This document shows, in pieces, positions 1 through 64,000 of a DNA stretch of 64,000 nt. Under the pieces are notes generated by a model that was not told the DNA's origin, made no database searches, and saw only the letters and a list, made by a program, of their open reading frames with translations. This DNA is from Bacteroidota bacterium (GTDB lineage Bacteria; Bacteroidota; Bacteroidia; Chitinophagales; Chitinophagaceae): positions 62,001 to 126,000 of the forward strand of contig VGFT01000002.1 of NCBI GenBank assembly GCA_016868775.1. Direction: 5' to 3'. Each line of letters starts with the position of its first letter. Position 1 is the first letter of the stretch. Both the position numbers and the translations under genes were made by a program.

Positions 1-1
1 G

Positions 2-271
2 CAGGCCCGACGCAGTCTTTGGGAATTGATCCGAGGTATTCGGGATCGGGGGACCACTGTCATTATTACAACCCATTATATGGATGAAGCCGAATATTTA
101 TGTGATCGGGTAGCCATCATTGATTCCGGTCAAATCATCGCGTTGGATTCGCCCGACCGTTTGATCGATCAGTTGGTGGCATCCGGCTTTGAACGTCCGA
201 AAGAAATGAAGCAGGCCAACCTGGAAGATGTTTTCATTCATCTCACGGGTCATTCCCTTCGAGAAGATTGA
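2..271 (+). CDS. ABC transporter ATP-binding protein, C-terminal part (5' truncated by window edge)
   Basis: Only the last 89 or so residues are present. The visible part contains the H-loop region (TTHYMDEAEYLCDRVAIIDSG), with the switch histidine and the downstream MDEAE and D-loop-following segment typical of the CcmA/DrrA group of ABC-2 type exporters. The tail, ending in a NLEDVFIHLTG motif, is the usual C-terminal extension of that group. These proteins hydrolyse ATP to drive an integral-membrane permease, which should be encoded outside the window. The gene ends with TGA at 269-271, two bases before the ATG of the FKBP gene, so the two are probably co-transcribed. Substrate cannot be inferred. 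Confidence 0.85.
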   Translation, partial: QARRSLWELIRGIRDRGTTVIITTHYMDEAEYLCDRVAIIDSGQIIALDSPDRLIDQLVASGFERPKEMKQANLEDVFIHLTGHSLRED

Positions 272-273
272 TC

Positions 274-714
274 ATGAGTACACAAGAAAAGATCCGAGCC
301 TTTATGCAAGAAAAATTACAAGTCCAAAAAGCAGAGGGTGCTGCCTTTCTGCTCCAAAACAAAAATCAACCCGGCGTCGTAGAACTTCCCGAGGGCATGC
401 AATACCTCGTGCTCCAAGAGGGAAGCGGACGAAAGCCTGCGCCTACTGATTCCGTAAAAGCACACTACGCCGGTTCATTGCTCAACGGAAAAGAATTTGA
501 CAGTTCCTTTCGTCGCCAGCAACCTTTTACGGCGCCGCTGCGCGCCCTCATCAAGGGTTGGCAAATCGCTTTACCCAGGATGAGCGAAGGCAGTCGCTGG
601 CGCCTGTGGATTCCCTCGGAATTGGCGTACGGCGACCGAGGGGCCGGATCCGATATTCCGGGCGGTGCTACACTCATTTTTGAAGTGGAGCTAATCGAAG
701 TGCTTCCCGGTTGA
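274..714 (+). CDS. FKBP-type peptidyl-prolyl cis-trans isomerase
   Basis: 146 residues. The N-terminal 55 residues form a charged helical segment (EKIRAFMQEKLQVQKAEG) like the Mip/FkpA dimerisation helix. The FKBP domain follows: VKAHYAGSLLNGKEFDSS, then LIKGWQIALPRMSEGSRWRL, IPSELAYGDRGAG and GATLIFEVELIEV, which covers the conserved FKBP core including the active-site Tyr, Phe and Trp positions. I see no signal peptide, so it is probably cytoplasmic. ATG at 274 was chosen over an in-frame TTG at 268, because 274 follows the ABC gene stop directly. Its 3' end overlaps convergent folC by 41 bp. Confidence 0.9.
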   Translation: MSTQEKIRAFMQEKLQVQKAEGAAFLLQNKNQPGVVELPEGMQYLVLQEGSGRKPAPTDSVKAHYAGSLLNGKEFDSSFRRQQPFTAPLRALIKGWQIALPRMSEGSRWRLWIPSELAYGDRGAGSDIPGGATLIFEVELIEVLPG

Positions 715-1993
715 CCTCTCCGATCAAAAAGATACTGCCTGTAACCAGCACCAGGTCTTTTTTCTGCGAACGATTCAGCGCAGCTTGTATCGCCGTGTTC
801 ACGTTTGAATAAACCGTTCCGGATAAACCGATCCGTCTGGCCTGTTCCTGCAGCTGAGCTGCGGGCAACGCACGGGGAATAGAAGCTTGAGTAAAATAGT
901 AGTGTGCGTCGCGCGGCAGCCTGCCTAAAAATGAATCGATGTCTTTATCGTTCACCATCCCCAATACCACGTGTAAATTTTCGTAGGAAAGGGTGTGCAG
1001 CTGACGAAGCAACGCTTCCAGTCCATGCACGTTGTGCGTTACATCTAACCGTACTACAGGATCGGATCGCAACAGATCCCATCGTCCCCAAAACCCGGTC
1101 ATCGTCCGCACCTGTCTCATCGCGTTTCGCGCTGCTTCCGGGGGGATCGACCAACCGCGAAGGGTTAGCAGTCGGACAGACTCCAGCACGGTCAAAAAGT
1201 TTTTTTGTTGATAGTGTCCCCCCAGATCGAGCTCGTACGTGATCCGATTACCGGTTGCGCTCTCTGTAATGTCCAGCTGTTGCTCGTGAGGCGATGCAAC
1301 GGTGCCTTTAATGCGAAAGTTTGATCCGGCCCAGGTGATCGGCGCTTGTAACACAAGGGCTCGTTTTTCAAAAACAGACCTGGTCTCGGGTAGCCATTCC
1401 CCAATGACCACCGGAGTATTTGGTTTGATGATCCCGGCTTTTTCAAACGCAATCTTTTCCAGTGTATCACCCAATAGGTTCATGTGATCCCATCCGATGT
1501 TAGTAATTACTGACAATTCGGGCTGAATGACGTTGGTGCTGTCGAGTCGACCGCCCAGTCCGGTCTCAATCACGGCTATGTCTACTTGCTCCTGTGCAAA
1601 GTAATCAAAGGCCATGGCCACGGTCAGTTCGAAAAAACTGGGCTCAATGGCATCGATCGTTTTTTTCATTCGCTCGGTAAAGGCAACGACATTTTCTTCC
1701 TGGATCATTTCTCCATTGATCCGAATCCGTTCCCGAAAATCAACCAAATGCGGGGAGGTATACAGTCCAGTCTTGTACCCGGCTTGTTGCAGGATCGCGG
1801 CCAGCATGTGGCTGACTGAGCCTTTGCCGTTGGTGCCTGCTACGTGTATGGTCTTAAGGCGATGATGCGGGTTGCCGATCTCGGCGAGTAAAGCGATCGT
1901 GTTGTGAAGATCGGTCTTGTAGGCGGCTGCCCCAATTCGACTATACATGGGTAACCGGGAAAAAAGGTAGTCCAGTGTTTCCGCGTAGGTCAT
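674..1993 (-). CDS. folC: Bifunctional folylpolyglutamate synthase / dihydrofolate synthase
   Basis: 439 residues, a normal length for FolC. It joins L-glutamate to dihydropteroate or folate with ATP in the cytoplasm. The Mur-ligase type P-loop is clear near residue 55 (VAGTNGKGSVSHMLA), followed by the typical YTSPHLVDFRERIRING segment, the metal and nucleotide region IETGLGGRLDSTNV, the central-domain motif NIGWDHMNLLGDTLEKIAFEKAGI, and a C-terminal domain with LDVTHNVHGLEAL and VTGSIFLIGEV. The start is ATG at 1993, close behind the TonB-like gene stop at 2002, so transcription may come from upstream. The 3' end overlaps the FKBP gene tail by 41 bp, an unusually deep convergent overlap. 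Confidence 0.95.
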   Translation of the reverse strand: MTYAETLDYLFSRLPMYSRIGAAAYKTDLHNTIALLAEIGNPHHRLKTIHVAGTNGKGSVSHMLAAILQQAGYKTGLYTSPHLVDFRERIRINGEMIQEENVVAFTERMKKTIDAIEPSFFELTVAMAFDYFAQEQVDIAVIETGLGGRLDSTNVIQPELSVITNIGWDHMNLLGDTLEKIAFEKAGIIKPNTPVVIGEWLPETRSVFEKRALVLQAPITWAGSNFRIKGTVASPHEQQLDITESATGNRITYELDLGGHYQQKNFLTVLESVRLLTLRGWSIPPEAARNAMRQVRTMTGFWGRWDLLRSDPVVRLDVTHNVHGLEALLRQLHTLSYENLHVVLGMVNDKDIDSFLGRLPRDAHYYFTQASIPRALPAAQLQEQARRIGLSGTVYSNVNTAIQAALNRSQKKDLVLVTGSIFLIGEVNREALRLAPLQK

Positions 1994-2001
1994 GCGGCAA
2001 G

Positions 2002-2811
2002 TTAATTCACCAGAAAGTTGAAACGCACGGTAACCATATCTTCCCGGTCAGCCGGATAAAATTGGATTTTTTGTAAGTATTTGGTTATTGCTTGGCGATA
2101 AATATTGCTTCGATCGGTAGAGCCTTTTCCGAATTCAACTAAGGTTCCTTTTCCCTCGGGTGAAACCCGAATCCGGGCAAAGATGGTTGCCTCCTTCAAA
2201 TCGCCGTCAAATCGAGCTGTTTTAACGATTTTTCGATTCCCATCGGTAACAAAAGGACCCATACCGGAACCCTTTCCGCCTCCGGCACCCGATCCAGTCC
2301 CACCACCGGAACCGGATCCAGCCCCGGTACCGGCTCCTGTACCTTGATTGCCTGCCTGGTTGAAATCATCGGAGTTGTCACCACCGGTTCCGGAGCCTTT
2401 ATTTTTTTTGCCCATTTCGTTTTTTGGTTTTGGCGGCGCGGGCGTTTCTTCTTTTTTTGAATTACTCTTGGTGGGCGATGTTTTATCTACATGCGTGGGC
2501 TCTTTTTCTGTCGGATCCGGAGCGGCAGAAATTGTTTCATTTTTTACATCCGGCACGTTGGATTCGGCGGTACCGATTGGTCCAACCGCCTGAACGGAAT
2601 TTCCCCCCCCCCCACCCCCTTCATCAAACGATTCCGTAGGGGGGTCTGGGGGTAGATTCAATTCCACCTCAATGGAGGTGGGCTCCTCTGGTTTCAAGGG
2701 AAGCTAAATCCGCCACTTTAATAACAAAATCAATAAGGTTAACAAAACTGCCATCCCTCCGGTATACAGCAGGGCCCTGGTTCTGATTTGGGGATCTAAG
2801 GTTTGTGACAT
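2002..2811 (-). pseudogene. TonB-like energy transducer, interrupted by an in-frame TAG
   Basis: Reading from ATG at 2811, the protein begins with a short cytoplasmic segment and one membrane helix (GGMAVLLTLLILLLKW, about residues 18-33), then meets TAG at 2704-2706 (codon 36). The same frame continues open to TAA at 2002: a Pro/Glu-rich start (IEVELNLPPDPP), a long Gly/Ser/Pro/Lys linker, and a C-terminal domain (ARFDGDLKEATIFARIRVSP and TVRFNFLVN) resembling the TonB C-terminal fold. One anchor, a linker and a TonB-like end is the layout of Bacteroidota energy transducers, which couple inner-membrane proton force to outer-membrane transport. The part after TAG lacks a membrane anchor on its own, so the stop is a lesion, a sequencing error or a readthrough site. 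TTG at 2697 is a poor alternative start. Confidence 0.75.
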
Positions 2812-2947
2812 GGCGTAGTGCGTTCTCATATAAAACTACTTTAACTGACTGACATGGCCCCCCAGGGGTTATGCACAGCTGTTAAAAAGATGCAACTCTA
2901 CCTTTCTCTACACACGAACCGCTCAAAAAATGTTAAAGATTTATCGT

Positions 2948-4249
2948 TCAATGCGCAAAATCGGTAGCGAACTCTCCTCGGATACGCTCGATCGGGGGAT
3001 TGAAATATCCAAACCGAAGGCTAGAAAATTCCTCGCGGATCAGCCGCTGTAGTTGTTGTATGCCCATGCAGGTTCCGGTGTCGGCAACCCCGATCTTTCC
3101 CAAATACCAATCCGGATCGATATTAAAATTCCGCCATTGGATCATATTCAGACCGGTTTCCCGAATCAATTTTCGCAGCGCTTCATACTCGGCTTCTGAA
3201 TCGGTCATCCCTGGAAAGACAAAGTAGTTGATGGAGGTCCACCCGCCATAAGCATGAACCACTTTCAGACTTTCCACAATATCCTCAAAGGCGTAGTTGT
3301 TGGGCCGATAATACGGCGTATAAATTTCCCGCCGGGCCGAATTGGTGCTGACCCGGATGGAGTTTAGTCCCGCTTCACAGAGTGCTTTCACCGCATCGGG
3401 GCGAGACCCATTGGTGTTGATGTTGATACTCCCTTTTTGGGTGTGCTTTCGGATTTCGAGAATCGCTTCCCGGATCGTTTCCCACATCAGGAGGGGTTCT
3501 CCTTCGCAACCTTGACCAAAACTGATGATGGGATAGGGCGCCGTTTCCAAATGCGGAACCGTGAACTCTACGATCTCTTCTGCAGTGGGTTTGAATTGAA
3601 GTCGATCTTGTGTGGATACGATCGGTTCCTCATCGGGCTGAAGCGAAATGCATCCCACGCATTTGGCGTTGCAGGCAGGGGAGGCAGGCACCGGGCACTC
3701 CCAACGTCCGAGGGCAAAATTTCGAGCCGCCGGGCACTGATACGTCTGGCAACAGTTTTCCATCAAGTGTTTCACCAGTCGGTTGTGGGGGTAAGCGTTG
3801 AGCAATTGCTTTGTGCCTAGGTTTATCTGTGTGGGATCATATCCCGCACAGTCTTGCCGGATGTCCGGCTCGATGCGAACGGCGGGCACATAAAATTTAT
3901 CGTCGTGCCAACCCGCAGCCGTGTAACAAAAAAGGGGCAGGATAGGGGCATCGGATGCGGTTTCGTAGGCGGCAAGGAAAAATCCGGTATGCGCCGGTGG
4001 AATGAATGCTGCCACCGCCCATCCTTTTTCACAGAGCCGCATCTCCCCGGTTTCCACGTCGATACCGATGCCTCTACGGCCGGGCAATTCGTATAGCGAG
4101 CCGCCGTCGGGTAACTCGATCCATTGGTCCTGCGGAATGGGCAAGGCATCCCAGCCGCTGCGGCCCGTCACATAAAGTGTGCGGTCCTCAAAGATGTTTC
4201 CTTGTCCATCGCTGAAAAGCAGAAAAGGGGTGTGATTCAGGCGGGGCAT
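2948..4249 (-). CDS. Radical SAM protein of unknown substrate
   Basis: 433 residues from ATG at 4249; an in-frame TTG four codons upstream is less likely. The [4Fe-4S]-binding CX3CX2C motif is near the middle (ACNAKCVGCISL). It is followed by a normal radical SAM barrel: ISFGQGCEGEPLL (the GGE-like SAM-binding strand), INTNGSRPDAVKALCEAGL and FPGMTDSEAEYEAL. About 190 residues precede the cluster motif, an N-terminal extension longer than in minimal radical SAM enzymes. Extra Cys residues (CCQTYQCPAARNF) lie just before it and could bind a second cluster or metal. The start overlaps the readthrough end of the upstream membrane gene by 13 bp, suggesting coupling. I cannot assign a reaction. 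Confidence 0.85.
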   Translation of the reverse strand: MPRLNHTPFLLFSDGQGNIFEDRTLYVTGRSGWDALPIPQDQWIELPDGGSLYELPGRRGIGIDVETGEMRLCEKGWAVAAFIPPAHTGFFLAAYETASDAPILPLFCYTAAGWHDDKFYVPAVRIEPDIRQDCAGYDPTQINLGTKQLLNAYPHNRLVKHLMENCCQTYQCPAARNFALGRWECPVPASPACNAKCVGCISLQPDEEPIVSTQDRLQFKPTAEEIVEFTVPHLETAPYPIISFGQGCEGEPLLMWETIREAILEIRKHTQKGSININTNGSRPDAVKALCEAGLNSIRVSTNSARREIYTPYYRPNNYAFEDIVESLKVVHAYGGWTSINYFVFPGMTDSEAEYEALRKLIRETGLNMIQWRNFNIDPDWYLGKIGVADTGTCMGIQQLQRLIREEFSSLRFGYFNPPIERIRGEFATDFAH

Positions 4250-4689
4250 TGTTGTTGGCAAAACTCGTTAAAATTGGCTTCGTTCCATGCCAAATCTTTC
4301 TCGATCGTTTGTTGAAAGACCCGACCGTTTTTGTATTCAAGGGTAAGCAGGCTGTCTTTTAAGATGATGAACGAGATCTGATTCTAATTCTTCCGACGTA
4401 TCCAGGGAAACGAAAAGGTGAGCCCATCCGAATCGATCCGAAGTGTCTGTTGCTTCATCGATTGTCGGTGAAACAAAAACAGCACCAGCAGGATGCCACC
4501 CATTCCCCAATTTCCAACCGTCGTCCACGCAAAGACTTGAATGAACAATCCTACGTTGAGCAACGGTACCCAAATCAGGTCAATCGCCAAAAAGAGCAAT
4601 CCCAATGCCGGCCAACCGTACGTTAAATCATCGTTGTCGGCAAGGCCAAAGAAAAGCAAGGAACTGGCAAGCAAAATGAAACGCCCCAT
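4237..4689 (-). pseudogene. Small membrane protein with PH/YcxB-like C-terminus, interrupted by an in-frame TAG
   Basis: From ATG at 4689 the product has two or three hydrophobic helices (GRFILLASSLLFFGLA, GLLFLAIDLIWVPLLNVGLF, WGMGGILLVLFLFH). A segment typical of a short PH-like or YcxB-like domain follows (LRIDSDGLTFSFPWIRRKN). TAG at 4384-4386 (codon 102) stops it, but the same frame continues with about 48 more residues (NQISFIILKDSLLTLEYKNG, then VFQQTIEKD), exactly the strand pattern expected to finish that domain, to TGA at 4237. The frame upstream of ATG 4689 (PPKNLYRW) also looks coding. A TTG at 4745, overlapping the ureohydrolase stop, would enter this frame if one C were removed or two added in the C6/A6 tract near 4710-4721. 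That is a possible second lesion. Confidence 0.6.
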
Positions 4690-4741
4690 CCAGCGATAAA
4701 GGTTTTTTGGGGGGAGGGAAATCGGATGGTGTAAAAAGGGG

Positions 4742-5790
4742 TCAAGCCGTGGGATTGCTGGTGGTAAGCAACTTACACAGTTTGAACAAGGTGCGGGCTC
4801 CCACATTGGCATTCCAATCGGTTTCCCCGACGCCCACTTCGCATAAGTCAAATCCGACGAGGGTGCGGCCACTCTCCAGGATCTTTTTGAAAAGGTAGAA
4901 AATCTCCTCCAATTCAAAGCCACCCGGAACGGGGGTGCCGGTATTCGGGCAAAGTTTTTGGTCCAATCCGTCGATGTCAAAGCTTACATAAACTTGCTGA
5001 GGCAATTGGCTTACGATCTCTTCTGCCAGCTGACGCCAGGTAGACCCCTCGAACTGACGCTGCCGGATGGACCGGTCAAAATTGGTAATGACCTTGAAAT
5101 TGCTGTCTTGAATGTATTTCCACTCGCAGGGACTGTAATCCCGAATGCCAATTTGCACCAACCGTTCCACTTGCGGGATGTCGCGCAGGGTATTGAACAT
5201 GAGCCCGGCATGCGAAAAATTAAATCCCTCATAATTCTCCTGCAAGTCACAATGCGCATCGATTTGGAGAATGCCAAAAGAGCCCTTGACCTCGCCCAGT
5301 GCTTTTAAAAATCCATAGGGCGTACTGTGGTCACCTCCAAGGAGTCCGACCAGCTTCCCTTTTCGAGCAAGGCCTTTGTGTTTTCATACACCCATTCGTT
5401 CAGGTAGGTGCATCCTTGATTTACTTCCCGTAGGCTTTTGCTCATGAACGGATTGGCGCTGACCAGTTCTCCGTGTGCGATGTAGTCGATGTACAGCTCC
5501 GCTTCTTTCCGCAGGTAATCACTTTTGAGTAAGAGTTTTTTGTCGGTAGCCCTTAAGAAAAAACCCTGATGCCATGCATCGGGCATGTCGGCATCGAATA
5601 CGTCGATTTGGTGACTGGCCCGCAGGATCGATTCCGGAGCACGGGCCGTACCGGCACCGTAACTAACGGTTACTTCCCAGGGAACGGGTAGTAAAATGAG
5701 GCGGGCATTTTCCTCATTGGTGGGGAGTCCGAATATGTTATTGTCCGGATTGCTGACCAGGCCCGGATCATAGGAAGCAAGGTTGACCAT
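4742..5790 (-). pseudogene. Ureohydrolase (formimidoylglutamase / arginase family), -1 frameshift
   Basis: Two overlapping frames together encode a complete arginase-family metalloenzyme. From ATG 5790 the first frame gives a normal N-terminus (LPVPWEVTVSYGAGTARAPE). After ALLEKG it is lost at the T-run 5360-5363 (AAAA on the coding strand). One extra A there would restore KGKLVGLLGGDHSTPYGF, then LQIDAHCDL, YVSFDIDGLD and GFDLCEVGVGETDWNANVG, ending TGA at 4742. The Mn-ligand motifs GGDHS, DAHCD and SFDIDGLD are all present; Gln replaces the usual Pro after the last one. The family hydrolyses guanidino or formimino compounds such as arginine, agmatine or formiminoglutamate; which one is not decidable here. 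The intact flanks favour a recent mutation or a homopolymer sequencing error. Confidence 0.8.
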
Positions 5791-5849
5791 AGGGTGATTG
5801 CCAAAAAGCGGTGCAAATTACGGAATCCGTTCTCACTCCGAAGGGATTT

Positions 5850-6914
5850 TTAGGATCGGCTCAGATTTTTTAGGTGACGAACATGCGAGGCAATTGCCAA
5901 CCGCATCTGTGGATGTTCCAGGTAGGGGATATCAAATTCTGCGCAGGCTTTTCGGATGATCTCACTGATCGCCGGATAGTGCACGTGCGAAATCCGGGGA
6001 AACAAGTGATGTTCGATTTGGAAATTAAGCCCGCCAACCCACCAGGAAATAAATCGGTTACGGGTAGCAAAATTGGTCGTGGTAAGCAACTGATGAATCG
6101 CCCACTCATGCTCCATGGTTTGTTTGCCGTCAACCGGTTCCGGAAATTCCGTTTCCTCCACGGTATGGGCCAGTTGGAAAACCAGGCTCAGGACGAGTCC
6201 CGTGAACAAGGCATATACCAAAAACCCGATCAGCCAGGCCTTCCATCCAAGAAAAACAATTGGAATGCCGATGAATATTCCCGCATGAATAAGTTTGAAC
6301 CCCCAAAAACTAAAGTGGTCGGTCCATCTCATCGGCTGTAGGCGATACGCACCAATCCGTCCCAAAAAATATTTTTTGTAGTCAGAGATGAAGATCCACC
6401 ACAAATACAACAACGAGTAAGCGGCCCAAAAATACCAATGCTGCACCCGGTGGATCATCCATCTTGGCTGATTCGAACACAACCGAAGCAAGGGACGAGC
6501 CTCCAGATCGTCGTCCACTCCTTCAATATTGGTGTAGGTATGATGTATGATGTTGTGTTTGGATTTCCACATGAAGTTGTTCGCGCCAAGAAAATTCAGG
6601 GTGAGACCGGCCAGCTCATTGGCCCACTTGCGGCTGCTGAAACTTTCGTGCATGCCATCGTGCATAATATTAAAACCGATCGAAGCGGTCAGCCCACCCA
6701 GCACCAGGCACTCTAAAATGGCCCAGCCAGTCCCCGGGGTAAAAAAGATCAAGTGCACATATACGGCAGCCATGGCTGTCACTAAGAGAATGGCCTTGCT
6801 GTAGAGTTTCCAGTTGCCGGTCATTTTTTGTTCCGTTTCCTGGAAATAGGTCTGGATTCGTTGCTTGAGCTCGGTGTGAAATTGTTGGCCTTTGGCGTTA
6901 AATTTTGGAAGCAT
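5850..6914 (-). CDS. Membrane fatty acid desaturase (acyl-CoA / linoleoyl-CoA desaturase-like)
   Basis: 354 residues from the ATG at 6914, which begins MLPKFNAKGQ. An in-frame ATG at 6947 would add eleven residues encoded by a TTTAG-like low-complexity stretch and is less likely. The three histidine boxes of di-iron membrane desaturases are present: HDGMHE, HNIIHHTY and QIEHHLFP. Four hydrophobic spans are arranged in pairs around them. The third box with Q before IEHH is the form found in front-end desaturases, but no cytochrome b5 domain is fused. Expected role: introducing a double bond into acyl chains at the inner membrane, for fluidity. It is the last of three same-strand genes (DUF4294, bshB1-like, desaturase) with gaps of 31 and 41 bp. 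Confidence 0.88.
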   Translation of the reverse strand: MLPKFNAKGQQFHTELKQRIQTYFQETEQKMTGNWKLYSKAILLVTAMAAVYVHLIFFTPGTGWAILECLVLGGLTASIGFNIMHDGMHESFSSRKWANELAGLTLNFLGANNFMWKSKHNIIHHTYTNIEGVDDDLEARPLLRLCSNQPRWMIHRVQHWYFWAAYSLLYLWWIFISDYKKYFLGRIGAYRLQPMRWTDHFSFWGFKLIHAGIFIGIPIVFLGWKAWLIGFLVYALFTGLVLSLVFQLAHTVEETEFPEPVDGKQTMEHEWAIHQLLTTTNFATRNRFISWWVGGLNFQIEHHLFPRISHVHYPAISEIIRKACAEFDIPYLEHPQMRLAIASHVRHLKNLSRS

Positions 6915-6955
6915 GCGGATTTTAGTTCGTAGTTCTGAGTTTAGCATTCGGAGTT

Positions 6956-7687
6956 TCAGGTTTCGTGTAAAACTAGGCTATCGAGGTTGGAGAGGCCGAT
7001 CTTTTTTTCGCACACGAATCCTTCAGCGTATTTAACGCCGATGCGTTTGCCCATGAGGCGGCAACGGGCCACCAGGGCTTCATAAAATTCCGGGGTGGAA
7101 ATATAGGTACGGGGACCATCGCCCTCTTGGGCCAGAAATTGTGTTTTATAAGCTTGGATGGAGGCCATTCTTGTTTCAAAAACCTCCGTGATATCTATGA
7201 CGAGATCCGGGTCGTAATAGTTGTCTTGGATGTAATGAAATACATAGGCCGGCCGCCAAAAGGCTTGTGGCCTTCCGCTGGCATCGAGTGTTTCTATCTT
7301 GGATAGTCCGGAAAGAAAAGCTGCATCGCGCACCAGCTGGCCGGCACGGCCATGGTCAGGGTGGCGATCCTGCAAAACATTTGACAAAATGATCGAGGGC
7401 TGATAAGTGCGAATGGATTGAATCACCTGTCGTTGATGGGCCTCATCGTTTTGAAAAAATCCGTCGCGCATGCCCAGGTTTTCCCTTGCTTGTACGCCCA
7501 AAATACGGGCGGCCTCCCGGGCTTCGGCATCTCTTGTTTCGGCCGTACCCCGAGTGCCCAGCTCGCCGCGGGTGAGGTCAACGATGGCCACCCGTTTTCC
7601 GCGCTTGATTTCTTTGGCCAGCGTACCGGAACAACTCAGTTCCACATCGTCGGGGTGCACGCCAAAAGCCAGAATATCCACTTTCAT
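6956..7687 (-). CDS. bshB1: PIG-L/LmbE family N-acetyl deacetylase, probably bacillithiol biosynthesis deacetylase
   Basis: 243 residues. The zinc motif HPDD occurs at the N-terminus (ILAFGVHPDDVELSCSGTLA), and the second zinc region is DRHPDHGRAG. Motifs TRGELGTRGTAETRDAEA and NLGMRDGFF are characteristic of BshB1 enzymes. BshB1 removes the acetyl group of GlcNAc-malate during synthesis of bacillithiol, the low-molecular-weight thiol used by Bacteroidota and Firmicutes; bshA and bshC are not in this window. ATG 7687 (MKVDILAFG) was chosen because the longer frame upstream overlaps the DUF4294 gene and is not family-like. The symbol is by recognition of family motifs, without a database search. 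Confidence 0.82.
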   Translation of the reverse strand: MKVDILAFGVHPDDVELSCSGTLAKEIKRGKRVAIVDLTRGELGTRGTAETRDAEAREAARILGVQARENLGMRDGFFQNDEAHQRQVIQSIRTYQPSIILSNVLQDRHPDHGRAGQLVRDAAFLSGLSKIETLDASGRPQAFWRPAYVFHYIQDNYYDPDLVIDITEVFETRMASIQAYKTQFLAQEGDGPRTYISTPEFYEALVARCRLMGKRIGVKYAEGFVCEKKIGLSNLDSLVLHET

Positions 7688-7718
7688 ACGGCGTGAAAAT
7701 AGTGAATTGAGGCCGGAT

Positions 7719-8396
7719 TCAGCGTCGATAGGGATTGTTGTACCAAGCCCCATCGATTTCCCGAATGATGTTCTCAATGTCTCGGTCTACCGTATTCACA
7801 AAAGGATCCCAATCCTGTTTCAAGTTGCCGCCAAAGAAGAAGGCGACCGTTTGGTAAACGCGGGCATTGAAGCCTCCTTTGTATTGCTTCAGGATATCAT
7901 AACAGTTGTTGCCGGTTTGTCGGTTGATCAGTTTCATCAAAACCTTGCCTTGGTAAACGGACAGATTGGTCAGCGGATCGGCAAATTCTTTTCGGAGTTG
8001 CTTCTCGCGGCTATCGAGGTATTTTTTACGTGCTTTTCGCTCGGTAAGCCCCTGCATGTTTTTATGGATGTCGTTAATGGTGGATCCCGCAATCCGTGCA
8101 TAGGGGTAGGTTACATAAACCGCATTTCGAAGCCTTGTCCATTCCGCTATTTGTTTGGCCTTTTGGGCAGCTGAGCCCTTTCCGATCCAAACTCCTTCAT
8201 TTTCCAAATAGGTATGTATCTCATTATGATACCAGATCGCAGGTACCAAAAGGGTGTCGTTCGGCCCCCAGTTTTTCATTCGAACACTCAGCGGCGGTAC
8301 CGGCAGGATCGTGTCAGTGGGTACAGGCTCCTGACAAAAAGCAATTGCCTGAGGTAAGGTAAATAACACTAGCCATCCATGCCATTTTCGGAACAT
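7719..8396 (-). CDS. DUF4294 domain-containing secreted protein
   Basis: 225 residues with a signal peptide (WLVLFTLPQAIAFCQEP). The rest is charged and alpha-helical: a YPYARIAGSTINDI segment, then a Lys/Arg-rich helix (LTERKARKKYLDSREKQL), then YQGKVLMKLINRQTGNNCYD and a tail ending in a tyrosine-rich stretch. This pattern matches my memory of the Bacteroidota-specific DUF4294 family, which has no established function. It is probably periplasmic or attached to the outer membrane. It is the first gene of a likely operon with the bshB1-like deacetylase and the desaturase. The region just upstream contains a weak TACCTTG-like -7 element on the minus strand. Confidence 0.7.
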   Translation of the reverse strand: MFRKWHGWLVLFTLPQAIAFCQEPVPTDTILPVPPLSVRMKNWGPNDTLLVPAIWYHNEIHTYLENEGVWIGKGSAAQKAKQIAEWTRLRNAVYVTYPYARIAGSTINDIHKNMQGLTERKARKKYLDSREKQLRKEFADPLTNLSVYQGKVLMKLINRQTGNNCYDILKQYKGGFNARVYQTVAFFFGGNLKQDWDPFVNTVDRDIENIIREIDGAWYNNPYRR

Positions 8397-8457
8397 AACT
8401 CAAGGTAAACAATGCCCGGGGCATTTATCTATGAGGAGAGTTAGTTGGCTGTTAAAA

Positions 8458-10920
8458 TTAAGGTTTGCTTTCTTGTAGCCATTGCAACATTCGGCGTCGG
8501 GTACTGATCAACAACCCCACCGCGGTAAGCCAAATCCCAAACCACAAGAACCGGATGTACGGATAATGAAAGGCTTTCAGCGTTACGTATTTCAGTAGGG
8601 TATCGGATTCTTTCACACCCAGTATCAACGACCCATCCTCTTTTTGTTCTTGCAATTGCAAAACCATCCCATCCGCTTGCAGGGTATCTGGAAGCGGCAT
8701 CCATTGGCTGCTGGCCCAGGCCGATTTCAGAGAAATGGTAATGGATTCGCCGGTGCGTCTGTTCACCCGAATGGGCAATTCAACGACTCGACCTCCTTTC
8801 CCGAACAATTCTTCCGGCACGCTGTCGATTCGCCTGGAATCCCCAATAGTGATAAAACCCTTTCCATAATAGATCGTATCACCTGCTTTCACGTTTTGGT
8901 TACGAAACGAAGTCGTGTCTTCTTTCGCCTCGGGATCTGGCAGGGAGGTCACATACGTGAATACGTCATGGTCCCAATAATGCTTCGCATCCGGATTGGC
9001 CATCAACCCCTTGTTGCCCTTGTAATTCACAAAGGCATTGGGCTCCAATACAAACTCTTCTTTTCCATCCTTGCTCTTGAAGCGAACCCGGTAAAACCAT
9101 AGTTTCTTTTTGGGATGCGTGGAGTCCGTTTCGTAGGTCAAGGTATAACGACCCATCTCAGCCGGTACACCCTGCACCAGCGTCAGGTTCTCTCGCGGAT
9201 TTTCGCCCTTGCCCAGCGGCGTGGCAAACCCGTTGTTGTTTTGGGAGATGACTTGTTTGTTAGAAGATGTTACCACAATGCCCAGTAAGGTCAACGCAAA
9301 TCCCACGTGCGCAATGGCACCGCCCGACTTCGCCAAATTCCCCTTTATCCCGATCCAGATATAACTGGCATTGGCTACTACGCTGAATAAACTACAGATA
9401 GCAGAAACCCAGAGGGCTGCCTGAAATCCCGGTCCCTTTGCGGTGTAATGAATTCCGATAAACACTATAAAGCCCGCGGCCAATACCACTGAGATCCCCA
9501 GGGGAACCAACAACCGTTTCCAGAACAGGGCACGCGGAGTCTGTTTGTATTTTAGATAATACGTTACCGCGGTTAACAACGCCAACAGAATGGCAATGTA
9601 GATCTGTACGCTGTTGTAGGAAAACTCCACATCTTCCGGCGGGGCGATGGTGGTACCGAAGATCTTATTGAAAACGGGTAAGGAGGTTTGTCCAATGATG
9701 AGGATCGCCGATAAAAAAAACAACAACGACCCGATGTACATCCAAAACTCGCGGGCCGACAAATTCTCCTCGGTTTGTACACGGGGGAATTCTTTTTGAC
9801 GGATCCAGATCCAACCAGCTGCCGGCAACAGAAAAACGGCGATCAATGCCAATAACTGAATGTTCATCCCAGAACCGGTGAAGGCATGTACGGATGTTTC
9901 TCCCAGAATACCACTGCGCGTCAGGAAAGTGGAATACAGAATAAACAGAAAGGTGAGTACAAAAAAGACGATCGTGCTCATCAGGGCTTGACCGCTGTGC
10001 CGGTAGATCAACAGCGTGTGCAAACCCGCTACGCCGATCAGCCAAGGCACCAGCGAAGCATTTTCCACTGGATCCCAAGCCCAGTATCCGCCAAAGGTGA
10101 GCGACTCATAAGCCCACATTCCTCCCATCATAATGCCCACACCCAGTACGGCCGAGGAGAACAAAGCCCAGGGCTGAACGGGTTTTACCCAATCCATATA
10201 GCGACGATGGATCACCCCCGCCATGGCAAATGCAAAGGGGATAAGCGTGGAAGCAAATCCCAGAAACAATACCGGGGGATGGATCACCATCCAGTAATTC
10301 TGCAACAGGGGATTCAGGTCGTTGCCATCCGTGATCTTATCCAGGTAGTTGGGGAGGAGGGGTAAGCTGGGGTCAAAATCGATGTGTAAGGCCGGAGCAT
10401 TGTCGAGTACACCGGAATCGCGCAGGAGTAAAAAAGGACTGGAGCCAAGTTTCCATCCGAAGATCGACAGACCAATAATCATGGTCGATAAGCAAAACTG
10501 TGCAAAGCTCACGATCGACATCACGGGCGACTCCCAAATTTTTGCCGTTCGGATCAAGATCAATCCCAAGACCCCCTGCATCAACAACCACAACAGAAAA
10601 CTGCCTTCCTGCCCCTCCCAGATACTGGCCAGCAGGTATTTGAATTCAAGCGATTTACTGCTGTGCTTCCAGACATAATGATATTCAAACCGGTGTTGAT
10701 GGATCAGGTAGAGCAACAAGAAAAAGATCAGAAAGACCGCACTGGTTTGTACATAAAAACTGATTCTGCCAATACGTTTCCAGATCGCATGTTCAGGCGC
10801 GAGGATGAATGGGTTCGCTTTTGTATAGGCGATGCTTGCCAGCGCCGCGGCTACCAGCGAAACGATCGCCGATAAATGTCCGATCTGTCCGGCCCAGCTC
10901 CATTCTCCGGTGTACATCAT
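8458..10920 (-). CDS. ccmF: Cytochrome c biogenesis heme lyase CcmF/CcsA-type
   Basis: 820 residues with about 14 hydrophobic spans. The tryptophan-rich heme-handling motif GGYWAWDPVENASLVPWL is near residue 280, and conserved histidines occur in HPPVLFLGF and in the spans around it. CcmF takes heme from holo-CcmE and attaches it to CxxCH of apocytochromes c on the periplasmic side. A large periplasmic domain rich in beta strands occupies residues of about 560-780, followed by a final membrane helix (FLWFGIWLTAVGLLIS). The start ATG overlaps the ccmE stop (TGATG at 10918-10922), so the two are translationally coupled. Confidence 0.92.
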   Translation of the reverse strand: MMYTGEWSWAGQIGHLSAIVSLVAAALASIAYTKANPFILAPEHAIWKRIGRISFYVQTSAVFLIFFLLLYLIHQHRFEYHYVWKHSSKSLEFKYLLASIWEGQEGSFLLWLLMQGVLGLILIRTAKIWESPVMSIVSFAQFCLSTMIIGLSIFGWKLGSSPFLLLRDSGVLDNAPALHIDFDPSLPLLPNYLDKITDGNDLNPLLQNYWMVIHPPVLFLGFASTLIPFAFAMAGVIHRRYMDWVKPVQPWALFSSAVLGVGIMMGGMWAYESLTFGGYWAWDPVENASLVPWLIGVAGLHTLLIYRHSGQALMSTIVFFVLTFLFILYSTFLTRSGILGETSVHAFTGSGMNIQLLALIAVFLLPAAGWIWIRQKEFPRVQTEENLSAREFWMYIGSLLFFLSAILIIGQTSLPVFNKIFGTTIAPPEDVEFSYNSVQIYIAILLALLTAVTYYLKYKQTPRALFWKRLLVPLGISVVLAAGFIVFIGIHYTAKGPGFQAALWVSAICSLFSVVANASYIWIGIKGNLAKSGGAIAHVGFALTLLGIVVTSSNKQVISQNNNGFATPLGKGENPRENLTLVQGVPAEMGRYTLTYETDSTHPKKKLWFYRVRFKSKDGKEEFVLEPNAFVNYKGNKGLMANPDAKHYWDHDVFTYVTSLPDPEAKEDTTSFRNQNVKAGDTIYYGKGFITIGDSRRIDSVPEELFGKGGRVVELPIRVNRRTGESITISLKSAWASSQWMPLPDTLQADGMVLQLQEQKEDGSLILGVKESDTLLKYVTLKAFHYPYIRFLWFGIWLTAVGLLISTRRRMLQWLQESKP

Positions 10921-11345
10921 CAGGGTTTTATATTGGGTAGCGGTACTTCGCCCGGGTGTTTCATGCCTTTGGCTTCCTCCTCTTTGTACTTAGAAGGGCA
11001 TTTGGTTTGGATCTCTTGGCAGAGAAAGATGCTGTCGCGATACCGTCCTTTCAAAACCAGGCGGTCGCTCATTTCCAAATTTTCCGGCTTGGCATTGTTG
11101 TATTGAACATACATGCGGGCTCCTAGACTATCTACCGCCGCAAAACGTAAATAATTTGGATTGTTAAGCGCATCGTATTCGATGGGCTGCGATTTATCCA
11201 GCTTGGCCATTACATGTACAAACTGGCCCGGTTTCTTTCTGGCCGTTTCAATCGTGTCATAGGTGCTGGTGGTCCTCAAAAAGCTCAGCAACACCCCGAT
11301 GCAAGCGGCAATTCCGATCAGTAAAGCCAGTTGAGTTTTTTTCAT
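10920..11345 (-). CDS. ccmE: Cytochrome c maturation heme chaperone CcmE, CxxxY variant
   Basis: 141 residues: an N-terminal membrane anchor (LALLIGIAACIGVLLSFL) and then an OB-fold beta domain (VHVMAKLDKSQPIEYDALN, LRFAAVDSLGARMYVQYNN). Canonical CcmE binds heme covalently through His in HxxxY. Here the corresponding C-terminal site reads TKCPSKYKEE, that is CxxxY. This is the variant known from System I* (archaea and some Gram-negative bacteria). ATG 11345 was chosen over a TTG two codons upstream. A consensus -7 box (TAATTTTG, minus strand, 11362-11369) lies 16 bases upstream. The stop overlaps the ccmF start by one base. Confidence 0.88.
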   Translation of the reverse strand: MKKTQLALLIGIAACIGVLLSFLRTTSTYDTIETARKKPGQFVHVMAKLDKSQPIEYDALNNPNYLRFAAVDSLGARMYVQYNNAKPENLEMSDRLVLKGRYRDSIFLCQEIQTKCPSKYKEEEAKGMKHPGEVPLPNIKP

Positions 11346-11361
11346 ATTCAAATTGGTGGTG

Positions 11362-11369
11362 CAAAATTA
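11362..11369 (-). promoter_or_regulatory. -7 promoter element for ccmEF
   Basis: TAATTTTG on the minus strand fits the Bacteroidota primary sigma consensus TAnnTTTG. It lies 16 bases before the ccmE ATG, giving a predicted leader of roughly 10 bases. Confidence 0.55.
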
Positions 11370-11405
11370 GGCAGCCCCGGTCCCTCGACCGCACAAAATT
11401 GCCCC

Positions 11406-11413
11406 TATATTTG
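11406..11413 (+). promoter_or_regulatory. -7 promoter element for acyl-CoA dehydrogenase
   Basis: TATATTTG, an exact match to TAnnTTTG, 34 bases before the ATG at 11448. The upstream -33 TTG is weak. Confidence 0.6.
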
Positions 11414-11447
11414 CAAAGCTAACGACTGTTCGAGTAAATATTTTACC

Positions 11448-12602
11448 ATGAATTTTCAGCTTTCCGAGGAACAATTGATGATTCGCCAGGCCGCGCGGGA
11501 TTTTGCCCAGAATCAGTGCTTTCCGGGGGTGATTGAGCGCGACGAGAAACAGCAATTCCCTAGGGAACAGATCTCTGTTTTGGCCGACCTCGGATTTATG
11601 GGCATGATGGTTGACCCGAATTATGGCGGTGGCGGACTCGACACCATCAGTTACGTGCTGGCTATGGAAGAGATCAGCAAGGTCGACGCCAGCACCAGCG
11701 TATGCATGAGCGTGAACAACAGTTTGGTCTGCTACGGACTACAAGAATTTGGCACCGAAGAGCAAAAGAAAAAATACCTGCATCCATTGGCACAGGCAAA
11801 AAAGGACGGAAATCTGCACATTGGTGCCTTCATGCTTAGCGAGCCGGAGGCCGGTTCAGATGCTACCTCCCAACGCACCACGGCAGAGGATAAAGGCGAT
11901 CATTATTTGCTGAACGGCACCAAAAACTGGATTACCAACGGCGGCAAAGCCTCTGTTTATTTGGTGATCGCCCAGACCGATCCGGCCAAAGGGTCAAAAG
12001 GGATCAATTGCCTGATCGTAGAAAAAGATTGGCCCGGCGTGGTGGTAGCTGCCAAAGAAAACAAACTCGGTATTCGCGGTAGTGATACGCATACCGTTAT
12101 GTTTAATGATGTTAAAGTGCCCAAGGAAAACCGCGTGGGTCCGGACGGGTTCGGTTTCAAGTTCGCTATGAAAACCCTGGCCGGCGGTCGCATCGGCATC
12201 GCCGCGCAAGCGCTGGGAATTGCCTCCGGCGCTTATGAACTGGCACTGGCTTATGCCAAGACCCGAAAAGCCTTCGGAACCGAGATCATCAATCACCAAG
12301 CCATCGCTTTCAAATTGGCCGACATGGCTACCCGCGTCGAAGCGGCGCGACTGCTTTGCCTCAAAGCCGCTTGGGAAAAAGATAACGGCATTGATTATAC
12401 CGTTAGCTCCTCTAAGGCAAAAGTATTTGCCTCGGAAACGGCGATGTGGACCACTACCGAAGCCGTACAGATCCACGGCGGTTACGGTTTTGTCAAGGAA
12501 TACCACGTAGAGCGACTCATGCGCGATGCCAAGATCACGCAGATCTATGAGGGCACTAGTGAAGTACAACGGATCGTCATCAGCCGCTCGCTGATCAAAT
12601 AA
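11448..12602 (+). CDS. Acyl-CoA dehydrogenase
   Basis: 384 residues, typical of short/medium-chain or isovaleryl-type acyl-CoA dehydrogenases. Visible signatures: FMLSEPEAGSDATSQRT (first family signature), NGTKNWITNGG for flavin binding, and the C-terminal VQIHGGYGFVKEYHVERLMRDAKI region followed by IYEGTSEVQRIVISR, where the catalytic Glu (YEGTSE) sits as in short-chain and butyryl-CoA enzymes. It oxidises acyl-CoA to enoyl-CoA with FAD and passes electrons to ETF; the etfB-etfA pair is at 45-47 kb in this window. ATG 11448 gives the standard MNFQLSEEQLMIRQ start; the open frame upstream of it is not family-like. Confidence 0.93.
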   Translation: MNFQLSEEQLMIRQAARDFAQNQCFPGVIERDEKQQFPREQISVLADLGFMGMMVDPNYGGGGLDTISYVLAMEEISKVDASTSVCMSVNNSLVCYGLQEFGTEEQKKKYLHPLAQAKKDGNLHIGAFMLSEPEAGSDATSQRTTAEDKGDHYLLNGTKNWITNGGKASVYLVIAQTDPAKGSKGINCLIVEKDWPGVVVAAKENKLGIRGSDTHTVMFNDVKVPKENRVGPDGFGFKFAMKTLAGGRIGIAAQALGIASGAYELALAYAKTRKAFGTEIINHQAIAFKLADMATRVEAARLLCLKAAWEKDNGIDYTVSSSKAKVFASETAMWTTTEAVQIHGGYGFVKEYHVERLMRDAKITQIYEGTSEVQRIVISRSLIK

Positions 12603-12611
12603 CCGCTTCCT

Positions 12612-12619
12612 TATTTTTG
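12612..12619 (+). promoter_or_regulatory. -7 promoter element for yggS gene (leaderless)
   Basis: TATTTTTG lies only four bases before the ATG at 12624, so transcription should begin at or next to the start codon. Confidence 0.6.
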
Positions 12620-12623
12620 TGGG

Positions 12624-13289
12624 ATGCCCGTTAACCTGTCCGCCTACCTCTCCCTAAAAAAAGAACTGCACCACCGGTCGGCCACACTGGTTGCCGTATC
12701 CAAAACCAAACCGGTCGAAGACATCGAAGCGCTCTATGCAGCCGGACAACGTGATTTCGGTGAAAACTACGTGCAGGAACTTTGTGAAAAGCAACTACGA
12801 CTACCTGCCGACATTCGCTGGCATTTCATCGGACACCTGCAACGAAACAAAGTCAAATACATCGCTCCCTTCATTCACCTGATCCATGGCGTCGATTCCG
12901 AATCCCTGCTCAAAGAGATCGATAAGGAAGGAAGAAAGAATAACCGGATCATCGATTGCTTGCTTCAAATGCACATTGCCCGGGAAGAAACCAAATTCGG
13001 ATTGGATAACGCAGAACTAACCGAACTACTTGTCAAACTCCCAAACTATCCGAACGCGCGGGTAGTGGGACTCATGGGCATGGCCAGCTTCACCACCGAT
13101 GAAAATCTCATCCGCTCCGAATTCCACTCCCTCTCCCGAACTTCCCAAACTATCCGAACTTCCCAAACTATCCAAACTCTGTCCATGGGTATGAGCAACG
13201 ATTTTCGCATCGCCCTCGAAGAGGGAAGTAACTTGGTTCGAATCGGCAGCCTGCTGTTTGGCGAAAGGGAAAAGATCAACGGCGCTTGA
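12624..13289 (+). CDS. YggS/PLPBP family pyridoxal-phosphate homeostasis protein
   Basis: 221 residues. The PLP lysine is in LVAVSKTKPVEDI near residue 30. Other family marks are FGENYVQEL, WHFIGHLQRNKVKYI, IHGVDSE, GLMGMASFT and LSMGMSNDFRIALEEGSNLVRIGSLLFG. The protein buffers free PLP and affects amino acid and keto acid balance. An 18-bp unit is duplicated in frame at 13136-13171 (encoding RTSQTIRTSQTIQT), in the variable loop just before LSMGMSND, and belongs to a repeat family also found between genes. The -7 box four bases before ATG predicts a leaderless transcript. The 3' end overlaps the META lipoprotein gene by 14 bp (convergent). Confidence 0.93.
   Translation: MPVNLSAYLSLKKELHHRSATLVAVSKTKPVEDIEALYAAGQRDFGENYVQELCEKQLRLPADIRWHFIGHLQRNKVKYIAPFIHLIHGVDSESLLKEIDKEGRKNNRIIDCLLQMHIAREETKFGLDNAELTELLVKLPNYPNARVVGLMGMASFTTDENLIRSEFHSLSRTSQTIRTSQTIQTLSMGMSNDFRIALEEGSNLVRIGSLLFGEREKINGA
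13136..13177 (+). repeat. CCCAAACTA-family tandem repeat inside yggS
   Basis: Two perfect 18-bp copies (CCGAACTTCCCAAACTAT at 13136-13153 and 13154-13171) and a partial third. The motif matches intergenic repeats at 13798-13828 and 53199-53257. Another partial unit lies at 13033-13046 in the same gene. Confidence 0.85.
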
Positions 13290-13746
13290 AAATCATCCAC
13301 GCTACCGCGTCCGTTCCCCAAACCAGTTCATCGTTGTTTCGAAAAAAATACTTTTCTGATTTTTCCCATGCGGTCAAGAAAATGGTCTCCGCATCGCCAA
13401 CACAAGTTAATGTGCTTCGGGTGAAGTCTGTAAATCTCAATTGATTTCCGACGGTCGTGATCGTTGCGCTGAAACGATTGCATCCGGTAGATCCGGATAT
13501 CAACTTTAGTTCGGGCTGGATGAAGAGTACCGGTCGCTGCCGAGGATAGAGTTTGGAAAAGGGGGTGGGGGACCGCGGAAGTGCACTCAATTCCCAACTA
13601 CCCGCAAGAGCCGAATCGATCATTTCTTTTACCGGCAAAATCGTTTCTTTTTTTTCTCTAACGGCTTCGGCGGTCTTATTATTTACGGCCTCCTCGCCAC
13701 AAGCGATCAGTGTGCAGCACACCAGAGCCCAGATAAAATAGCGCAT
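13276..13746 (-). CDS. META-domain lipoprotein (HslJ-like)
   Basis: 156 residues from ATG 13746. The signal peptide ends in a lipobox (VCCTLIACGEE), so the mature protein should be lipid-anchored at Cys. The domain carries AGSWELSALPR, IQPELKLISGSTGCNRFSA, LTCVGDAETIFLTAWEKSEKY and a C-terminal strand, the layout of the META/HslJ family. HslJ was linked to novobiocin resistance and heat shock in E. coli, but the biochemical role is unclear. The gene is divergent from the CocE-type hydrolase and convergent with yggS. Confidence 0.82.
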   Translation of the reverse strand: MRYFIWALVCCTLIACGEEAVNNKTAEAVREKKETILPVKEMIDSALAGSWELSALPRSPTPFSKLYPRQRPVLFIQPELKLISGSTGCNRFSATITTVGNQLRFTDFTRSTLTCVGDAETIFLTAWEKSEKYFFRNNDELVWGTDAVAWMIFKRR

Positions 13747-13797
13747 CAGATTCGTTTTTTGTAAAGCTATCATTTAGCGCCATTTCTTCCTACCTTC

Positions 13798-13828
13798 AAC
13801 TCCCAAACTACCCAAACTGCCCAAACTT
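13798..13828 (+). repeat. CCCAAACTA-family tandem repeat upstream of CocE-type gene
   Basis: Units CCCAAACTA, CCCAAACTG and CCCAAACT in tandem, period 9, in the 90-bp gap between two divergent genes. It ends eight bases before the hydrolase ATG, so it would form most of the 5' leader. Confidence 0.85.
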
Positions 13829-13836
13829 TTATTGTT

Positions 13837-15723
13837 ATGCGATCTTTATCCCTGTCCCTGTTTTTTTCATTAGTCTTTATTTCTTCCTTCGGTCAAGGCT
13901 CCGATGTGCAGTATATGAAGGACAACTACGATGTGTTTGAATACCGCATTCCCATGCGTGATGGCATCAAGCTCTTTACGCTGGTGTACGTGCCGAAGGA
14001 CCGGTCCAAAACCTATCCGATCCTGCTGAACCGAACCTGCTACAATGCTTCCGATTATCGGGGGTTCAATACTGGCGGACATCCATCTCGTTACCTGGTC
14101 TGCGACGGATATATCCTGGCCTTTCAAGACGTACGCGGCCGGTACATGAGCGATGGGGAATTCAACAATATGACCCCTAACATTCCCGGCAACGATCCCA
14201 AAAACAAAAAAGCGATCGATGAAAGCTCCGATACCTATGATGCCATAGATTGGATGATCAAGAACCTGCCCAACAACAACGGACGGGTAGGCATGTACGG
14301 CATTTCATACCCCGGTTTCTATACGGCTGCCGCATTGCCCGATGCGCATCCGGCCCTCAAGGCCTGTTCCCCACAAGCGCCGATCTCTGATTTCTTTTTC
14401 GACGATTTTCATCACATGGGCGCTTACCTGCAGAGTTACACGGCCGCCTTTGCCGTATTTGGATATCAGAAAAAGGATACTACCCGCAGCGATTGGTACA
14501 TGAAAAAGATGATGCGCTTTTATGCCTCCAATCCGCGCGACGGATATAATTTCCATCTCAGCTTGGGACCGCTGAAAAATATCACGGAAAAATATCATTA
14601 CGATAATTTCTTCTGGCAACAGATCATCAATCATCCCAACTACGATACGTTCTGGCAGAAAAGAAGCATTCTTCCCCATCTGCAAAAAATCAAGCCGGCC
14701 GTACTCACGGTTGGCGGTTGGTTTGATGCGGAGGACTTATACGGCCCCTTGAACATCTATAAGACCATCGAACGCACCACGCCGGGGGCAAAGAATAGTA
14801 TTGTCATGGGACCTTGGGCGCACGGACAATGGTCGAGCGAAACCTCAAAAACCACTCACCATCATATCTATTTCGGCGATAGCATCTCCAGCTACTTCCT
14901 GAAAAATATCGAAGCCCCCTTCTTTGCCCATCATCTAAAAGATGCAGCCGATCCCAACCTCCCGGAGGCACACATGTACAATACCGGCACGAAGGAATGG
15001 CAACGATTTGACGTGTGGCCGCCAAGAGATATTCCGCCTGCTACGTTAACCTTTGGTCAGAACGGGAAACTCTACGTGAACCAAACGGCTGACGCCACGC
15101 TTCGCTTTTCCTATGTGAGCGACCCGGCAAAACCGGTGCCTTACACATCACAGACAGAGGGACTCACCTTCACCCCCCGCAATTTCATGAGCGATGACCA
15201 GCGCGACGCTTCCCGCCGTCCCGACGTACTCACCTTCGAGACCGATCCACTGACCGATCCTGTTACCCTCGCGGGCGAGATCCTTGCCAAGCTCAAAGTA
15301 GCATTGTCGACCACGGATGCCGATTTTATTGTGAAACTGATAGACGTATATCCCGATAACCATCCGAATTACGAACACAATCCCAAAAACATCGTGATGG
15401 GCGGATATCAACAGCTGGTGCGGAGCGAAGTGTTCCGCGGCCGCTTCCGAAATAGCTTTGAAAAACCAGAGCCGTTCGTACCCGGACAACCCACCGATGT
15501 AAACATACCCCTGCAAGACGTGCTCCACACTTTCAAAAAAGGTCACCGCATCATGATCCAGATCCATAGTACCTGGTTTCCTTACATCGACCGCAATCCG
15601 CAGCAATTCGTAGAGAATATTTACAAGGCCGATGAAATAGATTTCATCAAATCGGAGATTACCATACTTGGCTCCAGCGAGATCGGTGTTGGCGGCAGCC
15701 AATTGCCCAAGAAAGGATTTTGA
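13837..15723 (+). CDS. CocE/NonD family secreted hydrolase (X-Pro dipeptidyl-peptidase S15-like)
   Basis: 628 residues with a signal peptide (LSLFFSLVFISSFGQG). The alpha/beta-hydrolase nucleophile sits in GMYGISYPGFYTAA, near residue 157. The N-terminal RDGIKLFTLVYVPKDR and QDVRGRYMSDGEF motifs, and the C-terminal jelly-roll domain (PVTLAGEILAKLKVALSTTDADF, then HRIMIQIHSTWFPYIDRNPQ), are standard for CocE/alpha-amino-acid ester hydrolases. Likely reaction: hydrolysis of an ester or amide of an acyl or aminoacyl group in the periplasm; the natural substrate is unknown. The stop codon overlaps the next start (TGATG, 15721-15725). Confidence 0.9.
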   Translation: MRSLSLSLFFSLVFISSFGQGSDVQYMKDNYDVFEYRIPMRDGIKLFTLVYVPKDRSKTYPILLNRTCYNASDYRGFNTGGHPSRYLVCDGYILAFQDVRGRYMSDGEFNNMTPNIPGNDPKNKKAIDESSDTYDAIDWMIKNLPNNNGRVGMYGISYPGFYTAAALPDAHPALKACSPQAPISDFFFDDFHHMGAYLQSYTAAFAVFGYQKKDTTRSDWYMKKMMRFYASNPRDGYNFHLSLGPLKNITEKYHYDNFFWQQIINHPNYDTFWQKRSILPHLQKIKPAVLTVGGWFDAEDLYGPLNIYKTIERTTPGAKNSIVMGPWAHGQWSSETSKTTHHHIYFGDSISSYFLKNIEAPFFAHHLKDAADPNLPEAHMYNTGTKEWQRFDVWPPRDIPPATLTFGQNGKLYVNQTADATLRFSYVSDPAKPVPYTSQTEGLTFTPRNFMSDDQRDASRRPDVLTFETDPLTDPVTLAGEILAKLKVALSTTDADFIVKLIDVYPDNHPNYEHNPKNIVMGGYQQLVRSEVFRGRFRNSFEKPEPFVPGQPTDVNIPLQDVLHTFKKGHRIMIQIHSTWFPYIDRNPQQFVENIYKADEIDFIKSEITILGSSEIGVGGSQLPKKGF

Positions 15724-16211
15724 TGACAGCCCGCGAACGGATCGAGCAGCTCGGGTTGGAACCACATCCGGAGGGTGGGTTTTATAAACGAACCTACTGT
15801 TCGTCGGCCATTTTTCCGGGCAAAGTTGACCAAGATCCCTTCCCCGCGGGGAGGCCTCACGCCACGGCAATCTTATACCTGATGGAAGCGGGTGATTTTG
15901 CTGCTTTCCATCGAATTAAAAGCGATGAGATTTGGCATTTTCATGAAGGGGGTCCGCTTCAACTATTGGTCCTCCGCGATCAAATCACCCTCCAGACCAT
16001 CTGGATGGGTCCCGGTTATGTACTGCAGGTAATCATTCCGGCGAATCACTGGTTTGCCGCGCTGCCTGCACCGGGAACGGCGTACTGCTTGGTGAGTTGT
16101 ACCGTTTCACCCGGCTTTCATTTCAACGACCATGAAATGGCCTCGGCCGCAGCGTTGAGTGCACAGTATCCGACTGTGGCCGAGGAGATTCAGCGGTACT
16201 GTCGCCCTTGA
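15723..16211 (+). CDS. DUF985 family cupin protein
   Basis: 162 residues. Opening motif LGLEPHPEGGFYKRTYCS is diagnostic for the DUF985 cupins. The beta-barrel continues with TAILYLMEAGDFAAFHRIKS, DEIWHFHEGGPLQLLVL, ANHWFAALPAPGTAYCLVSCTVSPGFHFNDHEMA. Histidines in HFHEGG and the later strand suggest a metal site. The function of the family is not established. It is translationally coupled to the CocE-type gene by a one-base overlap and followed 32 bp later by glnS, which has its own promoter. Confidence 0.88.
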   Translation: MTARERIEQLGLEPHPEGGFYKRTYCSSAIFPGKVDQDPFPAGRPHATAILYLMEAGDFAAFHRIKSDEIWHFHEGGPLQLLVLRDQITLQTIWMGPGYVLQVIIPANHWFAALPAPGTAYCLVSCTVSPGFHFNDHEMASAAALSAQYPTVAEEIQRYCRP

Positions 16212-16226
16212 GCGCCCTTCCTTTTG

Positions 16227-16234
16227 TATCTTCG
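16227..16234 (+). promoter_or_regulatory. -7 promoter element for glnS (leaderless or nearly so)
   Basis: TATCTTCG, the TTCG variant of the -7 consensus, nine bases before the ATG at 16244. Confidence 0.55.
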
Positions 16235-16243
16235 CCCTCTAAT

Positions 16244-17905
16244 ATGACAGAGGAACGCAGTCTTAATTTTTTGGAGGAAATCATCGAAGCGGATCTTCGT
16301 GCTGGTAAGTATCAGCAGATTGTAACCCGCTTCCCGCCGGAACCCAACGGATACCTGCACATCGGACACGCCTCCTCGATCTGTCTGAATTTCGGACTAA
16401 CCCAGCGTTATCCCGGCTACACGAACCTGCGGTTCGATGACACCAATCCCACTACCGAAGAAACCGAATACGTGGAGAGCATCAAAGAAGACGTACGCTG
16501 GCTTGGTTTCGAATGGAAACACGAACGCTACGCCAGCGATTATTTCGATACGCTTTTTGAATATGCCTGCCAACTGATCGATCGGGGATTGGCTTATGTC
16601 GACGACCTCACCCCCGAGCAGATTGCCACACAAAAAGGTACACCCACGCAACCCGGGGTGGAAAGTCCCTACCGAACCCGCTCAATCGAAGAGAACCGCG
16701 ATCTTTTTAGTCGAATGAAATCCGGTGAATTTCCCGACGGCGCCCGCACCCTTCGGGCCAAGATCGACATGGCGCATCAGAACATGCTGATGCGCGACCC
16801 GATCCTGTATCGCATCAAACATGCGCAACATCACCGTACCGGCGATAAATGGTGCATTTATCCGATGTACGATTTTGCACACGGACAAAGCGACTCCATC
16901 GAAAGCATCACCCACTCGATCTGCACACTAGAATTCGTACCCCACCGCGAACTATACGATTGGCTGATCGAAAAACTTGAGATCTATCCCTCCCATCAAT
17001 ATGAATTCGCCCGGCGTAATATCAACTACACCGTTACCAGCAAACGAAAGTTGCTGCAACTGGTGCAAGAGAGGCACGTCAGCGGGTGGGATGATCCGCG
17101 GATGTCTACCATCAGCGGACTCCGTCGACGCGGCTACACCCCCGATAGCATTCGGGAATTCTGCTCCCGAATTGGTGTTGCCAAACGAGAGAACCTGGTG
17201 GATGTGGGCCTGCTGGAGTTTTGCGTGCGTGAACACCTGAATAAAATTGCCCTGCGCCGCATGGTAGTGGTCGATCCCTTGCTTATCACGATCACCAACT
17301 ATTCCGGCGAAGTGGAAGAACTTCAAAGCGAGAACAATCCGGAATCTGAAACCGGCGGTACCCGTCCGGTTCCCCTCTCTTCCCAAATACTAATCGAGCG
17401 AAGCGATTTTATGGAGGTTCCTCCGAAAAAATTCTTTCGGTTGGCACCCGGACAAATGGTGCGACTGAAAAGTGCCTACATCATTCGATGCGACGAAGTA
17501 ATCAAAGACGGAAGGGGAGAGGTGACCGAATTAAAGTGCACCTACTTCCCGGAGAGCAAAAGTGGTTCCGATACCAGCGGAATATCCGTCAAGGGAACCC
17601 TGCATTGGGTAAGCCTTGCTCAGGCCCTACCGGTTGAATTGCGTTTGTACGACCGATTGTTTTCGGTAGAGGATCCAACCGACAGCGAGGCCGATTTCAA
17701 ATCGTTTCTTAATCCTCAATCGTTGCAGGTCATTAAAAACGCTTATGCAGAACCCGCGTTGGAAGCAGCCAATGAGTCGGATCGTTTTCAATTTTTACGG
17801 CAAGGCTATTTTGTGATGGATAAGGACAGCACATCCGACAAATTGGTATTCAACAAGACCGTTGGACTCAAAGATGTCTGGGCCAAAGAAGCGAAGAAGT
17901 CCTGA
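16244..17905 (+). CDS. glnS: Glutamine--tRNA ligase
   Basis: 553 residues, matching bacterial GlnRS. Class I signatures: PPEPNGYLHIGHASSICLNF (HIGH) near residue 40 and the KMSKS equivalent VTSKRKLLQL near residue 270, with FDDTNPTTEETEYV and the GlnRS-specific YPMYDFAHGQSDSIESITHS between. The C-terminal anticodon-binding beta barrels follow. It charges tRNA-Gln directly with glutamine. ATG 16244 is preceded by a -7 box nine bases upstream and no Shine-Dalgarno sequence. It converges on the mutase gene with only five bases between stop codons. Confidence 0.96.
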   Translation: MTEERSLNFLEEIIEADLRAGKYQQIVTRFPPEPNGYLHIGHASSICLNFGLTQRYPGYTNLRFDDTNPTTEETEYVESIKEDVRWLGFEWKHERYASDYFDTLFEYACQLIDRGLAYVDDLTPEQIATQKGTPTQPGVESPYRTRSIEENRDLFSRMKSGEFPDGARTLRAKIDMAHQNMLMRDPILYRIKHAQHHRTGDKWCIYPMYDFAHGQSDSIESITHSICTLEFVPHRELYDWLIEKLEIYPSHQYEFARRNINYTVTSKRKLLQLVQERHVSGWDDPRMSTISGLRRRGYTPDSIREFCSRIGVAKRENLVDVGLLEFCVREHLNKIALRRMVVVDPLLITITNYSGEVEELQSENNPESETGGTRPVPLSSQILIERSDFMEVPPKKFFRLAPGQMVRLKSAYIIRCDEVIKDGRGEVTELKCTYFPESKSGSDTSGISVKGTLHWVSLAQALPVELRLYDRLFSVEDPTDSEADFKSFLNPQSLQVIKNAYAEPALEAANESDRFQFLRQGYFVMDKDSTSDKLVFNKTVGLKDVWAKEAKKS

Positions 17906-17910
17906 TCCGA

Positions 17911-19473
17911 TCACTTGTGCTCCCCAAACACGGCTCTCAGCACATCCGAAATCTCGCCCAGCGTGCAATTGTTCTCAACTGCTTCCAACACCGATGGCAT
18001 CAGATTTTCTCCGCTGACGGCTTTATGGCGAACCGATTCCAGGCATTGCGATGCGGTGGCTGCGTTGCGTTGAGCTTTTAGGTTTTCAAGCCGTTCGGTT
18101 TGCAGTTGGCGGATGGAGTCATCGATTTTGAGGATTGGCGTTTGTAATGACTCTTTGGTCGTGTAGGCGTTTTGCCCCACTACGATCTGCTCCTTTGATT
18201 CTACTTTGCGCAGATAGATATAGGCGCTGCGGGCAATCTCGCGTTGCATGTATTCCTGCTCAATGGCGGACACGCTTCCCCCTTTTTCATCAATTTGCTG
18301 CATCCATGCGCGAGCTTTTTGTTCCATCTCTTCGGTGAGGGATTCGATAAAATAGGAACCAGCCAGTGGGTCGGCGGTATCGGCCACACCACTCTCAAAG
18401 GCTACGATCTGCTGGGTGCGCAAGGCAATGCGGGCGGCTTCTTCGGTGGGGAGTCCCAATGCTTCATCGTATCCGTTGGTGTGCAGCGATTGGGTTCCGC
18501 CTAATACAGCAGCTAGTGTTTGGATGGTCACGCGCGCGATGTTGTTCAGTGGTTGTTGTACGGTTAAGGTGCTGCCGCCGGTTTGGGTATGAAAGCGGAG
18601 CATGCAGGCTTTTGGATCGGTGGCCCCGAGATCACGCATGAGATTCGCCCATATACGCCTCGCCGCCCGAAACTTAGCTACTTCCTCAAACAGGTTGTTG
18701 TGTGCATTGAAAAAAAAGGAGAGACGTTTTCCAAACACATTGATGTCTAGTCCTTTTTCCAATGCGGCTTGTACATAGGCCTTTCCATTGCTGAGCGTAA
18801 AGGCGATCTCCTGGGCAGCGGTGCTTCCCGCTTCGCGGATGTGATAGCCGGAGATGGATATGGTATTCCACTTGGGCATTTCGTGGCTGCACCATTCGAA
18901 GATATCGGTAATGATCCGCATGGAAGGGCGGGGGGGATAGATGTACGTACCCCTTGCGGCATATTCTTTCAGAATATCGTTTTGGATGGTGCCGTTCAGT
19001 TTTTTGATATCTACTCCTTGTTCTTTGGCCACGGCAGCGTAAAGCGATAATAAGATGAAGCCGGTGGCATTGATGGTCATGGACGTGCTCACGGATTCAA
19101 GCGGAATGCCTTTGAATAGTTGGCGCATGTCCTCGATCGAGTCAATCGCTACGCCTACTTTTCCTACCTCGCCTTCGGCGAGTGCATGATCGCTGTCGTA
19201 TCCGATTTGGGTGGGCAGGTCGAAGGCTACGCTGAGTCCGCTTACCCCTTGCTTAAGCAAGTAATGATATCGTTCGTTACTGGCTTCGGCGGTGGAGAAC
19301 CCGGCGTACTGCCGCATGGTCCATAATTTGCCGCGGTACATATCGGGTTGTATGCCGCGGGTATAGGGAAATTCACCTGGTTGCTCCGTTGGAGTATTCG
19401 GACGATCGGTTTCATTGTAAACCGATTTGATCTCGATGCCGGATTCGGTTGTCTTTTTTTGTGAATTGTCCAT
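17911..19473 (-). CDS. Methylmalonyl-CoA mutase family protein, large (catalytic) subunit
   Basis: 520 residues covering the substrate-binding TIM barrel and linker but not the C-terminal cobalamin-binding flavodoxin domain (no DxHxxG). A separate B12-binding subunit is therefore expected elsewhere. Motifs: [94 protein letters not shown] and [14 protein letters not shown]. It carries out B12-dependent carbon-skeleton rearrangement of acyl-CoA. YHIREAGS is closer to isobutyryl-CoA-mutase-type enzymes, whereas [10 protein letters not shown] and PSMRI are methylmalonyl-like, so the exact substrate is open. The start overlaps the upstream gene's stop by one base. Confidence 0.88.
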
Positions 19474-19970
19474 TACGCCATTAATGTTTTGGCTTCCTGA
19501 TTGAGTGTTTTGGAAACGATTTCGTGCAATGGTGCCCCGGGTTGCTGCATCAGCAATTCCAGCAATCGTTTGTTTAATTCCGATCCGCCGGCATTGGGTG
19601 GCAAGGAAGCGGATACTTGGTGGATCATGGAGAGGTTTTGCTCTTTTAGGTTACGGAGGGAGTCCCATGCCACGTCCGACACATAGATTTGTTGGGTACT
19701 GTTGTAGTCAAATTCTTGTTTGATATTTTCCAGCAAGGCCACTTTCATTTCAAGGGCGCTGATACCGGGTTGTGCCAGCCGGGAGATGAGGTTGGGCAGA
19801 GCGATTCGTTCGGTCAGCAGCACCAGCCGCTCATAGGCCTGCAGGCGCAGCGAACGGGTATCGGATCCGCTGGGAGCAGGCTGGGCAGGTGATTGCTTTT
19901 TGGCAAAAGCCAACACACTAATGACGATGGCCAGTACGGAGAGAAATAAGGGGAGATTCTGATTGTCCAT
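19473..19970 (-). CDS. Conserved hypothetical membrane-anchored protein upstream of the mutase
   Basis: 165 residues: one N-terminal membrane helix ([18 protein letters not shown]), a short Pro/Ser linker, and a helical cytoplasmic domain ([60 protein letters not shown]). It resembles a Bacteroidota family of unknown function (possibly DUF7935; I am not certain). The tight 1-bp overlap with the mutase gene suggests shared expression. No catalytic motif is visible. Confidence 0.65.
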
Positions 19971-20021
19971 ATGTTCACAGCTTTAACAAAAGTAAGCCGA
20001 ACGGGAAGTATCTGGATCGAT

Positions 20022-20029
20022 TAACTTTG
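20022..20029 (+). promoter_or_regulatory. -7 promoter element for IscA-type gene (leaderless)
   Basis: TAACTTTG, consensus TAnnTTTG, four bases before ATG 20034. Transcription is predicted to start at the initiation codon. Confidence 0.6.
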
Positions 20030-20033
20030 TGAT

Positions 20034-20381
20034 ATGGAAACGATCATAGAAAAGGCCCCTGTTCAGTTGACTGAAGGGGCGATACACGAGATCAAGCGAC
20101 TCATGGCTGAACCCGGATTTGACGCTACGCAATCGCTCCGGCTGGGTGTAAAGGGAGGTGGGTGCTCCGGGCTCTCTTACGTATTGGGATTTGATCAGCC
20201 GAAGGAGGGAGATCTTTTCTTCGAGGTGGAGGGGATTTCTTGTGTTATGGAAAAACCGCATCAACTGTATTTGATGGGGATGGAGGTGGACTGGAAAGAA
20301 GGGTTGAATAACCGGGGCTTTACCTTCACCAATCCCAATGCCAGCTCCACTTGTGGCTGCGGTACCTCTTTTGCGGTCTGA
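20034..20381 (+). CDS. IscA/HesB-type iron-sulfur cluster assembly accessory protein
   Basis: 115 residues, A-type carrier length. The three conserved cysteines are in KGGGCSGLSYVL and the C-terminal STCGCGTSF. The beta-rich core (SLRLGVKGGGCSG, then GFTFTNPNASSTCGCG) is standard. It delivers Fe-S clusters to apo-proteins in the cytoplasm. It stands alone, divergent from the mutase cluster. Its promoter lies directly against the ATG and a strong hairpin terminator follows at 20399. Confidence 0.93.
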   Translation: METIIEKAPVQLTEGAIHEIKRLMAEPGFDATQSLRLGVKGGGCSGLSYVLGFDQPKEGDLFFEVEGISCVMEKPHQLYLMGMEVDWKEGLNNRGFTFTNPNASSTCGCGTSFAV

Positions 20382-20398
20382 TACAAAAATTCATTAAT

Positions 20399-20427
20399 GA
20401 AAAAGCCCCGGTATCCGGGGCTTTTTC
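20399..20427. terminator. Bidirectional intrinsic terminator
   Basis: Perfect hairpin: GAAAAAGCCCCGG, loop TAT, then CCGGGGCTTTTTC. It serves the IscA-type gene on plus and secDF on minus, which converge here. Confidence 0.9.
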
Positions 20428-20445
20428 ATATTGGTGTTAGGTAAA

Positions 20446-23400
20446 TCAACTTTTATCGGCTGATTTTCCAAGCGGACGATCGCCGCCCAGGTCAACCAGG
20501 ATCGGTGCCGCCACAAAAATCGAAGAGTAGGTACCGGTAATCACTCCGATCAGCATTGCAAAGGCAAAACCTTTGGTTACTTCTCCACCAACGAGGAAGA
20601 GGATCAGGATGGTTAAAAACACCGTGAGGGAGGTCATGATGGTACGACTCAGAGTTTCGTTGATGGCGCGGTTGATGATCTCGGCGCGGGGCGCGGAGGG
20701 ACTGATTCGGCTGGTTTCACGTATCCGGTCGAACACGATCACCGTATCGTTCATCGAGAAGCCGATCACCGTCAAGATCGCTGCAATGAAATGCTGGTCG
20801 ATCTCCAGGGGGAAAGGCACTACCGAACGGGCGAAAGAGAATACCGCGAGGGTCACACATACGTCGTGCATCAGCGCTACAATGGTTCCCAGTGAGTAAC
20901 GCCAATCGCGGAAGCGAATGAAGATGTATAGGAAGATCACCAATACGGCAAAAATGGTGGCTTTGACGGCGCCGCTCTTTAGATCATCCGAGATCGTGGG
21001 AAGGACTTTTTTGGAAGCTTGTCTGCCCGCGTTGGAGGAGCCGGATTCAAATTGCTCCAACGTCATTCCCGCTGGCAAGTATTTTTTTAGTCCTTCAAAG
21101 AGTTTGCTTTCTACTTTGGCATCAATGCCCGCACTGTTGTCCCGGATCAGATAGGCGGTGGTAATATCCAGAGTCGAGTTGTCGCCAACGGTCTTGATTA
21201 TCGGATTCTCACCCTCAAATGTCGCCTTTAGATCGTTCCGAACGGCCTCCACATCTACTCGTTTATCAAACTTTACGATAAAACTGCGACCACCGGCAAA
21301 CTCAACGCCTTGGTCAAATCCATTGAAATAAGCTGCAATTCCCAGCGCCAACACGATCATGGAGATGGCGTAGGCAACTTTTCGGTATTCGATGAATTTG
21401 TATTTGGCATGCTTGAATACTTTTTTGGAGATTCCTGTAAAGTACTCAAGGTGTTTTTTCTTGTCGGTGAATATGTCGGAGATCCAGCGGCTTACCAGAA
21501 TGCCACAGAATAAGGACAGCAGGATACCTATAATTTGGGTTGTGGCGAAACCTTTAACGGGGCCCAATCCGAAATAAAGCAGTATTAGTGCAGTTAAAAG
21601 CGTTGTTACGTGCGCATCCAGCACGGGCGGTAAGGAACGTTTGTATCCCTCTGTAATGGCCGACAAGTAGCTTTTCCCCTTGGTGAGTTCTTCCTTGATG
21701 CGTTCGTATATGATCACGTTGGTGTCTACTGCCATGCCGATGGTCAATACCAGTCCGGCGATACCGGGTGCCGTCAGACTAGCGCCCATACCGGCCAAGA
21801 TTCCTACGGTAAAAATCAAGTTTAGGATAAGGGCAATATTGGCCACCCAGCCGCTCGTGTTATAGTAGACCAACATCAAGCAAAAGATCACTATGAATGA
21901 AATGAGAAAGGCCAACGAGCCGCTGCGGATGGCTTCGCTTCCCAGGGTGGGACCTACTTGTTGTTCCTGAACAATTTTCGCCGGGGCTTCCAGTTTTCCG
22001 ACCTCAAGAATATTTGCTAAATCGGTGGCTTCTTCCTGCGAGTAGTTTCCGGTGATGGACGATACTCCGTTGGGGATAACGCCCATAACATTGGGAGCGG
22101 ATTGAACGATGTTATCCAGTACAATTGCAATCGGCCTACCAACGTTGTCTTCTGTCATTTTTTTCCACGTATCCCTTTTTTGCGTTTTCATTTGCATCTC
22201 GATCATGATCTTGCCATACTGATCGAAATCGGGACGAGCATTTTCGATGTCATCCCCCTCAATTCTGGCTTTCGTGAGGTTGTAGGTTTTTAGTCCGTAC
22301 AAGGGCACATACTCAGATGCCATCCCCCTTTTATCTTTCTCCGGCACGCCATAAGCAAAAACCACATCGCCGGGGAAATTGCTTTTGAATTCACGCAAGT
22401 ATTCACTGAAAACCAGGGTATCCTTGATGGCAACTTGGCCCGTTGGTGCCGGGAAATAGGTCTTTCCTTGCTCGTCTGGGCTGGGCTGAATGATCTGCAG
22501 GAATTTATCGATCGTTACTTTTTGTGTCGGTTGCTTGGGGGCAACGGCAGTGGAGTTTTGTGCGGGCGAGTCAGCTGAAAGTTTAACCGTTTGGGTGGTG
22601 TCTCGCGTTGGGGGAGCGGCTGCTTTTACCTGAGCGGAATCTTTTTTCGTGCTATCCGCTATGCCGCCATATTTGTTATTGAAGGCAGTAATGGTCTTTT
22701 GCCAGCCATTTGTGTAAGGGGCATCGGCGAAAGTATATACCTCCCAGAACTGAAGATTGGCCGTGCTTTGCAACAAGCGACGAACCCGGTCCTTATCCTT
22801 GATGCCGGGCAGCTCAATGCTGATGAGTCCCTTATTCGGATCCGGGTTTATAGAAGGTTGTGCCACGCCAAATTGATCGATACGTTGCGAAAGTCTTTTC
22901 AACGTTAAGTCGAACGCAGCGCGGGTTTTTTTACGAATGTAATTCACAACCTCCTTGTCAGAAGATTTGGCGTTGATTTCGTTCGTGCTTTTGGCAGCAA
23001 ATAAACCTGCAAGAGGCCGATTGGGGGCCAATTTTTGATATTCTTCCAGATAAAGGCCTACAAAATCTGCATCGCTGTTGGCCTTGCGTTTGTCGGCATT
23101 CACCAGGGCTGTCAGAAAACTGGGGTCGGAAGAATTACTGGCCAAGGTTTTGAGGAGTCCGGTCATTTCTACCTCCAGCGTTACACCCATACCTCCCTGC
23201 AAGTCCAATCCCAAGTTCAACTCTTCTTGCTTGGCTTTTTTGTAGCTCAATGCTCCATTGATCCCATATGTAATGGTAGTGTTTTCGGAAACTTTTAGCA
23301 AGCTGTCCTCATAGCGCCTGTAATATCGATCTAGCTCATCTTGGTAGGCTTGTTGCGAATCTTTATTCCCGGGATATTTTTTATCCGCCGCTTGGAAAGT

Positions 23401-23547
23401 TTTCTTGAGCCAAGTAGTAGCCTGCGTCTCTATTTTTTTTTCATGGTTTTGAACAAACCAAGTAAATGAAAGCTGATGAACGGAATAGCCGATCAACAAC
23501 ACAGTGAAAAACACGGTTAAAAACCGCACCAACCCTTTCGATTGCAT
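20446..23547 (-). CDS. secDF: Protein translocase subunit SecDF (fusion)
   Basis: 1033 residues from ATG 23547 (MQSKGLVRFL). The SecD half has an N-terminal membrane helix, the periplasmic P1 domain with LNLGLDLQGGMGVTLEV and ELPGIKDKDRVRRLLQSTANLQFW, a low-complexity Thr/Pro/Gln linker (about residues 310-350), and a helix bundle with GMAVDTNVIIYERIKEEL. The SecF half starts near residue 730 (GFDQGVEFAGGRSFIVKFD) and has its own bundle with GFSMNDTVIVFDRIRETSR. SecDF uses proton flow to finish protein export on the periplasmic side. Fusion of the two subunits is normal in Bacteroidota. A -7 box is at 23603-23610. Confidence 0.96.
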   Translation of the reverse strand: MQSKGLVRFLTVFFTVLLIGYSVHQLSFTWFVQNHEKKIETQATTWLKKTFQAADKKYPGNKDSQQAYQDELDRYYRRYEDSLLKVSENTTITYGINGALSYKKAKQEELNLGLDLQGGMGVTLEVEMTGLLKTLASNSSDPSFLTALVNADKRKANSDADFVGLYLEEYQKLAPNRPLAGLFAAKSTNEINAKSSDKEVVNYIRKKTRAAFDLTLKRLSQRIDQFGVAQPSINPDPNKGLISIELPGIKDKDRVRRLLQSTANLQFWEVYTFADAPYTNGWQKTITAFNNKYGGIADSTKKDSAQVKAAAPPTRDTTQTVKLSADSPAQNSTAVAPKQPTQKVTIDKFLQIIQPSPDEQGKTYFPAPTGQVAIKDTLVFSEYLREFKSNFPGDVVFAYGVPEKDKRGMASEYVPLYGLKTYNLTKARIEGDDIENARPDFDQYGKIMIEMQMKTQKRDTWKKMTEDNVGRPIAIVLDNIVQSAPNVMGVIPNGVSSITGNYSQEEATDLANILEVGKLEAPAKIVQEQQVGPTLGSEAIRSGSLAFLISFIVIFCLMLVYYNTSGWVANIALILNLIFTVGILAGMGASLTAPGIAGLVLTIGMAVDTNVIIYERIKEELTKGKSYLSAITEGYKRSLPPVLDAHVTTLLTALILLYFGLGPVKGFATTQIIGILLSLFCGILVSRWISDIFTDKKKHLEYFTGISKKVFKHAKYKFIEYRKVAYAISMIVLALGIAAYFNGFDQGVEFAGGRSFIVKFDKRVDVEAVRNDLKATFEGENPIIKTVGDNSTLDITTAYLIRDNSAGIDAKVESKLFEGLKKYLPAGMTLEQFESGSSNAGRQASKKVLPTISDDLKSGAVKATIFAVLVIFLYIFIRFRDWRYSLGTIVALMHDVCVTLAVFSFARSVVPFPLEIDQHFIAAILTVIGFSMNDTVIVFDRIRETSRISPSAPRAEIINRAINETLSRTIMTSLTVFLTILILFLVGGEVTKGFAFAMLIGVITGTYSSIFVAAPILVDLGGDRPLGKSADKS

Positions 23548-23602
23548 ACGTAATGGTTTTGGGGCCTGTAGCACCTGCCGTAGGCCGTCATTTTTAGGAC
23601 GG

Positions 23603-23610
23603 CAAATATA
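23603..23610 (-). promoter_or_regulatory. -7 promoter element for secDF
   Basis: TATATTTG on the minus strand, 56 bases before the secDF ATG. Confidence 0.6.
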
Positions 23611-23687
23611 GCGGTTTCAGGGGAATCAAGGGGGCTGAATCTGCCCGTTTGTACTTGATTTCTAAAAACTTAAATCAACGGGAATCT

Positions 23688-23695
23688 TATCTTTG
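23688..23695 (+). promoter_or_regulatory. -7 promoter element for the class A hydrolase gene (leaderless)
   Basis: TATCTTTG, consensus TAnnTTTG, six bases before ATG 23702. Confidence 0.6.
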
Positions 23696-23701
23696 AAAAG
23701 T

Positions 23702-24952
23702 ATGAGATTGCGACCGATTCCAACGCCCCGCTGCCTGTTCGTATGGGTCATTTTTGTATCGGCAGCCGCAAAGGCTCAATTGCCGGCTGCATCCTTTCAG
23801 ACAAACACTCCTAAACACATGTCTGACACATTGATATACAGCTTATTAAAGGCAAAGTCGGAAGTTTTTGATCCGCTCATTTTTGGGTCGGCCGATCGCC
23901 GGGTGCAGATCCTCTACACCCGGATCGATCGAGATAAAAGGGGACGGCCTCATTTTACAGACCATACCTACCGCTCCAACTCCGAGGAGTATTTCTATCC
24001 CGCCTCCACCGTCAAATTGCCCATCGCCGTCCTCGCCTTGCAAAAACTGAACGAACTGAAGATCCCGGGGCTGGATATGAATACCACCATGCTCACCGAT
24101 TCGGCCTCACCGGAGCAAACCCCGGTTCTAGGGGATCGATCGGCCGCCGACGGCCGCCCCACGATCGCGCATTACATCAAGAAGATCCTGCTGGTGAGCG
24201 ACAACGATGCCTTCAACCGACTCTATGAATTTCTCGGTCCCGATTACATCAACGAAACCCTTCACCGACTTGGCTACGCCAACACCGAGATCATTCATCG
24301 CTTGAGCTTGCCGCTGTCGGCTGAGCAAAACCGCTACACCAATCCCGTTCGATTTCTCGATGCCAATGGCAACCTGCTCTATTCCAAACCGGCACTGGTC
24401 AGTACCCGACAGGTCCCGCCCTGCAGCATCCAAATGGGTAGTGGATACTTTTCAAGAGGAAAGTTGGTAAATGAGCCATTTGATTTTTCCGTTAAGAATC
24501 GTTTCCCCTTGTCCGACCTGCACCGGGTAGTGCGAAGTGTAATGTTTCCCGAATCACTTCCCAAGAATCAACGATTCAATCTGACGCCGGCCGATCTTGC
24601 TTTCCTGCATCAGTACATGTCGATGCTACCCGCCGAATCGGACGATCCGGTTTATGATGAAAAAGAGTATTGGGATACCTATGTAAAGTTTCTTTACTAC
24701 GGATCCGAACGGAATTCATACGATCCCAACATCCACGTGTACAACAAGGTTGGGGATGCATACGGCTTTCTGATCGACGGCGCTTATTTCCACGACAAGA
24801 AAAACAATATCGAATTTCTGCTCAGCGCCGTGATCTATTGTAATTCAGATGGAATTTTTAATGATGATAAATATGATTATGACGACGTCGGGTTTCCGTT
24901 TATGAAGGAAATTGGGCGTTTGTTTCATGGTTTAAGGATGGTTGAACGGTAG
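23702..24952 (+). CDS. Class A beta-lactamase-like serine hydrolase, secreted
   Basis: 416 residues with a signal peptide (CLFVWVIFVSAAAKAQ). Penicillin-recognising fold motifs are present: SxxK in YFYPASTVKLPIAVLALQ near residue 105, SDN in LLVSDNDAFNRLYEFLG, and a KTG-box equivalent as YNKVGDAYGFLIDGAYF. At 416 residues it is longer than true class A beta-lactamases (about 290), with insertions between motifs. A peptidoglycan or unknown amide substrate is as likely as resistance. The stop TAG lies at the edge of a CAACCACTGTT-family repeat. ATG 23702 was preferred to TTG 23693, which lies inside the -7 box. Confidence 0.85.
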   Translation: MRLRPIPTPRCLFVWVIFVSAAAKAQLPAASFQTNTPKHMSDTLIYSLLKAKSEVFDPLIFGSADRRVQILYTRIDRDKRGRPHFTDHTYRSNSEEYFYPASTVKLPIAVLALQKLNELKIPGLDMNTTMLTDSASPEQTPVLGDRSAADGRPTIAHYIKKILLVSDNDAFNRLYEFLGPDYINETLHRLGYANTEIIHRLSLPLSAEQNRYTNPVRFLDANGNLLYSKPALVSTRQVPPCSIQMGSGYFSRGKLVNEPFDFSVKNRFPLSDLHRVVRSVMFPESLPKNQRFNLTPADLAFLHQYMSMLPAESDDPVYDEKEYWDTYVKFLYYGSERNSYDPNIHVYNKVGDAYGFLIDGAYFHDKKNNIEFLLSAVIYCNSDGIFNDDKYDYDDVGFPFMKEIGRLFHGLRMVER

Positions 24953-25039
24953 ATGAACGATTGTTGAACCATTGTTCAACCACTGTCAAACCACCGTTCA
25001 ACCACCGTCAAACCACTGTTCAACCACTTTTCAACCACA
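24940..25039. repeat. CAACCACTGTT-family repeat tract between two genes
   Basis: About ten degenerate units of period near 10-11 (TTCAACCACTG, TCAAACCACCG). The first part is in reverse orientation (GGTTGAACGG), so a long hairpin can form. It contains the upstream gene's stop codon and ends five bases before the aminotransferase ATG. A related tract is at 41907-41949. Confidence 0.85.
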
Positions 25040-25043
25040 AACC

Positions 25044-26234
25044 ATGAACCTCTCCACTTTCCTCGCTCGCTTCAACGAACCCGAAACCCTGAAAATGGCC
25101 AAGTTGGGTCGGGAGTTAAGGGCCAAGGGAATTGATGTGATCGACCTGAGTTTGGGGGAACCGGATTTTGATACGCCCGAGCACATCAAAGAGGCAGCGA
25201 TACAAGCGATTCGGGACAATTGGAGTCACTATACTCCCGTAGCCGGATTTCCCGATCTGCGCGCCGCGGTTTGTGCCAAATTGAAACGGGACAATGGGTT
25301 AGACTATGCGCCGGAAAATATTGTGGTTTCCACCGGCGCCAAACAAAGTCTTGCCAATTTAATTTTATCGCTGGTTGATGAAGGTGATGAAGTCATCATT
25401 CCCACGCCGTTCTGGGTCACCTATAGCGAACTAGTCAAGATCGCCCGCGGAAAAGTGGTTACCGTTCGCACGACGGCTGCATCCGGATTCAAGATCACAC
25501 CCGAGCAACTCGAAGCAGCCATCACCCCGCGCACGCGCGTGTTTCTTTTTTCCTCGCCGTGTAACCCCAGCGGATCGGTTTATTCAGCCGACGAATTGAA
25601 CGCTCTGGCCGACGTATTTCGTAAGCATTCAAATGTCACCATCCTGTCAGACGAGATCTATGAGTACATCAACTTTGTGGGGGAACATTCCAGTCTGGCT
25701 TCGCTAGCCGATCTGAAGGGTCGGGTGGTAATCGTAAACGGACTTAGCAAAGGATTTGCTATGACCGGCTGGCGGATCGGTTACATTGCCGCAAATACCG
25801 AGCTTGCAAAAGCATGTGAAAAGGTACAAGGGCAATTCACCAGCGGCGCTAACTCCATCGCACAAAAAGCAGCTGTGGCCGCCCTCACCTCCGATCTTCG
25901 TCCCACTCTTGACATGGTACAAGAATTCACCAAACGCCGTCAGCGCGTATTAGAACTGGTTCGAGAAATTCCCGGTGTGCAATGCCCCGAACCCCAAGGT
26001 GCTTTCTATGTTTTTCCGGATCTGAGTGCTTATTACGGGAAGTCGGATGGGGAGACAATTATCAAAAATGCAGCCGACCTTAGTATGTACTTACTAAACA
26101 AGGCACATGTTTCTTCCGTGATGGGCGATGCCTTCGGCGAACCCACATGCGTACGCTTCTCATTTGCGAATAGTTTGCCTAAGATCGAAGAAGGATGGGC
26201 GCGGATCAAAAAAGCCTTAGCGGACTTGAATTAA
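25044..26234 (+). CDS. Pyridoxal phosphate-dependent aminotransferase (class I/II, aspartate aminotransferase-like)
   Basis: 396 residues. The PLP lysine is in IVNGLSKGFAMTGWRIGYIA. Also present are the N-terminal IDLSLGEPDFDTPEHIKEAA, the substrate-binding ALVDEGDEVIIPTPFWVTY region, SSPCNPSGSVY and ILSDEIYEYI. These place it in the AspC group Ib of aspartate/prephenate aminotransferases. It moves amino groups between amino acids and 2-oxoacids in the cytoplasm. The 5' leader is almost entirely a short-period repeat tract (24940-25039), so no clear ribosome-binding site is present. Its 3' end overlaps convergent coaE by four bases. Confidence 0.92.
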   Translation: MNLSTFLARFNEPETLKMAKLGRELRAKGIDVIDLSLGEPDFDTPEHIKEAAIQAIRDNWSHYTPVAGFPDLRAAVCAKLKRDNGLDYAPENIVVSTGAKQSLANLILSLVDEGDEVIIPTPFWVTYSELVKIARGKVVTVRTTAASGFKITPEQLEAAITPRTRVFLFSSPCNPSGSVYSADELNALADVFRKHSNVTILSDEIYEYINFVGEHSSLASLADLKGRVVIVNGLSKGFAMTGWRIGYIAANTELAKACEKVQGQFTSGANSIAQKAAVAALTSDLRPTLDMVQEFTKRRQRVLELVREIPGVQCPEPQGAFYVFPDLSAYYGKSDGETIIKNAADLSMYLLNKAHVSSVMGDAFGEPTCVRFSFANSLPKIEEGWARIKKALADLN

Positions 26235-26824
26235 GCTTGTTTTGACAGCTCCAATAACTCTTGGTGTAGGTCGAGTACCTGTTGCAACAGAGGCTGTTGC
26301 TCGTCGTTGATAATTACGCGGTCGCACAGGCGACGCTTGATCTCTTCCTCGACCTGTCTACTCATGCGCGCCAGTACGGTTTCGCGGTTCACCGATTCGC
26401 GTTGCATCACACGCTGGATCCTGAGGGCCTGCGGGGCATATACACCTACGACCAGGTCCAGTCCCTCTGTCGCCCCACTTTCAAAAAGCAAGGCCGATTC
26501 TTTGATGACATAGGGAGCTTGTTGTGCCTGCATCCATTTTTTGGCATCGGCGATGGTGGCCGGGTGAATGATCTGATTGAGTTTTTCCAAGGCAACTGGA
26601 TCGTTGAAAACGATCGAAGCCAGGCGACGCGTATCGGGCAACTCATTCGTATAGATGTCCGCGCCAAAGGCAAGCTGTATGGCCGAACGGACCGACTCGT
26701 CTTCCCGCATCAGCCGTTTGGCTTCGATGTCGGCTGAATAGATCGGAATGCCCAACGTTTGAAAGATCCGGGCTACGGTCGATTTTCCGCTGCCGATCCC
26801 TCCGGTGAGTCCGATTCGGAGCAT
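26231..26824 (-). CDS. coaE: Dephospho-CoA kinase
   Basis: 197 residues, standard CoaE length. The P-loop GLTGGIGSGKSTVARIF is at the N-terminus. YSADIEAKRLMREDES, IVFNDPVALEKLNQIIHPAT, SALLFESGATEGLDLVVGVY and QRVMQRESVNRETVLARMSRQ follow, as in CoaE. It performs the last step of CoA synthesis, phosphorylating the 3'-OH of dephospho-CoA. The ATG lies two bases after the yajC stop, so the two genes belong to one operon with DUF1573 and nusB upstream. Confidence 0.95.
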   Translation of the reverse strand: MLRIGLTGGIGSGKSTVARIFQTLGIPIYSADIEAKRLMREDESVRSAIQLAFGADIYTNELPDTRRLASIVFNDPVALEKLNQIIHPATIADAKKWMQAQQAPYVIKESALLFESGATEGLDLVVGVYAPQALRIQRVMQRESVNRETVLARMSRQVEEEIKRRLCDRVIINDEQQPLLQQVLDLHQELLELSKQA

Positions 26825-26825
26825 G

Positions 26826-27221
26826 TTATTTTTTCTCGGGAGTGGGCTTGTTCAGCGCAGCCGTCCAATCCATGCTGATGGCGGAACGTTCGATCTTCAG
26901 GTAGCTACCCGGACTCACCTCGAGTTGGATCGTACCATCATCATTAACTTTATTGATGGTTCCATGAATGCCGGCGACGGTCACGATCTTATCGCCCTTG
27001 CCCATTTCATCAATGAATTTTTTCTGCTCTTTTTGCTTTTTGGCCTGGGGGCGAATGAAAAACAACCAAAACACCAAAATGATCATGCCCATAAAGAGGA
27101 GCGATCCGTAATCGCCCAGTGGGCCACTTGGCTTACCCGTGGCACCTCCACTGGTAGGGGGAACGCAAGAGGAGAGAAAAAGAACAAAGGTTAGCAGCGG
27201 TAAAAGCGTTCGGTTGCGCAT
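26826..27221 (-). CDS. yajC: Preprotein translocase accessory subunit YajC
   Basis: 131 residues. Core signature: membrane helix LLFMGMIILVFWLFFIRPQAKKQKEQ, then FIDEMGKGDKIVTVAGIHGT and an OB-like cytoplasmic strand region. YajC associates with SecDF; secDF lies 3 kb away on the same strand. Unusually, the N-terminus carries an extra signal-like hydrophobic stretch ending in a lipobox-like LSSCVPP, about 40 residues before the usual helix. This extension may be processed or anchored, or the true start may be internal. Confidence 0.92.
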   Translation of the reverse strand: MRNRTLLPLLTFVLFLSSCVPPTSGGATGKPSGPLGDYGSLLFMGMIILVFWLFFIRPQAKKQKEQKKFIDEMGKGDKIVTVAGIHGTINKVNDDGTIQLEVSPGSYLKIERSAISMDWTAALNKPTPEKK

Positions 27222-27247
27222 AAAAAAAATTGATGAGGGGTTAATTA

Positions 27248-27715
27248 TTATTTTTTATCGATCTGGCCGGAAAAGCTCAGGGTTATTTCTCGGTTTGGTT
27301 TCAAATTGCCGATGACATGAACCTCTTTACGAATGGATCCCTCGCCACTCCCGTTAAAGGTGGCTTTTATGATTCCTTGCTCCCCGGGGGCAATGGGTTT
27401 TTCTGGTTTTTCCGGTACGGTGCAACCACAGGAGGCTGTTGCATTATCGATTATCAAGGGTTTATTCCCCACGTTCTTAAAACGCCAAATGATATCGACC
27501 GATTTTTTTGCTTTTAATTTGCCAAGGGAGCGATCGATCGAATCCAACCACTCGACATCCGTCAGGTTCAGCGTATCAGCTTGGGCTATTCGTAGTGCTT
27601 CTTCTTTAGATTTTTCTGCGTCTGTGGCATTGGTACGCTTATCCACTTGTTTGCATGCCCATAGGGTCAGGGACAGAATGGGGAGTAACAATAATATTTT
27701 TAGACAGCTGCTCAT
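27248..27715 (-). CDS. DUF1573 domain lipoprotein
   Basis: 155 residues from ATG 27715. Signal peptide with lipobox (LSLTLWACKQ). The DUF1573 domain is a small Ig-like/MSP-like beta sandwich: VDIIWRFKNVGNKPLIIDN, ATASCGCTVPEKPEKPIAPG, and IKATFNGSGEGSIRKEVHV. The conserved CGCT motif is present. Family function is unknown. A consensus -7 box lies five bases upstream (27721-27728), so the mRNA is predicted to be leaderless although the gene sits within the nusB-coaE cluster. Confidence 0.88.
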   Translation of the reverse strand: MSSCLKILLLLPILSLTLWACKQVDKRTNATDAEKSKEEALRIAQADTLNLTDVEWLDSIDRSLGKLKAKKSVDIIWRFKNVGNKPLIIDNATASCGCTVPEKPEKPIAPGEQGIIKATFNGSGEGSIRKEVHVIGNLKPNREITLSFSGQIDKK

Positions 27716-27720
27716 AAATG

Positions 27721-27728
27721 CAAATATA
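27721..27728 (-). promoter_or_regulatory. -7 promoter element for DUF1573 gene (leaderless)
   Basis: TATATTTG on minus strand, five bases before ATG 27715 and inside the 23-bp gap after nusB. Confidence 0.6.
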
Positions 27729-27738
27729 CTACGGCAGG

Positions 27739-28686
27739 TCATGGTTTTTTGAATTCGATCTTGTTGAGTTCTCCAGAGCGGACCAGGTCCTGATGAATAT
27801 TATCCAATATCCCATTGACGAATTGTCCGGATTGTGCCGTGCTGTATTCTTTCGCCAGGTCGATGTATTCGTTTAGCGTCACTTTTGGGGGAATGGTCTC
27901 AAAATAAAGGAGCTCGGCCAGTCCCATTTTCATGAGGATCATATCGAGTGTGGCGATCCGCTCTGGGTCCCAGTTTTTTAACTTAGGGATGATCAGGCTT
28001 TGCAGGTGTTCGGATTTATCGAGTACCGTGGTCAACAGTTCTTTTCCAAAAGCCAGTTTGTCGGCCGGGATCAATTGCTCGAACGAAACGCCCTCTTTTT
28101 TCCCGCTGAGTTTTCCGGGTTTTTGCAAATACTGGGTCAATAACTGAAGAATGGCCTCTGCATCGTCCTCCCAATTTGAAAAATGATCCTCCACCCATTC
28201 CTCATAAGGTTGATATCCAACCAGTTGGTCGTTCATTATCTGCAGGAGAATCTTCTTTTCGTCCGACCGCGTGCGTTCTTGTTTGGATATATATAGATTA
28301 TAATGTTCGGATTCCAGCAGCCGGGCATGGATCTGTTTGATGAGGTCGGCGGTTCCCTGCCGAGCCGTCTGATCTTTTTGAAGATGTACAGACAGGGTTT
28401 TGTCCTGCTGGATCTCCCACAAGATCTCGTTGCCAGCCAGTTTGGTATTGATCTGGAGGTCGGCTGCGGTTGGAAGGTGTTTGGAGGCTTTTTGATGGGC
28501 ATGCCGCTCCACGTGACGGCCGATTTCGGTCAAGCTCCACAGCAAAAAAACCAGCATTTCGCGGGTCTGATCGAATTGTTTTTGAAGGGTTTTGACGGGG
28601 TCGGGACGAGGATCGGTCGCCTCCCAGGTGGACAGCGTGTAAAGGGTCTGCATGACTTTGACCCGGATGTTTCTGCGACTGATCAT
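27739..28686 (-). CDS. nusB: Transcription antitermination factor NusB, long form
   Basis: 315 residues, about twice the E. coli protein but usual for Bacteroidota. The N-terminal RRNIRVKVMQTLYTLSTWEA is the NusB RNA-binding start. A long central helical insertion follows. The C-terminal 130 residues carry the core (LLTTVLDKSEHLQSLIIPKL, NWDPERIATLDMILMKMGLA, LNEYIDLAKEYSTAQSGQFV, NGILDNIHQDL). NusB binds boxA RNA with NusE for rRNA antitermination. ATG 28686 was chosen; the open frame upstream runs through the divergent groES promoter region. A -7 box is at 28705-28712. Confidence 0.93.
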   Translation of the reverse strand: MISRRNIRVKVMQTLYTLSTWEATDPRPDPVKTLQKQFDQTREMLVFLLWSLTEIGRHVERHAHQKASKHLPTAADLQINTKLAGNEILWEIQQDKTLSVHLQKDQTARQGTADLIKQIHARLLESEHYNLYISKQERTRSDEKKILLQIMNDQLVGYQPYEEWVEDHFSNWEDDAEAILQLLTQYLQKPGKLSGKKEGVSFEQLIPADKLAFGKELLTTVLDKSEHLQSLIIPKLKNWDPERIATLDMILMKMGLAELLYFETIPPKVTLNEYIDLAKEYSTAQSGQFVNGILDNIHQDLVRSGELNKIEFKKP

Positions 28687-28704
28687 GATAAGAACTTGCG
28701 GCCG

Positions 28705-28712
28705 CAAAGATA
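28705..28712 (-). promoter_or_regulatory. -7 promoter element for nusB
   Basis: TATCTTTG on minus strand, 18 bases before the nusB ATG. Confidence 0.6.
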
Positions 28713-28783
28713 GGGTAGGAAGGGGGATTGTACTCTGCCAGTTTTTCTGGTCGGATTGCACTTTAGGTGCCGGATATGGAATC

Positions 28784-28805
28784 TTTTGCAGTCCCGACTG
28801 CAAAA
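28784..28805. promoter_or_regulatory. Perfect 22-bp palindrome between nusB and groES
   Basis: TTTTGCAGTC, CC spacer, GACTGCAAAA. It lies about 37 bases upstream of the groES -7 box and is followed by a further half copy (TTGCAGT at 28807-28813). It is not the HrcA/CIRCE operator (TTAGCACTC type). It could be an operator for either divergent gene. Confidence 0.5.
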
Positions 28806-28841
28806 ATTGCAGTATTTCCCCCCTTGGCATGTTATTTACTG

Positions 28842-28849
28842 TACCTTCG
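28842..28849 (+). promoter_or_regulatory. -7 promoter element for groES-groEL
   Basis: TACCTTCG, with TTGG at 28824-28827 as a possible -33 element. Predicted leader is about 50 bases. Confidence 0.5.
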
Positions 28850-28904
28850 CCGACCGCCGCTCCGTCGGCTGGCAAACATTCAAAAAATTAAAACCAACAC
28901 GATT

Positions 28905-29186
28905 ATGGCTAAGAAAGTCAACGTAACCCCACTCCACGACCGGGTGATTGTGAAAGCCGCTGCGGCCGAAGAAAAAACAGCCGGAGGCATCATCATCCCC
29001 GACACCGCCAAGGAAAAACCACAACGCGGTACCGTCATTGCGGCTGGTCCCGGTAAAAAAGATGAACCCGTATCCGTAAAGGCCGGCGACACCGTACTCT
29101 ATGGAAAGTATGCCGGAACCGAGATTCAGATCGAAGGGGAGGACTACCTCATCATGCGCGAGTCTGATATTCTCGCCATCGTTTGA
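28905..29186 (+). CDS. groES: Co-chaperonin GroES
   Basis: 93 residues. Typical Gro[40 protein letters not shown] (mobile loop), [20 protein letters not shown] and [10 protein letters not shown] at the end. It caps GroEL and acts with the gene 34 bp downstream. ATG 28905 gives the standard [13 protein letters not shown] start. The upstream region has a perfect palindrome and a TTCG-type -7 box rather than a CIRCE operator. Confidence 0.97.
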
Positions 29187-29220
29187 TCCTATACATTAAC
29201 CAATAAAATTTTAGCAACTC

Positions 29221-30858
29221 ATGGCAAAGCAGATCTTCTTCGACATCGAAGCCAGAAATAAAATGAAAAAAGGCGTGGACACCTTGGCCAACGCCGTGAA
29301 AGTAACCCTGGGCCCTAAAGGCCGCAACGTGGTGATCGAAAAAAAATTTGGTGCACCCTCCATTACGAAGGATGGGGTCACCGTAGCCAAGGAAATTGAA
29401 CTGGAAGACCCCATTGAGAACATGGGAGCGCAAATGGTAAAAGAAGTGGCCTCCAAAACCGCCGACATCGCCGGCGACGGCACCACCACCGCTACCGTGT
29501 TGGCTCAAGCCATCATCAGCGAAGGATTGAAAATGGTGGCAGCAGGTGCCAATCCGATGGACCTCAAGCGCGGCATCGACAAAGCTGTCTCCCTGATCGT
29601 AGAGAATCTGAAATCGCAAAGTCAGACTGTTGGAAACGACAGCAAAAAGATCCAGCAGGTGGCAACCGTTTCCGCTAACAACGACGAAACCATCGGAAAA
29701 CTGATTGCTGAAGCGTTCGGTAAAGTTGGTAAAGAAGGTGTAATCACCGTAGAAGAAGCCAAAGGCACCGACACCACGGTTGACGTGGTAGAAGGGATGC
29801 AATTCGATCGCGGATACATCTCTCCGTACTTCGTCACCAACAGCGAGAAGATGGAAGCGGAATTGCAAAACCCCTACATCCTGATCTACGACAAGAAGAT
29901 CAGCAACATGAAAGATATCCTGCATATCCTGGAGAAAGTGGCACAAGGCGGACGCCCGCTGCTGATCATTGCCGAAGACCTAGAAGGCGAAGCACTGGCA
30001 ACACTTGTGGTGAACAAACTCCGTGGCACCTTGAAAGTAGCGGCCGTAAAAGCCCCGGGCTTTGGCGATCGCCGCAAGGAAATGTTGCAAGACATCGCGA
30101 TCCTTACAAAAGGAATAGTGGTGAGTGAAGAACAAGGGTTCAAATTGGAGAATGCCGACCTGAGCTATCTCGGACAGGCTACCTCCGTTACCATCGATAA
30201 AGATAATACTACTGTGGTAGGTGGAAAAGGAAAGAAAGAAGACATCACCGCCCGCGTGAATCAGATCAAAGCACAGATCGAAACTACTACTTCCGATTAC
30301 GACAAGGAAAAACTGCAAGAGCGCCTAGCGAAGCTCAGCGGTGGGGTAGCGGTGCTGTATGTAGGTGCTGCCACCGAAGTGGAAATGAAGGAAAAGAAAT
30401 ATCGCGTGGATGATGCCTTGCATGCGACCCGCGCCGCGGTAGAAGAGGGGATTGTACCCGGTGGTGGTGTAGCCTTTATTCGTGCCATCGATGCCCTGGA
30501 TGTGAAAGTGAAAGGGCAGATCGAGGACGAGCAGACCGGTATGGCCATCGTTCGTCGCGCCCTCGAAGAACCCATCCGCACCCTTACGGCCAATGCCGGT
30601 ATTGACGGATCCATCGTGGTGCAGAAGATCAAAGAAGGCAAAGGAGATTTTGGTTTCAATGCCAGCACCGAGGCCTATGAGAATATGTTTAAGGCCGGTG
30701 TGATCGACCCTACCAAGGTGAGCCGTGTGGCCCTGGAAAATGCCGCCTCTATTGCCGGTATGCTCCTGACCACCGAATGCGTGATCGCCGATAAACCCAA
30801 AAAGGAAGAGCCCCTTACCCATGGGGGTGCTCCCGACATGGGCGGAATGGGATACTGA
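29221..30858 (+). CDS. groEL: Chaperonin GroEL
   Basis: 545 residues, full length. Canonical landmarks: [39 protein letters not shown], the ATPase loop [32 protein letters not shown] in the apical domain, [18 protein letters not shown] and a C-terminal GGMGY tail. It forms the double-ring folding chamber with GroES. It is followed by a strong hairpin terminator at 30896. There is no sign of a second copy in the window. Confidence 0.98.
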
Positions 30859-30895
30859 TAATCAGTGCGTTAAGCACTTTTCCCCAAGCCATTGC

Positions 30896-30926
30896 AAAAC
30901 CCGACCCCATTGGTGGTCGGGTTTTT
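30896..30926 (+). terminator. Intrinsic terminator of groES-groEL
   Basis: AAACCCGACC, short loop, GGTCGGGTTTTTT: a nine-base stem followed by a T-run. Confidence 0.9.
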
Positions 30927-30991
30927 TCATTTAGATGCCTAAGTTTCATTATTTTGCTTGGCAAAATTCTTACTCACCTCAACCACCTCCC

Positions 30992-33931
30992 ATGACCAAA
31001 ATTCTCCGCATTTCCCTGCTTATCTTATTTGGTTTCTTTGCGCTTCAACCGGCTTTTGCTCAGCGTTCTTGTGCCACGCACGAGTACAATGAGGGCCTGA
31101 TCGCGAAGGACCCTGCTTATGCTAACCGCTTGCAGCAGTTGGAAGCACACACGGATAATTTCGCCCGTAACCATTCCAACGAAGCTGTGTTGGTAACCAT
31201 CCCCGTTGTTTTCCACGTAGTATGGAACACGGCAGCACAAAATATTCCGGATTCAAAATTATTGGCTCAGCTCGACCAGTTGAATTTGGATTTCGCCAAG
31301 TTGAATACCGATTTTGGTACGGTGCCCTCAGTCTTTCAGCCCTATGGTGCCGATACAGAAGTTCAATTCTGTCTGGCGCAGCGTAACCCCAGCGGTCAGG
31401 CATCCACCGGTATCGTTCGGGTGCAGACCTCTACTACAGCCTTCTCTACCAACAACAACGTCAAATTCACCGCTACCGGCGGTAGCAATGCCTGGCCTCG
31501 CGACAAGTACCTGAACATCTGGGTTTGTAACATGAGCGGTGGTACCCTGGGATACGCTCAGTTTCCCGGCGGTGCAGCCAACACTGATGGCATAGTGCTT
31601 TTGTATAGCTCCGTAGGTAGTATGCTGAGCCCTGGTACAGCAGTTCCCTACCACTTGGGTCGTACTGCTACACACGAAGTAGGTCACTGGCTCAATCTTC
31701 GTCATATCTGGGGAGATGCCACCTGCGGAAACGATTTCGTGGATGACACCCCGGTACAAAACGGCCCCAACTATGGTTGCCCGGCCTTCCCGAAAAATAG
31801 CCCCGGCTGTACACAAACTTCGGGTAGCCCCTGGGCCACCAACTATCAAGGGGATATGTTCATGAGCTATATGGACTATGGCGATGACCCCTGTTTGAAA
31901 ATGTTCTCCATCGGCCAAAAAAACCGGATGCAAGCTATATTCGCGACTGGTGGTCCTCGCGCACCATTAATGACCTCTGACGGTTGCGTACCGGTAGCCG
32001 GATTCAACCTTGGTACACCTGCTACTACCACCAGTGCTTGTCCGGCCGGTGCTACTATGTCCTCCACGGTCAATACCTCTGCCATCGGATCTTTTACAGG
32101 AAACATAAGCTTGTCGGTTACGTCCACGACTCCGGCCGGTTTGAACGTTACCCTCTCCACCGCCTCGGTGGCCGTGGGTAGTCCGTTTATTGTTACCCTC
32201 AACAACGCCAATACCCTGGCTAACGGTACTTACACGGCTACGATCACGGGTACGGCAACTGGACAACCCAACAAGACCGTTACTGTTACCTTCCAGATCA
32301 ACGCCGGTACGGCGCCCACCATCAGTTCGCAGCCGTCTAACCAGGCAGTTTGTATTGGACAGTCCGGTGCCTTCAGCGTTACCGCCACCGGTACCTATCA
32401 GTGGCAGGTTAGTACGAATGGGGGAACTACGTGGACCGACATCAGCGGATCCACTGCCAGCAGTCTCTCCATCACCGGAGCGGCCAACCTGAATAACAAT
32501 CAATATCGTTGCATCGTCACTGGTCAGTGCGGCAGCACCACCTCCAGCGTGGCAACACTTACTGTAAATGCAACCACCGCCATCACTACTCAGCCCGTGA
32601 ACTTGGCGCTTTGCTCTGGCAGCGCAGCCAGCTTTACCACGGCAGCAGCGGGTGGCGGACTGACTTACCAATGGCAATTGAGCTCCGATGGCGGTACAAC
32701 CTGGAACGCGATCGGTGGAGCCACGACTTCTACCTACAGCATTGCCAGTGTTGCCACCACACAAAGCGGAAATCAGTTCCGTTGTGTGGTTACCGGTACC
32801 TGCGGCAGCGCCACAACCAGTGCCGCTACGCTCACCGTTTCCTCCAACATCACGATCGCTGCACAACCCAGCAGCCAAACCGTCTGCGAAGCGACTAATA
32901 TCAGCTTCGTATCGGGTGCCGCGGGGTCTGGACTTGCGTTCCAATGGCAGATCAGTACCGATGGGGGTACTACTTGGACCAACCTCAGCAACGGGGGTGT
33001 CTACGCTGGTGCCACGACCACTACCTTGAACATCACCGGTGTATTGCCCACACAAAACGGCAATCGTTTCCGGATGGTGGCTTCGAACACCAGTTGTGCC
33101 CCCGGTATTTCAAATGCCGCTACGCTGACGGTCAATACCTTCCCCAGCATCACGACCCAGCCCACTTCGGTTACGGTGTGTGAGGGTGGTACGGCCAACT
33201 TCTCCGTGGCAGCAACGACCGGAGTAGGCGTGTTGAGTTATCAGTGGCAGTTCAGTACCAATGGTATCACTTATACCAGCATTCCGGGTGCGACCAGTTC
33301 TTCGTATAGCATCACGGGAGCGGTGGTTGGACAAAACAACTATGTCTTCCGCGTGATCGTTACGGCCGGTTGCGGATCCGTGAATTCAGCGCTGGTGCAG
33401 CTGCTTGTAAATCCGTTCCCGATCATCAGCTTTAGTCCGCCCGCAACCATTTGTAAATCGGATCAGCCAATTGCCTTGAGTGCAAGCCCAGCCGGTGGTA
33501 CATTCTCCGGAGCGGGTGTAAGTGCAGGTAGCTTCAATCCGACTGTGGCCGGTGTGGGTGCGAGAACGGTTACGTACAGCGTTACCCAAGCCGGTTGTAC
33601 ATCGAATGCGGCCCGCACCATCTTGGTGAATCAGTGTGCCGAGCGTCAGCTGACGATCGATAAGTTCCCCGCGATCATCGTGTATCCGAGTCCGGGTAAC
33701 GGCCAGTTCAACATTGGCATCAGTACTGACCTGATCACTAAGCTCGAGGTTCGTGTCTTCAACTCGATGGGTCAGCAGATCAAGTCGCAGAGCTTCAGCG
33801 GTGTTCGCTACGGCTCGGTGCTGCCCATGGATATTTCCGGTCAGCCCAGTGGCACCTATCAGGTATATATGGTGAATGATGAGAACGGCAAGGTGACCAC
33901 CAAAGCCACCAGCATCGTGATCTACCGATAA
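30992..33931 (+). CDS. Secreted M43-type zinc metalloprotease with Ig-like repeats and T9SS tail
   Basis: 979 residues. Signal peptide (RISLLILFGFFALQPAFAQ). The zincin domain (residues about 60-340) has the extended zinc motif HEVGHWLNLRHIWGD near residue 228 and the Met-turn SYMDYGDDPC, as in pappalysin-type M43 peptidases. It is followed by an immunoglobulin-like domain and four or five repeats of about 85 residues, each with QPxxxxxC, YQWQVSTNGGTTW and a closing Cys. The end (VYPSPGNGQFNIGI, then TTKATSIVIYR) is a type A T9SS sorting domain, so the protein should be exported through the outer membrane and bound to or released from the surface. It likely digests protein or processes surface proteins. 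Confidence 0.92.
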   Translation: MTKILRISLLILFGFFALQPAFAQRSCATHEYNEGLIAKDPAYANRLQQLEAHTDNFARNHSNEAVLVTIPVVFHVVWNTAAQNIPDSKLLAQLDQLNLDFAKLNTDFGTVPSVFQPYGADTEVQFCLAQRNPSGQASTGIVRVQTSTTAFSTNNNVKFTATGGSNAWPRDKYLNIWVCNMSGGTLGYAQFPGGAANTDGIVLLYSSVGSMLSPGTAVPYHLGRTATHEVGHWLNLRHIWGDATCGNDFVDDTPVQNGPNYGCPAFPKNSPGCTQTSGSPWATNYQGDMFMSYMDYGDDPCLKMFSIGQKNRMQAIFATGGPRAPLMTSDGCVPVAGFNLGTPATTTSACPAGATMSSTVNTSAIGSFTGNISLSVTSTTPAGLNVTLSTASVAVGSPFIVTLNNANTLANGTYTATITGTATGQPNKTVTVTFQINAGTAPTISSQPSNQAVCIGQSGAFSVTATGTYQWQVSTNGGTTWTDISGSTASSLSITGAANLNNNQYRCIVTGQCGSTTSSVATLTVNATTAITTQPVNLALCSGSAASFTTAAAGGGLTYQWQLSSDGGTTWNAIGGATTSTYSIASVATTQSGNQFRCVVTGTCGSATTSAATLTVSSNITIAAQPSSQTVCEATNISFVSGAAGSGLAFQWQISTDGGTTWTNLSNGGVYAGATTTTLNITGVLPTQNGNRFRMVASNTSCAPGISNAATLTVNTFPSITTQPTSVTVCEGGTANFSVAATTGVGVLSYQWQFSTNGITYTSIPGATSSSYSITGAVVGQNNYVFRVIVTAGCGSVNSALVQLLVNPFPIISFSPPATICKSDQPIALSASPAGGTFSGAGVSAGSFNPTVAGVGARTVTYSVTQAGCTSNAARTILVNQCAERQLTIDKFPAIIVYPSPGNGQFNIGISTDLITKLEVRVFNSMGQQIKSQSFSGVRYGSVLPMDISGQPSGTYQVYMVNDENGKVTTKATSIVIYR

Positions 33932-33950
33932 TCCTTTCTAATCTCGCTTT

Positions 33951-33983
33951 AAAGAGCCCTTCAGGAAACTGAGGGGCTTTTTG
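33951..33983 (+). terminator. Probable intrinsic terminator after the metalloprotease gene
   Basis: AGCCCTTCAG, loop GAAA, CTGAGGGGCT followed by TTTTT; the stem has one G-T pair. Confidence 0.75.
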
Positions 33984-34340
33984 TTGGATGAGAAGATGAG
34001 AGGATGAGGAGATGAGGCTTCGGCGGGCGAGGGATGAGTGGATGAGCAGCCGTTTAGCGTTTAGGGAACAGGGTTTAGATCCTTAAGTAAACTCCTGCGT
34101 AAAATGACTCACCAGGGCCTAAACACTAATCGCTGTTCTCTAAACCCTCTTTTCTTATCCACAGTGATGTGGAAAACTACCAGCCCACCTCAAAGGGGTA
34201 TCGTTTCAGAGGTTACAATACCTTAACTTACAAGCAACGCAAAGGTTGTTGAATAAGATTATTTTGCGTTTCCAAGGCGAGCAAATATCTCTTAATAGCA
34301 ACAGCTAAAAATCCTAAGCCAAAATAATACCAACGTTTCT
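33984..34340. other. Repeat-rich intergenic spacer
   Basis: From 33986 to 34048 the DNA is a degenerate GATGAG/GGATGAG tract that includes CTTCGGCGGGCGAGGGATGA, also found nearly unchanged at 43203-43222. A GTTTAG inverted-repeat element follows (34052-34147). The remaining 190 bp up to 34340 are AT-rich with no clear gene; a promoter for the downstream fibronectin III gene is expected here but no good -7 box was found. Confidence 0.7.
34052..34147. repeat. GTTTAG inverted-repeat element, copy 1
   Basis: Left arm of GTTTAG units (34052-34078, GTTTAGCGTTTAGGGAACAG and on), a core starting ATCCTTAA, and a right arm (34119-34147) that is the imperfect reverse complement (CTAAACACTAATCGCTGTTC and on). 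It lies in the spacer downstream of the metalloprotease gene. Confidence 0.85.
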
Positions 34341-37300
34341 ATGCATTTTATCAAATTTAATTTGAAAGCTTTAAAAAGCTTTTTTGCAATCGCCATTGCC
34401 ATGCGAAAGGGGGCGAATGTGGGCGAATGTGGGGTGGGGCAAACAACTACCGCCATCCCGCGCAAAGGCATGCCTAAATTCCTTTCTCGCATCCTTAACC
34501 ACCCGGCTGTTCTGCCACACACCCTGGCGCTTTGTTTGGTATTGGTGCTGGGTGTGGGGAATGTTTGGGGGCAATACATTGTGGATTTTGAGGGTTCAGG
34601 TGAAACAAAAACTGCTTATGCATCTGGTAATGTTACACTTAATAGTATTCAATGGAATATGACAGATGCACTAATAGGTACAGGTTCTGATGATTATAAA
34701 AATGGACTTCGTTCTGCAAGATTTCGTGGTTACAGTTCATCATCGTTTACAATGAATGCCAATAAATCAAATGGTTTAGGTAGCATCTCATTTAAATATT
34801 GGAGATACGGTACTGATCCACAAGCAACTTGGAAAGTTGAATATTCAATTAACAATGGGTCTTCTTGGATACAAGCAGGTTCTAATTTTTCACCACCAGC
34901 GAATAACAACGAACAGACATTCTCTGCAACATCAATTAACGTTACTGAAGATGTACGTATCAGAATCGTTCATGTAAGTGGTGGTAATATAGGCACCCAG
35001 CGTAGGTTCAACATTGACGACATAACACTTACAAACTACGTAGCTCCTGCAGCGCCCACCATTACCAGCATTACTCCGGGCGATGCGCAGCTTTCCGTGG
35101 CGTTCACGGCGGGATCGGATGGCGGCTCGGCGATCACGAATTACCAGTATTCCACGGACGGTGGCACTAGTTGGAGGAACCGTGCTTCCGGCACAACAGC
35201 AAGTCCATTGGTAATTTCAACACTTTCAACTGATGGTACAACTGCTCTAACAAATGGAGTTTCTTACAATATTCAAATCCGAGCAGTAAATGCTGTCGGT
35301 GGTGGGACCGCAACTGCAAGTACAGCTGCAACACCGAGAACTACTCCGAGTGCTCCAACCATTACAGGAATTACACCGGGCAATCAACAATTGAGTGTTG
35401 CTTTTACTGCTCCTTCCTCTGACGGAGGTGCTGCAATTACAGATTACAAATACTCCACTGATGGTGGTGGTAGTTTTACTTCGGCCTCCTCTACAACCAG
35501 TCCAATTGTAATTACCGGGCTCACGAACGGGACTTCCTATAACGTGCAAATACGCGCCGTAAATGCTGCAGGTGACGGTACTGCTACTGCGAGCACAGCA
35601 GCAATACCTTTAGTAACTTTTTATTCCAAATCTTCCGGAGATATTAATAGTTTTAGTAGCTGGGGTGATAATACCAATGGCACAGGCGCTGAACCTACTG
35701 ATTTTACTTCAGCCGGTTCCGTTTATGAAATTCGAAATAGATCTTCAGCAACAATTGGAGCTAATTGGACTGTATCTGGTTCAAATTCAAAAGTTGTCGT
35801 TGGTGACGGAACCAATGCTGTCGACTTCTCCATTCCCGCTGGAATGAGCGTTAGTATCTCCGGAGACCTCACCAACCGCAGCACCATCAGCGGCGATGGT
35901 AAAGTGATCATGTCCGGCAGCAGCGCTCAAACCATTTCAGGTGCAGGTACTATTTCAAATCTGGAGATCAACAACAGCGCTGGCGTAACCATAAGCTCGG
36001 GCTCCAACATGCAAAGTCTTACAGGAGTACTGACACCGACAGCGGGCACCCTCACTACCAACGGCAACCTGACATTAAAGAGTACTGCCACCGGTACAGC
36101 CCGGGTGGCTACAGGTTCCTCTTCTGGAGGGTATGTGAGCGGCAATGTTTCCGTCGAACGCCACTTCGCCAGCAACAAGCAAGCCTGGCGTTTGGTAACA
36201 GCCCCGGTTGCAGGTTCAAGCAGCAATTTTATCTACGAACATTGGCAAAGTTCCACCACAGGCGGTGCCACCGGAGTGGAGATATGGGGGCCTACCGGTT
36301 CGGCAGCTCCCACTGGCTCAGGTGGTGCCAATGGGTTGGCTTATCATGCCACCGTTTCTTCTATGCGTGAATGGAATAATGACCCATCTAGCCCCGCCTA
36401 TGCCAATGTAACTGATACCAAAAGCACTCCATTATTTACAGCGGATGCTGCAAATCCTAAAAGTTACTTCCTTTTCGTGGCGGGGCCGCTTGGTAATGGT
36501 TCCGTTCCCGCTAGCTACTCTGCTGTAAAAGTCAGAGCAACAGGGGCGCTCCGTCAAGGAAATCAATCTTTTTCAATTACCAATGCCCAATCCGGCCGCT
36601 ATTTTATGGTTGGCAATCCGTACGCTTCCCCGGTTAGTCATGGCGAGGTTAATATGGTCAATGTTGACAATCCGGTTTGGCTTTGGGATCCCAATCTCAG
36701 CGGTGCCAATGGTGTGGGAGGATATGTATCTTTCGATCGCACTGCAAAAACATATAGTGTTCTATCCGGACAAAGTGGTACCGGTCTTGTATACACTGGA
36801 ACAAACACTTCGGACTACACCCGTCTGCAAAGCGGACAGGCCTTTTTCGTGCGTGCCACCAATACAGCCAATCTTTCAGTAAACTTTACAGAAGCTGATA
36901 AATCTTCTTCTAGCACGAACACGGTACTCCGCAGTGGTAGTAATTTTCAAGCCGAGAAAATGCGGTTGACTCTTCAGCGAAATTTTAATGGCGAACACAT
37001 TACCACCGATGGAGCCGTCGCATTCTTTTATGCCGGAGGGGCTACAGAAGTAAATGATATGGATGGACAAAAATTAATGAACGCCTCCAATAATATCATG
37101 TTCCGTCGAAACGGCACGAATCTAACCTTCGAACACCGTCCGCCGGTTGAATCCAACGACACACTTTTCTTGAATCTTCGCTCCACCAGTACCGGCGCCT
37201 ATCGGTTGATTCTCACGGGCTCTGATTTCGATAATAGCAACAAATTGATTCCGGTGCTGCAAGACACCTATCTAAATAAAGAGCAGATCCTGAAATTGGA

Positions 37301-37679
37301 TACATCGGTCAACTATGATTTCGAGATCGACGGTAATGCAACTGCCAGCAGCGGTGAGCGGTTCCGCATTGTATTCTCCTACAAAGCAACAGAACCGCTG
37401 GAATTCGGTCCAAGACATACGATACAGGGTTATCCCAATCCGTTGCGCGTAGGCGAACAATTGAATTTGAAATTCAACGATCGTCCGGCCGGTAATTACA
37501 CCGTGGTGTTTAACAGCCTGCAGGGTGCCCGTGTACAGCAACAATTTGTCCAGCACGCAGGCGGTACATCCGTCCAGAACATCAAGCTCAATTCTAAGCT
37601 AAGCCCGGGTAGCTATCTGGTAAATGTCCTGGATGCCTCGTCAAGAAATGTAGAATCCCTCAAAATCATCATACAGTAA
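34341..37679 (+). CDS. Large secreted protein with two fibronectin type III domains and T9SS tail
   Basis: 1112 residues if started at ATG 34341; ATG 34470 (MPKFLSRILNHP) gives a more normal signal peptide (LALCLVLVLGVGNVWGQ) and may be the true start. After the signal come a beta-rich carbohydrate-binding-like domain (IVDFEGSGETKTAYAS), two fibronectin III domains (PTITSITPGDAQLSVAF and PTITGITPGNQQLSVAF), a Ser/Thr/Gly-rich beta-solenoid-like region (GDGKVIMSGSSAQTISGAGT), a domain with HFASNKQAWRLVTAPV, and a C-terminal T9SS domain (YPNPLRVGEQLNLKFNDRPA, then SLKIIIQ). No enzyme motif is visible; adhesion or surface structure is likely. Base composition switches between AT-rich and GC-richer blocks across the gene. 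Confidence 0.88.
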   Translation: MHFIKFNLKALKSFFAIAIAMRKGANVGECGVGQTTTAIPRKGMPKFLSRILNHPAVLPHTLALCLVLVLGVGNVWGQYIVDFEGSGETKTAYASGNVTLNSIQWNMTDALIGTGSDDYKNGLRSARFRGYSSSSFTMNANKSNGLGSISFKYWRYGTDPQATWKVEYSINNGSSWIQAGSNFSPPANNNEQTFSATSINVTEDVRIRIVHVSGGNIGTQRRFNIDDITLTNYVAPAAPTITSITPGDAQLSVAFTAGSDGGSAITNYQYSTDGGTSWRNRASGTTASPLVISTLSTDGTTALTNGVSYNIQIRAVNAVGGGTATASTAATPRTTPSAPTITGITPGNQQLSVAFTAPSSDGGAAITDYKYSTDGGGSFTSASSTTSPIVITGLTNGTSYNVQIRAVNAAGDGTATASTAAIPLVTFYSKSSGDINSFSSWGDNTNGTGAEPTDFTSAGSVYEIRNRSSATIGANWTVSGSNSKVVVGDGTNAVDFSIPAGMSVSISGDLTNRSTISGDGKVIMSGSSAQTISGAGTISNLEINNSAGVTISSGSNMQSLTGVLTPTAGTLTTNGNLTLKSTATGTARVATGSSSGGYVSGNVSVERHFASNKQAWRLVTAPVAGSSSNFIYEHWQSSTTGGATGVEIWGPTGSAAPTGSGGANGLAYHATVSSMREWNNDPSSPAYANVTDTKSTPLFTADAANPKSYFLFVAGPLGNGSVPASYSAVKVRATGALRQGNQSFSITNAQSGRYFMVGNPYASPVSHGEVNMVNVDNPVWLWDPNLSGANGVGGYVSFDRTAKTYSVLSGQSGTGLVYTGTNTSDYTRLQSGQAFFVRATNTANLSVNFTEADKSSSSTNTVLRSGSNFQAEKMRLTLQRNFNGEHITTDGAVAFFYAGGATEVNDMDGQKLMNASNNIMFRRNGTNLTFEHRPPVESNDTLFLNLRSTSTGAYRLILTGSDFDNSNKLIPVLQDTYLNKEQILKLDTSVNYDFEIDGNATASSGERFRIVFSYKATEPLEFGPRHTIQGYPNPLRVGEQLNLKFNDRPAGNYTVVFNSLQGARVQQQFVQHAGGTSVQNIKLNSKLSPGSYLVNVLDASSRNVESLKIIIQ

Positions 37680-37705
37680 CCCTTCAAACGACTAAAACGA
37701 AATTT

Positions 37706-38047
37706 ATGAAAACAACTTTTTACAGAGGGACTGTATCGATCCTGCTGCTTACTGTGCTTCTGGCTACACCTGCTTCTGTTCAAGCCCAGATCGACGCAAG
37801 CAAGCTTATTGAACTTCCAACTGGTGGCTCCATCGATCTGCCCGGAGAGGGAGCACTGGATGGCTTGTCTGGGGACATTGAATATTTCGATGTGATCGGA
37901 GAAAGCACTGGCGAGGAGACCCCCTCTAACCCCGAAGACCCCGGTCCCGGCGTACCCGTCGACGGTGGCCTCGGTTTTTTATTGGCTGCCGGCCTGGGCT
38001 ATGGAGCCAAGCGATTGAGGAAGATGAGGATGAAGGATGAAGGATGA
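37706..38047 (+). CDS. Small secreted protein with PID-CTERM-like C-terminal sorting signal
   Basis: 113 residues. Signal peptide (ILLLTVLLATPASVQAQ), a short Gly/Pro/Glu-rich acidic middle, and a C-terminal tripartite signal: PVDGGLG, a hydrophobic helix (GFLLAAGLGYGA), and a basic end (KRLRKMRMK). This resembles PEP-CTERM-like sorting tails, specifically the P-x-D-GG form I know as PID-CTERM in Bacteroidota. The last codons are made of a GGATGAA microsatellite, so the extreme C-terminus may vary. It starts 26 bp after the fibronectin III gene and is probably co-transcribed with it. Function unknown. Confidence 0.75.
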   Translation: MKTTFYRGTVSILLLTVLLATPASVQAQIDASKLIELPTGGSIDLPGEGALDGLSGDIEYFDVIGESTGEETPSNPEDPGPGVPVDGGLGFLLAAGLGYGAKRLRKMRMKDEG

Positions 38048-38052
38048 AGAAA

Positions 38053-39763
<1,711 letters not shown>

Positions 39764-39767
39764 GATT

Positions 39768-39854
39768 GTTTAGGGAACAGGGTTTAGCGTTTAGATCCTT
39801 AACTTTAAATTATGCAGGATGTTGCACCAACAACTAAACACTAAACCCTAAACA
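39768..39854. repeat. GTTTAG inverted-repeat element, copy 3
   Basis: Begins four bases after the ABC-F stop codon. Left arm GTTTAGGGAACAGGGTTTAG, core ATCCTTAA then an AT-rich stretch with ATGCAGG, right arm CTAAACACTAAACCCTAAAC. Confidence 0.9.
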
Positions 39855-39884
39855 CAAAACATTTCATCATTTCCTTAAACCTGA

Positions 39885-41312
39885 ATGTTTCCAACAAACA
39901 AAATAAACCAACGTTCCGCAATCGCCTTGGTAATCGGAAGCGTAATCGGATCAGGGGTGTTCATGAAACCTGCGACGATGGCGGCGCAGTTGGGATCGCC
40001 TATTTTACTAACTGCCGTTTGGATCATTGCCGGATTGTTTTCTCTTTTTGGGGCGTTGGTGTATGCTGAGTTGGGGGCCATGATGCCGGAGAATGGAGGG
40101 ATCTATGTGTATTTTCGTCGACTGTTCGGACCCTTCCCAGCATTTCTATATGGATGGTCGGCTTTTTCCGTGATCAATACCGCTGCCATCGCAGCCATTG
40201 CCTTTGTCTGTGCCAAATACGCCGGATATTTTATTTCCCTGCCGGTATTGGAGGGCGAGCAACTCCGACTGGTCGATGGAGTGAAGGTTTTTCCCGAAAC
40301 GCGTTGCCATATTCCCTTTGTTGGCGATCTCTATCCCTTGCAAGACCTTGGGGTTAAGCTATTGGCGATCGTGCTGGTTCTGATATTGACCTTTTTGAAT
40401 GTGCGTAGTCTGAAGGCGGGCAATTATTTTCAAAATGTATCGACCCTGCTAAAGATCGTGGTGATTGGAGCCTTGGTGTTCGGTATTTTTTTATCGGGCA
40501 AAGGGGAGCTTGCTCATTTTATTTCTACGCCTGTTGAAGGAGAAGGGCGCTGGCTATCGGGTTTGGTGGCGGCGATGACCGGAGCGTTTTTTGCATATGA
40601 CGGATGGATCAATGTAAGTTCAATGGCCGGTGAGATCCGGGATCCGCAAAGAACCATCCCCCGAAGTCTATGGGTGGGTGTAATGGCTTGTGTGTTGATT
40701 TATGTGGCCGTAAACCAGGCGTACTTGTATGTGATGCCGGTGGATCAAATGGCGAAATCTACGCTTGTGGCTTCCGATGCCATCGGGGTGGCATTGGGAC
40801 AAACCTCTGAGGCCTTGGTAGCTGCCATGATAGTACTCTGTACGTTGGGGGCGATCAATGGAAACGTGATGGCAACGTCGAGGATCACCTATGCCATGGG
40901 GCGCGACCGGGTATTTGCTTCATCGATCGGACTCGATCATCCGAAATACGGCACCCAGGCCAATGCGCTATGGTTGCATGGTGTATGGACCTGTCTGTTC
41001 ATTCTCACCGGGTCCTTTGACATGCTGGCCGATATGTTTGTGTTTATTACCTGGATTGCTTATGGATTGGGTGCCCTGGGTATTTTTATGCTGCGAAAAA
41101 AAGAACCCGATGCGGCTCGTCCCTACCGGATCTGGGGCCATCCCTTCGTCACCCTGGCCTTCATTCTCTTTGCATTCACCTATCTGATCATTACGCTGTA
41201 TAGCGATGTCACCAATTACCTCGACGATAAACAACCCGTGATCAATTCGCTGTTGGGACTACTGATTACTTTTTTGGGCGTGCCGTTTTATTTTATTTGG
41301 CGGAGGCGATAA
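39885..41312 (+). CDS. Amino acid permease, APC superfamily
   Basis: 475 residues with about 12 hydrophobic helices. TM1 carries the unwound substrate loop typical of APC transporters (ALVIGSVIGSGVFMKPATMA). Later marks are LVYAELGAMMPENGGIYVYF, FAYDGWINVSSMAGEIRDPQ, and SRITYAMGRDRVFASSIGLD, which match the L-type amino acid transporter/SteT branch of amino acid exchangers. It sits in the inner membrane and imports or exchanges amino acids. It is flanked on both sides by GTTTAG elements. Confidence 0.9.
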   Translation: MFPTNKINQRSAIALVIGSVIGSGVFMKPATMAAQLGSPILLTAVWIIAGLFSLFGALVYAELGAMMPENGGIYVYFRRLFGPFPAFLYGWSAFSVINTAAIAAIAFVCAKYAGYFISLPVLEGEQLRLVDGVKVFPETRCHIPFVGDLYPLQDLGVKLLAIVLVLILTFLNVRSLKAGNYFQNVSTLLKIVVIGALVFGIFLSGKGELAHFISTPVEGEGRWLSGLVAAMTGAFFAYDGWINVSSMAGEIRDPQRTIPRSLWVGVMACVLIYVAVNQAYLYVMPVDQMAKSTLVASDAIGVALGQTSEALVAAMIVLCTLGAINGNVMATSRITYAMGRDRVFASSIGLDHPKYGTQANALWLHGVWTCLFILTGSFDMLADMFVFITWIAYGLGALGIFMLRKKEPDAARPYRIWGHPFVTLAFILFAFTYLIITLYSDVTNYLDDKQPVINSLLGLLITFLGVPFYFIWRRR

Positions 41313-41325
41313 TTTGGGTAGAAAC

Positions 41326-41412
41326 GTTTAGCGAGCAGCGTTTAGCTAATCAATCGTGATTCTATATAAAATGCTGCAGCAAGCGTTAAACCCTGTTCCC
41401 TAAACCCTAAAC
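41326..41412. repeat. GTTTAG inverted-repeat element, copy 4
   Basis: In the gap between convergent stops. Left arm GTTTAGCGAGCAGCGTTTAG, core with ATGCTGCAGC, right arm GCGTTAAACCCTGTTCCCTA and on. Confidence 0.9.
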
Positions 41413-41417
41413 ATACA

Positions 41418-41795
41418 TTAATCAGTACGCTTGAACAGCGTAACTACCATCATGCCGAGGCAGCCGGCGAGGAGCAGATAAAATCCATACATCCGTACCG
41501 GGCATTCGCCACCGTAGCAGACGGAGAGCATAAAAAAATTTCGAATAAACCAGGCGGCGTTAACGGCCATGACGAGCAGGTTTGCTCGCTGACCCCATTC
41601 TTTTCCGGTCAAAGAGAACACTAAAAAGATCCCGGCCAGTACCAAGTGCAACAGACCGGGTTTGCCAAATTTGGTGCCCGTAGTGTCCATCCCGCTAAGG
41701 ACCAACTCTTTTGACTCAATACCAATCCAAGGTAAAAAACAGGACACGGCCGTGAGCAGGCCAACCAATAGTGCCAATATTTTATATCGATCCAT
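41418..41795 (-). CDS. Small four-helix membrane protein of unknown function
   Basis: 125 residues with four predicted hydrophobic spans: ALLVGLLTAVSCFLPWIGI, LLHLVLAGIFLVFSL, LLVMAVNAAWFIRNFFML and GFYLLLAGCLGMMVVTLF. Two cysteines in SVCYGGECP lie in the last exterior loop and might pair. No family is recognised with confidence. It stands alone between convergent and codirectional neighbours. Confidence 0.7.
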   Translation of the reverse strand: MDRYKILALLVGLLTAVSCFLPWIGIESKELVLSGMDTTGTKFGKPGLLHLVLAGIFLVFSLTGKEWGQRANLLVMAVNAAWFIRNFFMLSVCYGGECPVRMYGFYLLLAGCLGMMVVTLFKRTD

Positions 41796-41906
41796 AGGGG
41801 TAAAACTACGATTTTGTATGCCGAGAAGAAAAGTCTATAAAGTTGAGACGATGAGCAAAGCAATTAGGCAGTATGTTTCTTGAATCTGTACCTAAATTTA
41901 GAACCT

Positions 41907-41949
41907 GGTTGAACTGTGGTTGAACGATGGTTGAACCATTGTTCAACGG
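41907..41949. repeat. CAACCACTGTT-family repeat at the rocD 3' end
   Basis: Units GGTTGAACTGT, GGTTGAACGAT, GGTTGAACC then ATTGTTCAACGG, forming an inverted repeat. It lies 14 bases beyond the rocD stop codon. It is related to the 24940-25039 tract. Confidence 0.8.
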
Positions 41950-41963
41950 CTATTCTGTTAATC

Positions 41964-43172
41964 TCAACTCCTCAGGCTTTCTCCAATTATCGCAACGGCC
42001 TTCCTGATCTGCTCCTCCTTAATCACCAACGTCGGCGCCAAACGGATCTTATCGCCATGCGTAGGTTTGGCCAGTAATCCACGATCTTTCATCCGCAGGC
42101 AAATGTTCCACGCCGCTTCCGGATCGGAATTGTTGATCACGATGGCGTTTAGAAGACCTTTGCCGCGGACCAGCGTAATCATCGGACTATTCAATTGCCG
42201 GATTCCTTCTCGGAATATGGTGCCTAATTTCTTAGCATTTTCAGCCAGGTTTTCATCCTTCAGTACACGTAACGCTTCCATCGCCACGGCACAGGCCAAC
42301 GGATTGCCCCCGAATGTAGAACCGTGTTCACCGGGGTGAATACAATCCATCACCTCTTTATCGGTGAGCACCGCGCTGATGGGAAGTAATCCGCCACTCA
42401 GGGCCTTGCCGAGAATGAGTACATCGGCACGAACACCCTCGTGATCACAGGCTAGCATTTTACCAGTACGGGCCAGTCCCGTCTGAATCTCATCCGCAAT
42501 GAACAGCACGCGATTTTTTTCGCATAGGGCCTTGCAGGTCGATAAGTAACCCTCGTCGGGCACCACTACGCCCGCTTCCCCTTGAATCGGCTCCACCAAA
42601 AAGCCCGCCACCGTGGGGTCTTGCAGGGCCTCTTCCAACGACGCCGCGTCGTTATAGGGAATGGTCAAAAAACCGGGCATATAGGGACCAAAATGCGTTC
42701 GGGCAGATGGATCGGAGGAGAAGGAGATAACAGTAGAGCTACGGCCATGGAAATTACCCGTACAGACCACAATCTTGGCCATTCCATCCGGTATGCCTTT
42801 GACCTCATAGCCCCATTTACGGGTGATCTTGATGGCCGTTTCCACGGCCTCTACGCCGGTGTTCATGGGCAGCATCTTGTCGTATCCGAAAAACCGCGTG
42901 ATGAATTCAGCGTACTCGCCCAGTTTATCACTATGAAAGGCCCGGCTGGTCAGGCTTAAGCGACAGGCCTGTTCGCATAAAGCTTGCACAAGGCGCGGGT
43001 GACAATGACCTTGATTCACCGCTGAATAACCGCTTAGAAAATCCAGGTAGCGTTTTCCTTCCACGTCCCATACATGAGGGCCTTGTCCGCGGCTCAGAAC
43101 AACCGGAAGCGGATGATAATTATGAGCACTGTATTGATGCTCGAGATCGAGGTAATGTTGAGGAGGGAACAT
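41964..43172 (-). CDS. rocD: Ornithine--oxo-acid aminotransferase
   Basis: 402 residues. Class III PLP aminotransferase with the RocD pattern: the N-terminal [94 protein letters not shown] and the PLP lysine in [18 protein letters not shown]. It converts ornithine and 2-oxoglutarate to glutamate semialdehyde and glutamate in arginine or ornithine breakdown. The ureohydrolase at 4.7-5.8 kb could feed the same pathway if it is an arginase, but it is frameshifted here. A possible -7 box is far upstream at 43342-43349. Confidence 0.94.
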
Positions 43173-43360
43173 ATTTAAGAATTTGAGCCCTTCTTTGCGA
43201 AAGCTTCGGCGGGCGTGGGATGAAGAGATGAGCGTTTGGCCTACGCTAATTAGTCGCTTCCGTAGTCCTTAGTGATTGAGCAGATCCAGATTTCCCTCAA
43301 GGATAGAGGGGGAGAGGTATGCGGGGGAGAGGCTCATGGTACAAAGGTAGGGAAGACTAG
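43173..43360. other. Intergenic spacer upstream of rocD
   Basis: No gene seen. It contains CTTCGGCGGGCGTGGGATGA at 43203-43222, a near copy of a motif at 34 kb; a degenerate GGGGGAGAGG pair at 43308-43332 that resembles the palindrome inside ispE; and a minus-strand -7-like box TACCTTTG at 43342-43349. Confidence 0.6.
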
Positions 43361-43517
43361 GTTTAGAGAGCCGGGTTTGAGATCAATGTTAGAGATCGAT
43401 GTTTAGAGAGCAGCGTTTAGGGTTTAGCTCCTTAATCGTATAATCGTAATAATTGATGCTGAAGGTTCTAAACACTAAACCCTGTTCGCTAAACGCTAAA
43501 CCCTGTTCCCTAAACCC
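43361..43517. repeat. GTTTAG inverted-repeat element, copy 5 (longest)
   Basis: Left arm spans 43361-43428 with several GTTTAGAG and GTTTAGGG units, core CTCCTTAATCG and on with ATTGATGCTG, right arm 43468-43517. The ispE stop codon TAG (43510-43512) lies inside the right arm. Confidence 0.9.
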
Positions 43518-44337
43518 GAAACATCATACAGCTTTCAAACTTCAATTGCCCCGGATCATCGGTAAAGATTCCGTACACGGTGCTGCCGCTGCCACTCATG
43601 CTGGCATACAGGGCTCCGGAGGCGATAAGTTTTTCCTTGACCTCTTTGATCTTTGGATAGTGGGGAAAGATCGAGGATTCAAAATCGTTGATTAGTTCTG
43701 TTTGCCAGGTTTCGATGGGTTGGGCAATGATCTGCCGGATCGGTTTGTGGTGTTCGTGAGGCGATACTCCGGCAAACGCTTCTTTGGTGGAGACATGAAT
43801 ACCGGGATTGATCAATGCGATCCAATATCCACGCAGTGAAACCGATATCGGCTCCAGGATTTCTCCGCGTCCGGCACCCAAGCAGGGTTCGTCGTAAATA
43901 AAAAACGGACAATCACTTCCGAGTTTTGCGGCATATTCAACGAGTTGGTCGGCGGTTAGTCCCAATTTAAATTTTTCATTCAATCCTCGTAACGCATACG
44001 CCCCATCGGCACTTCCCCCGCCCAGTCCCGCTCCGATGGGAATTATTTTATGCAAATGCATCTGCACCGTGGGCAGATCAGGAAAATCAGCCTTCAATAA
44101 ATGCCAGGCCTTGAGGCAAAGATTATCCTCGCTATTACCGGGCAACTCCAATCCCGTCACCTTTAGCTGCACACGCTCATCTCTCCTCCCCCGGGGGGAG
44201 GCTAAGAGGGGGCTTATTTCCAACAAATCCGTTAATCCAATAGGATAAAAAACCGTATCGAGGTCGTGGTATCCATCCGTTCGTTTTCGCAGAATGCGCA
44301 ACCCAAGGTTGATCTTGGCGGGTGGAAAAAGGATCAT
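43510..44337 (-). CDS. ispE: 4-diphosphocytidyl-2-C-methyl-D-erythritol kinase
   Basis: 275 residues. GHMP kinase marks: PPAKINLGLRILRKRTDGYH at the start, the ATP loop IPIGAGLGGGSADGAYALRG, and the C-terminal GALYASMSGSGSTVYGIF. It is the ATP-dependent step of the MEP isoprenoid pathway. Two oddities: residues about 42-53 (SPLLASPRGRRDE) are encoded by a palindromic GC-rich repeat that is usually intergenic, and the stop codon TAG comes from a GTTTAG element. It starts six bases after the bifunctional nuclease gene, so the two are co-transcribed. Confidence 0.94.
   Translation of the reverse strand: MILFPPAKINLGLRILRKRTDGYHDLDTVFYPIGLTDLLEISPLLASPRGRRDERVQLKVTGLELPGNSEDNLCLKAWHLLKADFPDLPTVQMHLHKIIPIGAGLGGGSADGAYALRGLNEKFKLGLTADQLVEYAAKLGSDCPFFIYDEPCLGAGRGEILEPISVSLRGYWIALINPGIHVSTKEAFAGVSPHEHHKPIRQIIAQPIETWQTELINDFESSIFPHYPKIKEVKEKLIASGALYASMSGSGSTVYGIFTDDPGQLKFESCMMFRV
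44183..44214. repeat. GC-rich palindromic repeat inserted in ispE
   Basis: CTCCTCCCCCGGGGGGAGGC followed by TAAGAGGGGGCT. It is translated in frame as an extra segment of about ten residues near the IspE N-terminal domain. Confidence 0.7.
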
Positions 44338-44343
44338 GGGAAA

Positions 44344-44952
44344 TTAATTGCCTTTGCGGCGCTTGAGCTCATCGCGGATTGCAATGGCGCGCATGTAATC
44401 TTCTTGCTCCAGCACTTCGTTCAGGTGATTTTCCAACTCAGCGATCGACATGGCACCGAGTTCGGCACTTCCGGCAGGTTTTTCCTTCACCGGTTCTTTT
44501 GTTTTTCCTCCGGGTAATTTTTTCTTGGTGCCGGCAGCCGGTTCATCGCCATTGTTAACGGCCGAATCCAAAATGGCATCGGTGGTGTAGATTGGGCAAC
44601 CAAATCGAACGGCCATGGCAATGGCATCCGAAGTACGGGAATCGATTTCTACGGTATCGTGCTGACTCGAGCAGACCAGCTTTGCAAAAAACACGCCCTC
44701 TTGCAGGTCGCTAATGATCACTTCCAACAAATCGATCTCGAATGCATTCATCATGTTCTTGGTGAGGTCATGGGTAAGAGGACGAGCCGGTTTCATATCC
44801 TCTAACGCCACAGCGATCGCCTGTGCCTCCGCGCCCCCAATGATGATGGGAAGGCGACGAAGCCCATTTACTTCGCCCAGCACTACCACATAGGAATGTG
44901 TTTGTGCCATGCTGTGCGAAAGGGCTACGATCTCGAGTTCGATCTTTTCCAT
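44344..44952 (-). CDS. Bifunctional nuclease (BFN/DUF151) family protein with UvrB/UvrC motif tail
   Basis: 202 residues. The DUF151 domain is clear: LEIVALSHSMAQTHSYVVVL, RRLPIIIGGAEAQAIAVALE, RPLTHDLTKNMMNAFEIDLL and IDSRTSDAIAMAVRFGCPIY. A Lys/Pro-rich linker leads to a C-terminal UVR motif helix pair (ELENHLNEVLEQEDYMRAIA, IRDELKRRKG). Related plant and bacterial proteins cleave RNA and DNA, but the cellular role is unclear. It is the first gene of a pair with ispE. Confidence 0.9.
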   Translation of the reverse strand: MEKIELEIVALSHSMAQTHSYVVVLGEVNGLRRLPIIIGGAEAQAIAVALEDMKPARPLTHDLTKNMMNAFEIDLLEVIISDLQEGVFFAKLVCSSQHDTVEIDSRTSDAIAMAVRFGCPIYTTDAILDSAVNNGDEPAAGTKKKLPGGKTKEPVKEKPAGSAELGAMSIAELENHLNEVLEQEDYMRAIAIRDELKRRKGN

Positions 44953-45039
44953 GATGAAGTAAAACTACAATTTTTCAGTCTAATCCGTTCAGTCTCAGGG
45001 TTTGCTAATCAAGATTGGAAGAAGGGGTGACCGATCGCA

Positions 45040-45984
45040 TTAGGCTCCGGCCTTGAGGGCTGCCGTTAATTTGGGAACCACTTCAAAGGCATCCCCCACA
45101 ATTCCATAATCGGCGGCCTTGAAGAAAGGCGCTTCGGGATCCTTATTGATCACGACGATCACCTTGCTGCGATTTACGCCGGCCAGGTGCTGAATGGCTC
45201 CTGAAATGCCTATGGCGATATACAGGTTGGGCGCGATGGCGACACCGGTTTGTCCCACGTGTTCATGGTGCGGCCGCCAGTGCGCATCGGCTACGGGGCG
45301 GCTACAAGCCAGTCCCGCCTGCAACACATCGGCCAGCTCCTCGATCATACCCCAGTTCTCGGGACCTTTCATGCCTCTGCCGGCACTGACCACGATCTCC
45401 GATTCGGTGAGGGTTCTGTCGCCACTGCTCTTGCTGTTAGAGATCACCTTTACGGCTGGCTGTATGGATACGGGGGTGGCCATCACATTTGCTTCTCCCT
45501 CTCCAACCGCTACGGTGTATGCATTTGGATTCAGGGAGATCACTTTTACGGGGGTCTGGATCCGAATGTTGGCAAAGGCCTTTCCGGAAAAAACTGATTT
45601 TTTTACCACGAACCCGGAGGTGGTATCGGGGAGTGCTACCGCCCCGGTTACCAGGCCGGCTTTTAATCGAACCGAAACCCGGGCAGCCAATGCCTTGCCC
45701 ATCAAACTATGGGAGAAGACAACAACCGAGGCATCGAGTTCGGTGGCTTTGTCGGCAATCAATTTGGAAAAGGCTTGCGCGTCGAATGTATCGGGACCGG
45801 TGAGCTGATGCACCGTACTTACCCCGTATTTGCCAAGCTCAGAGAGGTCGCTGTTCACTGCACCCACCACGATTGCCTGCGCCTCTGTTCCGAGTTGCTT
45901 TCCAATAGCCACACCATACGTGATCACTTCCAGCGACGATTTTTTGATCGTACCATTGATGTTGTCTGCGTAGATAAGTATCAT
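45040..45984 (-). CDS. etfA: Electron transfer flavoprotein, alpha subunit
   Basis: 314 residues from ATG 45984 (MILIYADNINGTIKK). C-terminal FAD-binding region: VSAGRGMKGPENWGMIEELA, VADAHWRPHHEHVGQTGVAI, LYIAIGISGAIQHLAGV and VINKDPEAPFFKAADYGIVG. It pairs with EtfB to carry electrons from acyl-CoA dehydrogenases (one is at 11.4 kb) to the quinone pool. The gap to etfB is filled by a GTTTAG element, unusual inside an etf operon. Confidence 0.95.
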   Translation of the reverse strand: MILIYADNINGTIKKSSLEVITYGVAIGKQLGTEAQAIVVGAVNSDLSELGKYGVSTVHQLTGPDTFDAQAFSKLIADKATELDASVVVFSHSLMGKALAARVSVRLKAGLVTGAVALPDTTSGFVVKKSVFSGKAFANIRIQTPVKVISLNPNAYTVAVGEGEANVMATPVSIQPAVKVISNSKSSGDRTLTESEIVVSAGRGMKGPENWGMIEELADVLQAGLACSRPVADAHWRPHHEHVGQTGVAIAPNLYIAIGISGAIQHLAGVNRSKVIVVINKDPEAPFFKAADYGIVGDAFEVVPKLTAALKAGA

Positions 45985-46017
45985 TTGTCTTGTTATTATG
46001 TTTGTATCTATATTGTT

Positions 46018-46100
46018 GTTTAGAAAGCAGAGTTTAGGGTTTAGCAACGAATTCAAATCATGTTCCAATATCATAGTACTCTAAACCCTAAACCTTAAAC
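46018..46100. repeat. GTTTAG inverted-repeat element, copy 6 (within the etfB-etfA gap)
   Basis: Left arm GTTTAGAAAGCAGAGTTTAG and on, AT-rich core, right arm CTCTAAACCCTAAACCTTAA. The etfB stop codon TAA (46095-46097) lies in the right arm. Confidence 0.85.
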
Positions 46101-46838
46101 TATCTTCGCTTCTTCCCTCAACAACCTCACCAACTCCTCCACCTGATCCGGCGCCACCAATTTCACACCGGCCTTGGCAGGGGGCATTTCAAACGACACG
46201 GTAGCGGTCAGTGCTTCACAGGCCGCGGGCTCCACTACTTTCAGCGGTTTGGTTCGGGCGGCCATGATGCCGCGCATATTGGGGATGCGGGCTTCGGCCA
46301 TTCCTTTTTGCGCGCTGATGACAACCGGGGTGGCAACTTCATCCAATTCTTGTCCACCATCGATCTCTCGGGTAGCCTTTGCCACCGAACCATCCATCTC
46401 CAGTTTGGTAGCAAGCGATATATAGGGAAGATCCAGCATCTCAGCTACCATCCCGCCAAGCGAAGATCCGTTGTGATCGATGGTTTCCTTGCCGGTCAGG
46501 ATCAGGTCATATCCACCATCTTTGACAACGGTTGCGATCTGAGTGGCGATCACATAGGCATCATCGCTGTCGATGTTTACCCGAATGGCCTCATCGCCAC
46601 CCAAGGCCAGGGCTTTGCGCAAAATGGGCTCGGCATCGGCATTGCCCACGGAGATCAGGTGGATGGCATGCGAGGCATCTGCTTCTTTTAGTTCAATTGC
46701 GCGAACCAGGGCATACCATTCGTCGTAGGGGTTGATGATCCACTGCACCCCGTTGGCATCGTATTTCGTGTTGTTATCGGTGAAAGCTATTTTTGCCGTG
46801 GTGTCGGGCGTCTTGCTGATGCAAACCAGGATCTTCAT
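46095..46838 (-). CDS. etfB: Electron transfer flavoprotein, beta subunit
   Basis: 247 residues. Start MKILVCISKTPDTTAKIAF, then INPYDEWYALVRAIELKEA, ALALGGDEAIRVNIDSDDAY, ILTGKETIDHNGSSLGGMVA and the AMP-binding/recognition loop VVISAQKGMAEARIPNMRGI. It forms the heterodimeric flavoprotein with EtfA downstream. A consensus -7 box is at 46873-46880. Confidence 0.95.
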   Translation of the reverse strand: MKILVCISKTPDTTAKIAFTDNNTKYDANGVQWIINPYDEWYALVRAIELKEADASHAIHLISVGNADAEPILRKALALGGDEAIRVNIDSDDAYVIATQIATVVKDGGYDLILTGKETIDHNGSSLGGMVAEMLDLPYISLATKLEMDGSVAKATREIDGGQELDEVATPVVISAQKGMAEARIPNMRGIMAARTKPLKVVEPAACEALTATVSFEMPPAKAGVKLVAPDQVEELVRLLREEAKIV

Positions 46839-46872
46839 AACGTCGAGTTGATTTTCGAATTATTTCGTGTTG

Positions 46873-46880
46873 CAAAGGTA
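46873..46880 (-). promoter_or_regulatory. -7 promoter element for etfB-etfA
   Basis: TACCTTTG on minus strand, 34 bases before the etfB ATG. Confidence 0.6.
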
Positions 46881-46927
46881 AGTGCCCCCGCCCGAATGAA
46901 TTGTTCCTCGATGTACTGAATATCCAC

Positions 46928-47236
46928 ATGGACCGTCTTCAACACCTTCATAAATTATTGTCCGAACAGCCCCAGGATCCCTTCCTGAACCATGCCCTGG
47001 CCTTGGAGGAGATCAAAATGGGTCGGGATCAGGAGGCACGCTGCCTCTTCGAGCGTCTGCTGGAGTTAAATCCCGACTATATTGGCAGCTATTACCACTT
47101 GGGAAAGCTGCTCGAGCGCCAAGGCGAAGAGCCAAAAGCGGTAGATATCTACGAGCGGGGAATGGAGGTGGCAAAGAAATTGGGTGACCAACATGCCCTC
47201 AGTGAGCTTCGATCCGCATACGACAACTTGATCTGA
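46928..47236 (+). CDS. Small TPR-repeat protein
   Basis: 102 residues from ATG 46928 (MDRLQHLHKLL). Two to three tetratricopeptide helical hairpins: LLSEQPQDPFLNHALALEEI, ARCLFERLLELNPDYIGSYY, and HLGKLLERQGEEPKAVDIYE. No signal peptide. It may be a cytoplasmic scaffold. The stop overlaps the tilS start (TGATG at 47234-47238), so the two are coupled, though no functional link is established. Confidence 0.82.
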   Translation: MDRLQHLHKLLSEQPQDPFLNHALALEEIKMGRDQEARCLFERLLELNPDYIGSYYHLGKLLERQGEEPKAVDIYERGMEVAKKLGDQHALSELRSAYDNLI

Positions 47237-48570
47237 TGAACATTCGCCAAACAGTTGAAAAGACAATGCGGTCCTTCGGACTCTCGCCTGCTACCCGGGT
47301 CTTCTTGGCCATCAGTGGCGGCATTGATTCGGTGGTATTGGCCCATTTATTAAGGGTTTCCGGTTACCAAGCTATTTGGCTACACATGAATTTTCAGTTA
47401 AGAGGAGAGGAGAGCCACCGAGATCAGCAATTTGTGGAGCAGCTGGCAAAAAAATGGGATCAAACCCTGCACACCTTATCCGTGAATGCCAAGGCCTTTG
47501 CGGAAGAAAATAAGCTCTCTACCCAGGAAGCCGCCCGCACCCTTCGATACAACTGGTTCGCGGCCGAGGTAAAACCCGCGGGCAAACAAGCAGTGCTGCT
47601 CACGGCGCATCACGCCGAAGACAATGCAGAAACCTTGCTGATGAATTTTTTGCGAGGCACCGGACTTCGCGGGCTCACCGCAATTCCCGCCGTAAATGAT
47701 TATATCTGCCGACCGCTGCTACACGTTTCCCGAAGCCAGATCATGGACTATGCGAGGGAAAATGAACTCGATTTTGTAGAGGACTCTTCCAACCGCAACA
47801 CAGATTATACCCGCAATCGATTGCGTCTTGAACTCATGCCGATATTGCGCGATCTCTATCCGCAAGTGGATGCCAACTTGAAACACAACATCGATCGGTT
47901 TCAGTCGGCCTACGCACTCTATCAGCAGGCTGCCCGTCGTTGGATGAAAAAGCATATCGTCGTAAAAGGAGCCGAGCAACAAGTATCCTGCGCCCTGCTC
48001 CTTCAGCCTGAAAACCGCGCCATCGTACATGAATGGTTAGTCGGGCATGGTTTCACCGAAAAACAGGAAGACGAACTGCTTCGGTTGGGAGAAAGTCAGT
48101 CTGGTCATTTCTTGGTATCGGCCGATGGAAAGTACCGTATCATCAAACACCGAAATCATTTTTTGCTCACTGCCGTGCAAACTGATTCCCGTTCACCTCA
48201 GTGGATCGGCGCGGAGGATTCCGTTTCGGTTTTTTCAGGAGGACGACTGGAGATCAAACCGCTGCTTACACTGACTGAACCCCTTCCTTGCGATCCGCGC
48301 ACAGCCTGTTTGGATGTGGGGGAATTGGATTTTCCCTTGCTGCTGCGCCCTTGGCAGCCCGGTGATTATTTTTATCCATTGGGATTGAATAAGAAAAAGA
48401 AACTGGCCCGGTTTTTGATCGATCTAAAACTATCCACTCCTCAAAAAGAAAGGGTATGGGTATTGGAATCGGGTAATCGCATCGTTTGGGTGATCGGGTA
48501 TCGGATCGATCATCGCTTTCGTGTTCGTGCGCAATCGCGCGAGGTGGTTCAGATCGATTGGGTCGTCTGA
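47236..48570 (+). CDS. tilS: tRNA(Ile)-lysidine synthetase
   Basis: 444 residues. The N-terminal PP-loop SGGIDSVVLAHLL binds ATP. The core continues with LLTAHHAEDNAETLLMNFLR, GTGLRGLTAIPAV and DSSNRNTDYTRNRLRLELMP. The C-terminal domain (LRPWQPGDYFYPLGLNKKKK, LARFLIDLKL) is typical of TilS. It changes C34 of tRNA-Ile(CAU) to lysidine so that it reads AUA. Its stop abuts the convergent rhomboid gene with no spacer. Confidence 0.95.
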   Translation: MNIRQTVEKTMRSFGLSPATRVFLAISGGIDSVVLAHLLRVSGYQAIWLHMNFQLRGEESHRDQQFVEQLAKKWDQTLHTLSVNAKAFAEENKLSTQEAARTLRYNWFAAEVKPAGKQAVLLTAHHAEDNAETLLMNFLRGTGLRGLTAIPAVNDYICRPLLHVSRSQIMDYARENELDFVEDSSNRNTDYTRNRLRLELMPILRDLYPQVDANLKHNIDRFQSAYALYQQAARRWMKKHIVVKGAEQQVSCALLLQPENRAIVHEWLVGHGFTEKQEDELLRLGESQSGHFLVSADGKYRIIKHRNHFLLTAVQTDSRSPQWIGAEDSVSVFSGGRLEIKPLLTLTEPLPCDPRTACLDVGELDFPLLLRPWQPGDYFYPLGLNKKKKLARFLIDLKLSTPQKERVWVLESGNRIVWVIGYRIDHRFRVRAQSREVVQIDWVV

Positions 48571-49233
48571 TCAGATCCCGATCGAGTTCAGGTGTGCCCG
48601 TACTTTATAGAAAAATTCTTGTGCCGGCTGGTATTCGGTTTGCAGGAGAAAGGCCAGTACCAGCGTGAAGGCTAGTCCGTATAACGCTCCCCAAATGTGG
48701 GCAGAGTGATTGATGTTGTCGCGGTTTTGTCGGCCCATCAGGGAAGAGAGGAGTAGGTAAAGGGGGCCAAAAACGTAACCCGGTATCACCGGAGGGATAA
48801 AAAAGAAACCGATTTTTGAAGTGGGATTAAATAAGATTCCCACAAATACGATCGCGCTCACCGCACCGGAGGCGCCCAAGCTTCTATAGCGGTTGTTGGT
48901 ACGGTGTTGGAAAAAAGTAGGGATCAGACAGAAAAACAGGGCGGAGACGTAAAGAGCCAGGTAATAGACTTTTCCATTTTCTCCAAACAATAGCGGAGAT
49001 TCAAATGACTGTTCCACAAATTCACCGAATAGATACAGCGAAAGCATATTGAATAGCAAATGGCCCCAGTCTGCGTGGATCAGTCCGCAGGTGAAGAATC
49101 GATACCATTGATTTTGTTTGGTGATGGCGGGCGGGTAGAAGATCAGGTCGTCGATCAGTTTACGGTTGGAAAATCCGCCAATGGAGACAGGCGTAGTGAA
49201 CAGCAGCAAGGAAAGGGTGATGGTCAGGTTCAT
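48571..49233 (-). CDS. Rhomboid family intramembrane serine protease
   Basis: 220 residues, about six hydrophobic spans. Catalytic Ser is in GASGAVSAIVFVGILF, and the catalytic His is probably in NHSAHIWGALYGLAF. The loop WYRFFTCGLIHADWGHLLFN matches the rhomboid L1 and HxxxxHxxxN region. It cleaves membrane-spanning helices within the inner membrane; substrates unknown. The ATG overlaps the rlmH stop by four bases (ATGA), so it is coupled to rlmH. Confidence 0.9.
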   Translation of the reverse strand: MNLTITLSLLLFTTPVSIGGFSNRKLIDDLIFYPPAITKQNQWYRFFTCGLIHADWGHLLFNMLSLYLFGEFVEQSFESPLLFGENGKVYYLALYVSALFFCLIPTFFQHRTNNRYRSLGASGAVSAIVFVGILFNPTSKIGFFFIPPVIPGYVFGPLYLLLSSLMGRQNRDNINHSAHIWGALYGLAFTLVLAFLLQTEYQPAQEFFYKVRAHLNSIGI

Positions 49234-49703
49234 GCGTGGTGGTATTTTTCACCGCGCAGAATGGTGCAGGCGCGATAGAGTTGTTCGGCTAAGATCAGTC
49301 GAACCAGCTGGTGCGGAAAGACCAACTTAGACAAACTCCACTGATGATCGGCTCGTTTCAGGACGGATTCGGATAGTCCGTAGGCTCCTCCGATCAGAAA
49401 TACCAGTCGTTTGCGGCTCTCGTTGGCTCGTTGCTGGAGGAATTTGGCCAATTCTTCGGATCGGTGTTGTTTCCCGGTTTCTTCCAGGGCGATCAGGTAA
49501 TCGTCGGGTTGCAGCCACTCCAAAATGATTTCGCCCTCTTTGCGTTGCAGGTCCATTTCACTTAGTACGGCACTTTGTTTGGGGGTGGGGATCAGTTGCC
49601 AATCTACTTTATAGTACCGTCCGATGCGTTTGGTGAATTCTTCCACCCCGGCTTTGATATAGGGCTCGTGGGGCTTACCGACCGACCAAAGAGAGATGCG
49701 CAT
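49230..49703 (-). CDS. rlmH: 23S rRNA (pseudouridine1915-N3)-methyltransferase
   Basis: 157 residues from ATG 49703 (MRISLWSVGKPHEPYIKAG). SPOUT fold marks: EEFTKRIGRYYKVDWQLIP, LQPDDYLIALEETGKQHRSE, RLVFLIGGAYGLSESVLKRA, and the knot end SLSKLVFPHQLVRLILAEQL, YRACTILRGEKYHH. It methylates pseudouridine 1915 in helix 69 of the ribosome. A minus-strand -7 box (49707-49714) ends three bases before this ATG; the alternative start two codons upstream (49709) overlaps the box, so 49703 is preferred and the mRNA should be leaderless. Confidence 0.95.
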   Translation of the reverse strand: MRISLWSVGKPHEPYIKAGVEEFTKRIGRYYKVDWQLIPTPKQSAVLSEMDLQRKEGEIILEWLQPDDYLIALEETGKQHRSEELAKFLQQRANESRKRLVFLIGGAYGLSESVLKRADHQWSLSKLVFPHQLVRLILAEQLYRACTILRGEKYHHA

Positions 49704-49706
49704 GCG

Positions 49707-49714
49707 CAAAGCTA
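49707..49714 (-). promoter_or_regulatory. -7 promoter element for rlmH (leaderless)
   Basis: TAGCTTTG on minus strand, three bases before ATG 49703. Confidence 0.55.
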
Positions 49715-49722
49715 AGGAATGT

Positions 49723-49746
49723 AGTTAGTTTGGGTAGTTTGGGAAA
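49723..49746. repeat. CCCAAACTA-family repeat upstream of rlmH
   Basis: AGTTAGTTTGGGTAGTTTGG, the reverse complement of the CCCAAACTA unit. It lies in a 277-bp gap in which I see no convincing gene. Confidence 0.7.
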
Positions 49747-49980
49747 CAAAACCCATTGAGGATCGCTCCGGGAAAACCAGCGTTGGGCCGCTAAAGGATA
49801 CCCTCCGGTGTCTGTATAGATCAGGTTCACTCCTAGAGATTTGAAAGTCAGATTTCTGAGAAGCAATAAGCCGGATGGGCACAATGTGTCGGTTTTCCGT
49901 GAATTCCATAAATTTGGAAATCTGCTTGAATCGTCGAATGCTTGCTATTAAATCGGTTGTTCATTATAAAAATTCTGTAT

Positions 49981-50283
49981 ATGCAACTACGATTGCTGTT
50001 CTTCTCTCTGCTTTTGTCGGTATCCTTTGTGATGTCGGCCCAATCCTCTGGATCTTTATGTGAAATGTATGCAATTCGTGATCGAGTTTACTTTTATGAC
50101 CGAACCTACAGTGCTGGGCGCACGGCTTACGTGAAGCGCAAAGCTTACCTGGTTTACGGCGATCGGTTTTGGATTACCTGCAGTGACTACAATAACGACT
50201 GGGTGTACATTACCTTTCGAAACCAGCGGGATGTTGTTACCCGTGGATATATCCGAAACTCGGATATGAAATTTGTCCGATAA
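49981..50283 (+). CDS. Small secreted SH3-like protein
   Basis: 100 residues from ATG 49981. Signal peptide (LRLLFFSLLLSVSFVMSAQ). The mature part is a short beta-rich domain (VYFYDRTYSAGRTAYVKRKA, YLVYGDRFWITCSDYNNDWV, YITFRNQRDVVTRGYIRNSD) resembling bacterial SH3-type folds with aromatic strands. It is rich in Tyr and Arg. Probably periplasmic, possibly ligand-binding; no catalytic residues. It is the last gene before the tRNA. Confidence 0.7.
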   Translation: MQLRLLFFSLLLSVSFVMSAQSSGSLCEMYAIRDRVYFYDRTYSAGRTAYVKRKAYLVYGDRFWITCSDYNNDWVYITFRNQRDVVTRGYIRNSDMKFVR

Positions 50284-50325
50284 GTCCGCTTGCAGTAGGT
50301 GCGTATTTATTTGACTGAATTGCCT

Positions 50326-50333
50326 TATTTTTG
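50326..50333 (+). promoter_or_regulatory. -7 promoter element for tRNA-Arg
   Basis: TATTTTTG, consensus TAnnTTTG, 15 bases before the tRNA 5' end. Confidence 0.6.
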
Positions 50334-50348
50334 CTACCCCTTAGGGAT

Positions 50349-50422
50349 GGCCTCGTAGCTCAACTGAATAGAGCATCTGACTACGGATCAGAAGGTTTCA
50401 GGTTTGAATCCTGACGGGGTCA
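50349..50422 (+). tRNA. tRNA-Arg (anticodon ACG)
   Basis: A complete cloverleaf folds by eye: acceptor GGCCTCG with CGGGGTC, D stem GCTC/GAGC, anticodon stem TCTGA/TCAGA with loop CTACGGA, and T stem TCAGG/CCTGA with loop TTTGAAT. The anticodon is ACG, which reads CGU and, after A34 to inosine editing, CGC and CGA. CCA is not fully encoded (ends A-CA). Confidence 0.96.
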
Positions 50423-50424
50423 CA

Positions 50425-50455
50425 AAAAAGCCCCGCAACTCGGCGGGGCTTTTTT
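50425..50455. terminator. Intrinsic terminator after tRNA-Arg
   Basis: AAAAAGCCCCGC, loop, GCGGGGCTTTTTT. It also serves the convergent BI-1 family gene. Confidence 0.9.
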
Positions 50456-50467
50456 GTGCGTTGATTC

Positions 50468-51217
50468 TTATCGACGCTGCAATTTCGTGAGAAGGCGTAG
50501 GATCTCGAGATAGAGCCAGACCAGTGTTACCAGCAGGCCAAAGGCACTATACCACTCCATAAATTTGGGAGCTTGCATCTCGGCTCCTTTCTCGATCATG
50601 TCAAAATTCAACAGAAGGTTCAGGGAGGCCAGGACCACCACAAAAACAGAGAACCCAATTCCAAACGCGCTGGAATCCATGGTGCCACCGGCTATCGTCG
50701 AACCAAAAAACTGTGCGCCGATCCATTGAACCAAGTAAAAGATTGCAACGGCCATGGTGGCTACCACAATGATTTGGCGGAATCGTTGGGTGACGGGTAT
50801 GATCCTAAAGCGATAGATCAGAAACATAAGTCCGGCTACCAACAAGGTCAGAAACACTGCCTGCATAGGTAAGCCCGGATATCGGTCATTCAGGTATGCA
50901 CTGAATGCTCCCAAAAACAGGCCTTCCAAAACCGCGTAGCCGGGTGCCAATACGGGCGACCACGACATTTTAAACATCATGATCAGGGCCATGATCAGTC
51001 CGCCAAAAACACCCACCATCATGAAGGTGGACGGATCGGATCCTTTTTGAAATTGGTCCCACGCAAAAAATGTGGATGCAGCCATCAACGCCATCAGAAC
51101 ACCGAATTTGTTCAGGGTGCCGTTGAGCGTCATGGAGTCGCCGGCGTATTCACCGGAGATCGACCGCTCAAAGGTTTTTTCTTTGAGCGTAGGGTTGCTG
51201 GAGTCAAAGATTGCCAT
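50468..51217 (-). CDS. Bax inhibitor-1/YccA family membrane protein
   Basis: 249 residues with seven hydrophobic spans. N-terminal soluble start MAIFDSSNPTLKEKTFERS, then TLNGTLNKFGVLMALMAAST, GVFGGLIMALIMMFKMSWSP, APGYAVLEGLFLGAFSAYLN, and VVVLASLNLLLNFDMIEKGA. The last matches the C-terminal di-aspartyl-type region of the BI-1 superfamily (pH-sensitive calcium leak). It stands alone and converges with the tRNA terminator. Confidence 0.9.
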   Translation of the reverse strand: MAIFDSSNPTLKEKTFERSISGEYAGDSMTLNGTLNKFGVLMALMAASTFFAWDQFQKGSDPSTFMMVGVFGGLIMALIMMFKMSWSPVLAPGYAVLEGLFLGAFSAYLNDRYPGLPMQAVFLTLLVAGLMFLIYRFRIIPVTQRFRQIIVVATMAVAIFYLVQWIGAQFFGSTIAGGTMDSSAFGIGFSVFVVVLASLNLLLNFDMIEKGAEMQAPKFMEWYSAFGLLVTLVWLYLEILRLLTKLQRR

Positions 51218-51251
51218 GGTGTATTGTTTGAGCAGTTAAGATACCAAAAAG

Positions 51252-53171
51252 TCAGAACTTCCAACGCACAAAGGCTTCCATTGCGGCATAGTGTGTTAGA
51301 CCCAGGTCGGCATAAAGCTTAGCCGTATGGGCATTTCTTTCTTCGGCCCGTTGCCAAAATTCCCGTGCGTCGGTGCCTTGGAAGGGGACCAAGTCTTTTT
51401 GGGATTGGTGGATAAAGATGCCGTGTCGTTTGCGAAGGACTTGGTCCGGGCTCATCGGGATGGCCATTTCGATCTCGTCTATGTTCCATTCTTCCCACGC
51501 GCCTTTGTAGAGCCATAGCCAGCAGTCGCCAATCCAATCATCTCCTTCTGCTTTTATTTGCTTGAGCGCTTCCAGTACGGCTTGGAAACAAACAATGTGT
51601 GTGCCATGGGGGTCAGCAAAATCTCCGGCGCAATAAACTTGATGGGGACGGATCTTCCGCAACAGTTCTTTGGTGGCCAGGATATCTTTTTTGCCCAATG
51701 GTTTTTTTTCGATGGCGCCGGTTTCATAGAAGGGGAGGTCCATGAAATGAATGTTCGCTTCCGGGATCCCCACAAATCGACAGGTGGCTTTCGCCTCGCC
51801 CCGACGGATCAGTCCCTTGATGGATCGAATAAGTTTTGTGTCGGTTTGGTTCGACTTTTTCTTATCAAGAAATCGGCGAGAGGCATGAAGGATCTCTCTT
51901 GATTTTTTATTGTTGATGCCTGCAATCGATTCAAACCTTACGGCAAAATCCAGGTAGCGGGTCACGAATTCATCCGTTACTGCGATGTTGCCACTGGTTT
52001 GGTAGGCAACGTGCACGTCATGCTCCTGGTTGTGCAGACGTTGAAACGCCCCCCCCATGCTGATGATGTCATCGTCCGGGTGCGGCGAGAAGAGGAGCAC
52101 CCGTTTGGGATAAGGTTCGGAACGCTCAGGGTGTCCGGGCAAGATCGCGTTGGGCTTTCCGCCCGGCCAGCCCGTGATCGAATCTCTCAGCAGGTAATAT
52201 ACTTGCAGGTTCACCTCGTAGGCCTCTTCTTTTTCGACGAGCAGGTCGCCCAATCCATTTTCATTGTAATCGCTGTTGGTGAGACTCAGCACCGGTTTGT
52301 TTAGGGCGAGCGCCAGGTTCACCACTGCTTTTTTCATCATCTGCGGTGTCCACTCGCAATCGCCGGTAAGCCAAGGAGATTTGAAGCGGGTGAGTTCTGT
52401 TGCAGCGGCCTCATCGCATATAAAAGTGACATCGTCGTGGTTTTGCAGCAGGGAAGCGGGCACGTGCTCCGAGTCATCTTCCTCTACGGCTTTTTTGATG
52501 ACGGGGGCTTTTGCACTGCCCCAGGCCATTAATAAGATCCGCTTGGCTTTGAGAATCGTATCGATTCCCATGGTAATGGCCAGCCGCGGCACCTGCGAAA
52601 TGTTCGAAAACTCATATGCATTTGCCAACCGTGTGGAATGATCCAGGTTGACCAGTCGTGTCTTGCTGTAAATACCCGACCCCGGCTCATTGAATCCGAT
52701 GTGGCCGTTCATTCCCATCCCCAGAACCTGCAAGTCGATGCCCCCTGCTGCCTGGATTTTTTTCTCGTATTCCCGACAAAATGCTTTCACCTCATCCTTG
52801 GCGATGTTCCCCGGGGGGATGTGGATATTACTGGGTTTGATGTCGAGGTGATCGAAAAGATGGCTGTGCATGAACCGATGATAGCTTTGAAGGGCTGTCG
52901 GTTCTAAGGGATAATATTCATCCAGGTTGAAGGTGATGACATTCTTAAAACTGAGTTTCTCTTCGTGATGAAGGCGCACCAACTCGGCATAAAGTGATTT
53001 GGGAGTGGAGCCCGTGGCAAGTCCCAGTACCACTGTTTTTTTCTCTTTTTGTCTCTGACGAATCAGGTCCGCAATCTGACGGGCTACCCAAAGGGAACCA
53101 TCGGATTGGTCAGCAACGATTTTTACTGGGATTCTCTCTAAACTGTCGGTCAACTTGGCACTCTCAGGCAT
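51252..53171 (-). CDS. nagB: Glucosamine-6-phosphate deaminase fused to an LmbE-like deacetylase domain
   Basis: 639 residues in two parts. Residues about 10-270 are NagB: VVLGLATGSTPKSLYAELVR, VITFNLDEYYPLEPTALQSY, VLGMGMNGHIGFNEPGSGIY and LLMAWGSAKAPVIKKAVEED. Residues about 345-639 are an LmbE/PIG-L fold with VLLFSPHPDDDIISMGGAFQ near the start and a later HGTHIVCFQAV. NagB turns GlcN-6-P into fructose-6-P and ammonia. The second domain could deacetylate GlcNAc-6-P, as NagA does, though HPDDD-type enzymes here often have other substrates. This fusion is common in Bacteroidota. The neighbouring GH20 enzyme supports a GlcNAc-use role. A -7 box is at 53191-53198. Confidence 0.93.
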   Translation of the reverse strand: MPESAKLTDSLERIPVKIVADQSDGSLWVARQIADLIRQRQKEKKTVVLGLATGSTPKSLYAELVRLHHEEKLSFKNVITFNLDEYYPLEPTALQSYHRFMHSHLFDHLDIKPSNIHIPPGNIAKDEVKAFCREYEKKIQAAGGIDLQVLGMGMNGHIGFNEPGSGIYSKTRLVNLDHSTRLANAYEFSNISQVPRLAITMGIDTILKAKRILLMAWGSAKAPVIKKAVEEDDSEHVPASLLQNHDDVTFICDEAAATELTRFKSPWLTGDCEWTPQMMKKAVVNLALALNKPVLSLTNSDYNENGLGDLLVEKEEAYEVNLQVYYLLRDSITGWPGGKPNAILPGHPERSEPYPKRVLLFSPHPDDDIISMGGAFQRLHNQEHDVHVAYQTSGNIAVTDEFVTRYLDFAVRFESIAGINNKKSREILHASRRFLDKKKSNQTDTKLIRSIKGLIRRGEAKATCRFVGIPEANIHFMDLPFYETGAIEKKPLGKKDILATKELLRKIRPHQVYCAGDFADPHGTHIVCFQAVLEALKQIKAEGDDWIGDCWLWLYKGAWEEWNIDEIEMAIPMSPDQVLRKRHGIFIHQSQKDLVPFQGTDAREFWQRAEERNAHTAKLYADLGLTHYAAMEAFVRWKF

Positions 53172-53190
53172 CCTGAATTAAGTTGAGCCA

Positions 53191-53198
53191 CAAATATA
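53191..53198 (-). promoter_or_regulatory. -7 promoter element for the nagB fusion gene
   Basis: TATATTTG on minus strand, 19 bases before the nagB ATG. Confidence 0.6.
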
Positions 53199-53257
53199 CC
53201 AAACTACTCAAACTATTCAAACTACCCAAACTACCTAAACTGTCCAAACTATTCTAC
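53199..53257. repeat. CCCAAACTA-family tandem repeat between nagB and GH20 genes
   Basis: Six units of period 9 (CCAAACTACT, CAAACTATT, CAAACTACC and so on). The GH20 stop codon TAG (53249-53251) lies inside it; read on the minus strand, one frame has TAG in nearly every unit. Confidence 0.9.
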
Positions 53258-55714
53258 CTCTATCTCATCCACAAACAACCACGCCTTATTTCCGGCACCG
53301 GCATTTCGAGCAGGGATGACACCTGCATTCTTGATGCTCACACGCAGATAACGTGCGTTCGTAGAAGAAAATCGGAGGATCAGTTTGTCGATGCGTTTCC
53401 GTTCATCGGTGGTGCTTTCTGGTGCCACCTCAATGGCTCGAAAGTCGGTTCCGTTATCACTGATCTCCAAGTTTATGCCGCTGGGTGGATGGATCCAGCT
53501 GGCTTTTTGTTCGAACGTATGAATCGTTGTTTTTTGAATTGACTGCAAACTGCCCAGATCGATGGTGGCTATACAATCGGTGCCGCTGAAGCCCAGAAAT
53601 TCCCGGCTGCGGGCCATTCCTTTTTCGTTCTGTATGCCGTTGACCAGTGTAAAGGCTCCGTCCCCATTATACTGTTTGGCCGGTGGGACAGTAAGGGTAA
53701 TATTTTTGCCGGTGGCTTTGTTAAAATGGAAGGTCTCTCGCACAACCATATTCAATCCGCCCACGTAGGACGAGGCGGAGGCCCGGGTATTGAAGGTGAT
53801 GGGCTGCGGACCTTTATAGGGCCAGATGGTATCCCAGTTGTTGTAATTGATGTAGATCGGTTCGGTGGATTTGCTTTCCAATTTCCAAAGCACCCCATTT
53901 TGATCGGGTGCGGGAATGATGGTGGAGCGAAGATCAAACAGGCCGGGACAATAATCGATGTTCATGGCCTCATAGCGTTTCAGTTGCGGCATCAGTCGTT
54001 TTTCAAAGAAGTTCCAATCCTGATAACGCTTCGGCGTCCAGAGAATTTCACTGAGTGCGGCGATCCGGGGAAAGATCATGTACTCGATCTTTTTGGGATT
54101 GGACATGTATTCGGTCCACACATTGGCTTGCGCCCCCAGAATAAATTTTTGTTGGTCAGCGGTCAGTTCTTTTGACAGGGGGTCGTAGGCATATACTTTT
54201 TCAATTGGATTAAAACCACCAATGAAAACAGAGTCTTCGTTCTCGCGTTGCCCGTTGTCGAAATAAAGCGGACTGCCCGGGGTCATGATCACATTGTGTT
54301 TTTGCTTGGCTGCTTCAATGCCTCCATGTTCTCCCCGCCAGCTCATGACAACGGCATTGGGAGCGAGTCCGCCTTCCAGGATCTCATCCCAACCGATCAT
54401 GATCTTACCCTTGCTGTTCAGGTATTTTTCGATGCGCTGAACAAAATAACTCTGTAATTCATGTTCGTCCCTCAGTTGGAATTCGACCCGACGTTGCTGG
54501 CAACGCGGACATTTCTTCCAATGGGTTTTGGGACACTCATCGCCACCAATGTGAAAATAGGTGGAAGGGAATAGCGCGATGACTTCATCGATCACGTCTT
54601 GCAGAAAAACAAATGTTGAGTCGTTTCCCGCGCAAAGCACGTCGTCGAACACACCCCAGGTTTCCTGTACGATCTTGATACGACCATTTTTCATCTCCTC
54701 GCGGCTTCTTTCGGAAAGCGGACTCTCCGGTAAGGGCGTTGGCAATTTAGGGAAGCAGCTGAGTTGGGGGTATGCTGCAATGGCCGCACTGCTATGACCC
54801 GGCATCTCGATCTCGGGGATCACTTCAATATAACGGGCGCCGGCATATTTTACCACTTCCTTGATCTCCTCCTGCGTGTAGAACCCTCCATAGTACTGGT
54901 TTGTGTTCGATGTACCTGGGTATCTTCCAACAATCGTGCCGTTTCGCCAGGCACCCACGCGGGTGAGTTCCGGATATTTTTTTATTTCGATCCGCCAGCC
55001 CTGATCCTCCGTCAAGTGCCAATGGAAGGTGTTGATCTTGTGGTAGGCCAGCCAATCGATGTATTGTTTGATGAAGGCCACGGGAAAGAAATGTCGACCT
55101 ACATCCAGGTGCATGCCCCGGTAGGCAAAACGAGGCTTATCGCCAATGCCCACGAACGGGAACTGATACGTATTATTGGCTTTTTTTTCCACCAGTTGCA
55201 ACAACGTTTGAATGCCGTTGAAAACCAATTGTGGACTATTGCCTTGCAATTGTATGCCTTGTGCATTCACCAGCAGCCGATAAAAATAATCGCCCGGGGT
55301 GTTGGGTTGGGGACCAATCAACCCCACCACTACGTTGGTGGCCGGCTCCGTTGCATTCGCTAATTGAACGCCATATTGCTGACGCAACTGTTGCAGGAGG
55401 TAAGGAATGATGAAGCTGCTATCGGCTTTTGGTAAAGAAATCTGCAGCCGTATTTTTTTGGGCATGGCCAACTTACCCTCTTGTACATAAACCTGACTGG
55501 GATAGGGGATGAGGTTCAACGCAGGGAGATCTTTCACTGGTATGGTGTCTGTGTAATTGTTGCCTACGCCATTGAGCTGATACGGATTTTGGGGATTTTC
55601 GGAGAAACTTACAGGGCCCTTATCGTTCTTACCTGCCAGTGGCGGTTTAGAACCATTTTGTGCAAAAAGAGTGGATGCGGTCAGGCAGAGGAGAAAGGGA
55701 AGTATTGATTTCAT
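53249..55714 (-). CDS. Secreted beta-N-acetylhexosaminidase, glycoside hydrolase family 20
   Basis: 821 residues. Signal peptide (ILPFLLCLTASTLFAQNG), an N-terminal GH20b-type domain, then the catalytic barrel: RGMHLDVGRHFFPVAFIKQY, FHWHLTEDQGWRIEIKKYPE, YIEVIPEIEMPGHSSAAIAA, and the catalytic Asp-Glu pair in YFHIGGDECPKTHWKKC near residue 390. IMIGWDEILEGGLAPNAVVM and AQANVWTEYMSNPKKIEYMI also fit. About 220 C-terminal residues form beta-sandwich domains (a chitobiase-like or F5/8-like domain). It releases terminal GlcNAc or GalNAc from chitin oligomers or glycans. The nagB fusion gene lies 78 bp downstream. Confidence 0.95.
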   Translation of the reverse strand: MKSILPFLLCLTASTLFAQNGSKPPLAGKNDKGPVSFSENPQNPYQLNGVGNNYTDTIPVKDLPALNLIPYPSQVYVQEGKLAMPKKIRLQISLPKADSSFIIPYLLQQLRQQYGVQLANATEPATNVVVGLIGPQPNTPGDYFYRLLVNAQGIQLQGNSPQLVFNGIQTLLQLVEKKANNTYQFPFVGIGDKPRFAYRGMHLDVGRHFFPVAFIKQYIDWLAYHKINTFHWHLTEDQGWRIEIKKYPELTRVGAWRNGTIVGRYPGTSNTNQYYGGFYTQEEIKEVVKYAGARYIEVIPEIEMPGHSSAAIAAYPQLSCFPKLPTPLPESPLSERSREEMKNGRIKIVQETWGVFDDVLCAGNDSTFVFLQDVIDEVIALFPSTYFHIGGDECPKTHWKKCPRCQQRRVEFQLRDEHELQSYFVQRIEKYLNSKGKIMIGWDEILEGGLAPNAVVMSWRGEHGGIEAAKQKHNVIMTPGSPLYFDNGQRENEDSVFIGGFNPIEKVYAYDPLSKELTADQQKFILGAQANVWTEYMSNPKKIEYMIFPRIAALSEILWTPKRYQDWNFFEKRLMPQLKRYEAMNIDYCPGLFDLRSTIIPAPDQNGVLWKLESKSTEPIYINYNNWDTIWPYKGPQPITFNTRASASSYVGGLNMVVRETFHFNKATGKNITLTVPPAKQYNGDGAFTLVNGIQNEKGMARSREFLGFSGTDCIATIDLGSLQSIQKTTIHTFEQKASWIHPPSGINLEISDNGTDFRAIEVAPESTTDERKRIDKLILRFSSTNARYLRVSIKNAGVIPARNAGAGNKAWLFVDEIEVE

Positions 55715-55761
55715 TCCAACATGTTTGGAACGCTAAATGTACGATTAATCTCTATCGGCTG

Positions 55762-56637
55762 TCAATCGTCGAGCAGGCCGAATTTCCCGGTGTTGAAATC
55801 CTGTATAGCCTGCTCGATTTCGCTCCAATGATTCATCAAAAAGGGGCCATAGGCGGCAATGGGTTCATCGAGGGGCTCGCCCGATAAGACTAAGATCACT
55901 ACGTCGGTTGAAGCTACTACCGAAACGGACTCTCCGTCGTGTTGAAACAACACAAAATGATCCGGAGAAATCGAGGTGCCGTTCAGTTCGGCAGCGCCTT
56001 GAATCATCAGAAATGCCGTGTTGTAATGCGCCGGAAGATCCAATTCTAAGGTTGCGCCCGCCCGCAATTTCAAATTGTACATTTCGATGGGTGTGAACGT
56101 GCGGGCAGGACCACGAGTGCCCCTGAAATTTCCAGCAATTATTTCCACAACCCCATTTTGATCCGGAAGTAGATGCTTGCCCATCAGTTGATGGGTGATC
56201 TCTTGGTAAGCGGGCGGATCCATTTTGTGTTTGGCCGGCAGATTTACCCAAATCTGCACCATTTGAAAAAGCCCACCGCTTCTGCTAAAACTTTCCTCAT
56301 GATACTCCTTATGAAGCAACCCCGAAGCAGCCGTCATCCATTGCACGTCTCCTTCCCCAATTACTCCGTGGTGTCCGGCCGAATCGTGGTGTGCGATCCG
56401 TCCTTTGTAGGCGATGGTCACCGTTTCAAACCCTCGATGCGGATGAACCCCCACGCCCCGCGGCGTATCGGTCGGCGGAAACTCCACTTTCGAGCCATAA
56501 TCCAACAAGAAAAAAGGACTCATTCGCTGCTTTCCCAACCGGCCATCACCCGGTAAAAAGGAATGTACGCGAAACCCATCTCCCACCATATGGGGCGGCG
56601 GGGGAGCTAATACCTTTTCAATCGTTTTAATAGCCAT
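55762..56637 (-). CDS. Pirin family bicupin protein
   Basis: 291 residues. Pirin N-terminal cupin: FLLDYGSKVEFPPTDTPRGV, GVHPHRGFETVTIAYKGRIA, HHDSAGHHGVIGEGDVQWMT, AASGLLHKEYHEE, which supply the metal-binding His/Glu residues. The C-terminal pirin domain (FTPIEMYNLKLRAGATLELD, LVLSGEPLDEPIAAYGPFLM) follows. Family members include quercetin dioxygenases and redox sensors; the substrate here is unknown. Confidence 0.92.
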   Translation of the reverse strand: MAIKTIEKVLAPPPPHMVGDGFRVHSFLPGDGRLGKQRMSPFFLLDYGSKVEFPPTDTPRGVGVHPHRGFETVTIAYKGRIAHHDSAGHHGVIGEGDVQWMTAASGLLHKEYHEESFSRSGGLFQMVQIWVNLPAKHKMDPPAYQEITHQLMGKHLLPDQNGVVEIIAGNFRGTRGPARTFTPIEMYNLKLRAGATLELDLPAHYNTAFLMIQGAAELNGTSISPDHFVLFQHDGESVSVVASTDVVILVLSGEPLDEPIAAYGPFLMNHWSEIEQAIQDFNTGKFGLLDD

Positions 56638-56743
56638 ACAGGAGATAAATGTAGATAATAATGTTTAAACATCAAAATAGTTCTACAACCAAATGCGCCA
56701 TCAATCAAATTTGTTAATGTACTTTCGGATACAATATTTTAAC

Positions 56744-57775
56744 ATGTTGAACAGGAGAAAGTTTATCTCGGGATCGGCACTGGGTTCCGTTGGGTTGTTG
56801 CTTGGCAAAGAGGTGCATTCGGCTTCTATCCAGGGTGCGCCCGACAGCCCTATAGTGGTTTCTACCTGGGATGTGGGATTGGATGCCAACCGGGCTGCCT
56901 GGGAGGTGTTAAGCAGAGGCGGAATCGCGTTGGATGCGGTGGAGCAGGGTGTACGGATAACGGAAGATTCCTTGAACTGTTGTGTGGGGCTGGGGGGCAA
57001 TCCGGATCGCGATGGATTTGTAACGCTCGATGCCTGCATCATGGATGCGCATGGAAACTGTGGCAGTGTGGCCTTTTTGGAGCGCATCAAACATCCGATC
57101 TCTGTGGCCAGAAGGGTTATGGAAAAAACCCCGCATGTAATGCTGGTTGGGATAGGCGCACAGCAATTCGCCTTGGAAGAGGGATTCAAACTCGAGTCAG
57201 GTACCTTGTCAGAGGATGCGCAACGCGCGTATGAACAATGGCTTGAGAAATCGAATTACAGACCCCCCGAAAAAAATATTGAGAATAAAAAGCAGCACGG
57301 TCCCTTTGCCCCCACACGGTTAGCCAATGGCGATTGGAATCATGATACCATTGGAATGTTGGCATTGGATCAGCAGAGAAACCTGAGCGGTAGTTGTACC
57401 ACCAGTGGCGCGGGATTTAAAATGCGGGGACGCGTGGGTGATTCCCCGCTGATCGGTTCGGGTTTGTATGTCGACAATGAAGTGGGTGCTTGTACTGCCA
57501 CCGGCCAAGGGGAGGAGATCATCCGCATCGCCGGTGCTCACCTGGTAGTAGAATTTATGCGCAGCGGATTGACACCGGAACAATCCTGCAAAAAAGCGAT
57601 CGAACGCTTTGTTAAGCTGCGAACGAATAAGCTGGCCGAGTTACAAGTTTGTTTTTTGGCGATCGATCGTGCTGGAAATTTCGGGGGGTACTCCCTTCGC
57701 CCGGGTTTCACCTATGCGGTACGTTCGCGTCACGAAGAAAAAATTTATAAATCAACCAGCTGGTTCGATTCATGA
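56744..57775 (+). CDS. Glycosylasparaginase / isoaspartyl peptidase family Ntn-hydrolase, exported
   Basis: 343 residues from ATG 56744. The N-terminus NRRKFISGSALGSVGLLLG looks like a Tat-type signal (RRKF). Family marks: PIVVSTWDVGLDANRAAWEV, GGIALDAVEQGVRITEDSLN, VGLGGNPDRDGFVTLDACIM, HGNCGSVAFLERIKHPISVA, and the autoprocessing site NHDTIGMLALDQQRNLSGSC, where the Thr becomes the new N-terminal nucleophile. It most resembles N4-(beta-N-acetylglucosaminyl)-L-asparaginases, which cut GlcNAc from Asn of N-glycans; that suits the nearby GH20 and nagB genes. Confidence 0.9.
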   Translation: MLNRRKFISGSALGSVGLLLGKEVHSASIQGAPDSPIVVSTWDVGLDANRAAWEVLSRGGIALDAVEQGVRITEDSLNCCVGLGGNPDRDGFVTLDACIMDAHGNCGSVAFLERIKHPISVARRVMEKTPHVMLVGIGAQQFALEEGFKLESGTLSEDAQRAYEQWLEKSNYRPPEKNIENKKQHGPFAPTRLANGDWNHDTIGMLALDQQRNLSGSCTTSGAGFKMRGRVGDSPLIGSGLYVDNEVGACTATGQGEEIIRIAGAHLVVEFMRSGLTPEQSCKKAIERFVKLRTNKLAELQVCFLAIDRAGNFGGYSLRPGFTYAVRSRHEEKIYKSTSWFDS

Positions 57776-57776
57776 G

Positions 57777-58508
57777 ATGATGACCGATCCCCATATTATA
57801 CTTGAGATCGCCACCGCCGATTTAGAAACGACCCGTCAGGCCATTGCCGGTGGGGCTGACCGCATCGAGCTTTGCGCCAATTTGGGAGAAGGCGGCACCA
57901 CGCCGGCTTATGGTACGATGCGCATCTGCCGAGAACGTTTCTCGGTGCCAATTTTTCCAATCATTCGTCCCCGTGCCGGCGACTTCCTATACACCGATGA
58001 TGAATTTCGGACCATGCAGTTGGAAGTGGAACTGGCTCGCTCAATGGGATTTGAAGGCGTGGTCATCGGTTTGTTGTTGTCCGATGGACAAATCGATCTC
58101 CACCGAACCGCCCGGCTGCGCGAACTTGCCTACCCGATGGAGTGCACCTTTCACCGGGCCTTCGATCGGTGTCTGGATCCCAACCAAGCACTGGAGGATT
58201 TGATAAATATTGGAGTGAACCGGATCCTGACCTCCGGACAGCATTTGACAGCCCCGGAAGGCGTGTCCTGCATCGCTCAACTTCAGCAACAAGCCAACGA
58301 ACGGATTATCATTATGCCGGGCAGCGGTGTACGCCCCGAGAACATTCAAGCCCTGCGTGCGAAAACAGGCTGTATAGAATTTCATACCTCCTTGCGCGTC
58401 TGGAAAGAAAGCCAAATGCAATTCCGGCATCCAAATTTTTCAGGTGCGCAGGAGTCTTACCTGAATCCAGATATTAATGAGGCAGAAGTGAGGAAGATGA
58501 AGGAATGA
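57777..58508 (+). CDS. cutC: CutC family protein
   Basis: 243 residues from ATG 57777 (an ATG-ATG pair). TIM-barrel CutC pattern: LEIATADLETTRQAIAGGAD, RIELCANLGEGGTTPAYGTM, IFPIIRPRAGDFLYTDDEFR, GFEGVVIGLLLSDGQIDLHR, CTFHRAFDRCLDPNQALEDL and INIGVNRILTSGQHLTAPEG. It was once called a copper homeostasis protein, but that role is disputed and an enzymatic role is likely. It starts one base after the preceding gene's stop. It is followed by a GTTTAG element. Confidence 0.92.
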   Translation: MMTDPHIILEIATADLETTRQAIAGGADRIELCANLGEGGTTPAYGTMRICRERFSVPIFPIIRPRAGDFLYTDDEFRTMQLEVELARSMGFEGVVIGLLLSDGQIDLHRTARLRELAYPMECTFHRAFDRCLDPNQALEDLINIGVNRILTSGQHLTAPEGVSCIAQLQQQANERIIIMPGSGVRPENIQALRAKTGCIEFHTSLRVWKESQMQFRHPNFSGAQESYLNPDINEAEVRKMKE

Positions 58509-58519
58509 ATGAATGTTTG

Positions 58520-58615
58520 TTTAGTAAATAGGGTTTAGCGTTTAGGTATTCTTGTATCATTTGTTACAATTGTATCGTTTAGGAGCTAAACACTAAACGC
58601 TGTTCCCTAAACCCT
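58520..58615. repeat. GTTTAG inverted-repeat element, copy 7
   Basis: Between convergent stops. Left arm GTTTAGTAAATAGGGTTTAG and on, AT-rich core, right arm CTAAACACTAAACGCTGTTC and on. The right end is three bases from the convergent gene's stop codon. Confidence 0.9.
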
Positions 58616-58618
58616 TCT

Positions 58619-59491
58619 TCAGAATTTTTTACTCTCTAAATACTGCAAACTCGCAACGACAGATTCCAATGGACCAGCTCCGTAATTCGCTTCTTGCTCC
58701 ACGATCAATTCTTTTAATCCCTTATCTCTTCCGGCGAGGAGGATCGATTTAAAGTCGATGTGGCCAGTACCGATTACCACGGAATTTTTTGATTCGTCGG
58801 CTACGGGTTTTTTGGTTCGGTCTTTGATGTGTGCCAAGCGGAAGCGATTGGGATATCGTTCAAACCATTCGATGGGATCGGCTCCGGCAGCCACCACCCA
58901 GAAAATATCCATTTCAAAATCGACCAGGTTCCGGTCGGTGTATTCGATCAGTATCTGTTGCGGAATCTCTCCTTCCAATTCTTTGAACGAGTAATCATGA
59001 TTGTGGTATCCAAATCGAAGTCCATTTTTTTTGCAAATGGTTCCCATTTGGTTGAATCGTTCCGCTGCTTTTTTGAAATCATCGATCGTTTTTTGGGGTC
59101 CCAGCCACGGACACAAGACATATGTAACACCGGCCTCTGCCGCCTCTGCAACTTTGGTCTCGAAGCGATCAAACACATTGCAATGGATCGAGGGCATCGA
59201 AAGTCCATGGCTTCTCAGAAATGCAGAAAACTCTTTGGGGGTTTTACCCCAGTACACTCCTGTTGGTCCTTCAAAACTCTCCACCGATCCATATCCGCTT
59301 TCACCTAGTTTGGCGATCAGTCCCCAAGGGTCTTTCCCAAGTATATCGCGAAGCGACCACAGTTGTACCCCGTATTTTCTTACTTTTCCCCGACTGAGCC
59401 AGTTGGCGGCGTATCCGGATAGGGAGGAAAGCAATAACCCGCTTCCAACTAAAGCCGATTGGCGGATGAATGTTCGACGAGGATATTTCAT
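58619..59491 (-). CDS. Exported sugar phosphate isomerase/epimerase-like TIM-barrel protein
   Basis: 290 residues. Tat-type signal (YPRRTFIRQSALVGSGLLLS). AP-endonuclease-2-like TIM barrel: KYGVQLWSLRDILGKDPWGL, GYGSVESFEGPTGVYWGKTP, TYVLCPWLGPQKTIDDFKKA, FGYHNHDYSFKELEGE, FEMDIFWVVAAGADPIEWFE and RLAHIKDRTKKPVAD. The metal-binding Glu, His and Asp residues of this fold are visible. Last gene of a five-gene operon. Probably acts on an oxidised sugar or its hydrolysis product in the periplasm. Confidence 0.88.
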   Translation of the reverse strand: MKYPRRTFIRQSALVGSGLLLSSLSGYAANWLSRGKVRKYGVQLWSLRDILGKDPWGLIAKLGESGYGSVESFEGPTGVYWGKTPKEFSAFLRSHGLSMPSIHCNVFDRFETKVAEAAEAGVTYVLCPWLGPQKTIDDFKKAAERFNQMGTICKKNGLRFGYHNHDYSFKELEGEIPQQILIEYTDRNLVDFEMDIFWVVAAGADPIEWFERYPNRFRLAHIKDRTKKPVADESKNSVVIGTGHIDFKSILLAGRDKGLKELIVEQEANYGAGPLESVVASLQYLESKKF

Positions 59492-59502
59492 GATCTTTTA
59501 AT

Positions 59503-60063
59503 TTATTCAGCCCAGGCTTTATCTCCTTTGGTGTAGGGAAGAGCACCGTCATAGCGACCAGGAATGGGAACGTAGCGCAGGGTTTCGGTCATCCCGGTTT
59601 TGGAGGTAAAAAATCCCCACAGCGTCAGCTGCTTCATCATCGTGTAATAATGAACGGGCTTCTCCTTTGCTTTTGTTTCGTTGTAGGCCTTGGCCTCTTT
59701 TTCCAATCGAACCAGCAGCTCGTGTCGTTGTGTGGGGTTCGATTTCGTGAAATTTTTTCCGTGCACTTGCTGACAAGCTTGCTCCAGCGATTCCATTCCG
59801 GTCTTGAATGCGGTTTGTTGATCGGTCGTATAGCAATCGCGCACCATTACATTCATGAATTTCCCCACTTCAGCCGCTTTTGCTCCCGGGGTATTGGTCG
59901 CCGGCAGAATGGTTTCACCGATCTCATCCAACAACGCCAGCTGGGTTTTGGTTAATCCGCCGGTAGTTCCGTTCGGCGAGCAACCCGACAAAAAGAAATC
60001 TGCACCCACCACGGCGGCGCCGGTCAACAGAGCAATTTGTTTGAGGTATACTCTTCTGTCCAT
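59503..60063 (-). CDS. Gluconate 2-dehydrogenase subunit 3-like protein
   Basis: 186 residues. Tat/lipoprotein-type N-terminus (DRRVYLKQIALLTGAAVVGA, then LSGCSPNG). The domain shows TKTQLALLDEIGETILPATN, TPGAKAAEVGKFMNVMVRDC and the end SKTGMTETLRYVPIPGRYDG. Such small subunits partner the FAD-containing GMC dehydrogenase and help export it in folded form by the Tat system. The GMC gene is immediately upstream (22 bp gap), which supports one complex. Confidence 0.9.
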   Translation of the reverse strand: MDRRVYLKQIALLTGAAVVGADFFLSGCSPNGTTGGLTKTQLALLDEIGETILPATNTPGAKAAEVGKFMNVMVRDCYTTDQQTAFKTGMESLEQACQQVHGKNFTKSNPTQRHELLVRLEKEAKAYNETKAKEKPVHYYTMMKQLTLWGFFTSKTGMTETLRYVPIPGRYDGALPYTKGDKAWAE

Positions 60064-60085
60064 GTGTTTGAATTGATGAGATGAA

Positions 60086-61768
60086 TTAAATATTCCCTTT
60101 TTTGAGTTCGGTTACGGCAAAATCAGCCGCCCGGGCAGTCATGGCCATATAGGTGAGAGATGGGTTCACGCAGGAAGCACTAGCCATACAAGCCCCGTCG
60201 GTCACAAATACATTTTGCGCATCCCATACCTGATTGTTTCCATTAAGTACCGAGGTTTTGGGGTCTTTTCCCATACGAGCCGTTCCCATTTCATGGATTC
60301 CCATTCCAAACTCATATCCGTAATCGTATGTATTTACCTCTTTTACGCCCGCGGCGGTTAGCATTTCCGCGGCATCGTTCATCATATCGATGCGCATTTT
60401 CTTTTCATTGTCCTTGATCTCTACATCCATGTTGAGTACGGGCAGCCCCCATTTGTCTTTCACCTTTCGGTTCAGGGAAATCTTGTTATCGTGGTAGGGA
60501 ATTACTTCCCCGAATCCCATGATGCCCATTCCCCAGGTATCGGCGGGCACGCTAAGCGCGTCTTTTAGATCAGCGCCAATGGTGAATTCGGCAACGTGGG
60601 CGCCTCTGCCCCGACCGGCGCCTCCCTGATAACCAAAGCCGCGAACATAATCCCGTTTGTCGTTGTACACGTTTCGGAAGCGCGGAACGTAAATGCCGGT
60701 GGGTCGGCGTCCGTACTCGTATTTATCCGCAAAACCATCTACCCGGCCACTTGCTCCGCAACGAAAGTGGTGGTCCATCACATTATGTCCCAACTCGCCG
60801 CTGCTGCTGCCTAGTCCCTCTGGCCAAATTTCATTTGCCGAGTTCATCAGGATCCAAGTCGAGTTGAACGCCGAGGCGCAGAGGAAAATGATCTTGGCGT
60901 TGAAGGTATAAGTCTTGTTATCGGTAGCATCCAGCACTTCCACACCGGAAGCTTTTTTCGTGTTCTTATCATAGTTCACCTGCGTCACGATCGAGAAGGG
61001 ACGCAGGGTCAAATTGCCGGTTTTCATTGCGGCTGGGAGGGTGGCCGATTGCGTACTGAAGTAGGCGCCAAAGGGACAACCGCGCCAGCATCGGTTGCGG
61101 TATTGACAATTGATTCGGTCGTGATGCGGCTGAGTGATGTTGGCACTTCGTCCGATAAACATGTGCCGTTGGTTCTTATAATGGTTTTTGATCTTGGCTG
61201 CCACGTCTTTTTCGACAATGTTCATCTCTATGGCCGGCATAAAATCACCGTCGGGTAAAACATCCAATCCCTCTAAACTTCCCTGTATCCCCGCAAACTT
61301 TTCGGCATAACTGTACCAGAGGGCCATGTCTTCGTAACGGATAGGCCAATCTACCCCAATACCCTCTTTGGCATTTGCTTCGAAATCCCACTTGTTGAAC
61401 CGATAGCTCTGCCGGCCCCACATCAACGACCGGCCTCCTACATGATATCCGCGAAACCAGGAGAAGGGTTTGGTTTCGGTGTAAGGCGATTCCTTGTCCT
61501 TCACCCAATAATCCAACACCGTTTCGTTGAGCGGGTAGTCTCGCTTGAGCACCGGATACTGTTGGATCATTTCCTGCGTAGGCATCAAGCCGCGGTGCGG
61601 AAACTCCCAGGGGTCTTTGTTTGCATTGACATAATCCTTGATGTGTTCAATGTTTCTTCCCCGCTCCAGCAATAGCACTTTCAGTCCTTTTTCAGTGAGT
61701 TCTTTGGCGGCCCATCCTCCGCTGATTCCGGAGCCCACCACGATGGCGTCGTATTGTTGGGTTGACAT
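60086..61768 (-). CDS. GMC family FAD-dependent oxidoreductase (sugar dehydrogenase large subunit-like)
   Basis: 560 residues. N-terminal Rossmann FAD motif DAIVVGSGISGGWAAKELTE, GLKVLLLERGRNIEHIKDYV; the GMC block HVGGRSLMWGRQSYRFNKWD; a cysteine cluster NCQYRNRCWRGCPFGAYFS that may bind an Fe-S centre as in fructose and gluconate dehydrogenases; and the C-terminal HEMGTARMGKDPKTSVL with CVNPSLTYMAMTARAADFA. It has no signal peptide of its own, so it likely travels with the Tat-borne small subunit. It should oxidise a sugar or glycoside and pass electrons to a cytochrome c or other carrier not seen here. Confidence 0.92.
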   Translation of the reverse strand: MSTQQYDAIVVGSGISGGWAAKELTEKGLKVLLLERGRNIEHIKDYVNANKDPWEFPHRGLMPTQEMIQQYPVLKRDYPLNETVLDYWVKDKESPYTETKPFSWFRGYHVGGRSLMWGRQSYRFNKWDFEANAKEGIGVDWPIRYEDMALWYSYAEKFAGIQGSLEGLDVLPDGDFMPAIEMNIVEKDVAAKIKNHYKNQRHMFIGRSANITQPHHDRINCQYRNRCWRGCPFGAYFSTQSATLPAAMKTGNLTLRPFSIVTQVNYDKNTKKASGVEVLDATDNKTYTFNAKIIFLCASAFNSTWILMNSANEIWPEGLGSSSGELGHNVMDHHFRCGASGRVDGFADKYEYGRRPTGIYVPRFRNVYNDKRDYVRGFGYQGGAGRGRGAHVAEFTIGADLKDALSVPADTWGMGIMGFGEVIPYHDNKISLNRKVKDKWGLPVLNMDVEIKDNEKKMRIDMMNDAAEMLTAAGVKEVNTYDYGYEFGMGIHEMGTARMGKDPKTSVLNGNNQVWDAQNVFVTDGACMASASCVNPSLTYMAMTARAADFAVTELKKGNI

Positions 61769-61774
61769 GTATGA

Positions 61775-61826
61775 ACGAGTTTGAAGAGTTTAAGAAGTTT
61801 GAAGAGTTTGAGAAGTTTGAAGAGTT
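61775..61826. repeat. AGTTTGAAG-family tandem repeat before the GMC gene
   Basis: Six degenerate units of period 9 (AGTTTGAAG, AGTTTAAGA, AGTTTGAAG). It spans nearly all of the 56-bp gap between the hydroxypyruvate isomerase-like gene (whose TAA at 61825-61827 it touches) and the GMC start codon. Confidence 0.85.
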
Positions 61827-62700
61827 AGATGTCGCAGTGTTGGATGGCTTTTTTGAGGCTGGTGATTTTATCGGCGTTTTTTTTTTGTCGGGAGATAAAT
61901 TCTTGAGCTACGTATCCCTGGTAACCGGTTTGGTGAATGGCGCGCATAATGGCGGGATAGAATAGCTCCTGTGTTTCATCGATCTCGTGTCGGCCCGGCA
62001 CGCCGGCGGTGTGATAATGTCCAAAGTATTGATGATTGTCCTGAATGGTGCGGATCACATCGCCCTCGCTGATCTGCATGTGATAAATATCATAGAGCAA
62101 CTTGAAATTTGGGGAGCCCAACCGTTTGCAGAGCTCCACGCCCCAGGCCGATCGATCGGCCATATAATCTTTGTGATCCACTTTGCTGTTGAACAGTTCC
62201 AATTGAATGGTGATACCCGCTTTTTCAGCAGCGGGTAGAATTTGCTGGAGTCCGTTTACACAATTTTGCAGCCCGGTTTCATCATCCATTCCGTTTCGGT
62301 TACCGGTAAAACAAATCAGGTTGTTATAACCTGCTTTTGCGATCAAGGGGATCGCTACCAGGTAATCTTTGATCAGCCATTCGTGGTGATCGGTACGGTT
62401 CCAGCCCTCTGTTAAACTCACCTTACCGGCCGTATAGCACATTGAGCAGTGGATGCCATTTTCTTGGAGGACTTTGAATCCGCCGGGCGCCACCAGGTCG
62501 ATGGCCGAGAATCCGATCTGCTTGACAACCTGACAAAGCTCGACCAGCGATAAAAAATCAAAGGTCCAAGAGCAGACCGAGTGCCGGATATTTCCTTTCA
62601 GACGAGTTGGTTCTAGCGGGGAAATGAAACCCTGTGCAACCGGTAAGCTTAGCCCGGCCGCCCCGGCCAACATCGAACGAAGGGCAGATCTTCGACGCAT
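61825..62700 (-). CDS. Hydroxypyruvate isomerase-like TIM-barrel protein, exported
   Basis: 291 residues from ATG 62700. Tat-like signal (RRRSALRSMLAGAAGLSLPV). Barrel features: HSVCSWTFDFLSLVELCQVV, GFSAIDLVAPGGFKVLQENG, NNLICFTGNRNGMDDETGL, ITIQLELFNSKVDHKDYM, LLYDIYHMQISEGDVIRTI and HYHTAGVPGRHEID, which fit the Hyi group with metal-binding Glu, Asp, His and Glu. The start overlaps the upstream permease stop by one base. Because it is exported, it likely isomerises an oxidised sugar in the periplasm rather than hydroxypyruvate. Confidence 0.85.
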   Translation of the reverse strand: MRRRSALRSMLAGAAGLSLPVAQGFISPLEPTRLKGNIRHSVCSWTFDFLSLVELCQVVKQIGFSAIDLVAPGGFKVLQENGIHCSMCYTAGKVSLTEGWNRTDHHEWLIKDYLVAIPLIAKAGYNNLICFTGNRNGMDDETGLQNCVNGLQQILPAAEKAGITIQLELFNSKVDHKDYMADRSAWGVELCKRLGSPNFKLLYDIYHMQISEGDVIRTIQDNHQYFGHYHTAGVPGRHEIDETQELFYPAIMRAIHQTGYQGYVAQEFISRQKKNADKITSLKKAIQHCDI

Positions 62701-63914
62701 CAGGCAAGTGTTTTTTTCTGACTGTTCCGGAAGGCAATCAAAAACAAAAGGGCTACGCCAGCAGCAAATAGGCAGGGATATAGCCAAATGGTCGACCAGT
62801 CATGGCCCTTCTCACCTATTTTATATTTGTCCACATACAAGCCCGCCAGATAAAATCCAATATACATACCGATGCCATAGGTAGCCAGCGTGATCAATCC
62901 CTGTGCGGAAGAACGTACGCGCGGACCTGCCACCTGATCGGTATAGATCTGTCCCGTTACAAAAAAGAAATCATAACAGATCCCGTGTAGGACGATGCCG
63001 CCGTAGAGCATCCAAAGGTTTGCCCCGGCATCTCCATAGGCAAACAAGGCATAGCGCAGGATCCAGGCCAGCATACCGAACAAGATCATTTGCTTGGTGC
63101 CGAATCGGGTAAAGAACCAGGGCATTAGAAAAAGAAAAATGGTTTCTGCTACTTGTCCCAATGTCATTTTCGCAGCCGCCTGTTGCATCCCCGCTTCATT
63201 TAGAAACAGATTGGCTTGTCCGTAGTAAAAGGCAAGGGGTATGCAGATCAAGATGGAGGCAACAAAAAAGATCAGGTAGTTGCGGTCGCGCAGAATACCG
63301 AGCGCATCCAGTCCCAATACCTCCGAAAGACTCACCTGTTGGCCCGCTTTGGGCGGAGGCGTGTTGGGAAGGAAAAAACTAAAGATCCCAAAGGCCGCTG
63401 CAACAACCGCTGCCACCCGAAAGGTGATCCCGAGGGAACCGGGGTTTGCCTCCCAGGCCATCCAGCCGATGATCAGTCCGGCTGCGATCCAACCGATCGT
63501 GCCCCACATCCGGATGCCGCTGAATTCTTTTTCCGCATCGCTTACCTGCCGAAGCGCGATGGCATTTACCAGTGCCAGGGTGGGCATATACAAGATCATG
63601 TAGATGAGCAGCGTAGTGTAGAAGGAGCCGAAGGCAGATTCGGTCGACAGCATATATAGCAATCCCGCCCCCAACAAATGCAGTACTCCCAAGATCTTTT
63701 GGGCGGCAAAAAAACGATCCGCGATCATCCCAATGATGAACGGCGCCACAATGGCACCCAGGCATTGGGTGCCGTAGGCCAGCCCAGTTTGTTCGCCGGA
63801 AGCTCCGATCAATCCCTTGGTGAGGTAGGTACCCATGGTAACGAACCAGATCCCCCAAACAAAAAAGTTCAGGAACATCATGACAAACAGTTGAATTCGG
63901 ACGGATGCTTTCAT
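62700..63914 (-). CDS. Nucleoside permease-type MFS transporter (NHS family-like)
   Basis: 404 residues from ATG 63914 (MKASVRIQLFVMMFL), 12 membrane helices. N-terminal FVWGIWFVTMGTYLTKGLIG and the loop EFSGIRMWGTIGWIAAGLII are characteristic of the NupG/XapB-type family. In Bacteroidota such genes often lie beside GMC dehydrogenases, so its cargo may be an oxidised sugar or glycoside and not a nucleoside. First gene of the operon; the promoter should lie in 63915-64000, where I find only a weak TACATTG-like box. Confidence 0.88.
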   Translation of the reverse strand: MKASVRIQLFVMMFLNFFVWGIWFVTMGTYLTKGLIGASGEQTGLAYGTQCLGAIVAPFIIGMIADRFFAAQKILGVLHLLGAGLLYMLSTESAFGSFYTTLLIYMILYMPTLALVNAIALRQVSDAEKEFSGIRMWGTIGWIAAGLIIGWMAWEANPGSLGITFRVAAVVAAAFGIFSFFLPNTPPPKAGQQVSLSEVLGLDALGILRDRNYLIFFVASILICIPLAFYYGQANLFLNEAGMQQAAAKMTLGQVAETIFLFLMPWFFTRFGTKQMILFGMLAWILRYALFAYGDAGANLWMLYGGIVLHGICYDFFFVTGQIYTDQVAGPRVRSSAQGLITLATYGIGMYIGFYLAGLYVDKYKIGEKGHDWSTIWLYPCLFAAGVALLFLIAFRNSQKKTLA

Positions 63915-64000
63915 ATGCGTTGGTTGGGTCGCTTCCAGAAGGTGTATGCGACAATGTAGGAATTTTAGAAAAAACAATGTTTATTTGTTACCCACAACGC

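Follow-up and report, generated by a model that had tools for sequence, protein, structure and literature searches.

We have studied a family of sequence elements in the 2.03-Mb genome of a member of the Chitinophagales (G000), in which two arrays of a short word, GTTTAG and its variants, flank a core of about 38 nt in inverted orientation. The elements are placed at the 3′ ends of genes, have strong potential to fold as hairpins, and occupy sites many of which are conserved in a second genome (G014) with their words replaced. Three families of mobilizing enzyme are absent from both genomes and from a third, G007. We tentatively favor the view that these are 3′-end stem-loop elements, at sites that are old and kept, whose words have been homogenized across the genome.

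Anatomy and census of the GTTTAG elements

A full copy has about four words of the form GTTTAGN or GNACAGN in each of its inverted arms. A sequence model trained on 22 copies gave 89 matches in G000, counting both strands, which resolve into 35 near-full-length places and about ten partial ones. There are thus at least 35 full copies; the places were counted by hand, and the number is a lower bound since scoring covered only 150 of 440 candidates from a first look. GTTTAGNGTTTAGNG has 46 genomic occurrences (18 forward and 28 reverse, overlapping matches included), compared with none for the reversed control pattern. The copies are clustered. Contig C2 contains seven found by the model, all inside the 64-kb stretch of DNA analyzed here (the window), and none of the 35 falls within 20 other 20-kb stretches sampled from the genome.

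The preliminary description of the window had listed seven copies. All are present in the sequence at the positions given, with one correction: in the copy reported to begin at 43361 the outer part (43361–43400) is degraded, and the clean pair of arms spans 43401–43522. We also applied a statistic that is blind to the words, which looks for a pair of parallel reverse-complement diagonals lying one period apart, with dinucleotide shuffles as the control. This returned a period of 7 at six of the seven copies (z 4.4–6.7), a score that none of 30 shuffles attained at any of them. The copy at 46018 was missed because the crude ORF caller had over-extended a start. An Rfam-type search of the window at gathering scores matched only a tRNA.

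Element 1 (34052–34148; RNA z −2.3/−3.5) comprises a left arm of GTTTAG and GAACAG words, a 40-nt core beginning ATCCTTAA, and a right arm; a canonical intrinsic terminator lies upstream (33951–33983, plus strand). Element 2 (38053–38160; z −6.2/−6.5) begins 5 nt past one stop and ends 4 nt short of the following start codon. Its arms surround a canonical terminator, the hairpin of which (38079–38110, plus strand) lies within the core and is followed by TTACGTTTTT. Three GATGAAG words, a word of G014, adjoin its left arm (38029–38047, plus strand), and this run is the single match to GATGANNGATGANNGATGA in the genome (G000:C2:100029-100047). Element 3 (39768–39853; z −3.0/−5.0) lies 4 nt past the stop of an ABC-F-like gene, and element 4 (41326–41412; z −4.8/−1.8) is flanked by convergent genes with stops 13 and 5 nt away. 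A right-arm word of element 5 (43361–43522, degraded part included) is itself the stop of a GHMP-kinase gene, and the right arm of element 6 (46018–46100) overlaps the stop of an ETF-domain gene. Element 7 (58519–58615; z −3.9/−3.6) fills the spacer between ORFs ending at 58508 and 58619; the ORF caller classes it as co-directional, while the ORFs themselves put it between convergent genes.

Some of the cores are related. The motif TCCTTAA, noted earlier as a shared core sequence, is indeed common to the copies at 34052, 39768, and 43401, and is also found at locus L121 outside the window. When 39 cores from 41 entered elements were compared (a set from which the window copy at 38053 is absent), those of L006 and L342 were identical at 33 of 38 positions. 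The word arrays also have a polarity: read on the G-rich strand, 62 of 86 point inward and 18 outward, with six ties (p = 8e-7 excluding ties).

GTTTAG is one among several word families in this genome, and the GTTTAG element is one “dialect” of a wider architecture. A second family has a period of 11, with array pairs at 41902–41949 (GTTGAACNNNN) and 24927–25044 (GTTGAAC/GTTCAAC). Arrays of a third family have a period of 9 (AGTTTGGNN) and lie on the minus strand at 13134–13178 (within a called ORF), 13798–13830 (between divergent ORFs), and 53197–53251 (adjoining the stop of a minus-strand ORF at 53249), with a short one on the plus strand at 49726–49743. We considered attC integron sites for GTTGAAC, by comparison with the attC consensus, and dropped them since orientation and context differ. 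A period-9 pair at L046, with members ~720 bp apart and small ORFs between them, was also rejected as a gene-bearing transposon.

Placement at gene 3′ ends and potential for folding

Gene calling relied on a greedy longest-ORF script in place of a gene finder, so that some orientations and starts are wrong; as called, the 35 full copies lie in 22 co-directional and 13 convergent spacers, with none in a divergent spacer, compared with 49 divergent among 178 spacers sampled from the same genome. These counts omit the two-word site G000:C8:14630, single arms, and partial model places. The placement at gene 3′ ends proposed from the window is therefore borne out for these 35 copies. All seven copies examined in G007, where about 21 places were matched, are likewise convergent or co-directional. 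An earlier comb statistic (35 of 239 co-directional, 19 of 72 convergent, and 1 of 91 divergent spacers) was replaced because it caught ordinary terminators too.

The elements are close to stop codons, with 31 of the 35 copies no more than 16 nt from one. Among 38 stop distances for 28 copies, 31 are 16 nt or less, and ten take the values −6 (seven), −13 (one), and −20 (two) at which a word supplies the stop. Co-directional arrays in all genomes lie a median of 5 nt from the stop. The idea that the period, not being divisible by three, serves to provide stops in all frames was rejected, since words like GTTACC contain no stop. As had been suggested, these are not typical terminators: runs of four or more T follow only 6 of 70 arm ends, so the combination of stem and T-run is lacking. 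Of the 54 spacers with arrays, 11 contain a canonical terminator, compared with 152 of the 468 others (raw counts).

Hairpin potential is strong on both strands (mean z −4.0), with 25 of 28 tested copies below −2, compared with 2 of 56 control windows. Compensatory changes in the arms, the possibility of which had been raised in the preliminary description, are absent within the genome. RNAalifold found no pair in the copies of G000, and two-sided arm changes occupied 10 cells, below the 14.4 of shuffles. From 27 elements parsed into arms and cores, two were dropped as “odd”; in the 21 of the 25 retained that have cores of 30–48 nt, words in opposite slots agreed in 50 of 74 cases, compared with 51.9 expected. 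The bases at junctions between words are anti-complementary, 11 of 58 pairing where 20.5 are expected, and the one-armed arrays L052 and L060 do not fold. The missing covariation, the below-chance pairing of junctions, and the non-folding one-armed arrays all count against the 3′-end stem-loop reading, as do the terminator counts given above.

Two further observations count against this reading. On crude ORF calls, the word chains of G014 occupy 11 of 45 convergent, 20 of 171 co-directional, and 6 of 56 divergent spacers, and thus show no divergent depletion relative to co-directional spacers. The period-9 arrays are less tied to 3′ ends: among 48, a stop lies on the 5′ side of 26 and a start on that of 14, and seven are inside called ORFs.

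Conserved sites and replaced words

Paired arrays of this layout, built from different words and mostly with a period of 7, recur in many but not all of the Chitinophagales sampled. For G000 and G014, the median protein identity of which is 84%, we compared 83 orthologous spacers, part of those of G000 having been picked for holding arrays. An array was present in both genomes in 12, in one only in 2 and 7, and in neither in 62 (p = 3.9e-8); 12 of the 14 G000-positive spacers are therefore also occupied in G014. At the coinciding sites the word is GTTTAG in G000 and GATGAG, GGTGAA, or GTAGAA in G014, and the period is identical in nine of the 12 (six 7-7 and three 9-9). At L120 and L309 both flanks are kept and GTTTAGN is replaced by GATGAAN/GGTGAAN. 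In the window, the spacers orthologous to elements 3, 4, and 6 contain in G014 a GATGAGN array, GTAGAAN words, and CTCATC/TTCATC words, respectively. Among the G014 loci, L150 was picked by synteny with the window; L157, L079, and L086 by word matches; and the rest by contig position. The sites thus seem to have been kept while their spelling was rewritten.

Arms of mixed words number 2 of 63 in G000, 2 of 26 in G007, and 17 of 69 in G014. In the mixed arms of G014, GTTTA words lie inner to GATGA-type words in three cases and outer in five, and inner to GTAGAA words in seven of eight. Replacement of words from the inside out was suggested by a few arrays and is not general. In the other whole-genome word searches, reversed control patterns also match in some genomes; that for GTTACC does so in N. 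vici (168 matches) and N. caeni (41), an effect attributed to a second word in those genomes, GGTCAAT.

In the reading that we favor, the first of the two inverted arrays (of period 7, or 9 and 11 in the sister families) would lie at, or a few nucleotides past, the stop codon, and the RNA would fold back just after the stop whichever direction the spacer is transcribed. The fold would most likely help to end or protect the mRNA 3′ end, in both directions between convergent genes. The words would spread and become homogenized within a genome by copying between loci, creating a species-specific dialect. In favor of this reading are the placement of the GTTTAG copies, their folding potential, the persistence of sites under respelling, and the single dialect shared by both arms of nearly all typed G014 elements (see below). 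The similarity of a few cores indicates that whole elements may have been copied in those cases. We infer the role in RNA, the copying mechanism, and gene conversion of the arms.

Alternatively, a trans-acting enzyme might copy an element of ~92 bp with the word arrays as its ends, giving selfish MITE-like repeats that survive mainly in 3′ spacers since copies elsewhere harm genes. The constant size and core length, the shared cores, the absence of all 35 copies from divergent spacers, the words that differ between species, and the lack of covariation in the arms would all agree with this. We nevertheless consider it rather unlikely, given that the same sites are filled in two species with different words, and that L120 and L309 have been respelled between flanks that are kept. 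Moreover, the three enzyme families searched gave no match: Y1_Tnp (PF01797), present in 26 of 48 genomes searched, was not found in G000, G014, or G007, and neither RVT_1 nor DDE_Tnp_1 was found in these three. Of the earlier suggestion of a REP- or MITE-like element, the dispersed REP/MITE-like 3′-end element stands and the link to a TnpA-REP (Y1) transposase is unsupported; with Y1_Tnp missing, RAYT/REP is rejected as a current driver. REP and BIME elements with RAYT (Y1) transposases are dispersed, palindromic, and extragenic. The present elements differ from them in the lack of a Y1 transposase, in a stem made of tandem words, and in the replacement of the word between species. Telomerase-like templating by a reverse transcriptase was considered because the word is telomere-like and the polarity inward, and was rejected in view of the lack of RVT_1 in the three genomes.

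The arrays could also bind a protein whose specificity drifts, such that words change across the genome at fixed sites. The constancy of words next to variable junction bases, the conformity of arms to the genome-wide word and not to each other, and the genome-wide switch of word at kept sites would all agree with such a reader. However, G014 has two period-7 dialects, and of its 21 elements for which the dialect of each arm was assigned, 20 have a single dialect throughout (shuffle mean 12.9, P = 0.00035); a common reader would not by itself call for such agreement. The spacing varies (7, 9, and 11) and no reader gene was identified, and we judge this explanation unlikely.

Neutral slippage and template switching at hairpins, building inverted repeats in situ in unconstrained spacers, is improbable. 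The available text of Rehm et al. (2015; PMC4692102) reports that heptamer repeats are over-represented in many bacterial genomes, where they have received no detailed study, and in G014 the divergent spacers are not poorer in word chains than the co-directional ones; both points are in its favor. Yet a single word at tens of loci in one genome and at few in its relatives is unexpected if each locus evolves alone, and this sharing extends far beyond common spacer ancestry. Template switching would also give identical arms, whereas in G000 the junctions show less identity than expected by chance. Words spread by biased DNA uptake, by analogy with the uptake sequences of Neisseriaceae, could explain dialects and inverted pairs at gene ends, and a Competence (ComEC) domain is present in G000, G014, and G007, but this is very improbable, given that a genome has only tens of such sites, that the words stand in tandem, and that the ComEC-like match of G000 contains two in-frame TAA codons.

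Known arrays and the significance of the elements

Paired arrays of heptamers and octamers have already been described in Xanthomonas and Geobacter, and on the available parts of those accounts the present elements are a further variant. They share tandem arrays of a 7–8-nt word, close opposite-strand pairs with the G-rich strand pointing inward, and a coding-strand array 0–50 nt after the stop; none of the words GTTTAGN, AGTTTGGNN, and GTTGAACNNNN is a word of those arrays. The GGGAATC arrays of Xanthomonas form 70 and 75 convergent-array pairs in two genomes, and most of those downstream of ORFs are 0–50 bp from the stop on the coding strand, overlap with the stop included (PMC4692102). Tandem heptamers, convergent pairs, and stop proximity are thus common to both. 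The differences are the Xanthomonas word, studied as a G-quadruplex former, the several word families and periods of 7, 8, 9, and 11 found here, and word replacement at orthologous sites, which is not among the features reported in the available text (PMC4692102).

In Geobacter metallireducens, paired “global regulator binding sites” of classes 1–3 comprise four tandem octamers (GTTGCTYN) or five tandem heptamers (MTYCTGA), mostly as opposite-strand pairs, and no example was identified in G. sulfurreducens (Aklujkar et al., 2009; PMC2700814). They differ in their words, in being proposed IHF/HU sites, and in having no tie to stop codons in the available part of that report. Repeats of a heptamer, either TDNGATT or NNTGAGT, make up the P6b stem of the Nostoc trnL intron (Kaasalainen et al., 2015; PMC4476775). 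In the portion of that study available, one class has repeatedly replaced the other with a similar fold, as here, but at one site in a group I intron compared with dispersed 3′ spacers. Neisseriaceae uptake sequences have species dialects and inverted pairs tied to terminators; in the accessible text (PMC3630211) they are unlike the present arrays in being single words or inverted pairs without 7-nt phasing, and are common inside genes too. The intergenic TAACTGA heptamer arrays, found also in some Bacteroidetes (MacGregor, 2015; PMC4679880), differ in being direct repeats, mostly just upstream of starts in the main species studied, as far as the available text describes them. Our literature searches, in sources available in part, found no description of such arrays in Chitinophagales.

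It is possible, if doubtful, that in many Chitinophagales the position, period, and mirror layout of the arrays are inherited while the spelling is rewritten across the genome in each lineage, implying an undescribed activity that would read or copy a short word at sites dispersed over the chromosome. If so, this activity would be a drifting word-reader, or template-directed homogenization without a reverse transcriptase or the transposases searched, and selection against perfect palindromes would explain the mismatch kept about every seven bases of the stem. Since the same sites can be traced between species as the word changes, site, period, and spelling become separable, and it becomes testable what maintains a site and what changes its word. 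One kind of process may lie behind the present arrays, those of Xanthomonas and Geobacter, and the Nostoc intron stem. For the Chitinophagales themselves, the elements suggest a candidate route by which some mRNA 3′ ends might be formed.

The GTTTAG element and its copies

All seven GTTTAG copies claimed at 34052-58615 of the window by the preliminary description were seen on direct reading of the sequence. A word-blind statistic recovered six of them as period-7 inverted arrays, a level reached in none of 30 shuffles; the seventh was missed because of an ORF-calling error. The arm of a typical copy comprises about four words separated by one variable base, GAACAG or GAGCAG lying mostly in the inner slots and GTTTAG being the other word. 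The commonest core length is 38 nt. The cores at loci L006 and L342 are identical at 33 of 38 positions, those at L119 and L120 are copies of each other, and core pairs lie above the 99.9% point of shuffles in 16 of 741 cases in direct orientation and in eight inverted. From such similarity, some cores appear to have been copied from one another. An Rfam scan of the window matched a tRNA only, leaving the elements without an Rfam family.

The proposed genome-wide search was made with a sequence model built from 22 copies. This found at least 35 near-full places in this genome (G000; 2.03 Mb in ten contigs, including the window), at least 41 matches in the relative G007 (both strands counted; about 21 places), at least eight weaker matches in G014 and at least three in G027. 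There were none in G022, G019, G016 or G003 among the 150 candidates scored per genome, a number that makes all these counts lower bounds. A search with one window protein gave 39 named loci, mostly from Chitinophagaceae/Chitinophagales. Copies are clustered, with 0/35 falling within 20 other sampled 20-kb stretches of G000, and all six G000 matches of the strict statistic lie inside the window. On contig C2 (391 kb), the seven copies found by the model are all in the window, less than 25 kb apart.

Placement relative to genes, and sister families

The claimed association with gene 3′ ends was borne out in G000, where 35/35 full copies lie outside divergent spacers (22 co-directional, 13 convergent as called). 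Because 49 of 178 sampled G000 spacers are divergent, the chance of this is ~1e-5 by simple multiplication, given independent copies. The copies examined in G007 likewise lie outside divergent spacers (7/7). A stop codon lies within 16 nt in 31/35 full G000 copies; among the stop distances of 28 copies, seven are -6, one is -13 and two are -20, values at which an array word itself terminates the ORF.

A stricter statistic applied to this genome and its relatives gave inverted arrays in 86 of 1,024 sampled spacers: 23/176 convergent, 53/598 co-directional and 10/250 divergent, where shuffles predict 0.4, 3.2 and 3.4 (3′ versus divergent, p=0.0036). The period was 7 in 52 and 8 in 18, and the G-rich strand pointed inward in 62 and outward in 18, with six ties. 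One 20-kb stretch from each of nine relatives (G026, G016, G025, G003 and five order-level genomes) contained none. Word chains of G014 (11/45 convergent, 20/171 co-directional and 6/56 divergent spacers by crude ORF calls) are enriched in convergent spacers but not depleted in divergent ones, which counts against a pure 3′-end reading. So do single-armed arrays, which do not fold.

Two further families are present in G000. Period-11 inverted arrays of GTTGAAC/GTTCAAC (GTTGAACNNNN; 10 pattern matches, control 0) occur at 24927-25044 and 41902-41949, and period-9 AGTTTGG arrays (AGTTTGGNN; 89 matches, control 1) at 13134-13178, 13798-13830, 49726-49743 and 53197-53251. Where the latter have a same-strand stop on their 5′ side, 15/26 begin -2 to +3 nt from it; a start lies on the 5′ side in 14/48, and 7/48 are inside called ORFs. 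The tie of this family to gene 3′ ends is looser. Another period-9 array, TGAAGAGTTTGAAGAGTT, lies between co-directional minus-strand ORFs (61772-61826). Arms enclosing a canonical terminator, as in the window element at 38053..38160, recur at L172:2123-2557 and L226:17901-18062. Paired arrays of periods 8-10, of CACAGATTAACACAGATT and CACTAAGACACAAAGGC type, were seen at L278, L280 (G022), L167 and L168; we take these types to occur in several other phyla.

The proteins flanking elements were ordinary in 8/8 tested, including an ABC-F-like ATPase, amino-acid permease, class-III aminotransferase, GHMP kinase and electron-transfer flavoprotein; two of the eight carry secretion tails. A ComEC-like Competence domain match in G000 (C1:162198-162944) has two in-frame TAA codons; those of G014 and G007 have none.

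Pairing of the arms and word dialects

The arms fold strongly on both strands (mean z -4.0; 25/28 below -2, controls 2/56). The compensatory changes suggested as a test were absent from G000: the same word type occupies opposite slots in 50/74 cases versus 51.9 expected, RNAalifold supported no pair, and two-sided changes were below shuffles. The junction bases between words are complementary in 8/52 versus 15.8 expected (P=0.003), and in a larger set 11/58 versus 20.5 (P=0.0002); those of G007 showed no departure from expectation (6/17 versus 7.0).

Array words vary between lineages. For GATGANN x3 there are 38 matches in G014 and a single one in G000, the latter adjoining a GTTTAG arm. Niastella vici has 292 matches to GTTACCNGTTACC and N. 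caeni 134 (168 and 41 for the reversed control); each of 12 other genomes has at most five. Among 37 G014 spacers with word chains, both arms could be typed in 21, and 20 of these use a single dialect. Taken with the non-complementary junctions, this indicates that the arms share a word, yet G000 retains mismatches between words.

Orthologous sites and their interpretation

Comparison of G000 and G014 gave 83 orthologous spacers (median protein identity 84%). Tandem arrays exceeded threshold in both genomes at 12 of these and in neither at 62, while G000 alone had them at 2 and G014 alone at 7 (p=3.9e-8; shuffles reach threshold in 2/83 and 1/83); a stricter threshold gave 7 sites with arrays in both, 6 in G000 alone, 8 in G014 alone and 62 in neither (p=0.0015). 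Several one-sided sites have a sub-threshold array by eye in the other species, and the period is identical in 9 of the 12 doubly occupied sites. Respelling is clearest between L120 and L309, GTTTAGN against GATGAAN/GGTGAAN, within almost identical flanks up to the stop codon and before the next start. G007 uses the G000 dialect (matched proteins 89% identical at the median), with at least four common sites (L001, L006, L010, L011) among loci picked mostly for holding elements. At one of these (L006:1368-1448 in G000, L351:1561-1645 in G007), the two genomes carry the 38-nt core in opposite orientations with respect to the neighbouring genes, the outcome expected if the inverted arms had recombined.

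The array architecture is itself already known, and in that respect nothing here is new. Earlier reports describe paired convergent heptamers near stops in Xanthomonas (PMC4692102). In Geobacter metallireducens, 7-mers and 8-mers occur in pairs (PMC2700814), and a Nostoc intron contains a heptamer-built stem in which one repeat class has replaced another (PMC4476775). In the open-access literature we found no description of site persistence with respelling, of arrays starting at the stop codon in Chitinophagales, or of anti-complementary junctions. A drifting reader of the words may lie behind the arrays. Alternatively, they may be a selfish element; the Y1-type (TnpA-REP) transposase that had been suggested is missing from G000, G014 and G007, and searches of these genomes for RVT_1 and DDE_Tnp_1 found neither. 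The observations fit persistent 3′-end fold-back elements whose words are homogenised inside each genome.
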